A stretch of 64,000 nt of DNA from Lysobacteraceae bacterium (GTDB lineage Bacteria > Pseudomonadota > Gammaproteobacteria > Nevskiales > Nevskiaceae). The position numbers and the translations under genes were made by a program. The notes beneath the pieces are model-generated. The model had not been told where the DNA came from. It worked only from the letters and a program-made list of their open reading frames with translations, and did not search any database. This document shows, piece after piece, positions 1 through 64,000 of this stretch. The stretch covers positions 62,001 through 126,000 of the forward strand of contig PNMW01000007.1 of assembly GCA_013823855.1 (NCBI GenBank), written 5' to 3'. How positions within the stretch are numbered: position 1 is the stretch's first letter; each line of letters opens with the position of its first letter.

Positions 1-753
1 CAGCGAGAGGTCGCCATTCTTGGCGCTCAACGTGCAGATGCGAGCATGCTTTTTGAACTTGCTCGCCTTCTCCCCCTTGTTGAGCCAGTCAGCCAAGATC
101 GAGAACAGACCAAGGTGGTGGGTGGTGATGACGAGCTTCCGCTTCTCGAAATGCTCTTCGATCAAATCGAATATCGTCGACGCGGTGATGAATATGTTGT
201 GATCGTCGAGACTCGAAACGGGATCGTCAATGAAGAAATGCGATGACTGCTGGTCAGCCCAACCCTCGACCTCGAACAGCGCAAGGAAAAAGCACCATAT
301 AAAAATCCTCTCCTCGCCGCGAGAGATCTTGATCGAGACTTTCGAAATATCGCTCGGATCATCAGCAGCCGCTTCCTCATAAAAGAAGTGCACAGCCTTG
401 ATGCCATCCTCAGGGTCGTCGTGAGGGATGAACTCGAATCGATAGCCCGGCCGATATCGATTCAACTTCGCTCTGATGTCGTCCTCGGACAGGGCGCCAT
501 GAAAGCGGTTCAGGCTGCTTTTTCGGATGTCTAGGCAGATGGTTGAATCGCTGTCCTCTGGATCATTCTGCCAAACGAAGAGATCCTCACTGTAGGCGTT
601 GTAATAGACGCCCGTGTGCACTCCCTCGTTAGTCTTGGTTGCGTCCTTATAGGCCACGGACAGTCTGGTCTTTCCCGTGGCATTAAAGGCATACGCCAAG
701 ATGATGCGCTCCTTCGCCGCCAGGATTTCCTTCGCGATATCGTCGTGGTTCAT
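1..753 (-). CDS. ABC-class AAA ATPase of a type I R-M operon (3' end outside window)
   Basis: The first 251 residues are present and the gene continues past the left edge. The N-terminus has a P-loop variant, AFNATGKT at about residues 22-29, where Ala replaces the usual first Gly. An ABC-like signature ISRGEER lies at 143-149, Walker B plus D-loop FFIDDPVSSLDD at 173-184, and an H-loop region ITTHH at 209-213. The spacing between motifs is short, so there is no room for a long Rad50-type coiled coil. The start codon overlaps the hsdS stop as ATGA, implying translational coupling. Family knowledge: ATPases in this position of hsd operons include anticodon nucleases (PrrC, RloC) and RloA-type proteins. 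The C-terminal part that would carry a nuclease is outside the window, so the effector function is inference. Confidence 0.75.
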   Translation of the reverse strand, partial: MNHDDIAKEILAAKERIILAYAFNATGKTRLSVAYKDATKTNEGVHTGVYYNAYSEDLFVWQNDPEDSDSTICLDIRKSSLNRFHGALSEDDIRAKLNRYRPGYRFEFIPHDDPEDGIKAVHFFYEEAAADDPSDISKVSIKISRGEERIFIWCFFLALFEVEGWADQQSSHFFIDDPVSSLDDHNIFITASTIFDLIEEHFEKRKLVITTHHLGLFSILADWLNKGEKASKFKKHARICTLSAKNGDLSL

Positions 754-2117
754 TCTTCGGACTCCGTCGGCGCGGGGAATAGCTGCTGCATGAGTCCTTT
801 CTTGTGGATCTTGAGGGCTTCGAACTGGTCGCTTTGGGCGGCGATCAGATACTCAAGGGAGGAGAGACAGGAGGCGATGCGTTGCTGTTCTTCGGCCTTG
901 GGCAAAAGAACGATGGTTGCCCTCAAGCTGTCCAGATTGATTTTTGGGGGCACTGCATTTGGGAGAGACTTGCTGCGCAGCTCCGCCTGAAATCTGTCAG
1001 ATTGAAAGAAGAAGTGGAGGTAATGGGAGTCGAAGAACTCAGACTGCTTAATCACCGCGAGTGTCACATAGACACTAAAGTCGTGTTCCCAAGTGACGAC
1101 TCTGGAGTACCCTACCTTTCCGATTCTCGTGAGGAGAATGTCGCCCTTTTCCGGCTTATTCTTTCGAGTCGCAGCGATGTAGTCCTCGCGTGAGATGAAT
1201 TTATTTGCGTTGCCGCTAATCAAATTCTCGACGCTGTAGAACGGCACTCCGGATGCGACGTACGTGGGTGTCTGGTGGGTTCCGTCGAAGACTGAATCGG
1301 TCACCTCGCACAGAACCCGCTGTTCCCACTCCGGCGCACCTTGAAACTCCGGAAAGCGGAGGCGGGGGATGGTTTCGCCTTCGCGCGGGAAGAGCTGCTG
1401 CATGAGCCCTTTCTTGTGGGCCTTGAGCGCGTCGAGCTTCTGGCTTTCCGCGCCGATCAGCTCGTCCAGCGTGCTCAGGCACTCGGCGATTTTTTGTTGT
1501 TCGGCTTTGGTGCTTGGGATCGGGAGTTCGATCTTTGCAAGGCGCGTCGCTGATATGCCCAATACTTTCGAGCCCTGAGATTCCTTTTCGATTTGCGTGC
1601 GAACGTATCGAGATTTGAAGAGATAGGCGCCGAAACCGATTGCGACATTTTCTCCGTTCGGCCTAGCCAGAATCGTATGTTGACCGGCGACAACTCGCTC
1701 GCCATTCAAGCGAACGACTTCTATGCTTTTGCCGATATCAGCCAAATCTTCCGAGGCATCGGCGAAAATCATATCGCCCTCAATGCAGTCGTTTTCACGA
1801 CGAAGACCGTCGACTAGTTCAGTACGATTGATGAAGGGAACGGTCTCTTTAGTGATATCGAAAAGTGTTGAGAACTTGGTGTGAATGTCACCGTAGTGAA
1901 TGTTCCTAACCAAGCCTTGTTCATAGCTAAGTTGGTCGCGAGAAAATGAGTTGTTGCTCTTAAATGAGTATGCCTCGCCCATAGCGCTGTGGGTCCATGC
2001 GGGACCATCTTGAAAATCTGGGAAGCGCAACTTCGGCACCAGCGTCGGGCTGGCCAACATCCCCATCGGCGCTTGACGGTTAGTTGGCGAGGACGCCGGC
2101 GCTCCCAGGCGCTTCAT
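750..2117 (-). CDS. hsdS: Type I restriction-modification specificity subunit HsdS
   Basis: This 455-residue protein chooses the DNA target for the methylase and restriction complex. It has the two-half HsdS architecture: each half opens with a PKLRFPDF / PRLRFPEF element, continues with a variable target-recognition domain, and ends in a conserved helix with HKKGLMQQLFP (about residues 230-240 and near the C-terminus). The two halves are therefore related by internal duplication. It overlaps hsdR upstream and the ATPase gene downstream by 4 bp each (ATGA). Base composition is visibly less GC-rich than neighbouring housekeeping genes, consistent with exchange of specificity genes. The recognition sequence cannot be read from the protein. 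Confidence 0.95.
   Translation of the reverse strand: MKRLGAPASSPTNRQAPMGMLASPTLVPKLRFPDFQDGPAWTHSAMGEAYSFKSNNSFSRDQLSYEQGLVRNIHYGDIHTKFSTLFDITKETVPFINRTELVDGLRRENDCIEGDMIFADASEDLADIGKSIEVVRLNGERVVAGQHTILARPNGENVAIGFGAYLFKSRYVRTQIEKESQGSKVLGISATRLAKIELPIPSTKAEQQKIAECLSTLDELIGAESQKLDALKAHKKGLMQQLFPREGETIPRLRFPEFQGAPEWEQRVLCEVTDSVFDGTHQTPTYVASGVPFYSVENLISGNANKFISREDYIAATRKNKPEKGDILLTRIGKVGYSRVVTWEHDFSVYVTLAVIKQSEFFDSHYLHFFFQSDRFQAELRSKSLPNAVPPKINLDSLRATIVLLPKAEEQQRIASCLSSLEYLIAAQSDQFEALKIHKKGLMQQLFPAPTESEE
781..900 (-). repeat. HsdS conserved-helix repeat, distal copy
   Basis: Imperfect direct repeat of the segment at about 1393-1512, offset about 612 bp. Both encode an EQQ(K/R)IA...CLS(T/S)L...HKKGLMQQLFP helix. 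Such repeats support recombination that shuffles target-recognition domains. Confidence 0.7.
1393..1512 (-). repeat. HsdS conserved-helix repeat, proximal copy
   Basis: Partner of the repeat at about 781-900. It codes for the helix that joins the two target-recognition domains of HsdS. Confidence 0.7.
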
Positions 2118-5100
2118 GATTCGTAAGCGCTCAATCCCGCGATCTCCCGCCCCGCCGCCCGCGTCTTCAGCAGCGGCAGCAGCGCGGCCATCAGCGCCAG
2201 CTCCTTCACGCGGCGTTCGCGCCAGCTCAGTGCGAGCGGAGCAAGCAGTTCGGTGAGCTGTTCGCCGTCGAACACGCGGCGTTGCAGGATGCGGTCGGTG
2301 AAGGCTTGCAGCGCGCTGGGCTCAAGACCATTCGCGGTGGCGATGCCGGCCACCTCTGCCGCGTGCTGTTCGGCCTTGAAGCGGACGTAGCCCGCGCGAA
2401 TCGCCTGTTCGTCCAAGCCCTCGCCCGCTTTGAGGCTGCGCACGTAGGCGGTGATCAGCTCGCGTTCGTTGATGAACTTGGCATCGGCAGCGATCAGCGC
2501 GATCAACTGCTCGCGGTTCATCGTCGCCTTGCCCGGCGTCTTCTGCGAGAAGCTGGCCAGCAGGCCCATGATGTAGTCGTAGTCGATGACCGCCGAGGCG
2601 AACAGCACGAACTCGAAATCGAGCTGATCGACCGCCGGGTTTGGCGCTGCGTCGTCCTCGTCACCGCGCTTGCGCTGCTGCTGCTCCTTCAGCCGTTGTG
2701 CGGTGCTTAAGTAAACGCCACGGAAAGCGTTCAGTTCGTCGCGCGGCAGCAGGCTGTCCACCGCTGCTTTCAGCTCCGGTTGCAGGTCGGTGTACTGGTC
2801 GATCTGGGTTTTGAGCCGCTGCACTTCGCGGAAGCGTTCGATGAACACGGCGCGGGCGTCGTCGCCTTTCAGTGCCGTTACCGCTTCCGGCGTCGGCGGC
2901 AGGTCGTGGGATTCCAGGAACGCGCCGAGCTTGGCGACGGCGTCTTTGAGTTTCTCCACCACGGTCGGGGCCGGGTCCACCAGCCAGATGGTGCGGGCGG
3001 CCTCGCCGTTGCGCTGGCCGGAGAACAGCGTGATCGCTTCATCGACGGCGTCTTTCTGGGCGCGGAAGTCGAGAATCTGGCCGTGCGGTTTGGTGGCGTT
3101 CAGCACGCGGTTGGTGCGCGAGAACGCCTGGATCAGGCCGTGGTGCTTCAGGTTCTTGTCGACATACAGCGTGTTCAGGTACTTGGAATCGAAGCCGGTC
3201 AGCAGCATGTCGACGACGATGGTGATGTCGATCTTCTCGGCACCCTTCTGCGGCAGGTCGGCATTCGGGAACTGTTGGTCCTTGATGCGCTTCTGCACGT
3301 CCTGGTAGTACAGGTCGAACTCGGTGATCGTGTGGTTGCTGCCGTAGGCGCTGTTGTAGTCCGCGATGATGGTTTTCAGCGCGGCTTTCTTGGCTTCCGG
3401 TTCCTGTTCGTTGTCGGCTTTTTCGGTCGGCAGGTCTTCCTGAATCTGCCGCACGTCGGCATTGCCTTCGGCTGGCGGCGAGAACACGCAGGCCAGCTTC
3501 AGCGGCACGAAATCCGGGTCTGCTGCACACCGGTCCGCCTGCACGGTCTTGAACAGCGCGTGGTAGGCGATGGCGTCGTTGATCGAAGCGGTGGCGAAGA
3601 TCGCGTTGAAGCGGCGCTGGCTGGTGGCGGCGTCGTGCTTGGCGAGGATGGCCTCGACGATCCGGCGCTTGCGCAAGGCTTCGTCCGCGCGGTGGTCGGC
3701 TTCGCCTTCCGGCTTGAAGTAGTCGACGTTGAAGCGCAGGACGTTCCGGTCTTCGATCGCGTGGGTGATGGTGTAGGCGTGCAGTTCGCGCTGGAACAGG
3801 TCTTCGGTGGTGCGCATCGACGCCTGGTCGCCGGTGATCTGCTGGCGCGAGGCGTTGCTGTCGAAGATCGGCGTGCCGGTGAAGCCGAACAACTGGGCGC
3901 GCGGGAAGAAGTCCTTGATCGCCTGATGGTTCTCGCCGAACTGCGAGCGGTGGCATTCGTCGAAGATGAAGACGATGCGCTTGCTGGAGAGCGGGGCCAG
4001 CAGCTCGCGGTAGGTCTTCTTGTTTTCGCGCAGGCGCTGGGTGTTGCGGGCGCTGCTTTCGTCCAGCGCCAGACCGAGCTTCTGGATCGTGGTGACGATC
4101 ACCTTGTCGGCGCGGTCGTCCGACAGCAGGCGGCGGACGAGGGTGGCGGTGTTGGTGTTTTCCTCGACGCAGCCTTCCTGGAACTTGTTGAATTCCTCGC
4201 GTGTCTGCCGGTCCAGGTCCTTTCGATCGACCACGAACAGGCATTTGTCGATCTGCTCGTTCTCGCGCAGCAGCGTCGCGGCCTTGAAGCTGGTCAGCGT
4301 CTTGCCGCTGCCGGTGGTGTGCCAGATGCAGCCGTTGCCGCAGTCCTGCTCGATGCAGTCGACGATCGCCTGCACGGCGTAGATCTGGTAGGGCCGCATC
4401 ATCAACAGCTTCTGCTCGCTCTGGATCAGCACCATGTAGCGGCTGACCATTCGACCCAGTTCGCACTTGGCCAGGAAGCGATCGGCGAAGTCGTCCAGAT
4501 GGCTGACTGGCTTGTTGGCACGATCCGCCCAGCGATAGACCGGCAGGAAGCGTTCATCCGCGTTGAACGAGAAATGCCGCGCGTTGTTGTTGGCGAAGTA
4601 GACGGTATCGGTGCGGTTGCTGACCACGAACAGCTGCACGAAGCACAGCAGGGTGCGGGTGTAGCCATTGCCGGGGTCATTCTTGTACTCGACGATCTGC
4701 TCCATCGCCCGGCGCGGGTTGACGTTCAGCGTCTTCAGCTCGATCTGCACCACCGGCACGCCGTTGATCAGCAGCAGCACGTCATAGCGGTGGTGGCTGT
4801 AATCGGTGTTGATGCGCAGCTGCTGCACGACCTCGAAATCGTTCCTGCACCAGTCGCGGATGTTCACCAGCGTGTAGCTGAGCGGCGTGCCGTCATCGCG
4901 GGTGAAGTCGTTCTTCTCGCGCAGCACGCGCGCGGCCTTGAACACATCCGGGATCGTCAGCTCTTCCAGCAGGCGCTGGAACTCGCCATCGGTCAGGCGC
5001 ACGCGGTTCAGCGCTTCGAACTTCTGGCGGAAGTTGGCTTCGAGGCCGGCGCGGTCGCGGATGTCGGCGCGCTCGGTGTACTTGAGATCCCGCAGCTTGC

Positions 5101-5185
5101 CGATCAGGGCGGATTCGATGTCCTGCTCGCGGACATGGACGGGCTGGGTCGTTGCTGCTGGTTGATAGGTGATCTCGGACGACAT
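2114..5185 (-). CDS. hsdR: Type I restriction endonuclease subunit R
   Basis: This 1023-residue motor and nuclease subunit translocates and cleaves unmodified DNA. In order: an N-terminal PD-(D/E)xK nuclease (D135, then E149 and K151 in QIELK), a superfamily 2 helicase core with Walker A TTGSGKT (290-296), motif II DECH (409-412), the FTGTP motif III, and a C-terminal helicase half with LLTGFDSKYL and QAFSRTNRV, then a helical HsdS/M-binding tail. Length is normal for HsdR. It is the first gene of the visible operon, and hsdS overlaps its stop by 4 bp. No hsdM lies upstream, so the methylase gene must be left of the window or elsewhere. Confidence 0.97.
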   Translation of the reverse strand: MSSEITYQPAATTQPVHVREQDIESALIGKLRDLKYTERADIRDRAGLEANFRQKFEALNRVRLTDGEFQRLLEELTIPDVFKAARVLREKNDFTRDDGTPLSYTLVNIRDWCRNDFEVVQQLRINTDYSHHRYDVLLLINGVPVVQIELKTLNVNPRRAMEQIVEYKNDPGNGYTRTLLCFVQLFVVSNRTDTVYFANNNARHFSFNADERFLPVYRWADRANKPVSHLDDFADRFLAKCELGRMVSRYMVLIQSEQKLLMMRPYQIYAVQAIVDCIEQDCGNGCIWHTTGSGKTLTSFKAATLLRENEQIDKCLFVVDRKDLDRQTREEFNKFQEGCVEENTNTATLVRRLLSDDRADKVIVTTIQKLGLALDESSARNTQRLRENKKTYRELLAPLSSKRIVFIFDECHRSQFGENHQAIKDFFPRAQLFGFTGTPIFDSNASRQQITGDQASMRTTEDLFQRELHAYTITHAIEDRNVLRFNVDYFKPEGEADHRADEALRKRRIVEAILAKHDAATSQRRFNAIFATASINDAIAYHALFKTVQADRCAADPDFVPLKLACVFSPPAEGNADVRQIQEDLPTEKADNEQEPEAKKAALKTIIADYNSAYGSNHTITEFDLYYQDVQKRIKDQQFPNADLPQKGAEKIDITIVVDMLLTGFDSKYLNTLYVDKNLKHHGLIQAFSRTNRVLNATKPHGQILDFRAQKDAVDEAITLFSGQRNGEAARTIWLVDPAPTVVEKLKDAVAKLGAFLESHDLPPTPEAVTALKGDDARAVFIERFREVQRLKTQIDQYTDLQPELKAAVDSLLPRDELNAFRGVYLSTAQRLKEQQQRKRGDEDDAAPNPAVDQLDFEFVLFASAVIDYDYIMGLLASFSQKTPGKATMNREQLIALIAADAKFINERELITAYVRSLKAGEGLDEQAIRAGYVRFKAEQHAAEVAGIATANGLEPSALQAFTDRILQRRVFDGEQLTELLAPLALSWRERRVKELALMAALLPLLKTRAAGREIAGLSAYES

Positions 5186-5246
5186 CCGGACTCTGGGCGT
5201 GGGTGGCGTGATCTGAACGCGATCTGGGCGTGATCGGGCGGCGGCC

Positions 5247-5275
5247 AGTATAGGCGCCGCCTCCGCCGCTGGCCG
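5247..5275 (-). promoter_or_regulatory. Candidate sigma-70 promoter of the hsdR operon
   Basis: A TATACT -10 box on the minus strand (5252-5247) lies about 62 bp upstream of the hsdR ATG. The -35 region is weak, so this rests mainly on the -10 and its position. Confidence 0.35.
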
Positions 5276-5302
5276 CAGCCATTGGAGCCGCCGGGCGCCG
5301 AC

Positions 5303-5929
5303 CTACGGAATCAGCCAGTCGGCCGCCGTGCGGGCACCGCTGGCGTCGTAGCGGAACGAGGCGCGGCGGTGGCCGGCGTGGTGCAGGTACAGCGCTTCGA
5401 GACGGCTGATCACCGTTTCCAGCGCCGCGAAGTTGGCCTCGCCGCGTTCGCTGAGTTCGGGTGTCCAGCGGGCGTCGTCGAGTTCCGGCGGCAGGCCGCC
5501 GGTCGCCACCGGGCTGATCGACGATGGTGGCGCCACCGCGTGATAGATGCGCCGGCTGTTCAGCACCGTGGCCTGCCAGCGATGACGGGCAAGGTCATCG
5601 CCGAAATGAATCACGGCCCGGCCCCAGGCGCGCAGCTGCAGGCGCGACGGCTCGTCGTAGAAGGTCCAGGCGACACGCGGATCGGCGGACAGTTCGGCGA
5701 TCTTCGGCGAGCGGATGTCGGTGTGGCACCAGATGCGCCGGCCGGCGCCGTCGGCGCCGCGCAGGATCACCGTGCGCAGGTTCGGGCCGTCCGGGCCGAT
5801 CGAACCGAGCACGCCGCTGTGGAACGGTGCGCGGAACGAACGGCCGCCGGCCTCGATGAAGCGCCAGGCCTCGGCTTCGACGGCGTCGAGGCCGTCCGGC
5901 GGCAGCCGGCCTTCGCGGGACATGCTCAT
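5303..5929 (-). CDS. PNPOx-like FMN-binding protein
   Basis: A 208-residue split-barrel flavin protein. Visible family signatures are LRTVILRGAD, CHTDIRSPKIAEL and WTFYDEPSRLQLRAWG, which match the Alr4036-type pyridoxamine-phosphate-oxidase-like family rather than classical PdxH. The C-terminus ends in DWLIP. The substrate is unknown; pyridoxamine phosphate oxidase activity should not be assumed. Its ATG overlaps the stop of the upstream ABC permease gene (ATGA), so it is probably the last gene of that transcript, although a functional link to the exporter is unclear. Confidence 0.8.
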   Translation of the reverse strand: MSMSREGRLPPDGLDAVEAEAWRFIEAGGRSFRAPFHSGVLGSIGPDGPNLRTVILRGADGAGRRIWCHTDIRSPKIAELSADPRVAWTFYDEPSRLQLRAWGRAVIHFGDDLARHRWQATVLNSRRIYHAVAPPSSISPVATGGLPPELDDARWTPELSERGEANFAALETVISRLEALYLHHAGHRRASFRYDASGARTAADWLIP

Positions 5930-8437
5930 GCGGCACCGCCGGCGAGCACCGTGCGCGGCGAGGTGTTCAGCACCCGGCGCAGGCTGAAGTAACCGGCGCC
6001 GGTGACGATCGCCGCACCAGCCAGGGTGCCGGTCAGCCAGAGCAGTGGCCGCGGCCCGTACGGCAGTTCCAGCACGCCTGCCGCCAGCGCCCAGGCCAGC
6101 GCCTGGGCGGCGAACCCGGCCACCGCGCCGGCCAGCCCGCCGAGCACCGCGTATTCGGCGATCAGGCCCTGGCGGATCACCCGCCGCGAGGCGCCGAGGG
6201 CCCGCAGCACGCCGGTTTCCCGCACCCGGTCGGCTCTAGAGCCTTCGATCACCGCCATCATCACCACCAGCCCGGCCAGCAGCGTGAACAGGAAGATGAA
6301 TTCCAGTGCGCCGACGATGCGGTCGACGATGCCGCGCACCTGGTTCAGCGCGGCGTCGAGGTCCAGCGCGGTGACATTGGGAAACTCGCGGATCAGCTCC
6401 CTGAGCAGCGCTCGCTGCTCACGCGGCAGGTAGAAGCTGGCGATCCACTGCAGCGGCGGGTTCAGCCCCTCGGCGTCGAGCACGCCGGGCGGCGTGACCA
6501 GGAAGAAGTTCGGCTTGAACGAATCCCAGCGGATCTTGCGCACTGCGCGCACTTCCAGGGTGATCGGCGTGCCGGCGAGGTCGAGGGTCAGCGTGTCGCC
6601 GAGCTTCAGTTTCAGGCGTTCGACGGCGTAGTCGTCGACCGCCAGCCAGGGCTTGCCTCGCGCGTCATCGCTCCAGGGCCGGCCTTCGAGGAATTCGCTG
6701 TCGTCGCCGAAACCGGCGGTCCAGCTCAGGTTGAACTCGCGGTTGATCCAGCGCCGGGTTTCCGGGTCTTCGAAGCTTTCGGCGTTGACCTCTTCGCCGC
6801 GCAGGCCGGTCAGCCGCGCCCGCACCATCGGCTGCGGCGTCAGCGCGGGCCTGCCGCGAGCGGTGAAGAAGGCCTGCAGCGGCACGACCTGCTCGGGCAG
6901 GATGCCGATCAGGAACTGGTTCGGCGTTTCCGGCGGCAGCTTGTCCTGCCAGGTGGCGAGCAGATCCTGACGGACCACGGTGACCAGCAGCAGCGCCATC
7001 AGCGCGATGCCCAGCGCGACGATCTGCGCCACCGCTGCCGCCTTGCGCCGGGCGATGTTGCCGAGCCCGAAGCGCCAGGCGATTCCGCCCCGGGCGCGGA
7101 TGCCGGCCAGCCCGCGCACCAGCAGCCAGGCGAACAGCGCCAGCACGCCGGCGGTGACCAGCGCGCCGCCGAACACGTAGGCCGCCAGCTTGAGGCTGCC
7201 GGCCTGCAGCCACAGCAGCGCCGCAATCGCGACGACCGCTGCGATCGCCCCCCGGATGCCGCGCGCTTCGCGATCCGCCGCGCGCTGGAACACCCGTACC
7301 GGTGCGGTGTCGACCGAGGCCAGCACCGGCGGCAGCGCAAAGCCGGCCAGCATCAGCAGCACCAGGCCGAGCACCGCCGGCAGCGGCAGCCAGCCGGGCG
7401 GCGGCAGCGCGATCTTCATCACCGGCTCGGCGAGCCGGGCCAGCACGGCCTGGCCGCCGATGCCGACCACCGCGCCCAGCCCGCCGGCGATCAGGCCGAG
7501 CAGCAGCACCTGCAGCACCAGCCCCCGGCGGATGAAGGTCCGCCGCGCGCCGAGCACCTTGAGCAGCGCCACTTCGTCGCGCAGCCGCTGGCTGTACTGA
7601 CGGGCCGACAGCGCCACCGCGGCGGCCGACAGCAGGATGGTGGCCAGCACCGCGATGTTCAGGAAGCTGCGCGCGCGGTCCATCGAGTTGCGGATTTCCG
7701 GCCGCGCGTTCTCCGGCGTCGTGTAGCGGAAGCCCGGCGGCAGTTCGATGGCCTCGGCCGCCGCCAGCTGCGCCGGCGTGCCGCCGAGCTGCAGGCTGAT
7801 CTGCAGGCGGCTGCCCGGACCGAGCAGGCCGGTGGCCGGCAGCTCCCCGGCATTGATCAGCAGCGACGGCGCCAGATCGCCGAAGCCGGCGGTGCGGCCC
7901 GGCTCCTCGACGATCAGGCGGCTGACCGCCAGTTCCCGGCTGCCGACCTGCAGTTTCGCGCCGAGGCTCAGGCCCAAGGTCGTCCACAGCCGCAGGTCGA
8001 CCCAGACCTCGCCGGGCGCCGGCTGAGACGGCGCCGCCTCGGTGGCGCCGAACGGTTCGCGGGCCAGCAGCAGTGCGCCGCGCAGCGGGTAGCCGGCATC
8101 GACCCCCTTGATCGTCGCCAGCTGGGTCTCCTCGCCATCGACTCTGGCGACGACGCTGGGGAAGCTGGTGACGGTGACGATCCGCACGCCGGTCGCGCGC
8201 AGGGCGGCCATCGGCGCGTCCGGCAGCGGATCGCGGCCGCTGATCACGGCATCGGCGCCGAGCTGCTCGCCGGCGCCGGATTCCAGCGCCAGCCGGACCC
8301 GGTCGGTGAACAGGCCGACGGCGATCGCGGCGGCGGCGGCGATCGCCAGCGCCAGCATCAGCACCCGCAGTTCGCCGCTGGCCCAGCCTCGGCGCAGCCG
8401 CTGGATGGCGAAGCGCCAGGCGCTCGCCGGTCGCGGG

Positions 8438-8445
<8 letters not shown>
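5926..8445 (-). CDS. ABC transporter permease, FtsX/YbbP family
   Basis: An 839-residue inner-membrane protein with an N-terminal anchor, a large extracytoplasmic (MacB-PCD-like) region, three FtsX-type transmembrane segments in the middle (RQYSQRLRDEVALLKVLGAR preceding them), a further central membrane block, a second periplasmic domain and a repeated C-terminal FtsX module (ADRVRETGVLRALGASRRVI). This duplicated layout is that of E. coli YbbP. It overlaps its ATPase partner by 8 bp. Family knowledge suggests mechanotransmission or export of lipid or hydrophobic substrates; the substrate is unknown. Confidence 0.9.
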
Positions 8446-9128
<683 letters not shown>

Positions 9129-9130
<2 letters not shown>

Positions 9131-9797
9131 GCGTCCAATACTCCTGATTCGATGGTTGCTGCTGGCGGTCACGCTCGCCACGGCCGGTCCGCTGAGCGCA
9201 GCGCAGACGATCCTGGTCTGGGGCGACTCCCTGAGCGCCGGTTACGGTGTCGACAGCCAGCGCGGCTGGGTACGTTTATTGGAACAAAAGCTCGGAACTC
9301 AAGCCGATCCGGCGCTGCGCGGCTGGAAAGTGGTCAACGGCTCGGTCAGCGGCGAGACCACCGCCGGCGGTCTGTCTCGGCTGCCGGCGGCGCTGGCGCG
9401 CCACAAGCCGGCGCTGGTGTTGATCGAACTCGGCGGCAACGACGGCCTGCGCGGCCTCGACCTGAAGACCATGCGCGCCAATCTCGAAGCGATGATCGGC
9501 CTGGCCCGCAAGGCCGGCGCGACGCCGGTGCTGTTCGAGATGCGGATTCCGTCGAACTACGGCCCAGTGGTCACCGAGCGCTTCCAGAAGGCGTTCGCCG
9601 ATGTCGCCGCCGGCAGCCACACCGTGCTGGTGCCGTTCTTCCTCGCGGCGGTCGCCAGCGACCGCCAGAAGTGGTTCCAGGACGACGGCATCCACCCGAA
9701 CACGGCGGCCCAGCCGCTGCTGCTCGATGCCAGCTGGCCGCATCTGCTGCCGGTGCTGAAGCCGGCCGCTGCATCCCGGTCCGCCGCTGCGCCGTAA
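9129..9797 (+). CDS. tesA: TesA-type arylesterase / acyl-CoA thioesterase (SGNH hydrolase)
   Basis: A 222-residue periplasmic SGNH lipase/thioesterase. A signal peptide covers about residues 1-24 (hydrophobic core ending SAAQ). Block I WGDSLSAGYG carries the nucleophilic Ser, block III is GGNDGLRG, and block V DDGIHPN supplies Asp and His. ATG 9129 is chosen because it restores the signal peptide; no strong Shine-Dalgarno is seen, since that DNA codes ybbA on the other strand. Family members hydrolyse acyl thioesters, aryl esters and lysophospholipids. Confidence 0.93.
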
Positions 9798-9842
9798 CGG
9801 CTCGCGCGGCACCTTCGCGCCGGCTTCCCTCCCTTTCCGAAC

Positions 9843-11120
9843 ATGAAAATCGCCGTCATCGGCTCCGGCATCTCCGGCCTGTCCGCCGCCTTCTTCCTGG
9901 CCCGGCGGCACGAGGTCACGCTGATCGAGCAGGACGGCCGCGTCGGCGGCCACACCAACACCATTCCGATCAGCACGCCGGCCGGGCCGGCTGCGGTCGA
10001 CACCGGCTGGATCGTCTACAACGGCGTCAACTACCCGAACCTGACCGCGCTGTTCAAGGAGCTGGAGGTGGTGACCCGGCCGACCAGCATGTCGTTCGCG
10101 GTGTCGATCGGCGACGGCGCCTACGAATGGAAGGGCAGCGACCAGATCTGGAGCGTGTTCGCCCAGTGGACCAACCTGTTCCGCCTAAGCCACATCCGGA
10201 TGCTGCTGGACATCCTGAAGCTCAACAAGCGCTGCAACGCGCTGCTGGAATCGGGACAGCTGCCGAAGGGTTCGCTCGGCGAGTTTCTCGATCGCGAAGG
10301 CTATTCGGAGGGCCTGAAGCAGGACTACCTGCTGCCGATGGCCGGCATGATCTGGAGCTGCTCGCCGAAGGCGGCGGCCCTGTATCCGGCCGATGACTTC
10401 ATGCGCTTCTTCGACAGTCACAGCCTGTTCACGGCGACCCAGCAGCCGACCTGGCACTCGGTGGTCGGTGGCAGCAAGGTCTATGTCGACAAGCTGCTGG
10501 CCCGCTATCGCGGCGACCTGCGGCTGGACACGCCGACGCGGGGACTGCGCCGGGTCGCCGGCGGCGGGGTGATCGTCCGGCTCGCCGACGGCGAGCAGCA
10601 CTTCGACCGCGTCGTCTGCGCCACCCATTCCGATACCGCGCTGCAGCTGCTGGAAGACGCCAGCGCCGCCGAACGCGAGGTGCTGGCCGGCATTCCGTAC
10701 AGCGAATCGCGGGTGATCCTGCATACCGACGAATCGTTCCTGCCGAAGCGCCGCGCCGCCTGGGCCAGCTGGAACTACACGCATCCGGTCTCGGCAATCC
10801 ACGACCAGCGGATTTCCGGCAGCTACTGGATGAACCTGCTGCAGCATCTGCCGGGGCCGACCCAGTACATCGTCACCCTGAACCCGCAGCGCCCGGTGCC
10901 GCGCGACAAGCTCATCTACGACACCGTCTATCACCACCCGCTGTACACCGCGAGCAGCCAGGTCACCCACGCCCGGCTGCCGGCGATCCAGGGGGCCGGC
11001 GGCCTGTGGTGGGCCGGCGCCTGGACCGGCTACGGCTTCCACGAGGATGGCCTGAAGTCGGGTCTGCGGGCGGTGCAGGGCATCGATCCGAGTTGTCTCC
11101 CGGCGTGGGCGGCGCTGTGA
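9843..11120 (+). CDS. NAD(P)/FAD-dependent oxidoreductase (amine-oxidase fold)
   Basis: A 425-residue flavoprotein. The N-terminal Rossmann motif GSGISGLSAAFFLARRH and the downstream EQDGRVGGHTNT mark the FAD site, and the C-terminal GLWWAGAWTGYGFHEDGL closes it. This family occurs widely next to DUF1365 and cyclopropane-fatty-acid-synthase genes, as here. That context points to oxidation or desaturation of membrane acyl chains, but the substrate is inferred from neighbours only. Confidence 0.9.
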   Translation: MKIAVIGSGISGLSAAFFLARRHEVTLIEQDGRVGGHTNTIPISTPAGPAAVDTGWIVYNGVNYPNLTALFKELEVVTRPTSMSFAVSIGDGAYEWKGSDQIWSVFAQWTNLFRLSHIRMLLDILKLNKRCNALLESGQLPKGSLGEFLDREGYSEGLKQDYLLPMAGMIWSCSPKAAALYPADDFMRFFDSHSLFTATQQPTWHSVVGGSKVYVDKLLARYRGDLRLDTPTRGLRRVAGGGVIVRLADGEQHFDRVVCATHSDTALQLLEDASAAEREVLAGIPYSESRVILHTDESFLPKRRAAWASWNYTHPVSAIHDQRISGSYWMNLLQHLPGPTQYIVTLNPQRPVPRDKLIYDTVYHHPLYTASSQVTHARLPAIQGAGGLWWAGAWTGYGFHEDGLKSGLRAVQGIDPSCLPAWAAL

Positions 11121-11154
11121 GATCGGCAGGGGTGAGGCGAGAGGCGAAAAGGCC

Positions 11155-11955
11155 GTGACGCCTCACACCTCACGCCTCACACCTCACGTTGCCGCGCCAG
11201 CGGCGTCGCTCTACCCCAGCCGGGTCATGCACAGACGTCTGGTCGCGCCGCTGTACCGCTTCGTCTACAAGGTGTTCTACATCGTCTGGGACATCGACCG
11301 GATCGACGAAGCGGTGGCCGGTCTTAGGCTGGTCTCGCGCAACCGCTTCAACCTGCTGGCCTTCCACGATCGCGATCACGGCAGCGGCACGCCCGGCGGC
11401 CTGCGCGCGTGGGCGGAAACGCTGCTGCAAAGTGCCGGCATTACCCTCGAAGGCGGGCGGATTCGCCTGCTGGCGTTTCCGCGGCTGTTCGGCTTCGCCT
11501 TCAATCCGATCTCGATGTGGTACTGCGAGCACCGCGACGGCACGCTGCGTGCGGTGATCGCCGAGGTTCGCAACACCTTCGGCGAGAAGCACTGCTACCT
11601 GCTCGCATCCGGCGGTGAGCCGATGCCGTATCAGCGGCTGCACGAGAAGGACAAGTGCTTCCATGTGTCGCCGTTCTTCGATCTGGTCGGCCGTTACCGC
11701 TTCACCCTGGAGGATCCCGGCGAGCGGCTGCGGCTGGTGATCCACGAGACGCGGGACGGCGTGCCGATCCTCGACGCGACGCTGGCCGGCGAACGCCGCC
11801 GGCTGAGCGACGCGGCGGTGCTCGGCCAGGTGTTGCGAATGCCGCTGATGACCGTCAAGGTCGTCGCCGGGATTCACTGGGAAGCCTTGAAGATCTGGCT
11901 GCGCGGCGGCCGCTTCCACGGCAAGCCTGCAGCGCCGGAGCACGATGTGAGCTGA
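11155..11955 (+). CDS. DUF1365 family protein
   Basis: A 266-residue protein of the DUF1365 family, found with CFA-type methyltransferases. The conserved segments are ASLYPSRVMHRRL, FRLFGFAFNPISMWYC-like LFGFAFNPISMWYCEH, FGEKHCYLL and KCFHVSPFFDL. The start is uncertain: GTG 11155 keeps the conserved LYPSRVMHRR segment, while ATG 11227 would cut into it. The first 15 codons lie in a tandem 7-bp repeat. Biochemical function is unproven; involvement in modified fatty acids is inferred from its neighbours. Confidence 0.85.
   Translation: MTPHTSRLTPHVAAPAASLYPSRVMHRRLVAPLYRFVYKVFYIVWDIDRIDEAVAGLRLVSRNRFNLLAFHDRDHGSGTPGGLRAWAETLLQSAGITLEGGRIRLLAFPRLFGFAFNPISMWYCEHRDGTLRAVIAEVRNTFGEKHCYLLASGGEPMPYQRLHEKDKCFHVSPFFDLVGRYRFTLEDPGERLRLVIHETRDGVPILDATLAGERRRLSDAAVLGQVLRMPLMTVKVVAGIHWEALKIWLRGGRFHGKPAAPEHDVS
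11161..11188 (+). repeat. Tandem repeat at the DUF1365 start (4 x 7 bp)
   Basis: Two perfect 14-bp copies, each made of two 7-mers CCTCACA and CCTCACG. The upstream GGTGAGGCGAGAGGCG (11131-11146) is complementary to it (GTGAGGCG with CGCCTCAC), so the GTG start and its upstream purines could be folded into a hairpin. Confidence 0.75.
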
Positions 11956-11988
11956 GCCCGAACACCCTGCGCATCCGACACCACCGCC

Positions 11989-13317
11989 ATGAAGCACGAC
12001 GACACCAACGACGATCGCCGCGAATCACTCGACCAGTTCATCGGCCGGGATGGCTTTTCGCCGGATCTGCCGTCCGACTTCGCGACCCGCGGCGACAACG
12101 CCGGCCTGAGCTGGAGCCTGCGGGTGCTGATGTACATGATGTCCGGTGTCAAGGTCGGCACCCTCGACATCGTGCTGCCCAACGGCAGCACCCGCCGCTT
12201 CGAAGGCAGCGAGCCCGGCCCGCACGGCCTCTGGCGGATCAAGAGCGAGCGGCTGATGCGCCACCTGCTGGCCGGCGGCGAAGTCGGCATCGGCGACGCC
12301 TATCTCGACGACTGCTGGGAAACCCCGGACCTGACCCGCCTGCTGATGGTCATGTACCTCAACGAGCCGCACTACAAGGGCCCGTTCGAGATCAACTGGC
12401 TGGGCCGCTTCTGGGGCATGGTCAAGCACAAGCTGAAGGCCAACACCAGGCGCACCGCGAAGAAGAACATCGAGTACCACTACGACCTCGGCAACGAGTT
12501 CTACAAGATGTGGCTCGACGAAACGATGGCCTACTCCTCGGCCGTGTTCCGGGCCGGGGAATCCGGTGACGCTTCGGGCGGCACCTACATCAAGCCGAAC
12601 GAAACCTTGATGGATGCCCAGATCAACAAGTTCCAGCTGATGTTCGAGCGGCTGGATCTGAAAGCCGGACATACGCTGCTGGAGATCGGTTCCGGCTGGG
12701 GCGGCTTCGCGATCCACGCGGCGAAGCATGCCGGCTGCCGCGTCCACTCGATCACGCTGTCCAGCGAACAGTACGCCGAAGCCAAGCTGCGAGCAGAGAA
12801 GGCCGGGGTCGCCGATCGCGTCACTTTCGAGATCCGCGATTACCGCGACGTCACCGACACCTACGACCGTGTCGTCTCGATCGAGATGTACGAAGCGGTC
12901 GGCGAGGAGTACTGGCCCGGCTACTTCGCGGCGATCGCCAAGGCACTGAAGCCCGGCGGCATCGCCGCGATCCAGGGCATCACCATCAACCCGGCGATCT
13001 TCGACAACTACCGCAGCAAGCGCGACTTCATCCAGAAGTACATCTTCCCGGGCGGCATGCTGTGTCCGCCGGGGCTGTTCCAGGATTTGGCGCGCAGCGC
13101 CGGCCTGCTGCCGGCGAACCCGAGCTTCTATGCCCGGGATTACGCCGATACCCTGGCCGCCTGGCACCGCAACGTGCTCGGCGTGCGCGAGCAGATCGTC
13201 AAGCAGTTCGACGAGCGCTTCCTGCGCATGTGGCGCTACTACCTGAGCTACTGCGAGTGCGGCTTCCGCACCGGCTCGATCGACCTGATGCACCTCACCC
13301 TGAACAAGCCGGCCTGA
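11989..13317 (+). CDS. cfa: Cyclopropane-fatty-acyl-phospholipid synthase family methyltransferase
   Basis: A 442-residue SAM-dependent enzyme that acts on double bonds of membrane phospholipid acyl chains. Family blocks seen are YHYDLGNEFYKMWLDETMAYSSA-type (YDLGNEFYKMWLD), SAM motif LEIGSGWGGFAIHAA, EMYEAVGEEYWP, and the FPGGMLCPPG segment, followed by RTGSIDLMHLTL. The length fits the longer CFA subfamily associated with FAD-oxidoreductase and DUF1365 genes. Whether it makes cyclopropane, methyl-branched or furan-precursor fatty acids cannot be decided from sequence. Confidence 0.93.
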   Translation: MKHDDTNDDRRESLDQFIGRDGFSPDLPSDFATRGDNAGLSWSLRVLMYMMSGVKVGTLDIVLPNGSTRRFEGSEPGPHGLWRIKSERLMRHLLAGGEVGIGDAYLDDCWETPDLTRLLMVMYLNEPHYKGPFEINWLGRFWGMVKHKLKANTRRTAKKNIEYHYDLGNEFYKMWLDETMAYSSAVFRAGESGDASGGTYIKPNETLMDAQINKFQLMFERLDLKAGHTLLEIGSGWGGFAIHAAKHAGCRVHSITLSSEQYAEAKLRAEKAGVADRVTFEIRDYRDVTDTYDRVVSIEMYEAVGEEYWPGYFAAIAKALKPGGIAAIQGITINPAIFDNYRSKRDFIQKYIFPGGMLCPPGLFQDLARSAGLLPANPSFYARDYADTLAAWHRNVLGVREQIVKQFDERFLRMWRYYLSYCECGFRTGSIDLMHLTLNKPA

Positions 13318-13328
13318 GGCGTTCCGTC

Positions 13329-13691
13329 ATGAAGCTCGGCATCGGATTGTTCGCGCTCGTCGCCTTCGGCTCGCTGGTCGGCGCCTCGATCTGGGCCACC
13401 GGCCTGCAGAGCATCGTGCCGGCGATTCAGGACCTGATCGCCAACCCGGCGGCCGGCAACAATCCCTGGTTCGTCGCCACGCTGTTCGACACCTACTTCG
13501 GCTTCCTGTGGTTCTGGCTGTGGATCGCCTACAAGGAAACCTCGAATCCGGCACGGCTGGTCTGGCTGCTGCTGGTGCTGGCGACCGGCAACATGGCGAT
13601 GGCCGCCTACGCGCTGATCCAGCTCTGGAAGCTGCCGGCCAGCGCGACGATCGAGGATTTCCTGCTGCGTCGGAAGCCTCGCGGATCATGA
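13329..13691 (+). CDS. Small membrane protein, DUF1475-like
   Basis: A 120-residue protein with about three hydrophobic segments and the motif NPWFVATLFDTYFGFLWFWLWIAYKE in pieces (FDTYFGFLWFWLWIAYKE). It begins 11 bp after cfa and overlaps the next gene by 4 bp (ATGA), so it belongs to the lipid-modification operon. The family assignment is from memory of the FDxYFGF motif. Function is unknown. Confidence 0.75.
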   Translation: MKLGIGLFALVAFGSLVGASIWATGLQSIVPAIQDLIANPAAGNNPWFVATLFDTYFGFLWFWLWIAYKETSNPARLVWLLLVLATGNMAMAAYALIQLWKLPASATIEDFLLRRKPRGS

Positions 13692-14191
13692 GCGCGGTGC
13701 CGGCGGCGGCTGAAGGCAGCTGGTGGCGGCGCCGCATCGTCGCGCCGATCCTCGCCCAGCTGCGCCAGGGCATCACGCCGGAGCGGATCGCGCTGACCGC
13801 CGCGCTCGGTGCGGTGATCGCGGTGTTCCCGATCCTCGGGTCGACGACCCTGCTGTGCGGCCTCGCCGCCTGGGCGCTGCGGCTCAACCAGCCGGTCATC
13901 CAGCTGGTCAACTACCTCTGCTACCCGCTGCAGTTCGCGCTGCTGCTGCCGCTGTACCGGGCCGGCGAATGGTTCGGCGCGCCGCACGTCAGCCTGTCGA
14001 TCCCGGAAATGCTGGCCCGTTTCGAGGCCGGCCCGCTGGAATTCGTCGCCGAGTTCGGACTGGTGGCGCTCGGCGGCGTCGCCGCCTGGCTGGTGGTCGC
14101 GCCGTTCGCGATCCTGCTGCTCTATCTGGCGCTGCGTCCGCCGCTGCGGCTGCTGGCGGCGCGCAGCCGGCTGCGCGGCACGGCGCGCTGA
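13688..14191 (+). CDS. DUF2062 family membrane protein
   Basis: A 167-residue protein with the DUF2062 pattern: basic N-terminus, G-I-T-P-E-RIALTAALGAVIAVFPILG, then NQPVIQLVNYLCYPLQ and two more hydrophobic helices. It is last in the cfa operon and coupled to the previous gene by ATGA. The product is an inner-membrane protein of unknown role; the conserved Gly/Pro-rich helices are typical of the family. Confidence 0.85.
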   Translation: MSAVPAAAEGSWWRRRIVAPILAQLRQGITPERIALTAALGAVIAVFPILGSTTLLCGLAAWALRLNQPVIQLVNYLCYPLQFALLLPLYRAGEWFGAPHVSLSIPEMLARFEAGPLEFVAEFGLVALGGVAAWLVVAPFAILLLYLALRPPLRLLAARSRLRGTAR

Positions 14192-14263
14192 TTCGCCGGC
14201 GTCGCCCGGCCGCGGCTCGACGGTCGCCAAGCCGGCGCCGTCGCCGGACGCCGGCAGCGGCAA

Positions 14264-15679
14264 TCAGGCCCTGGCGGCCTTGCGCACGGCGGCTTCCAGC
14301 TCATCAAGTGCTTCGCCGGTATAGACCGCGAGCCGCTGCATGTGCGGCAGCGCGTCGCGGGCGCCGGTGAAGCCGAAGTTCAGCTTGCCGGCATAGGACA
14401 GGCAGGTGATGTTCAGCGCCTGGCCGTGCATCAGCACGCTGACCGGGTACATCGCTTCGAGCTTGGCGCCGCCGAGGTACAGCGCCTGGTCCGGCCCCGG
14501 CACGTTGGAGATCGCCAGGTTGAACATCGGCTTGATGCGGCCGGCAGCCCCGGTGAGGATGCCCATGATGTACGGCGCCATGAACAAGGTCGTGTAGTTG
14601 TTCAGGCCGCTCTTCGGCAGGCTCTGCAGATGCTCCTTGGCGCCGAGCGTCGACTCGTGGATCCAGTGCAGGCGCTTGACCGGATCGGCGATCGAGGTGC
14701 CGAGATCGGCCAGCATGAAGCTGATCGCCGTGCCCAGTTCCAGATCGCCCTTCGGCCGCACCGACACCGGCAGGCCGGCGGTCAGGCTGCGCCTGGGCAG
14801 GGCGTTCAGCTCCTTCAGGAAGCGGCGCAGCGCGCCGGCGCAGATCGCCAGCACCACGTCGTTGAGGGTGACGCCGGCCGTCTCGGTGATCGCCTTCAGT
14901 CGTGCCAGGTCGTACTGCTGGGTGGCGAAGCGGCGCTGGCCGTCGACGCGCTCGTTGAGCACCGACTTCGGCGCCTTGAACGGCGTGGCCAGCGCATCGT
15001 TCGGCTTCTTGCCGCTCCAGATCTTGGTCAGCGCGTTGAACACCTGCGGTACCAGCGCGACCTGCTGGGCCAGCTGCTCGCGCAGCCGATCGAGCGTCGA
15101 CGGCGGCGCGGCCGCGCTTTCAGCGGCTTCGTCGCGGCGCGCGCGGCGCTTCTTCATCTCGGTGCCGATCGTCCACGGCGGCGTGATGCCGCGCGGGTTC
15201 GGGCTGGTCGAGAAGGCCCGCGCGGTCAGGCGGATACCGCCGACGCCGTCGATCAGCGCGTGGTGGATCTTGATGTACAGCGCGAAGCGGCGGTTCTCCA
15301 GCCCTTCGATGACATGGCACTCCCAGAGCGGCCGGCTCAGGTCCAGCTCGTGGCTGTGCAGGCGCGACACCAGCACGCCCAGTTCGCGCTCGCCGCCGGG
15401 ATGCGGCAGCGCCGAATGGCGCACGTGGTAGTCGAGATCCAGACCGTCGTCGATCTCCCAGGCCGGCGCGACGCTCTTCAGCAGCGACGCCTTGAGCCGC
15501 AGGTTCCACGGCGGCGCGAAGCTCTTGGCGTCCTTCAGCTGGGCGACCAGCCGGGCCAGGAAGTCCGACGGCGCGTCGTCCGGCAGCGAAAAGATGTTCA
15601 GCCCGGCGACATGCATCGGCGTGGTCCGGGATTCGACATACAGCCAGGACGCATCGAGCGGTTTCAGTCGCGTGGCCAT
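14264..15679 (-). CDS. Wax ester synthase / diacylglycerol acyltransferase (WS/DGAT)
   Basis: A 471-residue acyl-CoA-dependent acyltransferase making wax esters or triacylglycerol. The catalytic HHxxxDG is intact as HHALIDG (H139, H140, D144). N-terminal MHVAGLNIF and C-terminal NYTTLFMAPYIMGILTGAAG and NLAISNVPGP are family features. It converges with the DUF2062 gene (72 bp between stops), so it is a separate transcription unit. The presence of storage-lipid synthesis beside fatty-acid modification genes is suggestive but not proof of a pathway. Confidence 0.93.
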   Translation of the reverse strand: MATRLKPLDASWLYVESRTTPMHVAGLNIFSLPDDAPSDFLARLVAQLKDAKSFAPPWNLRLKASLLKSVAPAWEIDDGLDLDYHVRHSALPHPGGERELGVLVSRLHSHELDLSRPLWECHVIEGLENRRFALYIKIHHALIDGVGGIRLTARAFSTSPNPRGITPPWTIGTEMKKRRARRDEAAESAAAPPSTLDRLREQLAQQVALVPQVFNALTKIWSGKKPNDALATPFKAPKSVLNERVDGQRRFATQQYDLARLKAITETAGVTLNDVVLAICAGALRRFLKELNALPRRSLTAGLPVSVRPKGDLELGTAISFMLADLGTSIADPVKRLHWIHESTLGAKEHLQSLPKSGLNNYTTLFMAPYIMGILTGAAGRIKPMFNLAISNVPGPDQALYLGGAKLEAMYPVSVLMHGQALNITCLSYAGKLNFGFTGARDALPHMQRLAVYTGEALDELEAAVRKAARA

Positions 15680-15828
15680 CGGGTTCTCGCACGGTTCGTT
15701 GGGAGTCGCCCGTGCACTTTAGCGCGCTCGCCTGCCGTCGGCCTCAGGTTCGAGCGGGGCGCCGTTTTGCCGTCATTCTCGCGACGCCACCGCCGTATCG
15801 ATCGGCAAGGGCGTCTGCCCGGCGGGTT

Positions 15829-16953
15829 TCAGGCCACCGACACCGCCGTCCCGCGTTTCACCTTCGCCTTCAGCTTGCCGCCGGCCTTGACCTCGACCGA
15901 CAGCTCGTCGATGTAGCGGCGCAAGGTCGCGATCGCTTCGGCGCGGCCGTCGCCGGCGTGGGCGCTCATGTTCGACTTGTAGAACGAGAAGTTGCCCATG
16001 AAGCGGTCGACGTCGCTCGGCGTCAGCGCCAGCCGGCTGCCGCGCATGCCGACGCCCATGCGCTCGATCATCCAGGCGTTCAGGCGCTGTTCGAAGGCTT
16101 CCTCGGGCAGCGCCAGGATCGGCTTGCCGAAGTGGATCGCCTCGCCGATCGTCTGGTTGCCGGCGGTCGACATCACGGCGCGGCAGCTGGCCAGGTCGTG
16201 GACGAACCACTCGTTGCTCGGCGCGCGGAAGTCGAGGTTCTCGACCTTGCCGCGATATGGCGTGCCGTAGATCACCACCGGGCAGTCGAGCTGGCGCAGC
16301 GCGTGATCGATGTTCGGCCGGTACTGGTGCTCGCCCTTGTTGAAGTAGGCGAGCAGGAAATCGCCTTCGCTGGGCCTGGTCCGCAGCACCTCGTCGCGCA
16401 GCATCGGACCGATCACCTTGACGCCCGGATAGGCGCCTTCGGCCGGGTAGAAGCTGGCGATCAGGATCCGTTCCGGCACGCCCATCAGGCTGCGGTAGCC
16501 GACCGCGTCGCGCATGCCCATCAGCCACAGGTCGGGCGGGAAGTGCGGCTTGCAGTAGGCGATGATGCCGACGTGGTCGAAGCTGATCCGCGGCAGCTTG
16601 AGCTTCTTCGCGGCGCGGTGGGTCCAGGCTTCGGAATCGGAAATCACCAGCTCGATGCCGCGCGCCTCGATCTCGCGCTCGACGGTGTCCGAGCCCTCGC
16701 CGCCGAAGAACAGGTCGGCCATCGGCGTCAGGTTGCGGGCGATCGTCTTCGGCACCGAATGACTGCCGCCGGCCTGGTAGACGTAGCCGATGGTGGGAAT
16801 CCGCACCGTCGGGAACAGCGGTGCCAGCACGTCGTAGGCGTCACCGCCGGCGAACACCGTGACCTCATGCTCGGCCATCAGGCTCGGCAGCACCGCCATC
16901 GTCCGCATCGCGTGGCCGCGGCCGTAGCCCATCACCCCGTAGGCAATCTTCAT
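15829..16953 (-). CDS. GT-B fold glycosyltransferase
   Basis: A 374-residue protein with the glycosyltransferase 28/MGT-like layout. The N-terminal domain begins MKIAYGVMGYGRGHAMRT, the Gly-rich acceptor-side loop. The C-terminal donor-binding half contains STAGNQTIGEAIHFGKPILALP, corresponding to the UDP-sugar-binding region. A short basic Lys-rich tail follows. Acceptor and sugar are unknown; family members include glycolipid glycosyltransferases. It stands alone, about 150 bp upstream of the WS/DGAT gene on the same strand. Confidence 0.85.
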   Translation of the reverse strand: MKIAYGVMGYGRGHAMRTMAVLPSLMAEHEVTVFAGGDAYDVLAPLFPTVRIPTIGYVYQAGGSHSVPKTIARNLTPMADLFFGGEGSDTVEREIEARGIELVISDSEAWTHRAAKKLKLPRISFDHVGIIAYCKPHFPPDLWLMGMRDAVGYRSLMGVPERILIASFYPAEGAYPGVKVIGPMLRDEVLRTRPSEGDFLLAYFNKGEHQYRPNIDHALRQLDCPVVIYGTPYRGKVENLDFRAPSNEWFVHDLASCRAVMSTAGNQTIGEAIHFGKPILALPEEAFEQRLNAWMIERMGVGMRGSRLALTPSDVDRFMGNFSFYKSNMSAHAGDGRAEAIATLRRYIDELSVEVKAGGKLKAKVKRGTAVSVA

Positions 16954-17066
16954 CTGCTCGCCGCTCCCCGTGTTGGTGTCGGGCGGATCCGGTGATCACG
17001 GTAGGCGCCGGCGGTAACTCCCGGATGACGGTTCGATGACGGTTCGGTGACGGCCCTGCGGCGGCT

Positions 17067-19034
17067 TCAGCGGCCGGCCGGGATCGGCGCCCGCGCGGGC
17101 CGCGCGGCGATGCGGCCGAGCCGCGGCGGCCGGCCGTCGATGATCGGGTACTGCTGCTTGCCGAGCTGCAGCGGCCACCAGCGGCTGGCGCTGGCCGTGG
17201 GCGCCTGGCTGCGCAGCGTGTCCGCCTTCAAGGCCGGGAGGTCGTTGTAGGTGTTCGGAATCCAGGCCAGCAATTGCCAGCCGCCATCCGCCGTCCGGCC
17301 GTAGATCAGCGGCGGCAACGGGAAGCTGACCTCCGACGGCACGAACAGCCATTCGTTGCCCTCGGGTCCGCCGACGTCGATCGCCATCAGCATGCAGTCG
17401 CGCAGGTCGCGGTGGCAGTTCGGGTTGCGGTCGAGGTTGCGGCCGTCGGCGTCGCCCAGGTCGGCCGCGATTGCCGCGAACAGGCCGTCCGGCAGCGGCT
17501 GGCGTTCCGGCCGGATCTGCACGTCGGCTTCCGCGAAGACGGCCGGCGTCGACACGGCAGCGAACGGATCGCCCAGCGCCGCGTCGATCTCGGCCCGCAG
17601 TTCCGCGTGGCCGGCATGGCGTGCATCGGCTTTCAGCGCTTCCAGCACCCGCCGGCCGCCGATCCCCAGTTCGCGCGCGAACAGATGCAGGTCGAAGCGC
17701 TCGCCCGGCGCGCCGTCCGGGCCGAGGCGCGTGCAGCGCCGCGTGCCGGCGTCGACGGCAGGCCGCGGGTTGTCGGCGGTGCCGCCGCCGGCGTCGTTGC
17801 GGCAGTCGTCAGTGGCGACGAGGTGGAGCTCGCCGCGTTCCAGCCGCGCCAGCTGCGAGTCGATGGTGATCCGCCGGAAGTCCAGCAGCGGCGACTGCGA
17901 GGCCAGCAGCAGCACCACGACCACACCGGCGAGCAGCGGGTTGCCGACCGACAGCCGCGCCAGCCAGCGTCCGTCGCGCGTCGGCAGGACGGCCCAGGCG
18001 AGCAGCAGCGCGTGCAGGGCCAGGATCGCCGCGACCAGCAGCGCGGTCAGCCGATCCGGCGTCCAGCCGTGCTGATCGACCCGCAGGCTGATCGCCCAGA
18101 TCGCCAGCGCCGCGTGGGCCGGCAGGCTCAGCAGGCCGGCCGACACGGTGCGCCGCAGCCAGCGCGGGTAGCGCGTCTCGGCGCCGCCGTCCTGATAGAC
18201 GCCGTTGGCCAGCACCACGCCGAACAGCACCAGCCAGAGCAGCAGCGACGCGGCGCGGTGCGTCTGCCAGAGCGCCTCCGGCCCCTTGACCATGACCACG
18301 GCGAGGAACAGCAGGGCCAGCAGCAGCACGAAAGGCAGCAGCGCCCGCGCCAGGCTCAGGCACAGCCGCAGCACGGCGCGCAGCGCGCCGTGCTGGGCAC
18401 GGCTCATCACCAGCCCGAAGCCGGCGAGCAGGCCGGTGACCGGATAGACGAAACGCGGCTTCTCGAACAGTTCGCGGAATTCCGGGATGCCGATCAGCGC
18501 GAACAGCGCGCCCCACAGCCACAGCACCGCCCAGGCGGCGCCGACGAAGGCGGCGGTTGCGGCCAGCGCCAGCGCGTTGTCCCAGGCGTGGTGGTACAGG
18601 CCGCTGTAGGGCAGGCTGATCGGCAGCCGGGTGCCGGCGTCGCGCCAGGCCTGCAGGAACGGCAGCAGCACGAACAGGCCGATGGTGAGGCTGGTCCAGT
18701 ACGGCGTCGACACCGCGCTGCAACCCCAACGCCCCGGCAGGCAGTCATTGCCGGTATGCAGGGCGATTCCCGCCAGCACCACGGCCAGCAGGCCGATCGA
18801 CAGATACGAAAAGCGCTCGCCCAGTCGCTCGACGATCAGCGCCAGCATCAGGGGCGGGGCGATCGCCAGGGTGTACAGCAGCATCCGCAGGCCCTGATCG
18901 GCGAAGCCCGGCCACTGGCGGTCGATCCCTTCGTGCAGCACCAGCAGCACGATCGCCGCGATCTCGGCGATCACCACGATCAGCCATTGCGTGGCGCGAT
19001 CCGGCCCGCAAGCATTCCTTGCTGCGTCGTCCAT
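17067..19034 (-). CDS. Polytopic membrane protein, DUF4153-like
   Basis: A 655-residue protein with roughly ten to twelve membrane segments in the first 400 residues and a soluble extracytoplasmic C-terminal domain of about 250 residues. The pattern HHAWDNALALAATAAFVGAAW and the terminal GKQQYPIIDGR fit DUF4153. ATG 19034 is preferred to the GTG one codon earlier because GGGGAGG sits six bases upstream. Function is not known. It diverges from terC. Confidence 0.75.
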   Translation of the reverse strand: MDDAARNACGPDRATQWLIVVIAEIAAIVLLVLHEGIDRQWPGFADQGLRMLLYTLAIAPPLMLALIVERLGERFSYLSIGLLAVVLAGIALHTGNDCLPGRWGCSAVSTPYWTSLTIGLFVLLPFLQAWRDAGTRLPISLPYSGLYHHAWDNALALAATAAFVGAAWAVLWLWGALFALIGIPEFRELFEKPRFVYPVTGLLAGFGLVMSRAQHGALRAVLRLCLSLARALLPFVLLLALLFLAVVMVKGPEALWQTHRAASLLLWLVLFGVVLANGVYQDGGAETRYPRWLRRTVSAGLLSLPAHAALAIWAISLRVDQHGWTPDRLTALLVAAILALHALLLAWAVLPTRDGRWLARLSVGNPLLAGVVVVLLLASQSPLLDFRRITIDSQLARLERGELHLVATDDCRNDAGGGTADNPRPAVDAGTRRCTRLGPDGAPGERFDLHLFARELGIGGRRVLEALKADARHAGHAELRAEIDAALGDPFAAVSTPAVFAEADVQIRPERQPLPDGLFAAIAADLGDADGRNLDRNPNCHRDLRDCMLMAIDVGGPEGNEWLFVPSEVSFPLPPLIYGRTADGGWQLLAWIPNTYNDLPALKADTLRSQAPTASASRWWPLQLGKQQYPIIDGRPPRLGRIAARPARAPIPAGR

Positions 19035-19099
19035 CACCGACCTCCCCGACTGAGCGATTCCATCATAATCGCCCGTCCCGCCGCCGCCCCGATCCCGCC

Positions 19100-19837
19100 T
19101 TGAACCTGCTCGACCCCGAACTGATCGTCGCTTTCCTCACGCTGGCCGCGCTGGAAATCGTGCTCGGCATCGACAACATCATCTTCCTGTCGATCATGGC
19201 GGCGAAGCTGCCGCTGCATCAGCAGGCCCGCGCCCGGACCATCGGCCTGGCCGGAGCGATGGGCACCCGCATCCTGCTGCTGGTCAGCTTGAGCTGGATC
19301 GCCAGGCTGACCGCCGATCTGTTCACCGTCGCCGGCATGGGCTTCTCCGGGCGCGACCTGATCCTGTCGCTGGGCGGCCTGTTCCTGTTCTGGAAGGCCG
19401 GCGGGGAAATCCGCCTGATGCTGCGCGGCGAAAGCCACCAGGTCGGCGATACCCGTGGCGATCGCGGCGTGACCTTCGCCGGCATCGTCGTCCAGATCAT
19501 GATCCTGGACATCGTGTTCTCGCTGGATTCGGTGATCACTGCAGTCGGCATGACCGACAACCTGCCGGTGATGATCGCGGCGATCGTCACCGCGGTGATC
19601 GTGATGATGTTCTTCGCCGGGCCCCTGTCGCGCTTCGTCGACCGCAATCCGACGATCAAGATGCTGGCGCTGGCCTTCCTGGTGCTGATCGGCGGCGTGC
19701 TGGTGCTGGAGGGCTTCGACGTGCATGTCGAGAAGGCCTATGTCTACACCGCGATGGGCTTCTCGGTGGCGGTGGAGTTCCTGAACCTGCGGATGCGCCG
19801 GAAAATGGCCGAGCTGTCGGCGACGGCGCTGCACTGA
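19100..19837 (+). CDS. TerC family integral membrane protein
   Basis: A 245-residue membrane protein with the TerC hallmarks: LEIVLGIDNIIFLSIMA in the first helix and IMILDIVFSLDSVITAVGM in the middle. Acidic residues in both are thought to take part in metal ion movement (Mn exporters in several species). I place the start at TTG 19100, giving MNLLDPELIVAF, because the upstream extension is Arg/Pro-rich and non-conserved; no clear Shine-Dalgarno supports this. It is 1 bp from the helicase gene and probably cotranscribed with it. Confidence 0.9.
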   Translation: MNLLDPELIVAFLTLAALEIVLGIDNIIFLSIMAAKLPLHQQARARTIGLAGAMGTRILLLVSLSWIARLTADLFTVAGMGFSGRDLILSLGGLFLFWKAGGEIRLMLRGESHQVGDTRGDRGVTFAGIVVQIMILDIVFSLDSVITAVGMTDNLPVMIAAIVTAVIVMMFFAGPLSRFVDRNPTIKMLALAFLVLIGGVLVLEGFDVHVEKAYVYTAMGFSVAVEFLNLRMRRKMAELSATALH

Positions 19838-19838
19838 C

Positions 19839-22163
19839 GTGTCAATCCAGCTGCCGACCGGCGATTCGCCGGAGATCGACCGCCTCTGCCGGGGCCTGAA
19901 TCCGGCGCAAGCGGAGGCCGTGACCGCGCCGCCCGAGCACCGTCTGGTGCTGGCCGGCGCCGGCTCCGGCAAGACCCGGGTGCTGACCCATCGCATCGGC
20001 TGGCTGATCGCCGTCGAAGGCGTGTCGCCGCATTCGATCCTCGCGGTGACCTTCACCAACAAGGCCGCGGCCGAGATGCGCAGCCGCATCGAGCAGCTGG
20101 TGACGGTGCCGGTGCGGACCATGTGGGTCGGCACCTTCCACGGCATCGCCCATCGACTGCTGCGCCTGCACTGGAAGGAAGCCGGGCTGGTGCAGAACTT
20201 CCAGATCCTCGACGCCGACGATCAGCAGCGGCTGGTCAAGCGGGTGATCCGGGCGCTCGATCTGTCCGAAGAGCAGTGGGTGCCGAAGGTGGTCACCGGC
20301 TGGATCAATGCCCAGAAGGAAGAAGGCCGGCGGCCGTCGGGCGTGGCCGACCAGGGCGATTTCGCGCAGCGCACGCTGGTCCGGATCTATTCCGCCTACG
20401 AGGCGCAGTGCGCCCAGAACGGCCTGGTCGATTTCGCCGAACTGCTGCTGCGCGCCCACGAGCTGTGCCGCGACGTGCCGCAGATCCGGCAGCACTACCG
20501 GCAGCGTTTCCGGCACATCCTGGTCGACGAGTTCCAGGACACCAACACGCTGCAGTACGCCTGGCTGCGGGTGCTGGCCGGCAATACCGGAGATGCCGCT
20601 CCCCGCGGCATCCTGTTCGCGGTCGGTGATGACGATCAGTCGATCTACAGCTGGCGCGGCGCCAAGGTCGAGAACATGGCGCGGCTCGGCAGGGACTTTC
20701 CGGGCTGCGAGGTGATCCGCCTGGAACAGAACTACCGCTCGACCGGCACCATCCTCAAGGCTGCCAACGGGCTGATCGCGAAGAACACCGGCCGGCTCGG
20801 CAAGGTGCTGTGGACCGATGGCCAGGATGGCGATGCCATCCAGCTGTATGCCGCGTTCAACGAGTACGACGAGGCGGAGTTCGTCGTCGGCCGGATCAAG
20901 GCCCATCACGAAGGCACCAGTGAATCAACCGCCGCGCTGAACGACTGCGCGATCCTGTACCGCTCGAACGCACAGAGCCGCGTGCTCGAAGAAGCGCTGA
21001 TCCGCAACCGCCTGCCCTACCGCATCTACGGCGGCCTGCGTTTCTTCGAACGTCAGGAAGTGAAGGACGCGCTGGCCTACATCCGGCTGGTCGCCAACCG
21101 CGATGACGACGCCAGCTTCGAGCGGGCGGTCAACACGCCGGCCCGCGGCATCGGCGCGACGACCATCGAAAAGCTGCGCGCCGTGGCGCGGGATGCCGGC
21201 GTGTCGCAGTGGAAGGCGGCTCAAGGTGCGGGTGCCACGCTCGGCCGTTCAAGCGGCAACCTGAAGGGCTTTCTCGATCTGATCGACGGCCTTGCCCGCG
21301 ATGGCGCGAACCTGAAGCTCGCCGAGCTGATGAAGCTGGCGATCGAGCGTTCCGGCTTGCGCGAGCACTACAAGAAGGAGAAGGGCGAGCAGGCCGAAGC
21401 CCGCCTCGACAACCTCGACGAGCTGATCAACGCCGCACGCGGCTTCGAGCGGCCGCCGGAGGACGACGGTCTCGATCCGCTGAACGCTTTCCTGGCCAAC
21501 GCCTCGCTGGAAGCCGGCGAGCGGCAGGCCGGCGTCGGGGAGGACTGCGTGCAGTTGATGACCCTGCACTCGGCGAAAGGTCTGGAATTCCCGGTGGTGT
21601 TCCTGGTCGGCATGGAAAACGGCCTGTTCCCGAGCCAGCGCGCGGTCGATGGCGGCTCGCTGGAGGAAGAACGGCGGCTGGCCTATGTCGGCGTCACCCG
21701 TGCGCGCCAGCACCTGTACCTGAGCTATGCCGAGGTGCGGCGCATCCACGGCCAGGAACAGATCGGCATGCCGTCGATGTTCCTGAAGGAGATTCCGGCC
21801 GAAACGCTGGTCGAGACCCGTCCGCGCGCCGGCATCCTGCGACCGGCCTATGGCGGCCCGTCGTCAGGCGGCGGAAGCAGCTATGGCGGTGGCGGCAGTT
21901 CCTACGGCGGCTATGGTGGCGGCGGCAATCGCTACGCCCGCGCGGCCGATGTCCCGCCGGCCCGCACCAAGATGAATCCGGCGACCACCGGCGAAGGCCC
22001 GGGCGGCTTCCGGCTCGGCGATCGCGTGCGCCATGCCAAGTTCGGCGAAGGCACCATCCTGAGTTTCGACGGCGACGCCGACCGCACGCGCATCGAGATC
22101 AAGTTCCGCGACGCCGGCACCAAGTGGCTGATGCTGTCGTACGCGCATCTGGAGAAGCTATGA
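19839..22163 (+). CDS. uvrD: UvrD/PcrA-type SF1A DNA helicase
   Basis: A 774-residue 3'-5' helicase for mismatch and excision repair. Motifs: Walker A GAGSGKT (40-46), TFTNKAAAEM, DEFQDTN, DDDQSIYSWRGA, EQNYRS, LMTLHSAKGLEFPVVF and VTRARQHLYL. The last 130 residues hold a Gly/Ser/Tyr-rich linker (SYGGGGSSYGGYGGGG) followed by a tudor-like C-terminal domain (FRLGDRVRHAKFGEGTIL...) that in UvrD/PcrA binds RNA polymerase. A GTG start is used, one base after the terC stop. Confidence 0.96.
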   Translation: MSIQLPTGDSPEIDRLCRGLNPAQAEAVTAPPEHRLVLAGAGSGKTRVLTHRIGWLIAVEGVSPHSILAVTFTNKAAAEMRSRIEQLVTVPVRTMWVGTFHGIAHRLLRLHWKEAGLVQNFQILDADDQQRLVKRVIRALDLSEEQWVPKVVTGWINAQKEEGRRPSGVADQGDFAQRTLVRIYSAYEAQCAQNGLVDFAELLLRAHELCRDVPQIRQHYRQRFRHILVDEFQDTNTLQYAWLRVLAGNTGDAAPRGILFAVGDDDQSIYSWRGAKVENMARLGRDFPGCEVIRLEQNYRSTGTILKAANGLIAKNTGRLGKVLWTDGQDGDAIQLYAAFNEYDEAEFVVGRIKAHHEGTSESTAALNDCAILYRSNAQSRVLEEALIRNRLPYRIYGGLRFFERQEVKDALAYIRLVANRDDDASFERAVNTPARGIGATTIEKLRAVARDAGVSQWKAAQGAGATLGRSSGNLKGFLDLIDGLARDGANLKLAELMKLAIERSGLREHYKKEKGEQAEARLDNLDELINAARGFERPPEDDGLDPLNAFLANASLEAGERQAGVGEDCVQLMTLHSAKGLEFPVVFLVGMENGLFPSQRAVDGGSLEEERRLAYVGVTRARQHLYLSYAEVRRIHGQEQIGMPSMFLKEIPAETLVETRPRAGILRPAYGGPSSGGGSSYGGGGSSYGGYGGGGNRYARAADVPPARTKMNPATTGEGPGGFRLGDRVRHAKFGEGTILSFDGDADRTRIEIKFRDAGTKWLMLSYAHLEKL

Positions 22164-22327
22164 ACGCCACCGTCATCTGGGTGCTGGTCCTGGTCGTCGT
22201 GCTGATCGTCGGCCCGTTCGCGACCCTGCGCGCGGTGTCGCACTACAAGGCGCGGCGGACCTCGGCGAAAAAGCCGGTGGACGACGACAACCCGGACGAT
22301 CCGGACAAGCCGCGCGGCTTCTGGTAG
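22160..22327 (+). CDS. Small single-span membrane protein
   Basis: A 55-residue protein with one N-terminal transmembrane helix (VIWVLVLVVVLIVGPFATL) and a charged Lys/Asp/Pro-rich tail ending PRGFW. Its ATG overlaps the uvrD stop (ATGA), which supports it being expressed. Function unknown. Confidence 0.65.
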   Translation: MNATVIWVLVLVVVLIVGPFATLRAVSHYKARRTSAKKPVDDDNPDDPDKPRGFW

Positions 22328-22413
22328 GGCAGCGCACGCCGGCGTCTTCAGCTGACGGCGGCAGGCGTTCGGCAGAATACTGGGGGCACTCCACGCCACG
22401 GTCGCCTCCCCCA

Positions 22414-23112
22414 ATGCCTTCAACCCGCCTGAACGAGCCTGAAGCGTCGTCTCGACAAGCTGGTCGCCGCTACTACGCGGGCGTCAGTGGCATCACGCTG
22501 GCGCTGACCTTGTGGAGCTTTTCCGACAACCTGCTGTGGAACGTCGGCCAGCCGAGCAATCGCGATCCGCTGCGGGTGATCCACGGCCTGTTCACGCTCG
22601 GCTGGATGCTGCTGTTCTTCGCGCAGGCGACGCTGATCCGGGTCGGCCATGTGCGCTTGCACCGGCGCCTCGGCCTCGTCGGTGTCGCCGTGGCGGCCGG
22701 CACCACGCTGAGCACGGCCTGGCTGTTCGTGGTGATCTGGAAGGGCTGGGCGGCGATGCCCGATTACCTGCAGGCGAACCGGCTGCTGCTGGTCGTCTAC
22801 GCGGTGCTGGTCACGCTCGGCTTCCGTGCGCGACGCCGGCCCGACCATCACCGGCGCTATCTGCTGCTGGCCACGCTGTGCATGATGGAGCCGGTGCTGT
22901 CGCGCGCATTCGATCCGCTGGCGCCGCTGCTCGACCCGCTGCCCGCCGCTCAGGTCGACGCCGCCTGGTGGCTGTTCTTCGTCATCACCTGGTCCGGCCT
23001 GTTCCTGTCGCTGTGGCTGCACGACTGGTCCCGCGAGCGGCGCATTCATCCGGCCACGCTGCGCGGCAGCGCCGGCGTGGCGCTGGCATGGCTCGTCGTC
23101 TGGCTGCTGTGA
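22414..23112 (+). CDS. Polytopic membrane protein of unknown function
   Basis: A 232-residue protein with about six membrane helices. Conserved-looking His residues lie at helix ends (RVIHGLFTLGWMLLFFAQA, VGHVRLHRRLGLVG, RRPDHHRRY), a pattern resembling cytochrome-b561 or DUF2306-like heme proteins, but no family can be named with certainty. It stands as a single gene 86 bp after the small membrane protein. Confidence 0.65.
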   Translation: MPSTRLNEPEASSRQAGRRYYAGVSGITLALTLWSFSDNLLWNVGQPSNRDPLRVIHGLFTLGWMLLFFAQATLIRVGHVRLHRRLGLVGVAVAAGTTLSTAWLFVVIWKGWAAMPDYLQANRLLLVVYAVLVTLGFRARRRPDHHRRYLLLATLCMMEPVLSRAFDPLAPLLDPLPAAQVDAAWWLFFVITWSGLFLSLWLHDWSRERRIHPATLRGSAGVALAWLVVWLL

Positions 23113-23357
23113 GCCGGATGCGCTGCAGGCCTCAACAGCCCCCTGGAACCGCTGATGGCGCGCGCGGCAGCGCGGCTGCTCGACGCGCCGGACCGACCAT
23201 TTCATCAAGCCGCCGCTGCGCCGCCCGTGCCTGCGAACCGGGTCGACGGCGCCGCCCGCGTGATCTGCTGCCGAACGTGAACGATCGTACCGGTGGCTAA
23301 ACGTCATTCCTGCCGGTTAGGATCTAATTCCTTAACACGCTTTACCTCGGGGGAACG

Positions 23358-23969
23358 ATGAATATGAATAAGTACCTGCGTCCCGCTGCCAAGGCGCTGA
23401 TCGGCGCAACCATGCTCGCCGGCGTGATCAGCACCGAAGCCATGGCCGTCGATTCGATGGCCGATTGCCGCCCCGGCGGCCCGATGGAACCGCTGCTGGC
23501 ACCGGCCGCCGTGGTCAGCGAGGACATCGCCGGCATCTGCCTGCTGTGCGGTGTCGACAATCCGGGCAACGTGGTCGACCGCACGCGCAGCACCTTCGCG
23601 ACGCTGCGCACGACGGTCGGCGTCGCTTCGGCGGTGTCGCTCGGCGTGACCGATACGGCCACCCGCTACATCGCCGGCCCGCTGCTGCCGCGGCGCGTGG
23701 GCGTGGTGATCCGCAATCCGGATTCGCTGCTCACCGCAGACCTGCTGCGCGGCGCCACCGTCACCACCAGCCTGAACGGCGTTGATCGCCAGACCTTCGC
23801 GGTCGGCGGCCTGCTGAAGCTCGACCTGCTCGGCCTGCTGAACTCGAAGGACCTGGCGCTGCTCGGCGGCGTGGCCACGGCCGATTTCGACGCGGTGCGC
23901 ATCAGCTACGGCTCGGTCGTCCGTGCGCTGAACTCGCTGAAGGTCTACGGCGTCTGCGTGCAGAGCTGA
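23358..23969 (+). CDS. Secreted protein of unknown function
   Basis: A 203-residue protein with a signal peptide of about 30 residues ending TEAMA. The mature part has three Cys-containing spots (ADC, ICLLCG, VCVQS) that could form disulfides. The C-terminal 100 residues (VGVVIRNPDSLLTADLL, TVTTSLNGVDRQTF, DFDAVRISYGSVV, LKVYGVCV) recall a beta-rich domain common in large Bacteroidetes surface proteins. A good GGGGGA lies before the ATG. A near-dyad GTTAGGA..TCCTTAAC (23316-23336) in the upstream region could be an operator. Role unknown. Confidence 0.75.
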   Translation: MNMNKYLRPAAKALIGATMLAGVISTEAMAVDSMADCRPGGPMEPLLAPAAVVSEDIAGICLLCGVDNPGNVVDRTRSTFATLRTTVGVASAVSLGVTDTATRYIAGPLLPRRVGVVIRNPDSLLTADLLRGATVTTSLNGVDRQTFAVGGLLKLDLLGLLNSKDLALLGGVATADFDAVRISYGSVVRALNSLKVYGVCVQS

Positions 23970-23997
23970 TCGGCAGCTCGAGGCCCGCGTGGTTCCA

Positions 23998-24027
23998 TCG
24001 CCCGTGGCGCATCCGCGCCACGGGCGA
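23998..24027 (+). terminator. Hairpin terminator candidate after the secreted-protein gene
   Basis: A perfect 13-bp stem TCGCCCGTGGCGC / GCGCCACGGGCGA with an ATCC loop, 28 bp after the stop. Only a weak T-rich tail follows (TCTGCTGTCT). Confidence 0.6.
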
Positions 24028-24210
24028 TCTGCTGTCTGGCCGCCGAGAACCCCTGAGCGGTCGATCGGAAGGGCCGCCGCGGATGCGCTGCGATTCCCGG
24101 GAAGTCCGAGCGCGTAGAGCGATCATCGAAAGGCGTGCGGGCATCGCCGTCCTGCGGTCATGATTTCCTGCCGCCCTTGATCCGGGCGCTGCCACACCCA
24201 CCTCTGTCCG

Positions 24211-25008
24211 ATGATCTGGACCGACGGTTTCATCGCCTTCGCCACCGGCCTGCTCGCCGTGGTGCTGCTGTTCACCGCCTGGCGGCGTCAGCAGGCCAGG
24301 CGCCGTCGCGAACTGGCGCCGTTCCGCCCGGAATGGCGGACGCTGCTCGATCGCCGGCTGGGCGTCCTGCTGCGGCGACTGACGCCCGAGCAGCGGCGCC
24401 TGCATGAGCGGCGCGTCGTCGAATTCCTGGCCGACATCCGCTTCGTCGGCTGCAACGATTTCGTGATCACCGAAGACGTGCGGCTGCTGATCGCCGGCTT
24501 CGCCTGTCTGCTGCTGCTCCGGCCCGATGCCTACGTGTTCCGCGGTCTGCGCACCGTGCTGGTCTATCCGCGGGCGTTCTGGGTGCGGCACCAGGAGCCG
24601 GACGCGCTCGGGCTGGTCAGCGACGAGCCGGAGCTGCGGCTCGGCGAATCCTGGAACGGCGAGCGCGTGGTGCTGAGCTGGGAGGATGTCGAGGCGGCGC
24701 TCGATGGCGATGCGGTCAATGTCTTGGTACACGAGTTCGCCCATCAGCTCGACGCCGAGAATCCCGAGACCGAAGGCGCGCCGCTGCTGCCGGATTACAC
24801 GCGCTGGTCGAAGGTGATGCTGCGCGAGTACCGGCAGCTCGAACGGCGCTCGTCGCAGGTGCTCGACGACTACGGCCTGGAAGGGCCGACCGAGTTCTTC
24901 GCGGTGGCCACCGAGGCCTATTTCCAGCGCGGCACCGAGCTGCGGCTGCTGCATCCGGAGCTGTACGGCCTGCTGCGCGACTACTACCGGATCGAGACGT
25001 CGGACTGA
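24211..25008 (+). CDS. mtfA: MtfA/M90 family zinc peptidase
   Basis: A 265-residue metallopeptidase with the zinc motif HEFAH (H174, E175, H178) and a downstream EFFAVATEAYFQ helix carrying the third ligand. The N-terminal FIAFATGLLAVVLLFTAW is a membrane anchor. Length and layout match E. coli MtfA, an aminopeptidase that interacts with the glucose repressor Mlc. The regulatory target here is unknown. Confidence 0.9.
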   Translation: MIWTDGFIAFATGLLAVVLLFTAWRRQQARRRRELAPFRPEWRTLLDRRLGVLLRRLTPEQRRLHERRVVEFLADIRFVGCNDFVITEDVRLLIAGFACLLLLRPDAYVFRGLRTVLVYPRAFWVRHQEPDALGLVSDEPELRLGESWNGERVVLSWEDVEAALDGDAVNVLVHEFAHQLDAENPETEGAPLLPDYTRWSKVMLREYRQLERRSSQVLDDYGLEGPTEFFAVATEAYFQRGTELRLLHPELYGLLRDYYRIETSD

Positions 25009-25050
25009 CGCTCGATCCCAAGCCGCACCGCGGTGCAGGCCGGCTGCAGT

Positions 25051-26526
25051 TCAGAAGCGGTAGCTGGCGAACACGGCGGCGAAGTTCGAGCTGCGGTAGC
25101 CGCCCTGTTCGAGCGCGGAGCCGGCCTCCAGATGTTCGAGCCGCGTGGTCAGGGACAGCCTCGGCGTGACGGTCCACACCACCTGCAGGCGCGCGACATC
25201 GGCGCTGTGGCTGCCACCCGTGCCGGCGGTGCCGGCATAGGCCGTGCCGTTGGCGCGGTAGACAGCATCGTCGCGGTCGACGCGCCAGGTCCACTGGTAT
25301 TCCAGTGTCACCCGCACCGTGGCGAATGGCGACAACACCAGATTGGGCGCGACGGCGGCGAGATTGGTCGGCGTCAGGAACAGGCCGTAGGCGTAGTAGA
25401 TGTTGTTGCCGTAAGGCGCCGAGGCATTGCGCAATGTTGGCCCGCCGTAGGCACCGCCGCCGCTCGCATAGTCGGCATGGAAGCCGAGACGTGGCGCGAG
25501 GCGGTCCGCGCCGAGCCGCCAGGTCTGGGCGAACAGCGCCTGCCAGGCTTCGAGCCGGCGCCCGTCGTGATCGCCCCATTGGTGGTTGACGGTCCAGTCC
25601 AGCGTCGCCTTGCCGATCTCGCCCCAGAGCCGCAGGCCGCCGTAATAGCGCTCCTCGCGTGCCGACAGCGCGCCCCAGGTCGCCTTGCGCTGGCGCTGGC
25701 GCCACAGGAACGGATCGAGATAGAGCGGGCTGTCGAACCAGCGACGCGGCAGCACGATGCCGCCGGTGATGCCCGAGAACCGGCGATCGCCGTCGCTGTG
25801 GTCATCGTCGATGCCGCCGTTGCCGAGGCGGTTGAAGCGGACATCGAACAGATCGGCGCGCAGGCGATCGCCGTTGATCCAGGTGCGCAGGCCGTTGACG
25901 GTGAAGTGCAGCGTGTTGTTGTCGCGCGCCGCGACCAGCAGGTTCGGCCCGTCGATGAACACCTGTCGCCCGTAGCGCGCGCCGACTTCGACATCGCCGT
26001 AATGGTCGGTCCAGTCGATGAAACGCTGCTGCAGGAACAGGTCGTTGCGCATCGTGCCGGACGGCCGGCCGATGTTGCGGCCATCGATGAAGCCGTGGCC
26101 GAGTTCCCCGTACAGCCGCAGATTCGGACCCAGATGGAGATCGGTGCCAAGAAACACGCGGTAGATGTCCTGCCGCTGCTCGCCGCCGTTGAGCTGCGCG
26201 TGCTCGGTGTGGTTGATGCGGCCGCGCAGTTCGCCGGACAGCGTCAGATAGACATCCGGCCGGCCCAGCGGCAGGTACTTGAGGCGGTCGAGGAAATCGC
26301 GCTGCTGGCCGGGATCGCGCATGCGCTGCCAGTCCTCGACCCAGCGCACGGCGGAGTAGCCGCTGGCGATCCCGCCCTGTCCGGTCGCGGCGGCCGGATA
26401 GCCGCTCGGCACCGGCGGCGCGGGTGGCGTGGCAGCCGGGCTGTCCGCGGCCTTGGCGGCCAGCGCCAGTGTCGCCGACAACACGCCACAGCAGATGCGC
26501 AGCGACAGCGGCGGCTTCCAGGGCAT
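25051..26526 (-). CDS. AlgE-like outer-membrane beta-barrel (alginate-export family)
   Basis: A 491-residue protein with a signal peptide (residues 1-27), a Pro-rich spacer, then a beta-barrel with repeated aromatic-ended strands and a terminal Phe (SYRF). The strand segment LSGELRGRINHTEHAQ and RNDLFLQQRFIDW resemble the alginate-export family. It is far from, and distinct from, the algE of the alginate operon at 53.5 kb, and is not next to polysaccharide genes. The transported substrate is therefore open. Confidence 0.8.
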   Translation of the reverse strand: MPWKPPLSLRICCGVLSATLALAAKAADSPAATPPAPPVPSGYPAAATGQGGIASGYSAVRWVEDWQRMRDPGQQRDFLDRLKYLPLGRPDVYLTLSGELRGRINHTEHAQLNGGEQRQDIYRVFLGTDLHLGPNLRLYGELGHGFIDGRNIGRPSGTMRNDLFLQQRFIDWTDHYGDVEVGARYGRQVFIDGPNLLVAARDNNTLHFTVNGLRTWINGDRLRADLFDVRFNRLGNGGIDDDHSDGDRRFSGITGGIVLPRRWFDSPLYLDPFLWRQRQRKATWGALSAREERYYGGLRLWGEIGKATLDWTVNHQWGDHDGRRLEAWQALFAQTWRLGADRLAPRLGFHADYASGGGAYGGPTLRNASAPYGNNIYYAYGLFLTPTNLAAVAPNLVLSPFATVRVTLEYQWTWRVDRDDAVYRANGTAYAGTAGTGGSHSADVARLQVVWTVTPRLSLTTRLEHLEAGSALEQGGYRSSNFAAVFASYRF

Positions 26527-26810
26527 GCACGGCTCCTCGCACGTTGATCGGGCCCGATGCCTCGCCGCAGGCCGCAGCCGGTCCGCCCGCGGTCGGGCAG
26601 CGCGTCAGGGAACGGTCGGGAATCGACTGGCCGGTTGCAGGGCGGTCGCCATGACCGCCGGTGAATGACGCCATCTTGGTCGCCGCGCGAACGCAGGGAA
26701 ATAACACCATGGAGCTAGGTTCCTGCGGACTCGGCGTTTCCCTACACTGGCGGCATGCATCCTTTCCCGTCCTTCGATGGCCTGCTCGCCGCGAGCACGC
26801 GGCTGCGGCC

Positions 26811-27473
26811 ATGACCGCGCTCGATGACGGCACGCTGCGCATCGTGGTGGCCGACGATCACCCGCTGTTCCGGGCCGCCATCGTCCACGCGCTGCAGCCG
26901 TTCGCCGGTTCGGGTGGCAGCATCGCCGAAGCATCGAGCTTCGCCACGCTGGGGGCCGTGATCGCCGCCGATCCGGAGCTGGACCTGGTGCTGCTCGACC
27001 TCAACATGCCCGGCGCGCAGGGCTTCTCGTCGCTGGTCTACCTGCGCGGCGAGCGGCCGGCGCTGCCGGTGATCGTGATCTCGTCCAACGACCACCCGCG
27101 CACCATCGGCCGGGCCCAGCAGTTCGGCGCTGCCGCCTTCGTGCCGAAATCGGCACCACCGGCGGTGCTGCTGAATGCGCTGCGTGCGGTCATGAATGGC
27201 GATGAATGGTTTCCGCCGCAGCGTGCGGCACGCAGCGCCGAGGACGCGAAGCTGGCCGAGCAGCTGGCGCAGCTGACGCCCCAGCAGTTCCGGGTGCTGA
27301 TGGCGATGGCCGAAGGCCTGCTCAACAAGCAGATCGCCCACGAACTGGGCCTGGCCGAGAACACCGTGAAGGTCCACATCACCGCAGTGCTGCGCAAGCT
27401 CGAGTGCTACAGCCGCACCCAGGCGGCGGTGAAGGTGAAGGCGCTGCTGCCGGAGCCGGACGACAGCGCCTGA
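26811..27473 (+). CDS. NarL/LuxR-family response regulator
   Basis: A 220-residue two-domain regulator. The receiver has the acidic pair DDH (15-17), phospho-acceptor D63 in LVLLDLNMPG, and the conserved PKS loop. The C-terminal LuxR HTH contains LTPQQFRVLMAMAEGLLNKQIA and NTVKVHITAVLRKL. The start at 26811 avoids a non-conserved upstream extension. It converges with the hybrid kinase gene 19 bp away, its likely phosphate source. A weak TACACT -10 lies just upstream. Its type resembles AgmR/ErbR regulators of alcohol metabolism in Pseudomonas; targets here are unknown. Confidence 0.9.
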   Translation: MTALDDGTLRIVVADDHPLFRAAIVHALQPFAGSGGSIAEASSFATLGAVIAADPELDLVLLDLNMPGAQGFSSLVYLRGERPALPVIVISSNDHPRTIGRAQQFGAAAFVPKSAPPAVLLNALRAVMNGDEWFPPQRAARSAEDAKLAEQLAQLTPQQFRVLMAMAEGLLNKQIAHELGLAENTVKVHITAVLRKLECYSRTQAAVKVKALLPEPDDSA

Positions 27474-27492
27474 AGCGCGCCGGCTGCGTCCA

Positions 27493-30162
27493 TCACGGCG
27501 GATCGTCGCCGGCGCTGCGCAGCAGCAGCTGACGCATCAGCGCCCGCAAGGCCGGCGGTCGCACCGGCTTCGGCAGGAATGCCCAGCCGGCCGCCGCCGC
27601 AACCTCCGATGCCGCTTCGCGCTCGGCGGAGATCACGATCACCGGCGGCTCTCGGCCCCAGCGGGCGAACAGCGACGGCATCAGCTCGGCACCGGTGACG
27701 CTGCCGAGCCGGTGATCGAGCAGCACCAGGTCGGGCGTGCCGGTCGTGCTGGCCAGTGCGGCTTCGGCGCTGCCGACCAGGGTCACGTCGCAGCCCCAGG
27801 CTTCGAGCAGCGCCCTTGCCGCTTCGCGGACCCGCGGATCGTCGTCGATGCACCAGATGTGGCGATCCTGCAGCGCCGTCGCCGGCTCGGCCGCGAGCGC
27901 TCGGGGCACTGCCAGTGCCTGCCGGTCGCCGCGCGGCAGCGTGACGCTGAACACGCTGCCCTGTCCCGGCCACGAGCGCAGGCCGATGCGGTGATCGAGC
28001 CGCCGGGCGATGCGCTCGACGATCGCCAGGCCGAGGCCGGCGCCGCGATCGTGCGGGTCGGCGCCGCCGTCGAGGCGGCGGAACTCCTCGAAGATCGCCT
28101 CGCGATGCGCCTCGGCGATGCCGCAGCCGGTATCCCAGACCTCGATGCGCAGGTGGCCGTCGCCAGCCCGGCGCGGGCCCATCAGCACGGTGCCGCGCGC
28201 CGTGTAGCGCAGCGCATTGGACAGGAAGTTCTGCAGGATGCGGCGCAGCAGGGCGGCATCGCTCCTGACCACCGCCCGGGTGGCCACCACGCGCAGCCCG
28301 AGGCCGCGCGCCGCGGCACTCGGTTCGAACTCGCGGCGCAGGGTATCGAACAGATCCTGCAGCGCCAGATCCTGCACCTGGGTCTGCAGCGCGCCGGATT
28401 CCAGCCGGGAGATGTCGAGCAGGCTCGACAGGATGCTGTCCTCGGCGACCAGCGCTTCCTCGATGTTGTCGGCGAGCGCGGCGGCGGGATCGTCGCCGAG
28501 CCGTTCGCGCAGCGCCGAGGTGTACAGGCGCGCGGCATTCAGCGGCTGCAGCAGGTCATGCACCGCAGCGCTGACCAGGCTGGTCTTGGAGCGGTTGGCG
28601 CGCTCGGCTTCGCGGCGGGCACTGTCGAGATCGCGGGTGCGCTCGTCGACCCGCCGTTCCAGCGACACCGCCAGCGTGCGCAGCTCGCGCGCCGTGTTGC
28701 GATAGGCGGTGATGTCGGCATACGAGGTCACGAAGCCGCCGCCGGGCAGCGGATTGCCACGGATCTCGATGACCGTGCCGTCGGCCCACTCGCGCTCGAA
28801 CATGTGCGGCCGCGCGGCGCGCAGATGGTCCAGGCGGCGCTGCACGGCGACTTCGACATCGCCGCTGCCGAGCAGGCCGCGCCGGGCGTTGTAGCGCAGC
28901 AGATCCTCGATCGGCCGGCCGATCCGGACCAGCTCCGGCGGATAGCCGAAGATTTCGACATAGCGGCGGTTCCAGGCCGTGAGCCGCAGCTGGGCATCGA
29001 TCACGCTGACGCCCTGCGGCAGGTGTTCGAGGCTGCGCCGTTCACCGATGCTGGCCTGCTCGGCGGCCAGCACGACGCCGTCCTGGGCGCTGTGCAGCGC
29101 TTCCGCGTGCTGGCGCACCAGTTGCTCGAGTTCGGCCCGGCTGCGCTGCCGCAGGCGGGCCAGTCGCAGTCGCTGCTGCACGAGCAGGCCGAGGAACAGC
29201 AGGCTGAGCAGCGCGCCGCCGGCCGCCAGTGCCGCGATCCGCCCGGCGGCGGTACTGTCGCGGCGATCGTGCAGCAGGTGCAGGGTCCAGCCTTCGGCAG
29301 GCAGCGGATGCGATTGCCAGAGATAGTCGCCCTGCAGGCCCGCGCTTTCGACCTGCACGAGGCGGCCGCCACCGTCGAAGTCGCGGCTGCGCAGCGCCAC
29401 CGCCAGCAGGGCCTGCTGGCCGTACTGCTGGGTGCGCTGCAGATGCTCGTGATCGGCCGGTCCCAGCGCGCGCAGCAGGCGGTAGCGCCAGGCCGGCCGG
29501 TTGCTCAGGAAGACGATGCCGTGGGCGTCGCTGACCAGCACCACGTCGGCGCTCTGCGCCCAGTCACGCTCCAGCGCGCCGAGATCGACCTTCACGGTGA
29601 CCGCGCCGATGCGCTGGCCACGGTCGTCATCGACCGCCTGGGTCATGTAGTAGCCGGGCAGCCCGGTGGTGATGCCGATGCCGAAGAAGCGCCCGGTACC
29701 CTCGCGCATCGCCTGCTGGAAATACGGTCGAAAGCGGTAGTCGATGCCGACATTGCTGCCCGGCTGCCGCCAGTTGTTGGCGGCGACGCCGATGCCGTCG
29801 CGGTCGAGCAGGGTCAGCGTCGAGGTCTGCGCCGCGCCGTTGACCGCTTCCAGCCGCACGCTGAGCCGCGCGCGGGTGGCCGCGCCGACCGGCGCCCGCA
29901 GCACCGCGCGCAACTCCGGATCAAGCGCCAGGAGGGTCGGCAGCGTGCGGTGGCGATCGATGAACGCCTGCATCGCGCCGGCATAGAGGCCGAGTTGCAC
30001 GGTGCCGCGGCTCACCGATTGCAGCAAGGACTGGCGCACCGCCTGGCGGCCCGCCAGCAGCATGATCGCGGCGGTCAGCGCCGCAACCAGCAGCGCCGCG
30101 CCGGCTCGCCGCAGTGTCCGGCCGTGCGGCCGCGGACTGCGCGCGATCCGTGGCTCAGCCAC
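27493..30162 (-). CDS. Hybrid sensor histidine kinase with exported sensor, PAS and receiver domains
   Basis: An 889-residue inner-membrane kinase. In order: TM1 (about 20-40), an extracytoplasmic dCache-like sensor to about residue 300 ([27 protein letters not shown]), TM2, a short coiled coil, a PAS domain (about 365-480), a HisKA domain with VHDLLQPLN (H535), an HATPase with N-box [11 protein letters not shown] and WDTGCGI, and a C-terminal receiver (D816 in [10 protein letters not shown]). The sensor resembles DctB. It overlaps dctA by 8 bp, so the two are cotranscribed. The adjacent LuxR regulator is the probable output. Confidence 0.93.
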
Positions 30163-31480
30163 GGGTCTCCGGCAGCGCGATGACGGCAGTCGCCTCCGGC
30201 ATCGCGTCGGGACCGGCGGCCAGTTCGCGATCGAGGCGATCGCGGTCCAGCTCCTGCTCCCAGCGGGCGACGACGATGGTCGCGACGCCGTTGCCGACCA
30301 GGTTGGTCAGTGCCCGCGCTTCGCTCATGAAGCGGTCGATGCCGAGGATCAGTGCCAAGCCCGCGACCGGCACCGGCGGCACCACGGCCAAGGTCGCCGC
30401 CAGGGTGATGAAGCCGGCGCCGGTGACGCCGGAAGCGCCCTTCGAGGTCAGCATCGCGACCGCCAGCAGGGTCAGCTCCTGGGTCAGGCTCAGGTCGACA
30501 TCGACGGCCTGCGCCACGAAGATCGCGGCCATCGTCAGGTAGATGTTGGTGCCGTCGAGGTTGAACGAGTAGCCGCTCGGCACCACCAGGCCGACCACCG
30601 ACTTGCCGCAGCCGAGCCGTTCCAGCTTCTGCATCAGCGGCACCAGCGCCGATTCCGACGACGAGGTGCCGAGCACCAGCAGCAGTTCCTCGCGGATGTA
30701 GCGCAGGAACTGGAAGATGCTGAAGCCGGACAGCCGGGCGATGGTGCCGAGCACCAGCGCGATGAACAGTGCGCAGGTCAGGTAGAAGCTGCCCATCAGC
30801 CGGGCCAGCGGGCCGAGGCTGTCGAGGCCGTACTTGCCGATCGTGAAGGCCATCGCGCCGCCGGCGCCGATCGGCGCCAGCCGCATGATCGAGGTCATCA
30901 TCCTGAAGAACACTTTCGAGCTGGCTTCCAGCAGGTTCATCACCGGCCGGCCGGACTCGCCGACGGCACTCAGGCCGAAGCCGAACAGCAGCGCCACCAG
31001 CAGCACCTGCAGCAGGTCGCCGCTGCCGGTGAAGGCGTCGGTGAAGGTCTTCGGAATGATGTGCAGCAGGAAGCCGACGGTGGTCTGGTCGTGGGCGGCG
31101 GTCGCGTACTTGGTGACCGCTGCGGCATCGAGCGTCGCCGGGTCGACATGGAAGCCGGCGCCCGGCTGCAGCCAGTTGACCACCACCAGGCCGATCACCA
31201 GCGCGAAGCTCGACACCACCTCGAAGTACAGGATCGCCTTGACGCCGACCCGGCCGACCTTCTTCACGTCGGCGACGCCGGCGATGCCGATCACCACGGT
31301 CAGGAAGATGATCGGGCCGATCAGCATCTTGATCAGGCCGATGAAGGCGTCGCCGAGCGGTTTCAGTGCGACGCCGGTCTCCGGGAAGTAGTGGCCGATC
31401 GAGCCGCCGATCACGATGGCCAGCAGCACCCAGAGGTAGAGGCGTCGGGAGGTCCCGGACGCGGCGTTCGTTGTGGTCAT
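30155..31480 (-). CDS. dctA: C4-dicarboxylate:cation symporter DctA
   Basis: A 441-residue inner-membrane transporter for succinate, fumarate and malate. The start at 31480 is set by GAGGA six bases upstream; a longer reading adds a non-conserved leader. Family motifs are intact: [20 protein letters not shown], the serine-rich [14 protein letters not shown] hairpin, [17 protein letters not shown], and the [14 protein letters not shown] helix. It shares a transcript with the hybrid kinase downstream and is divergent from maeB, which consumes malate. Confidence 0.96.
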
Positions 31481-31655
31481 GGTGGTCCTCGTCGCGGATG
31501 GTGCCAGCTCAGGCTGGAACGGTCCGATGCTGCGCCGGGTGTCTGCATTCGAGGAATAGCCGGATGGTAGTAAGCGCTGCACGCGCGCCGCCGGGCGCCG
31601 GGATCTAACCGGAATGTACTAGTCCGCAGACGGCGGATCGGCTTCGGGCCACTCC

Positions 31656-31661
31656 TATACT
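31656..31661 (+). promoter_or_regulatory. Candidate -10 element for maeB
   Basis: A TATACT hexamer 43 bp upstream of the maeB ATG. No good -35 is seen at 17 bp spacing, so it may need an activator or be fortuitous. Confidence 0.35.
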
Positions 31662-31704
31662 CGCCGCGCCGAATTTCCCGCTCCGCCCGTCCACCGAGAG
31701 ATCC

Positions 31705-34017
31705 ATGAGCCAGCCGACGCCCAGCACCAGCAAGGTCCGCGAAAGCCTGCGTCAGGCGGCACTGGATTATCACCAGTTTCCGGTGCCCGGAAAGCTGGCC
31801 GTCACCGCCACCAAGCAGCTCACCAACCAGCACGATCTGGCGCTGGCCTATTCGCCCGGGGTCGCTGCCGCCTGCGAGGAAATCGCCGCCGATCCGGTCA
31901 ACGCCTATCGCTACACCGCGCGCGGCAATCTGGTGGCGGTGATCAGCAACGGCACCGCCGTGCTCGGCCTCGGCAACATCGGCCCGCTGGCGGCCAAGCC
32001 GGTGATGGAAGGCAAGGCGGTGCTGTTCAAGAAGTTCGCCGGCATCGATGTCTTCGACATCGAAGTCAACGAGACCGACCCGGACAAGCTGGTCGACATC
32101 ATCGCCGCACTCGAACCGACCTTCGGCGGCATCAACCTGGAGGACATCAAGGCGCCCGAGTGCTTCGAGATCGAGCGTCGCCTGCGGGCGCGGATGAAGA
32201 TCCCGGTGTTCCATGACGACCAGCACGGCACCGCGATCATCGTCGCCGCCGCCACGCTGAATGCGCTCAAGGTGGTCGGCAAGGAACTTGGCGCGGTCAA
32301 GCTGGTGGTCAGCGGCGCGGGTGCGGCAGCACTCGCCTGCGTCGACCTACTGGTCGATCTCGGCCTGCCGATCGAGCACATCTGGCTGACCGATCTGGCC
32401 GGGGTCGTCTACCGCGGCCGCACCGAGCTGATGGACCCCGACAAGGCCCGCTTCGCGCAGGCCACGGATCAACGCTCCCTGGCCGAAGTGATCGACGGTG
32501 CCGACCTGTTCCTCGGCCTGTCGGCCGGCGGCGTGCTCAAGCGCGAGATGGTCGCGACGATGGCGGCGCAGCCGGTGATCTTCGCGCTGGCCAATCCGCA
32601 TCCGGAAATCCTGCCGGAGGATGTGAAAGCCGTGCGCGACGACGCGGTCATCGCCACCGGCCGCACCGACTATCCGAACCAGGTCAACAACGTGCTGTGC
32701 TTCCCGTTCATTTTCCGTGGCGCGCTCGACGTGGGGGCGACGACCATCACCCGGGAAATGGAGATCGCCGCCGTGCGCGCCATCGCCGACCTCGCGCGCA
32801 TGGAGCAGAGCGATGTCGTGGCGGCCGCCTATGGCACCGACAGCCTGTCGTTCGGGCCGGCCTACATCATCCCGAAGCCGTTCGATCCGCGGCTGATCGT
32901 GCAGGTCGCGCCGGCGGTGGCCCGGGCGGCGATCGATTCCGGCGTGGCGCGCCGGCCGATCGAGGACTTCGAGGCTTACCGACAGAAGCTGCAGCAGTTC
33001 GTCTACCAGAGCGGCACCTTCATGAAGCCGGTGTTCGCGACGGCGCGCAAGGCCTCGGCCGACCGCGGCCGCGTGGTGTTCGCCGAAGGCGAAGAGGAGC
33101 GCGTGCTCAGAGCCGTGCAGATCATCGTCGACGAAAAGCTGGCCCGACCGATCCTGGTCGGCCGGCCGGAAATCATCGAGGCCCGCATTCGCCGCTACGG
33201 GCTGCGTCTGGCCGCCGGCAGCCAGATCAGCATCGTCAATCCGCAGCACGACGATCGCTATCACGCCTACTGGAGCGAATACCGCGCGCTGATGGCGCGC
33301 CACGGCGTCACCGCGCAGTACGCGCGGCTGGAGATGCGCCGCCGCAGCACGCTGATCGGCGCCATGCTGCTGCGCAAGGGCGAGGCCGACGGCATGGTCT
33401 GCGGCACCATCAGCAGCACTGCCCGGCACCTGCAGTTCATCGATCACGTGATCGGCAAGGCGGCCGGCAGTTCGGTCTATGCCGCGCTGAACGCGCTGAT
33501 CTTGCCGGACCGCCAGCTGTTCATCGTCGACACCCACATCAATGCCGATCCGAGCGCCGAGGAGCTGGCCGAGATCACCCGCCTGGCCGCCACCGCGGTC
33601 GGCCGTTTCGGGCTGACGCCGAAGGTGGCGCTGCTGTCGCACAGCAACTTCGGCAGCCACGATTCGCCGTCGGCGCTGAAGATGCGCCGCACCCTGGCGC
33701 TGCTGCGCGAGCAGGCCCCGGGCCTGATCGTCGACGGCGAGATGCACGGCGACTGCGCGCTCGATGAAGCGCTGCGCAAGCGCATCCTCCCCGAGACCAC
33801 GCTCGAAGGCCCGGCGAACCTGCTGGTGATGCCGAACATCGACGCCGCCAACATCGCCTACAACCTGCTGAAGACCGCGGCCGGCAACAACGTGGCGGTA
33901 GGCCCGATCCTGCTCGGCTGCGCGCGGCCGGTGCACATCCTGACCCCGAGCACCACGGTGCGCCGGATCGTCAACATGACGGCGCTGACCGTGGCCGAAG
34001 CCAGCGTCGGCCGCTGA
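31705..34017 (+). CDS. maeB: NADP-dependent malic enzyme, MaeB hybrid type
   Basis: A 770-residue enzyme that decarboxylates malate to pyruvate with NADPH formation. Residues 1 to about 430 form the malic-enzyme part ([51 protein letters not shown]). The rest is a phosphotransacetylase-like domain ([27 protein letters not shown]), regulatory in MaeB. Length matches E. coli MaeB. It is divergent from dctA, whose substrate it uses. Confidence 0.97.
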
Positions 34018-34035
34018 ACGCCGCAGGGCCGGCGA

Positions 34036-34824
34036 TCAGGACAGCAGCATGCGCAGGCTGATGCCGGCGAGGAAGATCGCGAACGCCCGCTTCAGCAGCT
34101 TCGGCGGCAGGCCGTGGGCCAGGCGCGCGCCGAGCGGCGCGGTCAGCACGCTGGTCACCGCGATGCCGGCGAACGCCGCGATGTCGACGTAGCCGAGGCT
34201 CCACGGCGCCAGTCCGGGCACGCCGAGGCCGTTGCAGGCGAAACCGGCCGCACCGGCCCAGGCGATCGGCATGCCGCAGGCCGCCGAAGTGCCGACGGCG
34301 CGGCGCATGTCGATGTTGCAGGCCGTCAGGTACGGCACGGTCAGCGAGCCGCCGCCGATGCCGATCAGCGCCGACAGGCCGCCGATCAGGGTGCCGACGA
34401 TGCCGAGGCCAAGCGCGCCGGGCGCGCCGCGGCCGGCTTTCGGCGCGGCATCGGCCAGCATCTGGATCGAGATCAGCATCGCGCCGACGCCGACGCACTT
34501 CTTCAGCGTGTCGCTGCCGACGTGATGGGCCACGGTGGCGCCGATCAGGCTGCCGATGACGATGCCGGGGGCCAGCTGCCAGAAGATCGGCCAGATCACG
34601 CCGCCGCGGGCGTGGTGCGAGCGGGTCGAGGAGATGCCGGTCAGGCCGATCACCGCCAGCGAGGTGCCGATCGCCGACTGCATCACCACCTCGGGCGCGG
34701 TGCCCAGTTTCGGCAGGATGATCGCCAGCGCCGGCACGATGATCAGGCCGCCGCCGACCCCGAACAGGCCGGCCAGCACGCCGGCGGCGGCACCGGTGAC
34801 GAGAAAGACGACAAGGGTTTCCAT
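34036..34824 (-). CDS. TSUP (TauE/SafE) family transporter
   Basis: A 262-residue inner-membrane protein with eight or so helices and the duplicated Gly-rich signature (GLFGVGGGLIIVPAL near the N-terminus, LIGIGGGSLTVPYL in the middle). Such proteins export or import sulfonates, sulfite or related anions. Substrate unknown. It converges with maeB with 18 bp between stops. Confidence 0.9.
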   Translation of the reverse strand: METLVVFLVTGAAAGVLAGLFGVGGGLIIVPALAIILPKLGTAPEVVMQSAIGTSLAVIGLTGISSTRSHHARGGVIWPIFWQLAPGIVIGSLIGATVAHHVGSDTLKKCVGVGAMLISIQMLADAAPKAGRGAPGALGLGIVGTLIGGLSALIGIGGGSLTVPYLTACNIDMRRAVGTSAACGMPIAWAGAAGFACNGLGVPGLAPWSLGYVDIAAFAGIAVTSVLTAPLGARLAHGLPPKLLKRAFAIFLAGISLRMLLS

Positions 34825-34924
34825 GCGGCGCCTGCGGGCCTCAGGTGCGGCCGGGGCAGGCCGTAGAATGGGAGGGCCGCAAAGGCTACACGAACCGCGC
34901 AGGCGTTCTGCGGGTCAGACGACC

Positions 34925-36916
34925 ATGATGATTGCTCGATTCACTTGCCGTTGGCCCTTGCTGGGCGTGCTTTTCTGCCTCGCCGGCCCCGCCCTGACGC
35001 AGGCCGCCGATGACCCGCTGGCCGACGCCCGCGCCGAGTTTTCGGCGGCACTCGCGGCCGTCGATGCCGGCAAGATCGACGGCAGCGACAGCGAGCGCCT
35101 GCGCGCCTATCCGCTGCATCCGTATCTGGTCGCGGCCCGGCTGCGCCTGCGGCTGGCGCGGCTGAACGCCGTCGACGACAGCGGCACCGACGACGCGGTC
35201 GCGGCGTTCCTGGCGGCCGGCGGCGATGCGCCGGTGACGCGCGAGCTGCGGCGCGGCTGGCTGAACAGTCTGGCCGGCCGCGGGCAATGGGCCGTCTATC
35301 TCGCCAACCTGCCGGCCGGTCTGGCCGCCGGCGATACCGGCCTGCGCTGCCAGCAGTTCGCGGCGCGCATCGCGCTGAACCAGACCGAGGGCCTCGCAGC
35401 GCCGGTGATCGAGCAGTGGCAGGCTGCCGACAAGGCACAGCCGGCCTGCGACGCCGCGTTCGACTGGGCCCGGGCGCAGCAGCTGCTGACGCCAGCGCTG
35501 ATCGAGGCGCGGGCGCGGCGGGTGGCGCGCAACGGCTACGGCGCGCTGGCGAAAGTGATCGCCACGCCGCTGGCGGCGGAAGTGCGCGCCCGGATCAATC
35601 AGTGGGCGGCACTGATCGACGAGCCGCAGAAAGCCGTCGATGCCCTGATCGCCGACTCCGCAAAGCCGGTCGACGACGAAGCCCTGCTCGACGGCTGGCA
35701 GCGCTACGCCCGCAAGGACCCGGAAGCCGCCGCCGCCCGTTTCGCGGCCCTGCGCGACGCCCGCAAGCTCGATGACGCGGCGGTGAGCCCGTATGCCCGG
35801 GCGCTGGCGCTCGGCCTCGCCTGGAGCCGCAAGCCGGCGGCGCTCGACTGGTTCGCCAGGACGCTGCCGGCCGATGTCGACGTGATCACCGCCGAATGGT
35901 GGGCGCGGGCCGCGCTGTGGAGCGGCGACTGGCCGCAGGTGACGCGCGCCATCGCCCTGCTGCCGGAGGCCAGCCGCGGCGAGCAGCGCTGGCGTTACTG
36001 GTCGGCGCGTGCCGCCGGCGCCCAGGGCGACATCAATGCCAAGGCGCAGCTGGCGACGCTGGCCGGCGAGGACGGCTGGTATCCGGCGCTGGCCGCCGCC
36101 CAGGCCGGCAGCCGCTACGCGCCGCATCCGCAGCCGCTGGCTGCCGACGATGCGGTGATCGCCCGGCTCGATGCGCTGCCCGGCTTCATCCGTGCCCGCG
36201 AGCTGTTCCGGGTCGCCCAGCGCACGCCGGCGGCGGTCGAGTTCGCGCTGGCCTACGAGGCGCTGGACAGCCCCGCACGGCTGCAGGCGGTGATCCTGCC
36301 GATGCGCTGGGGCTGGTACGAGCAGGGCGTGGCCACGGCGTCGCGGCAGAAGATCTACACCGACTACGTCACCCTCTATCCGCGTCCCTATGACGGGCCG
36401 GTCAGGGCCGGCGCCGCGCTGTCCGGCCTGCCGCCGACGCTGATCTACGGCCTGCTGCGCCAGGAAAGCCTGTATCGCGCCGATGCCGTGTCGTCGGCCA
36501 ACGCCTACGGCCTGACCCAGATGCTGATCGAGACCGCCGCCCGCACCGCGCGCAAGTGGGCGCGGCCGGTGCCGAACCGCGACGCGCTGTTCGATCCGGC
36601 CACCAACGTGCCGCTGGGCGCAGCCCATCTGCGCGATCTGGTCGACCGTTTCGCCGGCCAGATTCCGGTGGCGATCGCCGGCTACAACGCCGGCCCGAAC
36701 GCCGCGGCGCGCTGGCTGCCGGCCAGCCCGCTGCCGGCCGACATCTGGATCGAGAACATCCCGTTCAACGAGACCCGCAACTATGTGCAGCGGGTGCTCT
36801 GGCATGCGCTGGTGTTCGCCTGGCTGGAGAGCAGCGGCAAGCCGCAGCCGGTCGAGCCCTGGCTGGCGCCGGTCGCCCAGCCTGCGGTGGTCGCCAGCGA
36901 GGCCGGCGGCTCGTGA
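34925..36916 (+). CDS. slt: Soluble lytic murein transglycosylase (Slt70 type)
   Basis: A 663-residue periplasmic enzyme cleaving peptidoglycan glycan strands to 1,6-anhydro-muropeptides. It has a signal peptide, a long superhelical alpha-domain rich in Ala, and a C-terminal SLT domain with the catalytic Glu in [15 protein letters not shown], followed by AYGLTQML and [17 protein letters not shown] 34925 (or 34928) starts the signal sequence. It overlaps cca as TGATG, so both are probably one transcript. Confidence 0.94.
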
Positions 36917-38145
36917 TGCGCCGCTACCTGGTTGGCGGCGCGGTGCGCGACCGCCTGCTGAACCGGCCGGTGCACGAGCGCGACTGGGTGGTCACCGGTG
37001 CCACGCCGGAGGACATGGAGGCGCTCGGCTACAAGCCGGTCGGCAAGGATTTCCCGGTGTTCCTGCACCCGCAGACCAGGGAAGAACACGCGCTGGCCCG
37101 CACCGAGCGCAAGTCCGGCCGCGGCTATCACGGCTTCACCGTCTACGCCGCGCCTGACGTCACGCTCGAACAGGACCTGATCCGCCGCGACCTGACCGTC
37201 AACGCGATGGCCGAGGACGAGACCGGTGCCCTGATCGATCCGTACGGCGGCGCCGCCGATCTCGATGCCCGGCTGCTGCGCCATGTGTCCTCGGCCTTCG
37301 CCGAGGATCCGGTGCGGGTGCTGCGCATCGCCCGCTTCCATTCGCGCTATGCCGATCTGGGTTTCGGCATCGCCCCGGACACGATGGCGCTGATGCGGCA
37401 GATGGTCGAGGCCGGCGAGGTCGACCACCTGACGCCGGAGCGGGTCTGGAAGGAAACCGAGCGGGCATTGATGCAGCCGCAGCCTTCGGTGTTTTTCACC
37501 ACCCTGCGCGACTGCGGCGCGCTCAAGCGGCTGATGCCGGAACTGGACGCGCTGTTCGGCGTGCCGCAACCGCCGAAGCATCACCCCGAGGTCGACACCG
37601 GCCTGCACGTGATGCTGACCGTCGATTGCGCCGCCAGGCTCGACGCGCCGCTGGCGGTGCGCTACGCCGCGCTCTGTCACGACTTCGGCAAGGCGCTGAC
37701 GCCGGCCGACATCCTGCCCAGCCACTACGGCCACGAGACCAGCGGCCTGCCCCGGGTCGAGGCGTTCAGCGCGCGGCTCAAGGTGCCGGCCGACTGCCGG
37801 GAACTGGCGCTGCACGTCTGCCGCGAGCACCTGATGGTCCATCAGGCCCGCGAGCTGACGCCGGGCACCTTGATGCAGCTGCTGGAGCGGCTCGACGCGC
37901 TGCGTCGCCCGACGCGCTACGAGGAATTCCTGATCGCCTGCGAATGCGACGCCCGCGGTCGCACCGGCCTCGAAGACCGTGACTACCCGCAGCCGCACTA
38001 CCTGCGCGAGGCGCTGCGCCGCATCCAGGCCGTGCAGGTGTCCGCCGTCACCGCCGACGGCTTCGCCGGTGCCGCCATCGGTGCCGAACTGCGGACCCGG
38101 CGGGTCAAGGCGCTGAAGGAACTGCGGGAGACCTGGGCGGCTTAG
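36916..38145 (+). CDS. cca: CCA-adding tRNA nucleotidyltransferase with HD domain
   Basis: A 409-residue enzyme that builds and repairs the CCA end of tRNAs. Class II nucleotidyltransferase motifs: [21 protein letters not shown], the [10 protein letters not shown] block and [11 protein letters not shown]. The C-terminal HD phosphohydrolase domain has LCHDFGKA and [11 protein letters not shown]. Length is that of the E. coli multifunctional enzyme. It starts inside the slt stop codon. Confidence 0.96.
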
Positions 38146-38153
38146 GCGCCTCG

Positions 38154-38175
38154 ACCCTGCCACTACCGGCAGGGT
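38154..38175. terminator. Hairpin between convergent cca and N-acyltransferase genes
   Basis: An 8-bp stem ACCCTGCC / GGCAGGGT with an ACTACC loop, without a T-run. It may act as a factor-dependent terminator or a 3' end stabiliser. Confidence 0.45.
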
Positions 38176-38215
38176 ACGCAGGCCGTTGACGCCGCATCGC
38201 TCTCCGAAAGGCCGA

Positions 38216-39274
38216 TCAGATTGCAGGCTGATTCACAGCGGCGTCGGCGGCGCCAAGGTTCGTTCGCGTCGCTTGCGACCTGGCGGATGCTGCGACTGAA
38301 AGTGCGGGAAGGCACAGAAACTCCGATTCCCTGCAAGCGACCAGAGCGACCTCCAGTGTCGACGCCGGCCGGGCGAACGCGTCGATCGTCGTTCGGCCCT
38401 CGTGACGGGTACGTGCAACGCCGTCGACGTACAACCGAGAGCTGCCCGACAGCTGCACGAGACCAGCGCCGAAGCGGTCGCGGCTGCTGGCGACGGTATC
38501 GCCGACGCGGGCGCTGAACAGGGCGCACCCGCGCAACCGTTCCGGACTGACCCGCAGGACTCCGGCCAGATCATGCGCGCCGCGCCCGGTCAGCCGCGCT
38601 GCAAATCCGTTCTTGCCGAGCAGGCCCGGTGTCAGTCCATCGCGAAGGCCAGGGTCGCAATGTCTGCGAAACCAGTCGCGGCGATCGGGATTGGCCTCGA
38701 ACTCGGAGGTGCAGGCTGAAAACGGCGAGCGGATCGCTTCCAGCCAGTCGTGGGCATCGGCGGTCAGCAGCATCGGAACATGGTGGCCGACGTCGGTATC
38801 GATCACTCCCGCTCGGAAGCATTGATAGCCGACGCGTTCGTAGAGCCCGATCAACTCAGGGGATGCATGCATGAAGTCGATGCGAACACCTTTGCGGCGA
38901 CCGCTGAGGTAGCAGGCGTCGAGCAATGACTGCAGCGCGAGGGTCTTGCGGTACTCCGGGGCGATGATCAGCCGCGAGGTGAAGGCGATCTGCCCAGGCA
39001 AGAGATCACTGAATTGATCCAGCGAGAACCAGTCCGCGTAATGCGCAGGCACCCTATCCCCACCCCAGACCGAGCGCATGGTCCCGATGATGCGGGCCCC
39101 GTCCTTGATCCAGTGGATGGTGGCGATCTCGTCAAGCGAATCCGTGACGACACCACGCTCATGATCGAGGAAGGTGCTCTGCTTGCCGTCCGCGAGGTTT
39201 GCGGCATATCGCAGTTCCAGGCATTGCCGGACTTCGTCCGGCGTCGTGGCGACGCCGGTATGGAATGGGGTCAT
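38216..39274 (-). CDS. FeeM-like N-acyl amino acid synthase with C-terminal beta-roll
   Basis: A 352-residue protein. The first 200 residues follow the GNAT-related autoinducer-synthase/FeeM pattern: VRQCLELRYAANLADG, IIGTMRSVWGG, AFTSRLIIAPEYRKTLALQ, GVRIDFMHASPELIGLYERVG. FeeM-type enzymes join long acyl chains from ACP to amino acids. The next 130 residues, with GDTVASSRDRFGAGLVQLSG and a run of short strands ending EVALVACRESEFLCLP, look like a degenerate cyclic-nucleotide-binding-type beta-roll without an obvious phosphate-binding cassette. It is 15 bp downstream of the lipoprotein gene, likely cotranscribed. The second domain call is inference. Confidence 0.7.
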   Translation of the reverse strand: MTPFHTGVATTPDEVRQCLELRYAANLADGKQSTFLDHERGVVTDSLDEIATIHWIKDGARIIGTMRSVWGGDRVPAHYADWFSLDQFSDLLPGQIAFTSRLIIAPEYRKTLALQSLLDACYLSGRRKGVRIDFMHASPELIGLYERVGYQCFRAGVIDTDVGHHVPMLLTADAHDWLEAIRSPFSACTSEFEANPDRRDWFRRHCDPGLRDGLTPGLLGKNGFAARLTGRGAHDLAGVLRVSPERLRGCALFSARVGDTVASSRDRFGAGLVQLSGSSRLYVDGVARTRHEGRTTIDAFARPASTLEVALVACRESEFLCLPALSVAASARSQATRTNLGAADAAVNQPAI

Positions 39275-39289
39275 GGGAAGGACACTCCG

Positions 39290-40669
39290 CTACTTGGCGA
39301 CGGGATTCGGCAACACCGACAGAGGCATGACCAACGGCGGGGTAACGGTTGGCTGCGTCTCCACGGCCTCGACCAAGCGGCCGATCTGATCGGGAACCAG
39401 CGGGCACTTCGGATCCTTGGCGCAGCGATCGATGAGGCCCGACACCGCCTTGGTCACACCGGTCTGGGCATCCATGCGCCTTTCGAGTGCTTCGTAAAAG
39501 CTGATGTCCTTTCTCAGCAGGTCGAGACAGACGGCACGCACATCTGCGGCGCTGCCGTTTGCCGCAAAAAGCTTCGCGTTTGCGGCATTCGCCTCGATGG
39601 CCTCGCCGATGATTGAGGTGCAGACCTCACGGCCGTAGCCAAGCGCAAGGGTGTCGCGAACGATCTCGGTAACCGCCGTCGATACCGATGCCGCAGCGGC
39701 GGCATTCAAACCACCCGCTGCGGGTGCGAAGGTGGCAGCCCCGACTGCCGTGGCGGTACCGCCGGCGGTCAACGATGCGCGTCGCGAGGCGTCGATGGAT
39801 TCGAAGGCCTGCTTGCGGTTGTCGGCCACGGTTTGCGCATCGGCGAGCGCTTTCTTGGCGGCACTGGCTTCTTTCTCAGCTTTGGCAGCAGCGTCCTTCT
39901 GGCTTTCGTCGGTTTTCGCTTTGTCCGCTGCAGTTTTCGCAGCGGCCTCGGCGGTTGCGGCGGTTGCCTGTTTTGCCACGACATCAGCTTCGGCCTGAGC
40001 GAGATCGGTTCGAGCGGCCTCCGTCTGCTGGGTCAGGCTGGCGACGGCCTCGGCGTTGCTGCTGGCGGTGGCGCTGTTCAGGACCACAGCCGGTCCGCGC
40101 ACGGCACCGGTGAGCTGTTCGATGGCAAGCAGCGCGACCATCGTGCTCTGGAACCGGCGCTGCAGCGTTTCGAGGCTCAACCTCGACATGCCGCCGTTGG
40201 CGAAGGCTTCGCACTGCCGGTACATGCTGTCGCGCAGCGTCTGGATCGATGCGGTGCGCAGGCCGATGTTCGCGGCGCTTTCGGCCAGCCCTCCGGTCAG
40301 CGAGCCTTCGCCCTTGGTCGCAATGGAGATCGACGCGCCGAACTGTGCCGCCAGTGCCGACAGCGCGTCCGGGCTGGGCTCGGCGCAGAACGCGCGGAAC
40401 GTGGCGGTGACCTCGCCTTTGTCATTCTTGAACTCGTGATTCGTCGGGAAGACAACGCGCTGCTTGGCGTCCATCAAGATCAGTTCGGACTTCGCTTCCG
40501 TCGCGGCGGCGACGGCGCGCGTGTCGTTGTAGTGGGTGAGTGCGGAGCAGCCCTGCAGCCCGATCACGAGCGGCAAGAGCAGCGCTGCTTTCCTCGGAAG
40601 GTGGCGGCTCAGGGAATGCGGAGGGGCACTCGGGCGGATAGCGGACGGGATGATGCGGATCGGTTGCAT
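39290..40669 (-). CDS. Ala-rich coiled-coil lipoprotein of unknown function
   Basis: A 459-residue protein with an unusually long basic N-region and lipobox LQGC (Cys41), so it should be lipid-anchored. AGGAG six to seven bases upstream supports the ATG. Residues about 210-300 are a continuous Ala/Lys/Glu-rich coiled coil (QTEAARTDLAQAEADVVAK and following). A Gly/Ala-rich stretch then leads to a C-terminal helical domain containing pairs of Cys (EVCTSIIG, AVCLDLL, RCAKDPKC). No known family recognised. It is the first gene of a two-gene unit with the N-acyltransferase. Confidence 0.7.
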   Translation of the reverse strand: MQPIRIIPSAIRPSAPPHSLSRHLPRKAALLLPLVIGLQGCSALTHYNDTRAVAAATEAKSELILMDAKQRVVFPTNHEFKNDKGEVTATFRAFCAEPSPDALSALAAQFGASISIATKGEGSLTGGLAESAANIGLRTASIQTLRDSMYRQCEAFANGGMSRLSLETLQRRFQSTMVALLAIEQLTGAVRGPAVVLNSATASSNAEAVASLTQQTEAARTDLAQAEADVVAKQATAATAEAAAKTAADKAKTDESQKDAAAKAEKEASAAKKALADAQTVADNRKQAFESIDASRRASLTAGGTATAVGAATFAPAAGGLNAAAAASVSTAVTEIVRDTLALGYGREVCTSIIGEAIEANAANAKLFAANGSAADVRAVCLDLLRKDISFYEALERRMDAQTGVTKAVSGLIDRCAKDPKCPLVPDQIGRLVEAVETQPTVTPPLVMPLSVLPNPVAK

Positions 40670-40963
40670 GGCAGGCTCCTGGGGGTCGGCCCACCCCGCG
40701 TTGTGCGCGAGCAGGCCGTGGGTCGTGGCACGTGTCCGGCAAGTGCGGACCTCCGGAGCGTCGGCGGGCGTGGGTGGCCAAGTCCTGTCGGATTCCTAAC
40801 GAAATCCCAACGGAGTTCTTTCGGCGCCTCACGCTCACGGGGGTTTCATGGGACACGGCGTGCAGTGGCGGCGTCGCCATGCAACCTTTCCGTCATTTCT
40901 GGTATCTGAAGCGTTACGGTCGCGGCTTGCGGCCACCCGCATTTTCTTGACGAGGTTGACCCC

Positions 40964-43006
40964 TTGAAACGCACGATCCTCATGGCATCGGCCATGGCCT
41001 TGCTGGCCGGCTGCGGCAAGACTGCCGAAGCTCCGAAACTTGCAGCTCCGCTGACGTCCGGCATCGACGGTCAGTACATCGACGCGGCGATCCGTCCGCA
41101 GGACGATCTGTACCGGCATCTGTCCGGCAAGTGGCTGGACAGCTTCGAGATTCCTGCTGACAAGGCACGCTATGGCTCGTTCACCAAGTTGTCCGATGAC
41201 GCCGAAGCCAACCTCAAGGCGATCATCGAAGCCGCGAGTGCTGCCAGCGACGCCAAGCCGGGCAGCGAGGCGCAGCAGATCGGCGATCTGTTCAAGAGCT
41301 TCATGGATGAAGCCGCCATCGAAGCCAATGGCCTGAAGTCGCTCGACGATGCGCTGAAGAACATTGCCGCGTTGCCGGACAGCAAGGCGGTGCCGGCGAC
41401 GATGGCAACGCTGACCTTGCTCGGTGTCGGCACGCCGTTCGTGCCGTTCGTGCACCAGGACAACAAGGATTCGACCCTCTACGTCGTCGACCTCTACCAG
41501 TACGGTCTGGGTCTGCCGGATCGCGATTACTACCTCAAGGACACCGAGAAGTACGTCCAGACCCGGACGCAGTACCGGGCCCACATCGAGAAGATGCTGG
41601 GTCTGACCGGCGACAAGGCGGCGGCCGCCAAGGCCAAGGCGATCTTCGCTTTCGAGAACGAACTGGCGAAGCTGCAGTGGGACAAGGTCGAGAACCGCAA
41701 CCCGGTCAAGACCTACAACAAGGTCGAACTGGCGAAGCTGGCGGAACTGGCGCCCGGCTTCGACTTCGCGGCCTGGCTGACCGCCGGCGGCATGGCCGGC
41801 AAGCTCGACTACCTGATCGTCAGTCAGCCGAGCTACATCACCGGGGTCGCGAAGCTGCTGCAGACCGCGCCGCTCGACACCTGGAAGGCCTATCTGCAAT
41901 GGCGGGTGATCAGCGAGTACGCGCCGTATCTGCCGAAGGCGTTTGTCGACGAGAACTTCGCGTTCTACGGCACCGTGTTGCGCGGTATCCCGGAGAATCG
42001 CCCGCGCTGGAAGCGGGGCGTGGAACTGGTCGAGGGCTCGGTCGGCGAGGCGCTCGGCAAGCTGTACGTCGAGAAGCATTTCCCGGCCGACAACAAGGCG
42101 CGCATGGAGGTGCTGGTCGGGAACCTGCTGGCAGCCTACAAGGCATCGATCGACACCCTGCCGTGGATGAGCGAGGCGACCAGGAACGAAGCGCGGGCCA
42201 AGCTCGCCAAGTTCTCGCCGAAGATCGGCTATCCGGTGCGCTGGAAGGACTATTCGAAGCTGGTGATCATGCCGGATGACCTGGTCGGCAATGTCGCCCG
42301 CGCGCGTGCGGTCGGCTACCAGATGGAGATCGCCAAGCTCGGCAAGCCGATCGACCGCGACGAGTGGGGCATGACCCCGCAGACGGTCAACGCCTACTAC
42401 AACCCGGAGAAGAACGAGATCGTGTTCCCGGCCGCCATCCTGCAGCCGCCGTTCTTCGATGTGGCTGCCGATGACGCCGCCAACTACGGTGGCATCGGCG
42501 CGGTGATCGGCCACGAGATCAGCCACGGCTTCGACGATCAGGGCGGCCAGTACGATGGCGACGGCAACCTGCGCCAGTGGTTCACCGAGGACGACCTGAA
42601 GAACTTCAAGGCGCGCACGGCAGCGCTGGTCGCCCAGTACGCCGCCTACGAGCCGGTGGCGGGCTATCACGTCAACGGCGAGCTGACCCTGGGCGAGAAC
42701 ATCGCCGACCTGTCTGGTCTGGCGATCGCCTACAAGGCCTACAAGCTGTCGCTCGGCGGCCGGCCCGCACCCGTGATCGATGGCCTGACCGGCGACCAGC
42801 GCTTCTACCTCGGCTGGGCGCAGATCTGGCGCGGCAAGGACCGCGAACCGGAAGCGATCCGCCGCCTGACGGTCGATCCGCATTCGCCGCCAGCGGTGCG
42901 CGGCAACGGCTCGCTGGTCAACCAGGCCGGTTTCTACGAGGCGTTCAATGTGAAGGAAGGCGACAAGATGTATCTGCCGCCGGAGGCGCGCGTCAGCATC
43001 TGGTAG
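40964..43006 (+). CDS. pepO: M13 family metallopeptidase (neprilysin/PepO-like lipoprotein)
   Basis: A 680-residue zinc endopeptidase acting on short peptides outside the cytoplasm. A TTG start with GAGG upstream gives a signal with lipobox LLAGC (Cys17). Zinc motif HEISH is at 517-521, the third ligand Glu is in LGENIADLSGL, and the C-terminal VRGNGSLVNQAGFYEAF is the substrate-binding block. Length is typical of proteobacterial M13 enzymes. It diverges from the lipoprotein gene across about 290 bp holding the control regions of both. Confidence 0.95.
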   Translation: MKRTILMASAMALLAGCGKTAEAPKLAAPLTSGIDGQYIDAAIRPQDDLYRHLSGKWLDSFEIPADKARYGSFTKLSDDAEANLKAIIEAASAASDAKPGSEAQQIGDLFKSFMDEAAIEANGLKSLDDALKNIAALPDSKAVPATMATLTLLGVGTPFVPFVHQDNKDSTLYVVDLYQYGLGLPDRDYYLKDTEKYVQTRTQYRAHIEKMLGLTGDKAAAAKAKAIFAFENELAKLQWDKVENRNPVKTYNKVELAKLAELAPGFDFAAWLTAGGMAGKLDYLIVSQPSYITGVAKLLQTAPLDTWKAYLQWRVISEYAPYLPKAFVDENFAFYGTVLRGIPENRPRWKRGVELVEGSVGEALGKLYVEKHFPADNKARMEVLVGNLLAAYKASIDTLPWMSEATRNEARAKLAKFSPKIGYPVRWKDYSKLVIMPDDLVGNVARARAVGYQMEIAKLGKPIDRDEWGMTPQTVNAYYNPEKNEIVFPAAILQPPFFDVAADDAANYGGIGAVIGHEISHGFDDQGGQYDGDGNLRQWFTEDDLKNFKARTAALVAQYAAYEPVAGYHVNGELTLGENIADLSGLAIAYKAYKLSLGGRPAPVIDGLTGDQRFYLGWAQIWRGKDREPEAIRRLTVDPHSPPAVRGNGSLVNQAGFYEAFNVKEGDKMYLPPEARVSIW

Positions 43007-43036
43007 GTCGTCTCCGCCGAATGCTGCGACGACCGA

Positions 43037-43063
43037 GGGCCGGTGGCGACGCCGGCCCTTTTT
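43037..43063 (+). terminator. Rho-independent terminator of pepO
   Basis: A GGGCCGG / CCGGCCC stem around an eight-base loop, followed directly by TTTTT, 30 bp past the pepO stop. Confidence 0.8.
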
Positions 43064-43127
43064 CGTGGATGATCGGTCAGCAGGTCCGGCGCCAGACCGG
43101 GCCGATCCGGACGAGGAGACTTCGACG

Positions 43128-43325
43128 ATGAACCGACTGACCCCGGAAGACTGGGCGGCGCTGGAACGCATCGAACACGGCCAGTGCGCGCTGGATGCGG
43201 CCACCGCGGCGCGGCTCGCGCCTTGCGCGCTGATCGAGGAGAAGAACCCGGGCGAGGGGCGCTACGCGCTGACCCAGGCCGGGTGGCACGCGCTGCGGCA
43301 GCATCGGCGGCTGGATCCCGACTGA
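43128..43325 (+). CDS. Small hypothetical protein
   Basis: A 65-residue protein starting MNRLTPEDWAAL with a GAGGAG eight or nine bases upstream. The central EEKNPGEGRYALTQAGWHAL could be a small winged-helix-like beta hairpin. No family recognised. Confidence 0.55.
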   Translation: MNRLTPEDWAALERIEHGQCALDAATAARLAPCALIEEKNPGEGRYALTQAGWHALRQHRRLDPD

Positions 43326-43558
43326 TGGTGACGTCGTCCGCCGCTCAGGGCGCGGGGCCTTCCGGCACGACGGCGGCAACGAGCCCGGCACGATCGTCGA
43401 GCAGGTCGCAGCTGGCGGGCAGGCGCGGCACGCGGCCGGGGTGAGCCGTCGATCACGGCGATCGTGATCCCGGCGTTACTGGGAAAGCGCGCTCGCCGGA
43501 AGGCCCCGACGATGATCGACAGCGCCGCCGGCGAGGGCTGAACCGGGGCCGGGTCAAG

Positions 43559-43584
43559 GGTGGCTGCGGCGTGCCGCAGCCACC
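43559..43584 (-). terminator. Hairpin at the end of the alginate operon
   Basis: A 12-bp self-complementary arm pair GGTGGCTGCGGC / GCCGCAGCCACC separated by two bases, 9 bp beyond the last algI stop. No T-run follows on the minus strand. Confidence 0.55.
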
Positions 43585-43592
43585 GTCGAAAG

Positions 43593-45017
43593 TCAGAACT
43601 GGAAGTACAGGAACGCCGAGTAACCCTGTGCCGACAGCTTCATGATCGACATCGCGAACAGCGGCAGCAGCAGGCCGACGACCAGCAGTGCCTTGGTCCG
43701 TTCCGAAAGTGGGGGACGCTTGGGGCCGTAGGCGATGACGCCTTCGGCGAGCACGAACAGGGCAGCGAACACCAGCATCGCGATCTGCAGTCCGGAGATC
43801 ATCGTCAGCATCGGATCGCTGAGGCCGCCGACGTTCTTCAGCAGGAACATGGGCTGGTACATCCGCCAGGCCTCGCCGATGCTGGCGGCGCGAAACACCG
43901 TCCAGCTGATGATCACCAGCACGAAGGTGATCAGCCAGCGGGTCGCCCGGAAGGTCTTTGGCGCGCCGCTGATGCCGAGCACGCGCTCGATGAAGATCAT
44001 GAAGCCCTGCATCGCGCCCCAGGCCAGGAAGGTCCAGTTGGCACCGTGCCAGACGCCACCGAGGAAGAACGTGATGATCACGTTGCGGTGCGTCGCTGCA
44101 TTGCCGTTGCGATTGCCGCCCAGCGGTATGTACAGGTAGTCGCGCAGCCAGCTCGACAGGCTGATGTGCCAGCGCCGCCAGAACTCGGTGATGCTCTGCG
44201 AGATGTACGGGGCGTTGAAGTTCTCCATGAACCGGAAGCCGATCATCAGGCCGAGGCCGATCGCCATGTCGCTGTAGCCGGAAAAGTCGAAGTACAGCTG
44301 CACTGTGTAGGCGATGGCGCCGAGCCAGGCATCGGCGGTCGACGGATTGGTCAGCGAGAAGCAGTAGTCCGCCAGCGGTGCAACCGTGTCGGCGACGATC
44401 ACCTTCTTGACGAAGCCCTGCATGAAGCGCGTCGCCCCGAGGCCGAACAGCCGGGCCGAGTGATCGCGCTGCTCGAACTGGTCGGCGAGGTCCTTGTAGC
44501 GGAAGATCGGGCCGGCAATCAGATGAGGGAACAGCGACACGAACGTCGCGAAGTCCACCGGATGCTTGGTGGCCTCGGCGTCACCCCGGTAGACATCGAC
44601 GATGTAGCTGATCGATTCGAAGATGTAGAACGAGATGCCGATCGGCAGCAGCACGCTGGCCATCACGAACGGTTCGAAACCGAGGCCGGTCATCAGTTCG
44701 TTGAAGCTCGCGACGCCGAAATTGGCGTACTTGAAGTAGCCGAGCACGCCGAGGTTGACGATCACGCCGAGCTTCATCCAGCGGCGTGCCAGCGGCTGCC
44801 CGACGCCCGCGTTGCCGATCGCCGCGCCGACCAGGTAATTGAACACGGTGACAGCCGCGAACAGACCGAGGAAGTCGATCCGCCACCAGCCATAGAAGAA
44901 ATAGCTGCCGGCAAGAATCACGTAGTTGCGGATCCGTCGCTTGTTCGGTGTCAGGTAGTAAACCGACAGGAACAAGGGCAGGAACAGCAACAGGAACACG
45001 TTCGATGAAAAAACCAT
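43593..45017 (-). CDS. algI: Alginate O-acetyltransferase AlgI, copy a (MBOAT)
   Basis: A 474-residue MBOAT membrane protein that brings acetyl groups across the inner membrane for alginate O-acetylation. Canonical blocks: MVFSSNVFLLLFLPLFL, YFDFSGYSDMAIGLGLM, FWRRWHISLSSWLRDYLYIPLGGNR in pieces and the essential His in GGVWHGANW. This copy is the more canonical of the two tandem paralogues (YLYIPLGGNR versus YVFYSLGGSAR). It is the last gene of the operon, 51 bp after copy b. Confidence 0.94.
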   Translation of the reverse strand: MVFSSNVFLLLFLPLFLSVYYLTPNKRRIRNYVILAGSYFFYGWWRIDFLGLFAAVTVFNYLVGAAIGNAGVGQPLARRWMKLGVIVNLGVLGYFKYANFGVASFNELMTGLGFEPFVMASVLLPIGISFYIFESISYIVDVYRGDAEATKHPVDFATFVSLFPHLIAGPIFRYKDLADQFEQRDHSARLFGLGATRFMQGFVKKVIVADTVAPLADYCFSLTNPSTADAWLGAIAYTVQLYFDFSGYSDMAIGLGLMIGFRFMENFNAPYISQSITEFWRRWHISLSSWLRDYLYIPLGGNRNGNAATHRNVIITFFLGGVWHGANWTFLAWGAMQGFMIFIERVLGISGAPKTFRATRWLITFVLVIISWTVFRAASIGEAWRMYQPMFLLKNVGGLSDPMLTMISGLQIAMLVFAALFVLAEGVIAYGPKRPPLSERTKALLVVGLLLPLFAMSIMKLSAQGYSAFLYFQF

Positions 45018-45068
45018 GGGGCTTTACCAGGGATTCGATTATTTGCCGTGAGGGACTGGGTATGCCCG

Positions 45069-46499
45069 TCAAAACTGGAAGTACAGAAACGCTGAGTAGC
45101 CTTGCGCCGACAGTTTGGTGATCGCCAGGAAGAACAGCGGCGTCAGCAGCAGCACCGACGACGCGACCCGTACCCGCTCGCTGCCGAGCTGAATCTTCGG
45201 GCCGTACTCTCGCAGGCCTTCGAAGACCACCAGGCCATAGGCCAGGATCAGGGTCGCGATCTGCATCGTGCTGATCGCTCCCGAGAACGGCTCGCTGATC
45301 CAGCCGACGTTCTGGATGAACAGCATCGACTTGTACATCTGGATCGCGCTCGACACATTGTCGGAGCGGAACAACACCATGCTCATCGCGACCGCGACGA
45401 TGAACGTCAATGCCCAGTGGTGCACCTTGAAGCGGGTCGGATTGCCGGTCACGCCAAGGACCCGCTCGAACAGCAACAAGCCTCCCTGCAGCGCGCCCCA
45501 GAGCACGAACGTCCAGTTCGCACCGTGCCAGATGCCGCCGATCAGGAAGGTCATGAAGGTCATGTAGTGCAGGCGCATCCGCGTCTTGCGCGCCGATCCT
45601 CCCAGCGAATAGAACACGTAGTCGCGCAGCCAGTTGCTGAGGCTGATGTGCCAGCGGCGCCAGAACTCGGTGACGCTCTGGCTGATGAACGGCTTGTTGA
45701 AGTTCTCGACGAACTTGAAGCCCATCATCAGGCCAAGGCCGATCGCCATGTCGCTGTATCCGGAGAAGTCGAAATACAGCTGCACGCCGTATGCCATCAC
45801 GCCGATCCAGACATCGGCCGTGCTCGGATCAGGCAGCGCAAAGCAGTAGTTCACCATCGGCGCGAGCGTGTCGGCAATGACGACTTTCTTGACGAAACCC
45901 TGCATGAACCGGACCGCGCCGCGGCCGAACATGTCCATCGTGTGGACACGGTGCTCGAACTGAGACGCCAGCTCCTTGTAGCGGAACAACGGGCCGACGA
46001 TCAGGTGCGGGAACATCGTGATGAAGGTCGCGAAGTCGGCGAGGTGCTTGGTCGGCTTCACGCTGCCGCGATAGACGTCGATGATGTAGCTGATCGACTC
46101 GAACACGTAGAACGAGATGCCGATCGGCAGCAGCAGTTCGGACAGGGTGAACGGGTCGAAGCCGGTCACCTTGATGATCGAGTTGAAGCTGTCGATGCCG
46201 AAATCGCGATACTTGAAATAGCCCAGTACCGCGAGGTCGACGGTCACCCCGAAGCGCATCCACTTTCGCGCCTTGGCCGTTCGGGCGCCCGCTTCGCCGA
46301 TCTGCCGGCCGATCACGAAGTTGAACAGCGTGACGAAGATCAGAAGCGACAGGAAGTCGAGCCGCCACCAGCCGTAGAACACGTAGCTGGCCCCGAGGAC
46401 GACGTAGTTCCGCAGGCGGCGGGTGTTCGGCGTCAGGTAGTACAGCGACAGGAATATCGGCAGGAACAGCAGCAGGAACGCGTTCGAGGAAAAGACCAC
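45069..46499 (-). CDS. algI: Alginate O-acetyltransferase AlgI, copy b (MBOAT)
   Basis: A 476-residue MBOAT protein, highly similar along its length to copy a, so a tandem duplicate. The catalytic His context GGIWHGANWTF and RRWHISLSNWLRDY are kept, but the loop after RDY reads VFYSLGGSARK and the cytoplasmic loop sequence differs. A GTG start is used, 4 bp after the algJ stop. It may pair with AlgJ or AlgX while copy a serves the other, or the two may differ in substrate. That division of labour is inference. Confidence 0.92.
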   Translation of the reverse strand: MVFSSNAFLLLFLPIFLSLYYLTPNTRRLRNYVVLGASYVFYGWWRLDFLSLLIFVTLFNFVIGRQIGEAGARTAKARKWMRFGVTVDLAVLGYFKYRDFGIDSFNSIIKVTGFDPFTLSELLLPIGISFYVFESISYIIDVYRGSVKPTKHLADFATFITMFPHLIVGPLFRYKELASQFEHRVHTMDMFGRGAVRFMQGFVKKVVIADTLAPMVNYCFALPDPSTADVWIGVMAYGVQLYFDFSGYSDMAIGLGLMMGFKFVENFNKPFISQSVTEFWRRWHISLSNWLRDYVFYSLGGSARKTRMRLHYMTFMTFLIGGIWHGANWTFVLWGALQGGLLLFERVLGVTGNPTRFKVHHWALTFIVAVAMSMVLFRSDNVSSAIQMYKSMLFIQNVGWISEPFSGAISTMQIATLILAYGLVVFEGLREYGPKIQLGSERVRVASSVLLLTPLFFLAITKLSAQGYSAFLYFQF

Positions 46500-46503
46500 G
46501 CGC

Positions 46504-47667
46504 TTACCTCGGCTTGATCGTCGCCAGCTTCGTGGTCACCGACTCCGGCAGCGCGATACCGGTCAACGCAGCCTTGCCGAGCAGCGAGCGCTCGGGAATT
46601 TCCCAGATCACCACGCGCGGCTTGTGGCCAGCGTAGTCGGCACCGGTCAGGTACTGCGCCATCGGCGGGAACGGACCGATGCCTTCCTTCGAGTAATCGG
46701 CGAGCGCTTCGTTCAGGAACTCGCTCAGATATCCCTGGAAGTTCCAGCGATCGTTCGCGGTGTAGCTGGTGCCGACGACCGCCACTTCCGGGATCGAGTC
46801 GTCGCCCAGCAAGGCGTCGGCACTGGCTTCCTTCTCGACGGCCTTGGTGACGACGGGAACATAGGTATCGGCCGTCGGCATCAGGCTCGGAAACATCGGC
46901 TCGAGCGGCAGGAACGACAGGAGATCACCCTCGAAACTGGTTTCGGGCTGCTCGGCGGTCACGAATGCCTTGGCGTCGCTGGCTTTGGTGACCAGCCCCT
47001 TGGCATTCATCGCGTTGATGACGGCCTGCGCGGCGAGGCGGGCGCCAGTTGGTGTCCAGTGCGTGTCAGTATGGAAGAACAGCGGCTTTTCGGCTTTGGC
47101 TGCCGTGAAAACCTCGTCGAGCGTGACCAAGGTCGTCTGTTCGCCGATCGCGGACCGGACACGCGCCATGACCTGGCCATGGGCAGTCGCCTGCCGGTGA
47201 TCGCCGACATGCTCCGGGTAGATGTGTGCTTTTTCCGGAACGATGACCACAACCAACGGAATCTTCGCCTCGGCAAGCGTGGCCTGCGTCCAACGGATCA
47301 GTTCGAGATTCTGTTCGAGGATCTGCTCCCAGCGGGGAAGCACATGGAATTCCTCGTTGGTGTAGAGCCAGCCATCTTTGCCAAGCAACACGCCGATCTT
47401 GCCCTCGCGGAACAAGACCAGCTGCAGTGCGGTCCAGAAATTGACGCTGGCAGTGCGGAGCGGGAACTCCTTGTCAAAGTGTTGTTCGAAGTTGCGAACC
47501 AGCGCTCCGTCGAGCACCGTCACCGGTGGCGCGCGGTAAGTCGCCACAGCCTTGACGCTTGATAGCGACAAGGCGCCGACGACCAGCACGAACACGATGC
47601 CGACGATTGCATAACCGCCCTTCGCCCCTGTTCCGGCCGCGGCGCCGGGTGCGTTCTTGTCCGTCAT
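46504..47667 (-). CDS. algJ: Alginate O-acetyltransferase AlgJ
   Basis: A 387-residue protein with one N-terminal membrane anchor and a periplasmic SGNH-like domain. Catalytic-type residues are D201-T-H203 in FFHTDTHWTPTGA and S301 in VVGTSYTAND. AlgJ relays acetyl groups from AlgI toward AlgX. It is separated from the TPR gene by 59 bp and from algI copy b by 4 bp. Confidence 0.92.
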   Translation of the reverse strand: MTDKNAPGAAAGTGAKGGYAIVGIVFVLVVGALSLSSVKAVATYRAPPVTVLDGALVRNFEQHFDKEFPLRTASVNFWTALQLVLFREGKIGVLLGKDGWLYTNEEFHVLPRWEQILEQNLELIRWTQATLAEAKIPLVVVIVPEKAHIYPEHVGDHRQATAHGQVMARVRSAIGEQTTLVTLDEVFTAAKAEKPLFFHTDTHWTPTGARLAAQAVINAMNAKGLVTKASDAKAFVTAEQPETSFEGDLLSFLPLEPMFPSLMPTADTYVPVVTKAVEKEASADALLGDDSIPEVAVVGTSYTANDRWNFQGYLSEFLNEALADYSKEGIGPFPPMAQYLTGADYAGHKPRVVIWEIPERSLLGKAALTGIALPESVTTKLATIKPR

Positions 47668-47726
47668 TCAATTCGATCCTGTTGACATTCGACTGCTTGT
47701 AAATGCGGCTGTAGCTCGTGATGCGG

Positions 47727-48605
47727 TCAGCCCGGCGTCTGCTCGATGCCCATCACTGCGAGCCTGCGCGTGATTTCGAAGGTGATGGCCTGCTGATCCG
47801 GCAGCTTTTTCAGTACCTGCAATTGCTTCTGGTACATCGCAGCCGCTTCGCTCCGGTTATGCAGCTGCTCGTACATCCACCCCATCTGCTGGTAGGCGTA
47901 GCTCAGCTGCTGGTTGTCGACCGGTTCCAGCCGAGCCAGCGTCACGAGGCGTCGATAGACTTCCAGCGCGTCGCTGTAGCGGTCGCGACGCTCCAGTGCC
48001 TCGCCGTAGCGAGACCACACCGCCATTGCAACCGGCCGTGCCGATTTCGGCGCCAGTTCCAGACGGCCCACGGCCTCCTGGAACTCGGTGATTGCGGCCG
48101 GCAACTGGTCGAGCGAGGTCAGAACCGCCGCGTGGCGGCTGAGCAGGTCCGCTTCTTCAGTCGCCTGGTCTCGACTGGCCTTGGTTTTGCGCAGTCGTGC
48201 CAGTGCATCGCGGAGCAGGATCTCGGCATGGAAGGGCTTGCCGCGCGACACCTGGACGTCAGCCTGACGAATGCGCAGGGCGCGAACCTTCTGACCGTCA
48301 CCGAGACGGTCGGCCGCGTCAGCCGCAAGAGAGTAAAGATCGTAGGCGGCAGGATAGTTGCCAAGCGCGACCTTGTTATTGGCTTCCGTGATCAGGTTCC
48401 GAACATACAAAGGCGATTCGCCGACAAGCACGCGAATGTTCTCGGTCGATTCCTTGCAGATCTTGGCTGCGTCGAGCAGGTCTGCAGCACGCGCGATCTC
48501 GCCCTCGCAGAGCGCGACATAGCGCAGCGCGTCGGTCTCGTTGCCAGCAAGCACCGGTCGGGTGAGCAAGCTGACAATGCCGAGTACTGCGAGAATTTTG
48601 TTCAT
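47727..48605 (-). CDS. TPR-repeat periplasmic protein in the alginate operon
   Basis: A 292-residue protein with a signal peptide (cleavage near VLAG) followed by helical repeats typical of TPR proteins (YPAAYDLYSLAADAADRLGD, YSDALEVYRRLVTLARL, YQQMGWMYEQLHNRSEAAAMY). It is not AlgK, which is separately present. Its ATG overlaps the algL stop (ATGA), so its product level is tied to AlgL. A scaffold role in the periplasmic alginate complex is inference; I know no equivalent gene at this place in the Pseudomonas or Azotobacter operons. Confidence 0.8.
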   Translation of the reverse strand: MNKILAVLGIVSLLTRPVLAGNETDALRYVALCEGEIARAADLLDAAKICKESTENIRVLVGESPLYVRNLITEANNKVALGNYPAAYDLYSLAADAADRLGDGQKVRALRIRQADVQVSRGKPFHAEILLRDALARLRKTKASRDQATEEADLLSRHAAVLTSLDQLPAAITEFQEAVGRLELAPKSARPVAMAVWSRYGEALERRDRYSDALEVYRRLVTLARLEPVDNQQLSYAYQQMGWMYEQLHNRSEAAAMYQKQLQVLKKLPDQQAITFEITRRLAVMGIEQTPG

Positions 48606-49744
48606 GGTGTCGTTTGCCCGTCGAAGATCTGGGTCAGGTTGCCGCCCAGTCGCGTGCTGTTCAAAGGACGGACGCTGGCCAGTTGCCGTTGCAGCGCTTC
48701 CGGGCATTGGGCGACATGGCAGTACGGTTCCATCCAGGCGTAATTGGTGGCGGCGCTCGCGAAGGTCTCCTGACGTGCACCAGCACGCCGGGCAAGAACT
48801 TCCGGATCGCGCAGCGCGGCGAAAGTCAGGTCAGCGAGCCGCGACAGTGGTGCCGTTGGCGTTACGTCAATCGGGTAGCCGTTCGCCGCAGCGAAGGCTG
48901 CGACCATTGCCAGCGGCCCGAGGGCATAAACGTGGTACTCCAAGGCCCGAGACTTCCGATTCAGCTCGTTTGGCAGCACGCCTTCGCCGCTGACCTGGGA
49001 TTCGAAGACACGGTATAGCCGCAGCCCGTGCTCGAACAGCGATCTATCGTTCAGCGCCGTGCCGGTGGCAACCAATGCCCAAGCCGACCAGTAATAGTGG
49101 TTGTTGATCTTGTTCAGCGGATCGTCGGCGGGCCACTCCGCGACCACGCGATCGCCAAGCTTCTTCAGCCACGCATCGATATGCCTTTCCTGGTCGCGAA
49201 AAGCCGCGAGCGGCGATGCCGGCGACAGCTTCAGCCGCAAGTAGGCCGCGCTGATACTGGCGAGCACCCATTTGCGAACCGCCCGACCGGTGTGGTTGGG
49301 GGCTGGCCCCAGCAAGGCGTCAGCTATCGCCCAGTTGTTCAGCACATCGACAATGCAGGCGACATCGTCGACGGCACCGTTCTGCAGGTATCGCCCAACG
49401 ATTTTCACCGATGCCGATTCGAGTGCTGACAGGTCGGCGACTGCAGCCTTGTATCGCCTGTCGGCATCGTCGTTGAGAGTGTCGCGCGACTTGCCGGACC
49501 CTTCGTACTTGCTCGGAAAATCGAGCGCGCTGGTGTAGGGACGCAACGATGAGTCGCAGCTGCCGCCGGCCCGCTTGTTGCCGACAGGCGCCATTGCGAA
49601 CCGTCCGGGTGCCTGCAAGCGGGCGGTCTGCGCGTTGTCCAGCGACGGCGGTGCGGATTCGATCGGCCGCTGATCGGATCGACAGGCAGTGGCCGCAACG
49701 AGCGCAATCGCGAACCCAGTGTAGATCAGGCGCCTGTGCTTCAT
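48602..49744 (-). CDS. algL: Alginate lyase AlgL (polysaccharide lyase family 5)
   Basis: A 380-residue periplasmic lyase that degrades stray alginate. The signal peptide ends in a lipobox-like AATAC (Cys21), so it may be lipid-anchored, unlike the soluble Pseudomonas enzyme. Catalytic region residues are present: K79 in FPSKYEGS, N215-H216 in NNHYYWSAW, R266 and Y270 in SRALEYHVYAL. It is 4 bp after algX. Confidence 0.93.
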   Translation of the reverse strand: MKHRRLIYTGFAIALVAATACRSDQRPIESAPPSLDNAQTARLQAPGRFAMAPVGNKRAGGSCDSSLRPYTSALDFPSKYEGSGKSRDTLNDDADRRYKAAVADLSALESASVKIVGRYLQNGAVDDVACIVDVLNNWAIADALLGPAPNHTGRAVRKWVLASISAAYLRLKLSPASPLAAFRDQERHIDAWLKKLGDRVVAEWPADDPLNKINNHYYWSAWALVATGTALNDRSLFEHGLRLYRVFESQVSGEGVLPNELNRKSRALEYHVYALGPLAMVAAFAAANGYPIDVTPTAPLSRLADLTFAALRDPEVLARRAGARQETFASAATNYAWMEPYCHVAQCPEALQRQLASVRPLNSTRLGGNLTQIFDGQTTP

Positions 49745-49748
49745 GGCT

Positions 49749-51149
49749 TCACGAGCGTTTGCACATGGTGCCGGTGACGGTGGTCTTGTCCGACGTCTCG
49801 GTCACACTCTTCACACGGACCGACACGATCGGCTCGATCTCGGTGTCTGGAAGATAGCTGGTCTCGAACACGAACCGGCCATTCATCTTGGTGTAGACGT
49901 TGTATTCACTGTTGATCGTCTGCACCTTGCCGTTGCCGTACCAGATTTCCGCACTGATGGAACGAATATTGGAATCAGAGAACTGCAGTTCCAGCCAGAC
50001 ATCCTTCGCCGGTACCGCTTTGAAGGACTTGCCACCGTTGACCAGTACTTCTGCGTACTGCGCGCCCGATTTCAGATTGGCCTTGCCGCTCAGGAGCGGC
50101 TCTTTGCCAGTGCAGCCGTTGTTGACCAGCGGCAGCAGGCGCCGCATTACCGCGGTGTCGGTTCGATGCAGCTGCTGGTAGGGGAACTCCCAGATCAGCA
50201 CCTTCGGCGGCGACTTCTGGAACAGGTCCGACGCGAGGAACTGGCTCAGCGAACCATCGAAGCCACCACCGGGGAACGCGGCCTGCAGCACGTCAGCCTG
50301 CAGTGCCCGGCGCAAGAAGCCGTAGAAGTGGTAGTTCGGTGTTGCGGCAAAGCTGGTGCCGATCAGCGCTGCCTGCGGCGCTTCCGCGTCTCCGAACAGA
50401 TCGTCGGATGCCGGTGCGGTAGTCTGATACGCCGGGTTGAACTCCATTGGATACTTCAGGCCGCATAGATTGTTCACGACAAACGATAGCGTGCCGCGCG
50501 CACCGGAGACGCCAACCTGCTTGGTCTCGTATGCCACCGTCGGCAGCTCGAAGCCCGACGACTTCACCTGCGCGGCAATCACTTCGGCGGCCTGGTGAGC
50601 TCCGGACGTGCTCCAGTGACCATCACGCTTGAAGAAGTATGGTTCTCCGCTATGCCGGCTGAACACCGAGGCATCGACCACGATGAAGCCAAGCCCACGA
50701 AGCTTGACGACCAATTCGCTATAGCGTCTTTGAAGCAGATCGATGTCAAAATTCTTCAGATCTTCGGCATCGAGCTTGTTCGCCTCGACGAGGCCGCGCG
50801 GCGGCTGCGGAAACATCACCACCTGGGTGCCGCGCGCCTTCAGCGAATCTGCCAGGCGGCGGAGCTGTTGCCAGATCTCCTCGTCGCTAGCCTCGATCCA
50901 CTGCAACTCCGCTTCCGAGCGGAACAGCCAGCCGTCCTTACCTTCAACGAGAACGCGGTAGCCGCGCATGTACTCGCTGACATAGGCGTTACGGTCGTAG
51001 ACCTTCGGGCACAAGGAGCAGCAGGTTTCGGCCTGGTAAATCGGTGGCGCCGGCGTTGCGGCCTCCGCCGCGCGCACTGGTGCACTGACCACGACCGCAG
51101 CCATGGCCAGCAGTACGCCGGCGAGCACTCGGGTCCGAGGAATGATCAT
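49749..51149 (-). CDS. algX: Alginate O-acetyltransferase AlgX
   Basis: A protein of 466 residues from ATG 51149 (a TTG two codons earlier is possible). Signal peptide, then an SGNH-like catalytic domain with D176 and H178 in KRDGHWSTSGA and S266 in LIGTSFAAT, and a C-terminal carbohydrate-binding module with many strands (WLELQFSDSN, ISAEIWYGNGK). AlgX is the terminal O-acetyltransferase of the periplasmic complex. The CxxxCC-type cluster AETCCSLCP near the N-terminus matches the structural disulfide zone. Confidence 0.94.
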   Translation of the reverse strand: MIIPRTRVLAGVLLAMAAVVVSAPVRAAEAATPAPPIYQAETCCSLCPKVYDRNAYVSEYMRGYRVLVEGKDGWLFRSEAELQWIEASDEEIWQQLRRLADSLKARGTQVVMFPQPPRGLVEANKLDAEDLKNFDIDLLQRRYSELVVKLRGLGFIVVDASVFSRHSGEPYFFKRDGHWSTSGAHQAAEVIAAQVKSSGFELPTVAYETKQVGVSGARGTLSFVVNNLCGLKYPMEFNPAYQTTAPASDDLFGDAEAPQAALIGTSFAATPNYHFYGFLRRALQADVLQAAFPGGGFDGSLSQFLASDLFQKSPPKVLIWEFPYQQLHRTDTAVMRRLLPLVNNGCTGKEPLLSGKANLKSGAQYAEVLVNGGKSFKAVPAKDVWLELQFSDSNIRSISAEIWYGNGKVQTINSEYNVYTKMNGRFVFETSYLPDTEIEPIVSVRVKSVTETSDKTTVTGTMCKRS

Positions 51150-51183
51150 GATCAACCGCGCTCTGGTCCGGGTCAGGATTGGC

Positions 51184-51807
51184 TTACTTCTGCTCGTCCC
51201 AGGTCAGGATCGGCACCGCCGCCGTGCCGCCGACGATCAGGCTCGACGCCTTGCCACGCTCGAAGATCGCTGCCGGGACGTCGGCAACCTTGCGATCGCC
51301 TTCGAAAATCGCCAAGGAGACCGACAGCGGATTGATTTCGCGCTGGCCTGCCTTGAACGGCGCCACCGAATCGAGCACGGTGACCTTGCCGTCGGCAGTC
51401 TTCAGCGACAGCGTCTGCTCAGGCAGCAGATTCATCATCACGATCATCGCCTTCAGCTGGCTCTTGAAGCCTTCCAGCTCGAAGCTCTTCAGCGCGCCGG
51501 GAAGATAGGCGACGCTGTAGAAGCGGTCGGCTTCCAGCTTGAACATTTCCTTGCGGCTGCCGATCTGAACCGGATACTCACCTGGTGGCAAGAACGTGAA
51601 CTGACCGGCGGTGAACGCGGCCAGTGCCGGTTGCGGAGTCTCGCCGATGAAGCCCGGTGGACTTTGAGCCGCAGTACCATTGAGCACACGAATGAATGCC
51701 GATCCCGGAGGCGCGCCCTTGGTGTACAGCTGGGCAGCGGCCTGCATCGGAACCAGCGCCACCAGAGTGATGGCCATCAGTGAAAAGAGCTTTTTCAAAC
51801 TGTTCAT
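51184..51807 (-). CDS. algF: Alginate O-acetylation protein AlgF
   Basis: A 207-residue periplasmic adaptor for alginate O-acetylation. Signal peptide ends PMQAAAQ; the mature part has AlgF-like segments LYTKGAPPGSAFIRVLNG and PGEYPVQIGSRKEMF. The start is at 51807; upstream sequence is non-conserved. In Pseudomonas algF follows algJ, near the operon end; here it sits between algG and algX. Confidence 0.9.
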   Translation of the reverse strand: MNSLKKLFSLMAITLVALVPMQAAAQLYTKGAPPGSAFIRVLNGTAAQSPPGFIGETPQPALAAFTAGQFTFLPPGEYPVQIGSRKEMFKLEADRFYSVAYLPGALKSFELEGFKSQLKAMIVMMNLLPEQTLSLKTADGKVTVLDSVAPFKAGQREINPLSVSLAIFEGDRKVADVPAAIFERGKASSLIVGGTAAVPILTWDEQK

Positions 51808-51867
51808 CGTTTGCCTCGCTAGTCCTTGAAAGGGGACGGTTGGGTCTCGACCCGCGTTGTCGATCAA

Positions 51868-53517
51868 CTACTTTTTTGCCTGCAGCACCGCGACTTTTGA
51901 TTGCGCCATCAGGATGTCCAGAAACGTAATCTGCAGCGGCAGCAGCGTGCCGCCGAGTCGAAAGCCGAGCGCACGCTGAGGCGTCCGCAAATCGACGTTG
52001 TAGTACGCAACCCGGGTCGGATAATCGAGGCCGAACGGGCCAGCGCCATTGGACGTGTAGGCGCCACCGACCACGGTCATCTCGAGTCGCTTCGAGCCTG
52101 TCGCAGCGACCGTGCCGCGATTGCGGGCAGTTCGGGTGTCGACGACAGCGCCGTAGAGTCCCGTCAGGCCATTGGCCAACGAAACGTTGTCCTGAATACG
52201 CGCGCCCGTACTGTTGCGCAGCCGGATTCCGTGGTTCTGATTGCCCGACAGTACGTTGTCCCAGACCAGCACATCGGTGCTTTCCGAGACCACGATGCCG
52301 TCCGCGCCGTTCTTTGCCGAGACATTGCCGGACACCACTGCCTTCTGGCTCCGCCGGTCGAGCACGATACCTGACCGCTTGTTGCCGCTGACTTTGTTGC
52401 CAAAGATCCAGCTACCGACCACGTCATTGGCGACAAAGATCCCGTACTTGACCCGCGTGCCCGTCACTTCATTGTTCGCGAGGATCACGCCGGTCGATCG
52501 GTCGTGGATGTTGACACCGTAAATCTGGTTGTTGCGGATCTTGTTGGCATTGATGACCAGCTTGTCCGCCTTCCAAGCATAGACGCCATACCAGAGTCCC
52601 TCGATCGTCGATTCGGTCACTGCTGCCATCGGGCGTGGCCAGATGCGCGCCTGCAACTGAACATCGCTGTAGTGACTAAAGGTCAGACCGTAAGCCTTGG
52701 TCGCGGGATAGCCGAGATTCGCGAAGCGCATGCGGGCGGCATTGAATTGCGCGCCACCCCAGCAGACGATGAACGGGCGGAACGTCGCGGGCTCGGCCAA
52801 CTTTGCCGGCGCCGCGGCGGCTTCACTCCAGCCGATGATCGCGCTGTCGACGGCGTTGACTTGACCTTCGACGACCAGAACGGCGCCTCGTTCTGTCGAC
52901 AGGCGAAGTTCCTTCACGCTGCCGGTCAGTTCGAGCACCGCGCCATGACGCACCAGAATTGGCAGGCGGGCGATGAACACGCCGGGCTGGGTCTCGGCGA
53001 AATCCTCGGCCGGAACCGATTGGGCGAGATCCTTCAGAGTTGCCACGCCGCTATCGACATAGATGGCGCGCACGCCATTACCCTGGCGTCTCGAGAACTC
53101 GGCGAGTCCTACCGATGCATTCGACGTCAAAGGACGGAACCCCGGCTCGTTGAGGAGTGAGCCGATGACGATCTTGGCGCCTCCCGTCTTGCCGATCTTC
53201 TGTCGCACGACGGCGTAGCCGTAGCCGGTGAGCGAGGGAAGCTTCGGCGCGGCAAACGCCGGAATCTGGCTCGGCTCGGCTGCATTCAGCGTGTAGCCGT
53301 CGCGGATTTCCGCATCGGTCTGCGGGACGACTGCTGAATTCCCCTCTTCGGCGCTGTCATTGCCGAAGGACTCGTCGGTCAGCGACTTGGCCAGCAGTGC
53401 ATCATCGCTGGCGTCCTGAGCGCGCGCCGGGCCAGCGAAGGCGACCGCAACCAGCAGCAGACCAAGGCCGAGCGCGGTGCGGTAGCTGCTGTAGGAATGG
53501 CCCTTCAGAACACCCAC
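51868..53517 (-). CDS. algG: AlgG-family mannuronan C5-epimerase homologue
   Basis: A 549-residue secreted protein with a right-handed beta-helix (repeats such as SGIVLDRRSQKAVVSGN). A GTG start with GAGG seven bases upstream is used, overlapping algE by 13 bp. AlgG converts mannuronate to guluronate in the polymer and supports its transport. In my alignment from memory with P. syringae AlgG, the DPHD motif is replaced by NIHD (N336, H338, D339), and the position of catalytic Arg345 holds Asn (N364 in FVANDV). His is kept. Epimerase activity is therefore doubtful, though the structural role may remain. Confidence 0.9.
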   Translation of the reverse strand: MGVLKGHSYSSYRTALGLGLLLVAVAFAGPARAQDASDDALLAKSLTDESFGNDSAEEGNSAVVPQTDAEIRDGYTLNAAEPSQIPAFAAPKLPSLTGYGYAVVRQKIGKTGGAKIVIGSLLNEPGFRPLTSNASVGLAEFSRRQGNGVRAIYVDSGVATLKDLAQSVPAEDFAETQPGVFIARLPILVRHGAVLELTGSVKELRLSTERGAVLVVEGQVNAVDSAIIGWSEAAAAPAKLAEPATFRPFIVCWGGAQFNAARMRFANLGYPATKAYGLTFSHYSDVQLQARIWPRPMAAVTESTIEGLWYGVYAWKADKLVINANKIRNNQIYGVNIHDRSTGVILANNEVTGTRVKYGIFVANDVVGSWIFGNKVSGNKRSGIVLDRRSQKAVVSGNVSAKNGADGIVVSESTDVLVWDNVLSGNQNHGIRLRNSTGARIQDNVSLANGLTGLYGAVVDTRTARNRGTVAATGSKRLEMTVVGGAYTSNGAGPFGLDYPTRVAYYNVDLRTPQRALGFRLGGTLLPLQITFLDILMAQSKVAVLQAKK

Positions 53518-54905
53518 AACGATGCCTCGAGAATCACGCGATAGTTGATGTCCGAACCGGGCGCATAGGCTTTGCCGGGGTTGAAGATCGAGGCGCGCAG
53601 GCGGATCGCCGAACGTGGGTCCTCGCTGATGCTGTCGTCGTCTTCGTACAGGTTCTTCAACACGCCGAAAGTCGGCAGGTAGTGGCTTGCCACCACGTCG
53701 ATGCCATAGCCGATATCTGTCGACGGACCGGTAGCCGCCGAAACGTTATTGCTGAGGATGCCGACAAACCGATCATCCTTGTTGAATTTCTGGACAATCA
53801 GCGACACCTCGTCGTTCGGCAAACTGTATGAGGTATACAGCGTGGCGACGCGCAGATTACCGAGCTGCGCTCGCAGCGCTTCGTTGTAGCGATAGGTCGA
53901 GGTGGTGATGCCGGTGAACGGCGTTGCGTTGCTTTGCAGGCCGCTTTGACGATACTGGCTCTGGGTTCCGCCACCACTGTATGCATATTCAGCGCCGACC
54001 AGCAGCGGGAGCACGCCAGGGCGCCACCGCACGCCGACCGTGCTGGCCACGGCACTGGTTGACTGCCTGTCGAAGCCTGATGTGAGGCGATTTTGACCAA
54101 GCGTGTTCGATAGCGTGCTGCCGACCAGGTAGGTCGCATCCGCCCAGTACTTGATCGCGTTCGGCTTGCGTGGATTCAGATAGCCATTGCTCAAGTAGAC
54201 ACCGAGCCAGGTCAGATTGACTTCTTCAAGCTTGGTTTCGGCGTTGACGGGGCGCCCCGCTCCCGGCAGGCCGCCGACATCTCGCGCGTGGAGGCCGCGC
54301 AAGCCGATCTGATGCTCTGGCATCCAGTCGGTCGAGATGTTGCCGTAGCCGTAGACCCGCTTGCGCTGGTCCAGTGGTAGATCAATGCCATCGGACCGGT
54401 ATGCATTGAACTGGTAGAGAATGCCGGCACTCGACTGGAACTTGGTCGTGTTGAGCACCCAGTACAGTGCGTCAGCGTCACGGCCGACGTAGCTGCGTTC
54501 ATTCTCCCGGATGAACTGGTGACCGATGCGCACCGACTCGCCCGGATAGCTGGTGAATCCGCCGAAGCGCAGCCAAGCCTCGTCAAGCTTGACAAAGCTC
54601 TTGACTTCGCGCGAGAGCGTGGTTTGTCCCTCGTCGGTATCAAGCACGTCGCCGGTCGGCACGAAGGCCCGGCCACGCAGATAGAACACCCAGTTGCGGT
54701 CGAACTCGATTGAGAATCGCGGCGCCAGATTGACATACAGGATCTCGTTGCTCGACTGGTCACCCAGACCAAGATCCCTTGCGCCATCGGCCTGTCCACC
54801 TACGGACGTCCGCAGCGCGGTTCCGATCTCGATTGCGGCGCACGGAGTGCTGGCGACCGCCAGCAGGCCGACTGCGGCGATCGGCAACAGGGGCTGTCTC
54901 TTCAT
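53505..54905 (-). CDS. algE: Alginate outer-membrane export porin AlgE
   Basis: A 466-residue beta-barrel with a signal peptide (ends CAAIE) and many amphipathic strands closing in a terminal Phe (LEASLWVF). Its segments FVPTGDVLDTDEGQTTLSRE and LDEAWLRFGGF resemble AlgE, which forms the alginate exit channel. It overlaps algK by 4 bp (ATGA) and algG by 13 bp, matching the algK-E-G order of Pseudomonas. Confidence 0.93.
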   Translation of the reverse strand: MKRQPLLPIAAVGLLAVASTPCAAIEIGTALRTSVGGQADGARDLGLGDQSSNEILYVNLAPRFSIEFDRNWVFYLRGRAFVPTGDVLDTDEGQTTLSREVKSFVKLDEAWLRFGGFTSYPGESVRIGHQFIRENERSYVGRDADALYWVLNTTKFQSSAGILYQFNAYRSDGIDLPLDQRKRVYGYGNISTDWMPEHQIGLRGLHARDVGGLPGAGRPVNAETKLEEVNLTWLGVYLSNGYLNPRKPNAIKYWADATYLVGSTLSNTLGQNRLTSGFDRQSTSAVASTVGVRWRPGVLPLLVGAEYAYSGGGTQSQYRQSGLQSNATPFTGITTSTYRYNEALRAQLGNLRVATLYTSYSLPNDEVSLIVQKFNKDDRFVGILSNNVSAATGPSTDIGYGIDVVASHYLPTFGVLKNLYEDDDSISEDPRSAIRLRASIFNPGKAYAPGSDINYRVILEASLWVF

Positions 54906-56638
54906 GACGCACGTCCTTTTGTATAGATATCGGGCGGAACCGGTTGTCTCAGAACCGGCTGGAAAAGCTTTTCCGCGTCGTACAGGGTCTTCGCCTGCTC
55001 GCGCTCCTGAGGGCTCATCTCGCTGTTGATGTAGTCAAGCAAGGTGGTCTTTTCGATATCGAACATGTCGGCCGCATCGATGGTGACCGGCAACGTGGTC
55101 AGCCGCTTCAGCTTGCGGACGCGATAAAGGAGCGAGCGACCACCATCCTGAGCGCGGCGCGCGAACACGTAGGTGTTGACACGATTCGGACGAATGCCCG
55201 GTACACCACTAAACATCCGTGCAAGACCGATGTAGGCCTGCACCGATCCGGCGCGGCCCGCTCGCAAGTAGTAATCGAGAGCCGATACCGGATCTGGATT
55301 ACCGAGGATGCCGAGTTGGTAGACACGGCCCAGAGACATCTCGGCTCGGGTCTTGGTGTCGATGAAGGTCAGGCACTTCTTGTAGAGTTCGACCGCCTCG
55401 TACGGCTTTCGGGTGCTGCGCTGGCCGTTGAACAGCAGGTTGGCGAGCGCCTGCGTGGCAGCTGGATCGCCGGTTTCAACGACCGGCCGCAGCGTCGCCT
55501 CCAGGTCGAGTTCCGGCAGCAGGAACGGATAACGGACCGCAACGATGGCCGCTTCAGCGCGGAAGCCGCCATCCTTGGCCAGCATCCAGCGCAGGATCTT
55601 GTCGGCCAGTTCGACGATCTGGGTGGCGCTTGCCTGCGTCGCCGCTGCGGCGCCTCCTGGCGTTTCCGAGACCACCTCAGTGGTCAGCGGTGCCGATACA
55701 AGCACTTCCTTGGCTTCGTCGTCCTCGACATCCTGAATCAGCCCCGATTGCCGCTCCTTGGCGAGGTCGTCGTCGTCATCGGTCATCTCGTCGACCATGG
55801 CGGACGCGAGGCGGCCAGCCAATGAGCCGTAGTCGACGGCTTCTCGATACAGGCGGGCCGAATCCGGGCGGGGGGCGCTGCTGTCGCCGGCGCCAGCCTG
55901 GAACACGGCAAGCGCATCATCGACCAGCTTGTTCAATCGGTCCCGTTCGCCGCGATACCGGTAGAAGTGCGCAAGATCAATGTAGCAGGCGGGATCGATC
56001 GACAGCAGTTTCGCGCAGTTCGTTTCAAGTGCCGCGGCATAGCCGTCGCGCGCAATGTTCTGCCGATACCAGATCAACGCTTGGATCTGGACTTCAGGCA
56101 GATCGGACCTCAGGGCGCGGGCGGCGATGCGGTCGCCGACACCGTCAACGTCCAGATCCGGAAACTGGATCAGAAGTTTCAAACGGACGCTGTCGGCCTC
56201 GGGGTTGCCGCGACGATCCGCATTGCGGATCAACGCATTGATTTCCGGCAGCAACTGTCGGTCGGCGCGGTTGATCAGCAGGGTGGCAAGAGAAAGTCCC
56301 GCCTCCGGAATCGAGTTCTTTGCCTGGCGATACCACTTTTCGGCATCGTCGAGACTGGCGATCGTTCCGCGATCCTGATAGAGGCCGGCTAGTTGCATCA
56401 TCGCCTCCGGATACCCCTGCTCCGCCAGAGGCTGAAGATCCTTCAGTGCCGCGTCAGGATTACCGGATAGCCGCGCCTGCTTGCCGCGCTCGAGATCGGG
56501 CAGACCCTGCGCCTCGTCGATCAGGATACCTTCGCCACCCTTGGTGAGAACCGGGATCCCCGTCTTGACGTCAACGGCAGAGCAGCCCGCACCGAATGCA
56601 AGCAAGACCGAAACGCCGGCAGTCGCGACGAAACGCAT
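54902..56638 (-). CDS. algK: Alginate secretion lipoprotein AlgK (Sel1/TPR-like)
   Basis: A 578-residue lipoprotein (lipobox FGAGC, Cys19), scaffold between the synthase and AlgE. It has Sel1-like repeats (DAEKWYRQAKN, PEAMMQLAGLYQDRG, VSALDYYLRAGRAGSVQAYIG). It is about 100 residues longer than Pseudomonas AlgK, partly from an acidic, then Ala-rich, insertion at about 283-340 (EMTDDDDDLAKE, EDDEAKEV) between repeat blocks. The start at 56638 gives a proper signal peptide and leaves 7 bp after alg44. Confidence 0.92.
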   Translation of the reverse strand: MRFVATAGVSVLLAFGAGCSAVDVKTGIPVLTKGGEGILIDEAQGLPDLERGKQARLSGNPDAALKDLQPLAEQGYPEAMMQLAGLYQDRGTIASLDDAEKWYRQAKNSIPEAGLSLATLLINRADRQLLPEINALIRNADRRGNPEADSVRLKLLIQFPDLDVDGVGDRIAARALRSDLPEVQIQALIWYRQNIARDGYAAALETNCAKLLSIDPACYIDLAHFYRYRGERDRLNKLVDDALAVFQAGAGDSSAPRPDSARLYREAVDYGSLAGRLASAMVDEMTDDDDDLAKERQSGLIQDVEDDEAKEVLVSAPLTTEVVSETPGGAAAATQASATQIVELADKILRWMLAKDGGFRAEAAIVAVRYPFLLPELDLEATLRPVVETGDPAATQALANLLFNGQRSTRKPYEAVELYKKCLTFIDTKTRAEMSLGRVYQLGILGNPDPVSALDYYLRAGRAGSVQAYIGLARMFSGVPGIRPNRVNTYVFARRAQDGGRSLLYRVRKLKRLTTLPVTIDAADMFDIEKTTLLDYINSEMSPQEREQAKTLYDAEKLFQPVLRQPVPPDIYTKGRAS

Positions 56639-56645
56639 CAGATCA

Positions 56646-57821
56646 TCACCGGAAGAACTGATGCAGCGGATCCACGAAGATCTCGACCGGCTGATCGATA
56701 CGCGAGGTCTCCAGTTCAACATCAGGCGTGATCACGACAATGATGTCGGTGATCGCGGCACTGGTGTCGAGGCCGTTCAGATCGTTGAGACCGTTGCTGT
56801 CGATCGTCGGCGCCGGCAGCACACGGAGGTTGGTGACCTTGCCGGTCAGGGTTTCCGGAGATCCGTTGACCCTTAGCACGACTTCATGGCCAATCGGGAG
56901 GCGCTTCATCTGGTCGTAGTGGAAGCGGGCCAGAATGTATGGCCTGGTGCCTTCGGGAACCAGTTCCATGACCGCCTGATTGCGCAGCACGTACTGACCG
57001 CCAACTGCGTGCGCCTTCTGGACAATGCAATCGCAGGGGCTGGCGATCGAGCCGCGCAGCTGTTCGCCGATCAGCTCCGTCAGTTGCTGTGCCGACAGCT
57101 TGAACGAGCCCGACACGCCTTCGACCACCTGCAGCAGTGCGGTCTCGAACTGGCCGACAGCCTGTCCCTTCTTGATCGTGCTGCCTTCTTTGGCCAGCGG
57201 GAAGAACGTGCCGTCGCGCGGCATGTTGATCGTGAACGTCGTCGCTGCAACCTTGGCCGCAGTGGCATGAGTCACGAAGACAAGGTCATAGAGTCGGATG
57301 GCCGCGTAGCTGAACGCGACGAGGCCCACTGCAAGCGCGACGGTGGTACCGATCACCGCGCGCAACTTGCCGCCGCCACTGAGGCCGCCGCCGGCGCTGC
57401 GGGCCCGGACGAAATTCTCGCGTGACAACGTGGTCAGCATCTCTCCGGTGCTGACCAGTTCGCCGCCTAGAAACGAGGTGATGATCTGCCGGAGAGCGGA
57501 CACTTCCTTGATGCCAAGTTCCTGGAAGAAGCAGCCAACGCGTCCGGTCTGCGCATCGATCGTGCGCACCTCGAAGGTCACGGGGATCGTGAAACCGACA
57601 GAGTCGACATTGAGCACGACGTGCCCGACGAGTACGGCACCAACCTTGAAGGTGGCTTGACCGGGATCGAAGCTGAAGCCGCCGGCCGAGATGTCGTGGA
57701 GCGTGAACTGTTTGCGGACTCCATCGGCGGTGAACTGGATCGTCGCCGGCAGCTTGACTCTGACGAACTGGCGTTGCGCTTCGGACTCGTGAACGATCCG
57801 GGAGGGGCTTTGTTGAGCCAT
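56646..57821 (-). CDS. alg44: Alginate co-polymerase Alg44, c-di-GMP receptor
   Basis: A 391-residue inner-membrane protein. The N-terminal PilZ domain has an intact c-di-GMP site: R17xxxR21 in RQFVR and D43xSxxG in DISAGG. A transmembrane helix follows (VALAVGLVAFSYAAIRLYDL), then a periplasmic HlyD/MFP-like hairpin domain. Binding of c-di-GMP is required for alginate polymerisation in Pseudomonas; conservation suggests the same control here. The start is 57821, since upstream sequence is non-conserved. Confidence 0.94.
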   Translation of the reverse strand: MAQQSPSRIVHESEAQRQFVRVKLPATIQFTADGVRKQFTLHDISAGGFSFDPGQATFKVGAVLVGHVVLNVDSVGFTIPVTFEVRTIDAQTGRVGCFFQELGIKEVSALRQIITSFLGGELVSTGEMLTTLSRENFVRARSAGGGLSGGGKLRAVIGTTVALAVGLVAFSYAAIRLYDLVFVTHATAAKVAATTFTINMPRDGTFFPLAKEGSTIKKGQAVGQFETALLQVVEGVSGSFKLSAQQLTELIGEQLRGSIASPCDCIVQKAHAVGGQYVLRNQAVMELVPEGTRPYILARFHYDQMKRLPIGHEVVLRVNGSPETLTGKVTNLRVLPAPTIDSNGLNDLNGLDTSAAITDIIVVITPDVELETSRIDQPVEIFVDPLHQFFR

Positions 57822-57856
57822 GCAAGTGTTTCCGTGACGAGGAGGAGGAGCCGCAA

Positions 57857-59395
57857 TCAACCGAACGGCGATTTGAAGGTGACGATGGTCATCACGACGG
57901 CTGCAAAGACACTGCAGGCCGAGAACAGCATGATCCGCGATGACAGGGTGTTGAAGCGTGCGTGGAACGGGTCGAGGTGCTTGGTCAGCGTGGTCTTTTG
58001 CCGGGTCCACGACTGGCGATCCGGGAAGAAAAACACGATGATTTTGATAACGGAGCCTAGGATCTGGTTGTAATACATCAGCGGCGGATACATCGGCCCC
58101 ACCCTATGACCGGCAACCATCAGCATCACGCACATCAGGCAGCGGGTGATTGCGATCCAGACCAGGAATGCGATCAGATAGTTGAAGTTGTAGTGAATGC
58201 TGGCCAGCAAGGATGCCAACAGGCCCAGTAGGCCGGTCCACATCTGGACGCGCTGATCCTGAAGCACGTAGTAGGTGAACCAGCCCAGTCGGCTCGGCCC
58301 CAACTCTCGGGCGCGTCCGTTCTGGCGCAACGAATTGCCGTACCAGCGAAACATCAAAGTGCGGCTGCTCTTCCAGAGACTCGGGTTGGGCGGATGCTCA
58401 ATCGTCTGAATCGCGGCATCCGGCAGGTAGAAGGTGCGCCAGCCATGCTTGACCACGCTATACCACGAGGACTTGTCATCACCCGTCAGGAACTTCACGC
58501 GGCCGAGGCGCCAATGCAGGATCGAGTCATTCTCGACGTCCGAGATGAACGAGTGCTGAGTGACGATATTGGCGCGAAACACCGACATACGACCGGTCAG
58601 CGTCAGCACGCGGCGGCTCAGCGCCATCGAGCACATGTTCAGGTGACGTTCTGCGAAGCGCAGCTTGTGCCACTCACTCATCAGCTTCGAGCCGAGCACG
58701 GTACAGAACTCGTTGGTGGTCATCGCGCCGACGTCAGGCAACTGATGAAACATCTGCGCGCATTTCTGCATCATGCCCGGTACCAGCACCGAGTCGCCGT
58801 CGATCACCGCCACCAGCGCGCGATGATCGGGGCAATCGCGTGCAATCGCCCGGAAACCGTGGGCGAGACCATCGCGCTTGCCGGTGCCGGGGATGCGAAC
58901 GATTTTCAGCGTGATGCGATCGGGCGGCTGGTAAGTGTCCCAGAGCGCACGCATCAGCAGTTCGTCGCCGTACTCGACGATCGACGCAACCACGGTGCTG
59001 CGGTAGCCGCAATCAATCGCCTGCTCGATGATCGCCCGATATACCCGGGCCGTCGTTTCGACGTCGATGCGAAAACTCGTCACCATGAAATAGGCGTGCG
59101 ACGGATCCGATGCCGCCCCGGCCTTGATCGCCCGCTCGCGCATCCTCGGGTACGCCACGTACAGGAACCACATCGCGCGCACGAAGTGCACAGCGCGCAA
59201 TGCATAGCGCCACAGGCCAACCACGCCGACCGCGATCAGAAAGTGCGATTGCGACGGATCAAAGGTGAAGCCAGGTAGCAGCAGCGCAAGGCCGAAGATT
59301 GCCGCCAATAGCAGCAACCATCCCGCGAGATCGCGGAACAGCGACTGCCACGACGCGTCGGACTGCAGTGCATCAGCCGGGCTGGACTGGCTCAT
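57857..59395 (-). CDS. alg8: Alginate polymerase Alg8 (family 2 glycosyltransferase)
   Basis: A 512-residue inner-membrane synthase polymerising GDP-mannuronate. Two N-terminal helices, a cytoplasmic GT2 domain with DGDSVLVPG (DxD), SDVENDSILHW and a QDQRVQMW element in place of QxxRW (the same kind of variant as in Pseudomonas Alg8), then C-terminal helices. It lies 31 bp after algD and 35 bp before alg44. Confidence 0.95.
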   Translation of the reverse strand: MSQSSPADALQSDASWQSLFRDLAGWLLLLAAIFGLALLLPGFTFDPSQSHFLIAVGVVGLWRYALRAVHFVRAMWFLYVAYPRMRERAIKAGAASDPSHAYFMVTSFRIDVETTARVYRAIIEQAIDCGYRSTVVASIVEYGDELLMRALWDTYQPPDRITLKIVRIPGTGKRDGLAHGFRAIARDCPDHRALVAVIDGDSVLVPGMMQKCAQMFHQLPDVGAMTTNEFCTVLGSKLMSEWHKLRFAERHLNMCSMALSRRVLTLTGRMSVFRANIVTQHSFISDVENDSILHWRLGRVKFLTGDDKSSWYSVVKHGWRTFYLPDAAIQTIEHPPNPSLWKSSRTLMFRWYGNSLRQNGRARELGPSRLGWFTYYVLQDQRVQMWTGLLGLLASLLASIHYNFNYLIAFLVWIAITRCLMCVMLMVAGHRVGPMYPPLMYYNQILGSVIKIIVFFFPDRQSWTRQKTTLTKHLDPFHARFNTLSSRIMLFSACSVFAAVVMTIVTFKSPFG

Positions 59396-59426
59396 GACGT
59401 ACTCGCGGAACCGGCGGTGGGCAGCC

Positions 59427-60737
59427 TTACCAGCAGATGCCCTGGGCTTCGGCGTTCGACGTCGTCTGCATGAAGCCGACGAGATCGACCAGCTTCACGC
59501 CTGGCTTCAGGTTCGCGACGACGTCGGCGAACTCCGGATCCTTGTTGCCAAGCACGATGACTTCCGCGCTGTCGACGACATCGGCCAGGCTGGAGGTCAG
59601 CAGCTTCGACACATGCGGGATCTTCGAGTCGATGTAGTCCTTGTTGGTGCCCATCACGCGAGCGTGGTCAACATTTCGATCGAACACCTTCAGCGAGTAG
59701 CCCTTGCCGATCAGCATCTCGGCGAGGTCCACCAGCGGGCTCTCGCGCAGGTCGTCGGTGCCCGACTTGAACGCCAGACCGAGCAGCGCGATGTTGCGCT
59801 TGCCGAAGCCGGCGACCAGGTTGAACGCGCGCTCGACCTGGGTCACGTTGCTGCGCATGATCGACGCCAGCATCGGGTTGTCCGATTCGACCTGGGTCGA
59901 GCGATAGTTCAGTGCGCGGAGGTCCTTGGGCAAGCACGATCCGCCGAACGCGAAGCCGGGCTTCATGTAGTACGCCGACAGGTTGAGCTTGTCGTCTTCG
60001 CAGATCAGCTTCATCACTTCACGGCCGTCGACGCCGCAGGCCTTGGCGATGTTGCCGATTTCGTTGGCGAACGTGACCTTGGTCGCGTGCCACACGTTGC
60101 AGGTGTACTTGACCATTTCCGCCACCTCGATCGGGCGACGGAACACGGCAGCCGGCAGCACCGAATAGATCGACGCCAAGCCCTCGCCGGAAGCGGCGTC
60201 GAGCTCACCGATGACCGTCATCGGCGGTTCGCGGTAGTCAGCAATCGCGGTGCTCTCGCGCAGGAATTCCGGGTTGACGGCAACGCCGAAATCGGCGCCG
60301 GCCTTCTTGCCGGACGACTGCTCGAGCGCCGGGATCACGACGTTCTTGACGGTGCCGGGCAGCACGGTGCTGCGAACGACAACCGTGTGACGAGCCGACT
60401 TGGTCTTCAGCACCGCACCGATTTCACGGCAGACCTGATCGACGTAGCGGAGGTCGAGGTCGCCATTGCGCTTGCTCGGAGTGCCGACACAGATCATCGT
60501 CAGCTCGGAGCCGAGGATCGCTTCCTCGGTGTCCGTGGTGGCGCGCAGCTTGCCGGCCGCGACGCCCTTGGCGAGCAGCTCTCCCAGGCCCGGCTCGACG
60601 ATCGGCGACTGACCGGAATTGATCAGCTTGACCTTCAGCGCGGACACATCGACACCGATCACGTCATGCCCGTAGTCCGAAAGGCACGCCGCGCAGACGG
60701 CACCGACGTAGCCCATTCCGAAAATGCTGATTTGCAC
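59427..60737 (-). CDS. algD: GDP-mannose 6-dehydrogenase AlgD
   Basis: A 436-residue enzyme oxidising GDP-mannose to GDP-mannuronate, the committed step. N-terminal NAD motif FGMGYVGAV, catalytic Cys268 in FAFGGSCLPKDL at exactly the Pseudomonas position, plus K210 and N252. A GTG start with AGGGAG six bases upstream is used. First gene of the operon, preceded by a long non-coding region. Confidence 0.96.
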   Translation of the reverse strand: MQISIFGMGYVGAVCAACLSDYGHDVIGVDVSALKVKLINSGQSPIVEPGLGELLAKGVAAGKLRATTDTEEAILGSELTMICVGTPSKRNGDLDLRYVDQVCREIGAVLKTKSARHTVVVRSTVLPGTVKNVVIPALEQSSGKKAGADFGVAVNPEFLRESTAIADYREPPMTVIGELDAASGEGLASIYSVLPAAVFRRPIEVAEMVKYTCNVWHATKVTFANEIGNIAKACGVDGREVMKLICEDDKLNLSAYYMKPGFAFGGSCLPKDLRALNYRSTQVESDNPMLASIMRSNVTQVERAFNLVAGFGKRNIALLGLAFKSGTDDLRESPLVDLAEMLIGKGYSLKVFDRNVDHARVMGTNKDYIDSKIPHVSKLLTSSLADVVDSAEVIVLGNKDPEFADVVANLKPGVKLVDLVGFMQTTSNAEAQGICW

Positions 60738-60761
60738 TGTTGACTCCCTATTGGTCCGGAT

Positions 60762-60785
60762 CGAACGCGCTCCGAGGAGCGCTCG
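60762..60785 (-). promoter_or_regulatory. Hairpin just upstream of the algD ribosome binding site
   Basis: A 6-bp stem GCGCTC / GAGCGC (60767-60782) with CGAG loop, extended by CGA/TCG across a two-base bulge. It lies 25-48 bases upstream of the algD GTG and could affect mRNA stability or translation. Confidence 0.45.
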
Positions 60786-60872
60786 AAAAGTAATTCAGAT
60801 GACTGCGTTGGCTGAGCGACCGGCTGCAGCTTTCATGCCGCTCGACACCGGCTCGTCAGACCCGGTCTCGAT

Positions 60873-60888
60873 TGCATGTTTCGCGCCA
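60873..60888 (-). promoter_or_regulatory. Candidate sigma-54 promoter for algD
   Basis: Minus-strand TGGCGCGAAACATGCA matches the TGGCACG-N4-TTGCA consensus with two mismatches, and GG and GC are ten bases apart as required. It would give a leader of about 125 nt. Confidence 0.4.
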
Positions 60889-60950
60889 CTCCGGTTGTTC
60901 CGGCCCGTAAGACCTTGGCCAGAATAAAAATTTCCGACGTGCCCTTCGCG

Positions 60951-60968
60951 GTGCCGATGCATTGGCAC
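60951..60968. promoter_or_regulatory. 18-bp near-palindrome in the algD leader
   Basis: GTGCCGATGCATTGGCAC has 16 of 18 positions symmetric around ATGCAT. It lies about 30-50 bp downstream of the candidate sigma-70 start, placed for a repressor or a leader hairpin. Confidence 0.45.
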
Positions 60969-61005
60969 TACGCGATTGCGTCGATGCGATCGCTGCACCG
61001 CAACA

Positions 61006-61033
61006 AGTATACGGAGTCCCACGGGGCTGTCAC
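61006..61033 (-). promoter_or_regulatory. Candidate sigma-70 promoter for algD
   Basis: Minus-strand GTGACA (61033-61028), 16-bp spacer and TATACT (61011-61006): each hexamer has one mismatch from consensus. It would give a leader of about 260 nt. Confidence 0.5.
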
Positions 61034-61797
61034 AGGAGCAAAAGTCCACTAGCAGCAAGCGATCGCCTACAGCGTCACAAAACCGACACTTTGGCAAATT
61101 ATCCGCGCGGTTCGGATTTGTCGTTGCAGGGCCATCTCGCAGCCGTTGGCAGCTGCCAGAATCGCGACCGCGCGTTGGCGAAGCTCCCGTCAATCGCCGC
61201 GTCTGCGGCCCGCGATCGCGCGGACTTTGCGACGGTGTCACTCATTGAATTTAGAGATTTTGAAACTTTCCTGATTTCGGCAGGTTGGCGATTGTCTGAT
61301 CAATTTGTCGATCCGAGAGGCTCGACCGACCGGGATTGCCGACTTTCGCACGGATTATCCGCGCCGGACGGCCCGCTGCTCCAGAGCCAGAGCGATGAAC
61401 GGTCAGGCGGCGCGGTCACTCCTGCCGGAATCGGTCGTCGACACCGCCAGAATGGCAATGCCGAGAAGGCCGGTATCGAGCCATCCCCGCAGCGGTCAGG
61501 GCATTTCGTCCGTGCGGTCGTCCGTTGCTGCCTCGGTCGCTGGGCGCGGCCGATATCGCCGGGCCGCCGATCACGGCCCCGCCCGCGTTTTCATCGTTCA
61601 ATTCGCAAGCGATTGATCGTTGCAAATTTTCCGGACTGCGCGGCTGTGCTTCGTCGATCCGGCTCCACGGCGACGGCCTGAATCACGCGACCCCGTACCG
61701 GATCTGCGAGGCCGTCGATCCATCGTCGCGCGGATAGACGGCTTTTGACGCGCGAGCGCTGTTCGCGAATCGCCCGTGGGAGTCAAGGTCGGCGCCA

Positions 61798-61826
61798 GGC
61801 CGCCAGCTTGCCGACGCTTGGCGGCC
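61798..61826. other. Inverted repeat in the algD upstream region
   Basis: An 8-bp stem GGCCGCCA / TGGCGGCC with a 13-base loop, about 110 bp beyond the alkyltransferase-like gene stop. It could be a terminator element. Confidence 0.35.
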
Positions 61827-61914
61827 CGATCAGCATTCAGCGCGCAAGAGCAGCGCTGAGTGTCGGTCAGGCCCTGCAGTACAGGCGCGAGTGACCGGAA
61901 CGAATGGCCTCGAA

Positions 61915-61933
61915 GCGGCGATGTCGTCGCCGC
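61915..61933 (-). terminator. Hairpin after the alkyltransferase-like gene
   Basis: A GCGGCGA / TCGCCGC stem with a 5-base loop, 5 bp past the stop; no T-run on the minus strand. Confidence 0.4.
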
Positions 61934-61937
61934 CGAC

Positions 61938-62366
61938 TCAATCGATCAATGGCGACTCGCCACCCGCCGCCTGCCAGCCGAAGCGCCGCAAGCTCACGCG
62001 CTCATTCTCGAACACCACTCCTTCCGAACGCAGTCGCCGCTTCTGCTCGCGATGCCCGGCGCTGAACTTCGGCAGCGAGATCTGCCCGGATGCATTGATC
62101 ACCCGATGCCACGGTGTGGCGGACCCGGCCTCGAGCAGGCCGCCGAGCACGCGGCCGACGAGGCGGGCGCGGCCGGGGTAGCCGGCGATCCAGGCAATCT
62201 GGCCGTAGGTGCAGACGCGGCCCGCGGGGATCCTCCCGACAGTCGCCAGGATGGCGCGACGGGCAAGTTCCGCGGCATCGAGATCGGCTGCCGGTGCCAG
62301 TGGTTCCTCGAAATCGCGAGGCGTCCGGCGCCCGTGGCGCGCGGCGTCAATCGGCCGGCGCGCCAT
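61938..62366 (-). CDS. Alkyltransferase-like protein (ATL, MGMT fold)
   Basis: A 142-residue protein with the MGMT DNA-binding domain: IPAGRVCTYGQIAWIAG, RLVGRVLGGLLEAG and PWHRVIN. The active Cys of alkyltransferases (PCHRV) is Trp86, the hallmark of ATLs, which bind O6-alkylguanine and hand the lesion to nucleotide excision repair. The first 30 residues are a non-conserved charged extension. The start at 62366 overlaps the upstream NTF2-like gene by 20 bp. Confidence 0.88.
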   Translation of the reverse strand: MARRPIDAARHGRRTPRDFEEPLAPAADLDAAELARRAILATVGRIPAGRVCTYGQIAWIAGYPGRARLVGRVLGGLLEAGSATPWHRVINASGQISLPKFSAGHREQKRRLRSEGVVFENERVSLRRFGWQAAGGESPLID

Positions 62367-62742
62367 AAAGCGCCGTGCCGCAGCGCACCTGGCCTTCCGG
62401 ATTGAAATCGAACACTTCGGCGGCCAGCAGGCGCTGCGCGCCGAGTTCGGCGATGTAGCGGACCAGCAAGGTCCGGCCGGCGTCATCCCAGTGCGCCGAT
62501 TCCAGCGTGAAGCGGAGGCTGCCGATGCCGGCAACGGCGCGTGTCCAGTAGTCGCGCAGCGCGGTCTTGCCGAGCACCGTGCCGCGGCCGGTGATGGTGG
62601 CGGCCTTCGGGCTGCGGAAGCGGCAGTCGTCGGCAAACAGGGCCAGCACTGTCTCGATATCCAGCGCGTTCCACGTGGCGATCCAGTGCTCGGCCCAGCG
62701 GCGGGCGTTGTCGCGGTCGATCGGCTTCGGAGAAAGAGACAT
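62347..62742 (-). CDS. NTF2-like / SnoaL-fold protein
   Basis: A 131-residue protein with the NTF2-like cone fold signature: WIATWNALDIETVLALFADDC, TGRGTVLGKTALRDYW and FNPEGQVRCGTALYG. Usually a small-molecule binding or isomerase fold; substrate unknown. It is upstream of and overlaps the ATL gene, so the two are coupled. Confidence 0.85.
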   Translation of the reverse strand: MSLSPKPIDRDNARRWAEHWIATWNALDIETVLALFADDCRFRSPKAATITGRGTVLGKTALRDYWTRAVAGIGSLRFTLESAHWDDAGRTLLVRYIAELGAQRLLAAEVFDFNPEGQVRCGTALYGAPAD

Positions 62743-62931
62743 CGGTATCGGGCTCGGTTGACGGTGCGCCTCGCGAAAGGCGGGTCAATTGGAGGAAACT
62801 GCCGGTCCTGAATCGTCGTTCATGACGGGTTCAGACAACCGCCGGCATTCTGCGCGGGTCGAAACAGGACCAGCAAGCCTTGTCGACATCCTTCTTTTCC
62901 CGCTGTCAGTCCTTCGTATGGAGCACCCTCG

Positions 62932-63585
62932 ATGAACCGCAAACTGATCCCTGCCGCGATCCTCGCCACCTTGTTCGCCGCCGCCGCCGGGCCATCGATG
63001 GCGATTGGTCTTGATGCGGGTGCCGGCGTTGGCGTGGGTGTCAACGCCGGCGCGCTGAACGCCAATGTCGATGCTGCTGCCAAGGCCAGACTCGATGCCG
63101 AAGCCGCTGCTGCCGCGAAGGCCAAGCTGCAGGCGGAAGCCGCGGCCAGCAAGGCGGCTGCCGCCGGTCAGGCCGATGCCGCTGCTGCCGCTCAGGCGGG
63201 TGTCGATGCCAAGGCCGACGCGGCTGCCGGCGTCGAGACGGGCAAGGCAGGGGCCAAGGCCGGCGTCGGTCTGGGCCTGGGGCTCGGCAAGGCGGTCAAG
63301 GGTACGGTCGGAGCCGCTGGCAGCGCGGTGAAAGGCACCGCCGGTGTCGCCGGTGATGCCGTCAAGGGCACGGCGGGTGTGGTCGGCAACACGGCGAAGG
63401 CCGGTGTCGGCGTCGCCAAGGATGCTGCCGTCAGCACCAAGGCGGCGGTCGGTGCGACGGCCCATGCCGCAGGCGGCGCGGCGAATGCCGGCGTCAACGC
63501 GGCAGCCGGTGCCGCCGCGAACGCCGCCAACGCCAAGGTCGATGCGACCGTGAACGTCGAAGCCGGTGCCAAGGGCGGTCAGTAA
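62932..63585 (+). CDS. Secreted Ala/Gly-rich protein with 11-residue repeats
   Basis: A 217-residue protein of low complexity, with a signal peptide (cleavage after PSMA, about residue 24). Residues 46-100 are an Ala/Lys/Asp-rich helix or coiled coil. Residues 121-164 repeat an 11-residue unit (AVKGTVGAAGS, AVKGTAGVAGD, AVKGTAGVVGN, TAKAGVGVAKD). The rest is Ala/Asn/Gly-rich. GGAG lies eight bases upstream of the ATG. The 11-mer pattern recalls LEA or amphipathic lipid-binding helices, but this is a resemblance only. Function unknown. Confidence 0.8.
   Translation: MNRKLIPAAILATLFAAAAGPSMAIGLDAGAGVGVGVNAGALNANVDAAAKARLDAEAAAAAKAKLQAEAAASKAAAAGQADAAAAAQAGVDAKADAAAGVETGKAGAKAGVGLGLGLGKAVKGTVGAAGSAVKGTAGVAGDAVKGTAGVVGNTAKAGVGVAKDAAVSTKAAVGATAHAAGGAANAGVNAAAGAAANAANAKVDATVNVEAGAKGGQ
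63292..63423 (+). repeat. Four 33-bp tandem coding repeats
   Basis: Imperfect 33-bp units encoding the 11-residue AVKGTxGxxG(S/D/N) motif and its divergent fourth copy. Confidence 0.75.
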
Positions 63586-63605
63586 GCAAGGGCGCCGGGG
63601 CCATG

Positions 63606-63645
63606 AAAAAGCGGCCGGTCGTCGACGATGACCGGCCGCTTTTTT
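63606..63645. terminator. Strong bidirectional rho-independent terminator
   Basis: An 11-bp stem AGCGGCCGGTC / GACCGGCCGCT with a nine-base loop, flanked by AAAA on the left and TTTTTT on the right, between convergent genes. Confidence 0.93.
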
Positions 63646-63661
63646 GTCGCTGTCGAAGCGA

Positions 63662-64000
63662 TCAGTTCTGGTGCAGCTGCTCGTAGATCTCGGCGCGCAG
63701 CGGACCTGACGCCCACTTGACCAGCGCCGCCGGGCAGGCGGTGTTCGGCGCGAAGCCGGCGGCGATGCGGAACAGATCCGAGGTGATCCGCTCGATACCC
63801 TGGTGGTACGCCTTGAACAGCTCGTCCTGATTGGCGCGCATGGTCTTCAGCGACGCCAGCAGCACGCTGACCGGCACGTACGGCGCGATGCGGTCGAGGA
63901 TGCGGTCGACCAGCGCCAGATCCTTGTCCTGCGGACCTTCGTCCATCACCACGCTGACCAGCTTCGGGTTGCCGCCGGTGCGGTTCGCCGACTGCTTGCG
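63662..64000 (-). CDS. Unrecognised protein, C-terminal part (5' end outside window)
   Basis: The last 112 residues of a gene entering from the right edge; the frame stays open to base 64000. The helical sequence contains DLALVDRILDRIAPYVP, LASLKTMRANQDELFKAYHQGIERI and ends EIYEQLHQN. No family recognised. It ends 16 bp from the shared terminator. Confidence 0.7.
   Translation of the reverse strand, partial: RKQSANRTGGNPKLVSVVMDEGPQDKDLALVDRILDRIAPYVPVSVLLASLKTMRANQDELFKAYHQGIERITSDLFRIAAGFAPNTACPAALVKWASGPLRAEIYEQLHQN

Follow-up and report, generated by a model that had tools for sequence, protein, structure and literature searches.

A Nevskia-type bacterium carries what is, judged by homology, a complete synthase-dependent alginate operon, and its mannuronan epimerase homologue, AlgG, has asparagine in place of two active-site residues that are almost invariant among its relatives. 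On balance, though with some reserve, we favour the explanation that this AlgG acts mostly as a scaffold, that the operon would direct the export of an (acetylated) mannuronan, and that the segment running from algK to an additional TPR gene was exchanged between related lineages.

A complete alginate operon in a Nevskia-type genome

The window analysed here (64,000 nucleotides, positions 62001-126000 of contig C3) belongs to a Nevskia-type metagenome-assembled genome, G000, whose MAG-like assembly amounts to 3.87 Mb in 87 contigs and is 88% complete. Thirteen intact open reading frames, all on the minus strand, follow one another from 60737 to 43593 in the order D-8-44-K-E-G-F-X-L-TPR-J-I-I (Table 1). 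For alg44, algK, algF, algX and the TPR gene the longest reading frame begins too far upstream, and Table 1 gives better-fitting starts; with these, the intergenic gaps range from -13 to +60 bases. The overlaps include 13 bases between algE and algG and 4 bases between the TPR gene and the algL stop. A sequence-only reading of this DNA had already described thirteen same-strand genes with mostly tiny gaps or overlaps, forming a complete alginate operon that begins with the six genes D-8-44-K-E-G as in Pseudomonas, continues with F-X-L-TPR-J-I-I and might not come from a pseudomonad. Family models, matches to solved structures and the Nevskia-type affiliation of the genome confirm that description. 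The changed AlgG active site and the mosaic build of the locus, both treated below, go unmentioned in that reading.

Table 1. Features of the alginate operon (window coordinates).
Feature	Position	Strand	Evidence
Putative sigma-70-like promoter, ~270 bases upstream of algD	61006..61033	-	Consensus match only, 1 found vs 0.3 expected
algD, GDP-mannose 6-dehydrogenase, 436 aa, GTG start	59427..60737	-	665 bits to 1mfz, full length
alg8, GT2 polymerase, 512 aa	57857..59395	-	PF13641; alignment of related Alg8 rows
alg44, PilZ co-polymerase, 391 aa from likely start	56646..57821	-	1e-23 to 4rt0
algK, TPR/Sel1 lipoprotein, 578 aa from likely start	54902..56638	-	NF038194, Sel1
algE, outer-membrane porin, 466 aa	53505..54905	-	2.8e-63 to 4xnk
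algG, mannuronan epimerase homologue, altered active site, 549 aa, GTG start	51868..53517	-	4nk6, NF038177
algF, 207 aa from likely start	51184..51807	-	PF11182
algX, acetyltransferase with carbohydrate-binding module, 466 aa	49749..51149	-	PF16822, PF16824; 1.4e-80 to 7ula
algL, PL5-type alginate lyase, 380 aa	48602..49744	-	PF05426; 1.1e-82 to 4ozv
TPR protein, secreted-looking, 292 aa from likely start	47727..48605	-	PF13424
algJ, 387 aa	46504..47667	-	PF16822; 5e-62 to 4o8v
algI copy 1, MBOAT, 476 aa	45069..46499	-	PF03062; tree
algI copy 2, MBOAT, 474 aa	43593..45017	-	PF03062; 60% identical to copy 1
algK-to-TPR block, candidate exchanged segment	47727..56638	-	Tree and identity profile unlike flanking genes

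The Alg8 polymerase and its PilZ partner Alg44 are both encoded, together with the AlgK/AlgE export genes and the modification genes for AlgG, X, L, I, J and F. AlgD scored 665 bits against the GDP-mannose dehydrogenase 1mfz and 233 bits against UDP-glucose dehydrogenase, and is thus of the GDP-mannose type; with AlgE, AlgG and AlgL also present, this rules out an acetylated cellulose locus. Alg8 shares 55-94% identity with 12 related Alg8 rows and had no match in the PDB, and the RxxxR motif of Alg44 aligned with that of 4rt0. The family models for AlgK (NF038194, 129 bits) and AlgG (NF038177, 416 bits) were matched below their cut-off of 700 bits; AlgG nevertheless aligned to 4nk6 at 1.2e-98. 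AlgE had no Pfam match. The TPR protein, modelled with a pLDDT of 86.1, resembled generic TPR folds only among the 50 structural matches listed, and its identification as an AlgK-like protein was rejected. In AlgX, AlgJ, AlgL and AlgI the aligned catalytic-type residues are retained; all 28 AlgI rows that were compared keep the RRWH and WHGA motifs. Positions 43000-62400 contained no structured RNA scoring at the Rfam gathering threshold.

The sequence-only reading had also noted that algA, which supplies GDP-mannose, is missing. It is indeed absent from the cluster, but not from the genome: the search that the reading had proposed found a bifunctional PMI/GMP gene of the algA type on another contig (C5, 48524-49930; TIGR01479, 662 bits, above cut-off), which rules out an absent GDP-mannose supply. 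A phosphomannomutase-like gene, named from its sequence and not from a family model, is cut by the end of contig C45. Among 104 loci searched for a neighbouring PMI/GMP gene, 8 had one, with L054 and L028 representing a single place; the gene thus adjoins the operon in 7 relatives, which have the I-J-F-X-L order or the form with doubled algG. None was found in the Nevskia-type flanks examined, and the Pseudomonas loci in this search end before the position of algA.

Gene order is a derived rearrangement within the Nevskia group

An alignment of 13 Alg8 rows retrieved 470 relatives from a species-representative collection. Among the best 80 of these 470, which were kept, the nearest named ones were a gammaproteobacterial MAG from Lac Pavin (94%) and Nevskia sp. 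MAGs (70-86%). Of 18 genomes in the genus to which the window belongs, 8 have alg8, G000 counted. Four genomes read over the whole operon, G000, G005, G015 and G002, have the order of the window, and G008 has the variant D-8-44-K-E-G-F-X-L-TPR-I-J-I. The order D-8-44-K-E-G-I-J-F-X-L was found in another member of the genus (G006), in four genomes of the family (G035, G027, G021 and G032) and, with two algG genes, in two genomes of the order (G038 and G045); three loci (G013, G010 and G048) were too short for an assignment. The 80 named loci, read over 10 kb on each side of alg8 only, had G-X-L-I in 48 cases and G-I-J-F-X in 11 cases with one algG match and 3 with a second-type algG match. G-F-X-L-TPR was seen in only 3 of the 80, all Nevskia-type and identical to genomes already counted, so that the order of the window is absent from all sampled loci outside Nevskia-type genomes.

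The Pseudomonas operon reads algD-8-44-K-E-G-X-L-I-J-F-A (PMC3815931). All of its 11 genes other than algA have homologues in the window and the first six keep their order, as they do in Azotobacter; the window differs from this operon type by F-X-L-TPR-J-I-I after algG, the unlinked algA, the extra TPR gene, the two algI copies and the altered AlgG active site. It is therefore not an operon of the Pseudomonas type, with algA inside and in that order. The G-I-J-F-X-L operons of Marinobacter, Hahella, Dyella, Vibrio fluminensis and Nevskiaceae relatives have the D-8-44-K-E-G and F-X blocks in common with the window and, where the region was read, L after X, but I and J stand before F in them and the window has J-I-I after L and the TPR gene. 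The proposal of an independently arranged alginate system did not survive this comparison: every gene has its homologue in the Pseudomonas set, the D-8-44-K-E-G and F-X-L blocks are common to relatives, and an independently evolved system is thereby ruled out. Because these blocks are shared with D-8-44-K-E-G-I-J-F-X-L relatives of the same genus and family, the order of the window is best read as a derived state that arose by rearrangement within the Nevskia group, in which I and J would have moved to the end of the operon, one TPR gene been gained and algI been duplicated. Indeed, a tree of 28 rows places the duplication of algI within this group. Gene order alone is a modest finding, because operons with rearranged algIJF are already published: a survey of 1733 genomes recognises clades of alginate operons that differ in the placement of algIJF, plus atypical operons, its main text making no mention of Nevskia (PMC7112194).

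The active site of AlgG is altered

AlgG proteins were compared in an alignment of 90 rows, 4 of which duplicate the places of others, leaving 86 distinct rows. The DPHD motif is present in 88 of the 90 rows; the window has NIHD and one copy from Vibrio hepatarius has APQN. Five positions of the window protein, N336, I337, Y358, A363 and N364, depart from columns that are nearly invariant over the 86 rows (D in 84, P in 85, H in 85, S in 85 and R in 84, respectively). The correspondence with known structures was fixed through PDB entry 4nk8, titled D317A mutant: it has alanine opposite N336 of the window, where 4nk6 has the first aspartate of DPHD, so that N336 occupies the position of Asp317. 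Counting on from there, H338 corresponds to His319, Y333 to Tyr314 and N364 to residue 345, taken to be the carboxylate-neutralising arginine. Asparagine thus replaces both Asp317 and Arg345, and the catalytic His319 and Tyr314 are retained. Over the 86 rows, only the window and the one Vibrio copy deviate at these two sites. In AlgG, an arginine neutralises the carboxylate, the histidine of DPHD takes the proton and Tyr314 holds a water (PMC4444821).

The codons concerned (AAC for N336, ATC for I337 and AAT for N364) differ more than single-base errors would explain. The protein was modelled with a pLDDT of 87.1 and retains the beta-helix fold, with TM-scores by target length of 0.94 and 0.96 to Pseudomonas syringae AlgG (4nk6) and its D317A mutant (4nk8), respectively; it thus shares fold, His319 and Tyr314 with these structures and differs from 4nk6 in both Asp317 and Arg345.

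DPHD is found in all 16 further AlgG-carrying genomes of the order (25 fragments, some seen twice). The Vibrio hepatarius cluster with the APQN copy also contains a second epimerase-like copy that bears DPHD. In G000, 88% complete, no second AlgG was detected at E 0.1, and a second AlgG or a beta-helix protein with a DPH motif was rejected, another beta-helix gene (L180) having been read in part. Such a genome might omit a second epimerase, a point against the scaffold reading. Across 369 genomes of the class, NF038177 gave 6 matches including that of the window, 2 of the 6 being weak; AlgG alone as a query for related loci found no relative. We rejected the idea that loss of epimerase function goes with the second algI, since G005, G015 and G002 have both algI copies and keep DPHD.

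AlgG changes are concentrated around the catalytic centre and exceed those of the sister species

The window AlgG deviates at 18 of 98 near-invariant columns, as compared with 7/98 in G005, 7/99 in G015, 8/99 in G002 and 6/96 in G008. The deviations cluster in three coils around the catalytic centre: these coils contain 17 of the near-invariant columns, 8 of them changed, and the rest of the protein contains 81, of which 10 are changed (Fisher one-sided p 0.0026; the coils were delimited from the strands of the model after the changes had been seen). Two other AlgG proteins with many departures, those of L058 (16) and L088 (14), have only 1 and 2 of them in the catalytic coils. At columns conserved in outgroups, AlgG has 33 changes specific to G000 and 9 specific to its sister species G005 (p 0.00027, uncorrected; 0.0027 when corrected for the ten genes tested), and it alone among the ten changed significantly more in G000. 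The corresponding counts were 11 and 7 for algL, 6 and 6 for algX, 3 and 6 for algK, 1 and 3 for algE, 1 and 1 for algD, and 0 and 1 for algJ, with none in alg8, alg44 or algF; the power to detect acceleration is low in these nine genes, most of which have few informative changes (0 to 18). Consistently, the end branches leading to G000 and G005 measure 0.94 and 0.27 for AlgG and 0.31 and 0.23 for K+E+F+X+L.

From these substitutions we infer that the AlgG of the window is most likely a scaffold whose C5-epimerase activity is slight or absent. It is unlikely, if by no means negligibly so, that it is still an epimerase making ordinary acetylated alginate, in which other residues such as K316 took over from Arg345 and Asp317. 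The full-length intact frame, the conserved fold and the retained His and Tyr would allow for this; K316 lies one coil before the His and could replace the arginine, and the active-looking AlgG of L058, which keeps DPHD and R345, also has K at the 316 position. However, D317 and R345 are both kept in 84 of the 86 rows, several neighbours in the active site (P337I, H358Y and S363A) are altered as well, and the gain in rate is confined to AlgG among the genes tested. Another reading, that the whole locus is decaying and the polymer no longer made, would account for the accelerated AlgG and the diverged middle genes; we consider it very improbable, as all 13 frames are intact and tightly spaced, the nine other genes tested have no excess of changes, and the catalytic-type residues of AlgX, AlgJ, AlgL and AlgI are kept.

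The algK-TPR segment probably has a different history from its flanks

Protein identity between G000 and G005 is 96% for AlgD, 94% for Alg8 and 90% for Alg44, falls to 56, 66, 52, 75, 59, 48 and 40% over the seven genes from algK to the TPR gene, and rises again to 76% for AlgJ, 91% for AlgI1 and 95% for AlgI2. At the DNA level, identity drops from 0.82 to 0.66 across the alg44/algK junction and climbs from 0.51 to 0.74 across that of the TPR gene and algJ. Eleven control proteins from the bamA region (BamA identified by a family model, the others named by our own reading) are 80-98% identical between the two genomes.

Trees of the two parts disagree. With D+8+44, G000 and G005 were joined (99/98) and a grouping of G005, G015 and G002 was rejected (p-AU 0.0035); with K+E+F+X+L, the latter grouping was obtained (100/100) and G000 with G005 was rejected (p-AU 2.3e-5), the hypotheses having been chosen after the distances had been seen. 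AlgG alone did not reject G000 with G005 (p-AU 0.056), nor did AlgJ reject the alternative (p-AU 0.066). Third-position GC of the middle genes is 0.72-0.77 in G000, 0.55-0.61 in G005 and 0.41-0.57 in G015 and G002, and that of control genes in the four genomes is 0.74-0.92. At four-fold sites, G000 and G005 diverge by 0.60-0.73 in the middle genes, by 0.30-0.51 in those that flank them and by 0.14-0.42 in the controls. Between G015 and G002, most of the operon is near saturation (0.50-0.84, some values from few sites), as compared with 0.10-0.40 in seven controls.

These patterns suggest that the algK-TPR segment was probably exchanged between Nevskia-type lineages, the likely route being homologous recombination at the conserved ends, algD-8-44 on one side and algJ-I-I on the other, which would leave gene order unchanged. 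Could the periplasmic and outer-membrane alginate proteins instead simply evolve fast in this genus, with no exchange at all? Type B relatives are also less identical in K and E than in D, 8 and I, and even G015 and G002 show high synonymous divergence over the greater part of the operon, so that weakly biased, fast-drifting genes account for some of the contrast between the blocks. As a full explanation this seems doubtful: the envelope controls BamA and Skp are 98% identical between G000 and G005, against 40-75% from algK to the TPR protein, and the trees differ in topology, beyond branch length. It is also highly unlikely that two Nevskia species were joined during assembly to give a chimaeric middle block, even though the assembly is MAG-like with 87 contigs and the identity steps are abrupt. 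The junction overlaps are kept where they were checked, with the same 13 bases between algE and algG in G000, G005, G015 and G002, and three other genomes share the unusual third-position GC of the middle genes, one of these genomes being reported as 100% complete in about 10 contigs.

Discussion

By homology with known systems, GDP-mannose supplied from unlinked genes would be oxidised by AlgD and polymerised into polymannuronate by Alg8 with the c-di-GMP-binding Alg44. The chain would pass the periplasm via AlgK, AlgX and AlgG, possibly also with the help of the additional TPR protein, be O-acetylated by AlgI1/AlgI2, AlgJ, AlgF and AlgX, and leave through AlgE, stray chains being cleared by AlgL. 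If AlgG is a scaffold whose catalysis is lost or changed, the exported polymer would be made of mannuronate, with acetyl groups added by AlgI/J/F/X and guluronate scarce or absent. AlgG is needed as a scaffold, and catalytic AlgG mutants give normal yield (PMC3815931). The predicted output is that of laboratory mannuronan strains with a mutated AlgG, whose polymer lacks epimerisation (PMC4444821, PMC3815931); the change in the window differs in having arisen in nature, in affecting many sites and in being fixed in a genome sequence.

According to a 2015 review, all alginate-producing bacteria encode AlgG and their secreted alginate holds some guluronate; pure mannuronan was obtained from mutants, no organism that makes mannuronan had been found in nature, and chain flexibility was suggested to need guluronate (PMC4444821). 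In open-licence literature, searched by title and start of abstract, we found no report of mannuronan production in nature, of a natural AlgG that is inactive, or of alginate in Nevskia. The lineage of the window may thus be a candidate natural mannuronan producer. Going further, and with slightly less than even confidence, we propose that its AlgG is a non-catalytic scaffold, that its surface-film slime is acetylated polymannuronate, and that the periplasmic and outer-membrane cassette of the locus changes hands between lineages, the synthase and acetylation ends remaining in place. If true, a naturally disarmed AlgG would offer a direct test of the guluronate-flexibility idea, show that the scaffold role of AlgG is separable from catalysis, and provide a natural source of pure mannuronan. 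Nevskia is known for its slime stalks (PMC5047622) and for biofilms at surfaces or on bubbles (PMC7798470). Our guess is that the operon makes this slime, in which case it would be a genetic handle on it.

Base composition of the Nevskia-type operons

Third-position GC of the alginate genes went down to 0.41 in the operons L022, L023 and L024 (genomes G005, G015 and G002, with the same gene order as the window), and the control genes of these genomes lay far above them, at 0.74-0.92. Close to the window operon, a weak Pfam match marks a FeeM/acetyltransferase-like gene.

Variant epimerase and synthase genes elsewhere

In another family of the same order, algG is doubled in tandem within the alginate operons L031 and L032 (G038 and G045) and likewise in G048, and both copies retain the DPHD motif. 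The atypical alginate cluster of Vibrio hepatarius (L104) gave hits for D-8-44-K-G-X-L; in its in-line AlgG-like protein APQN replaces DPHD, and the Arg345 column holds N. A second epimerase-like gene, on the opposite strand, carries DPHD. G035, of the window organism's family, holds a second Alg8-like synthase besides a complete alginate operon; no further alg gene was hit around it on this 18 kb contig.

Location of the features discussed
Feature	Location	Remark
FeeM/acetyltransferase-like gene, of the type of N-acyl amino acid synthases	window 38216-39274	weak Pfam match at cut-off
AlgL	window 48602-49744	
Second Alg8-like synthase (L036)	G035:C63, 13588-14847	36-38% identical
V. hepatarius cluster (L104)	match at 10001-11464	

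N-terminus of AlgL

By eye, the window AlgL starts with a lipoprotein-like signal, with a cysteine near residue 21; such a signal would tether the lyase to a membrane.
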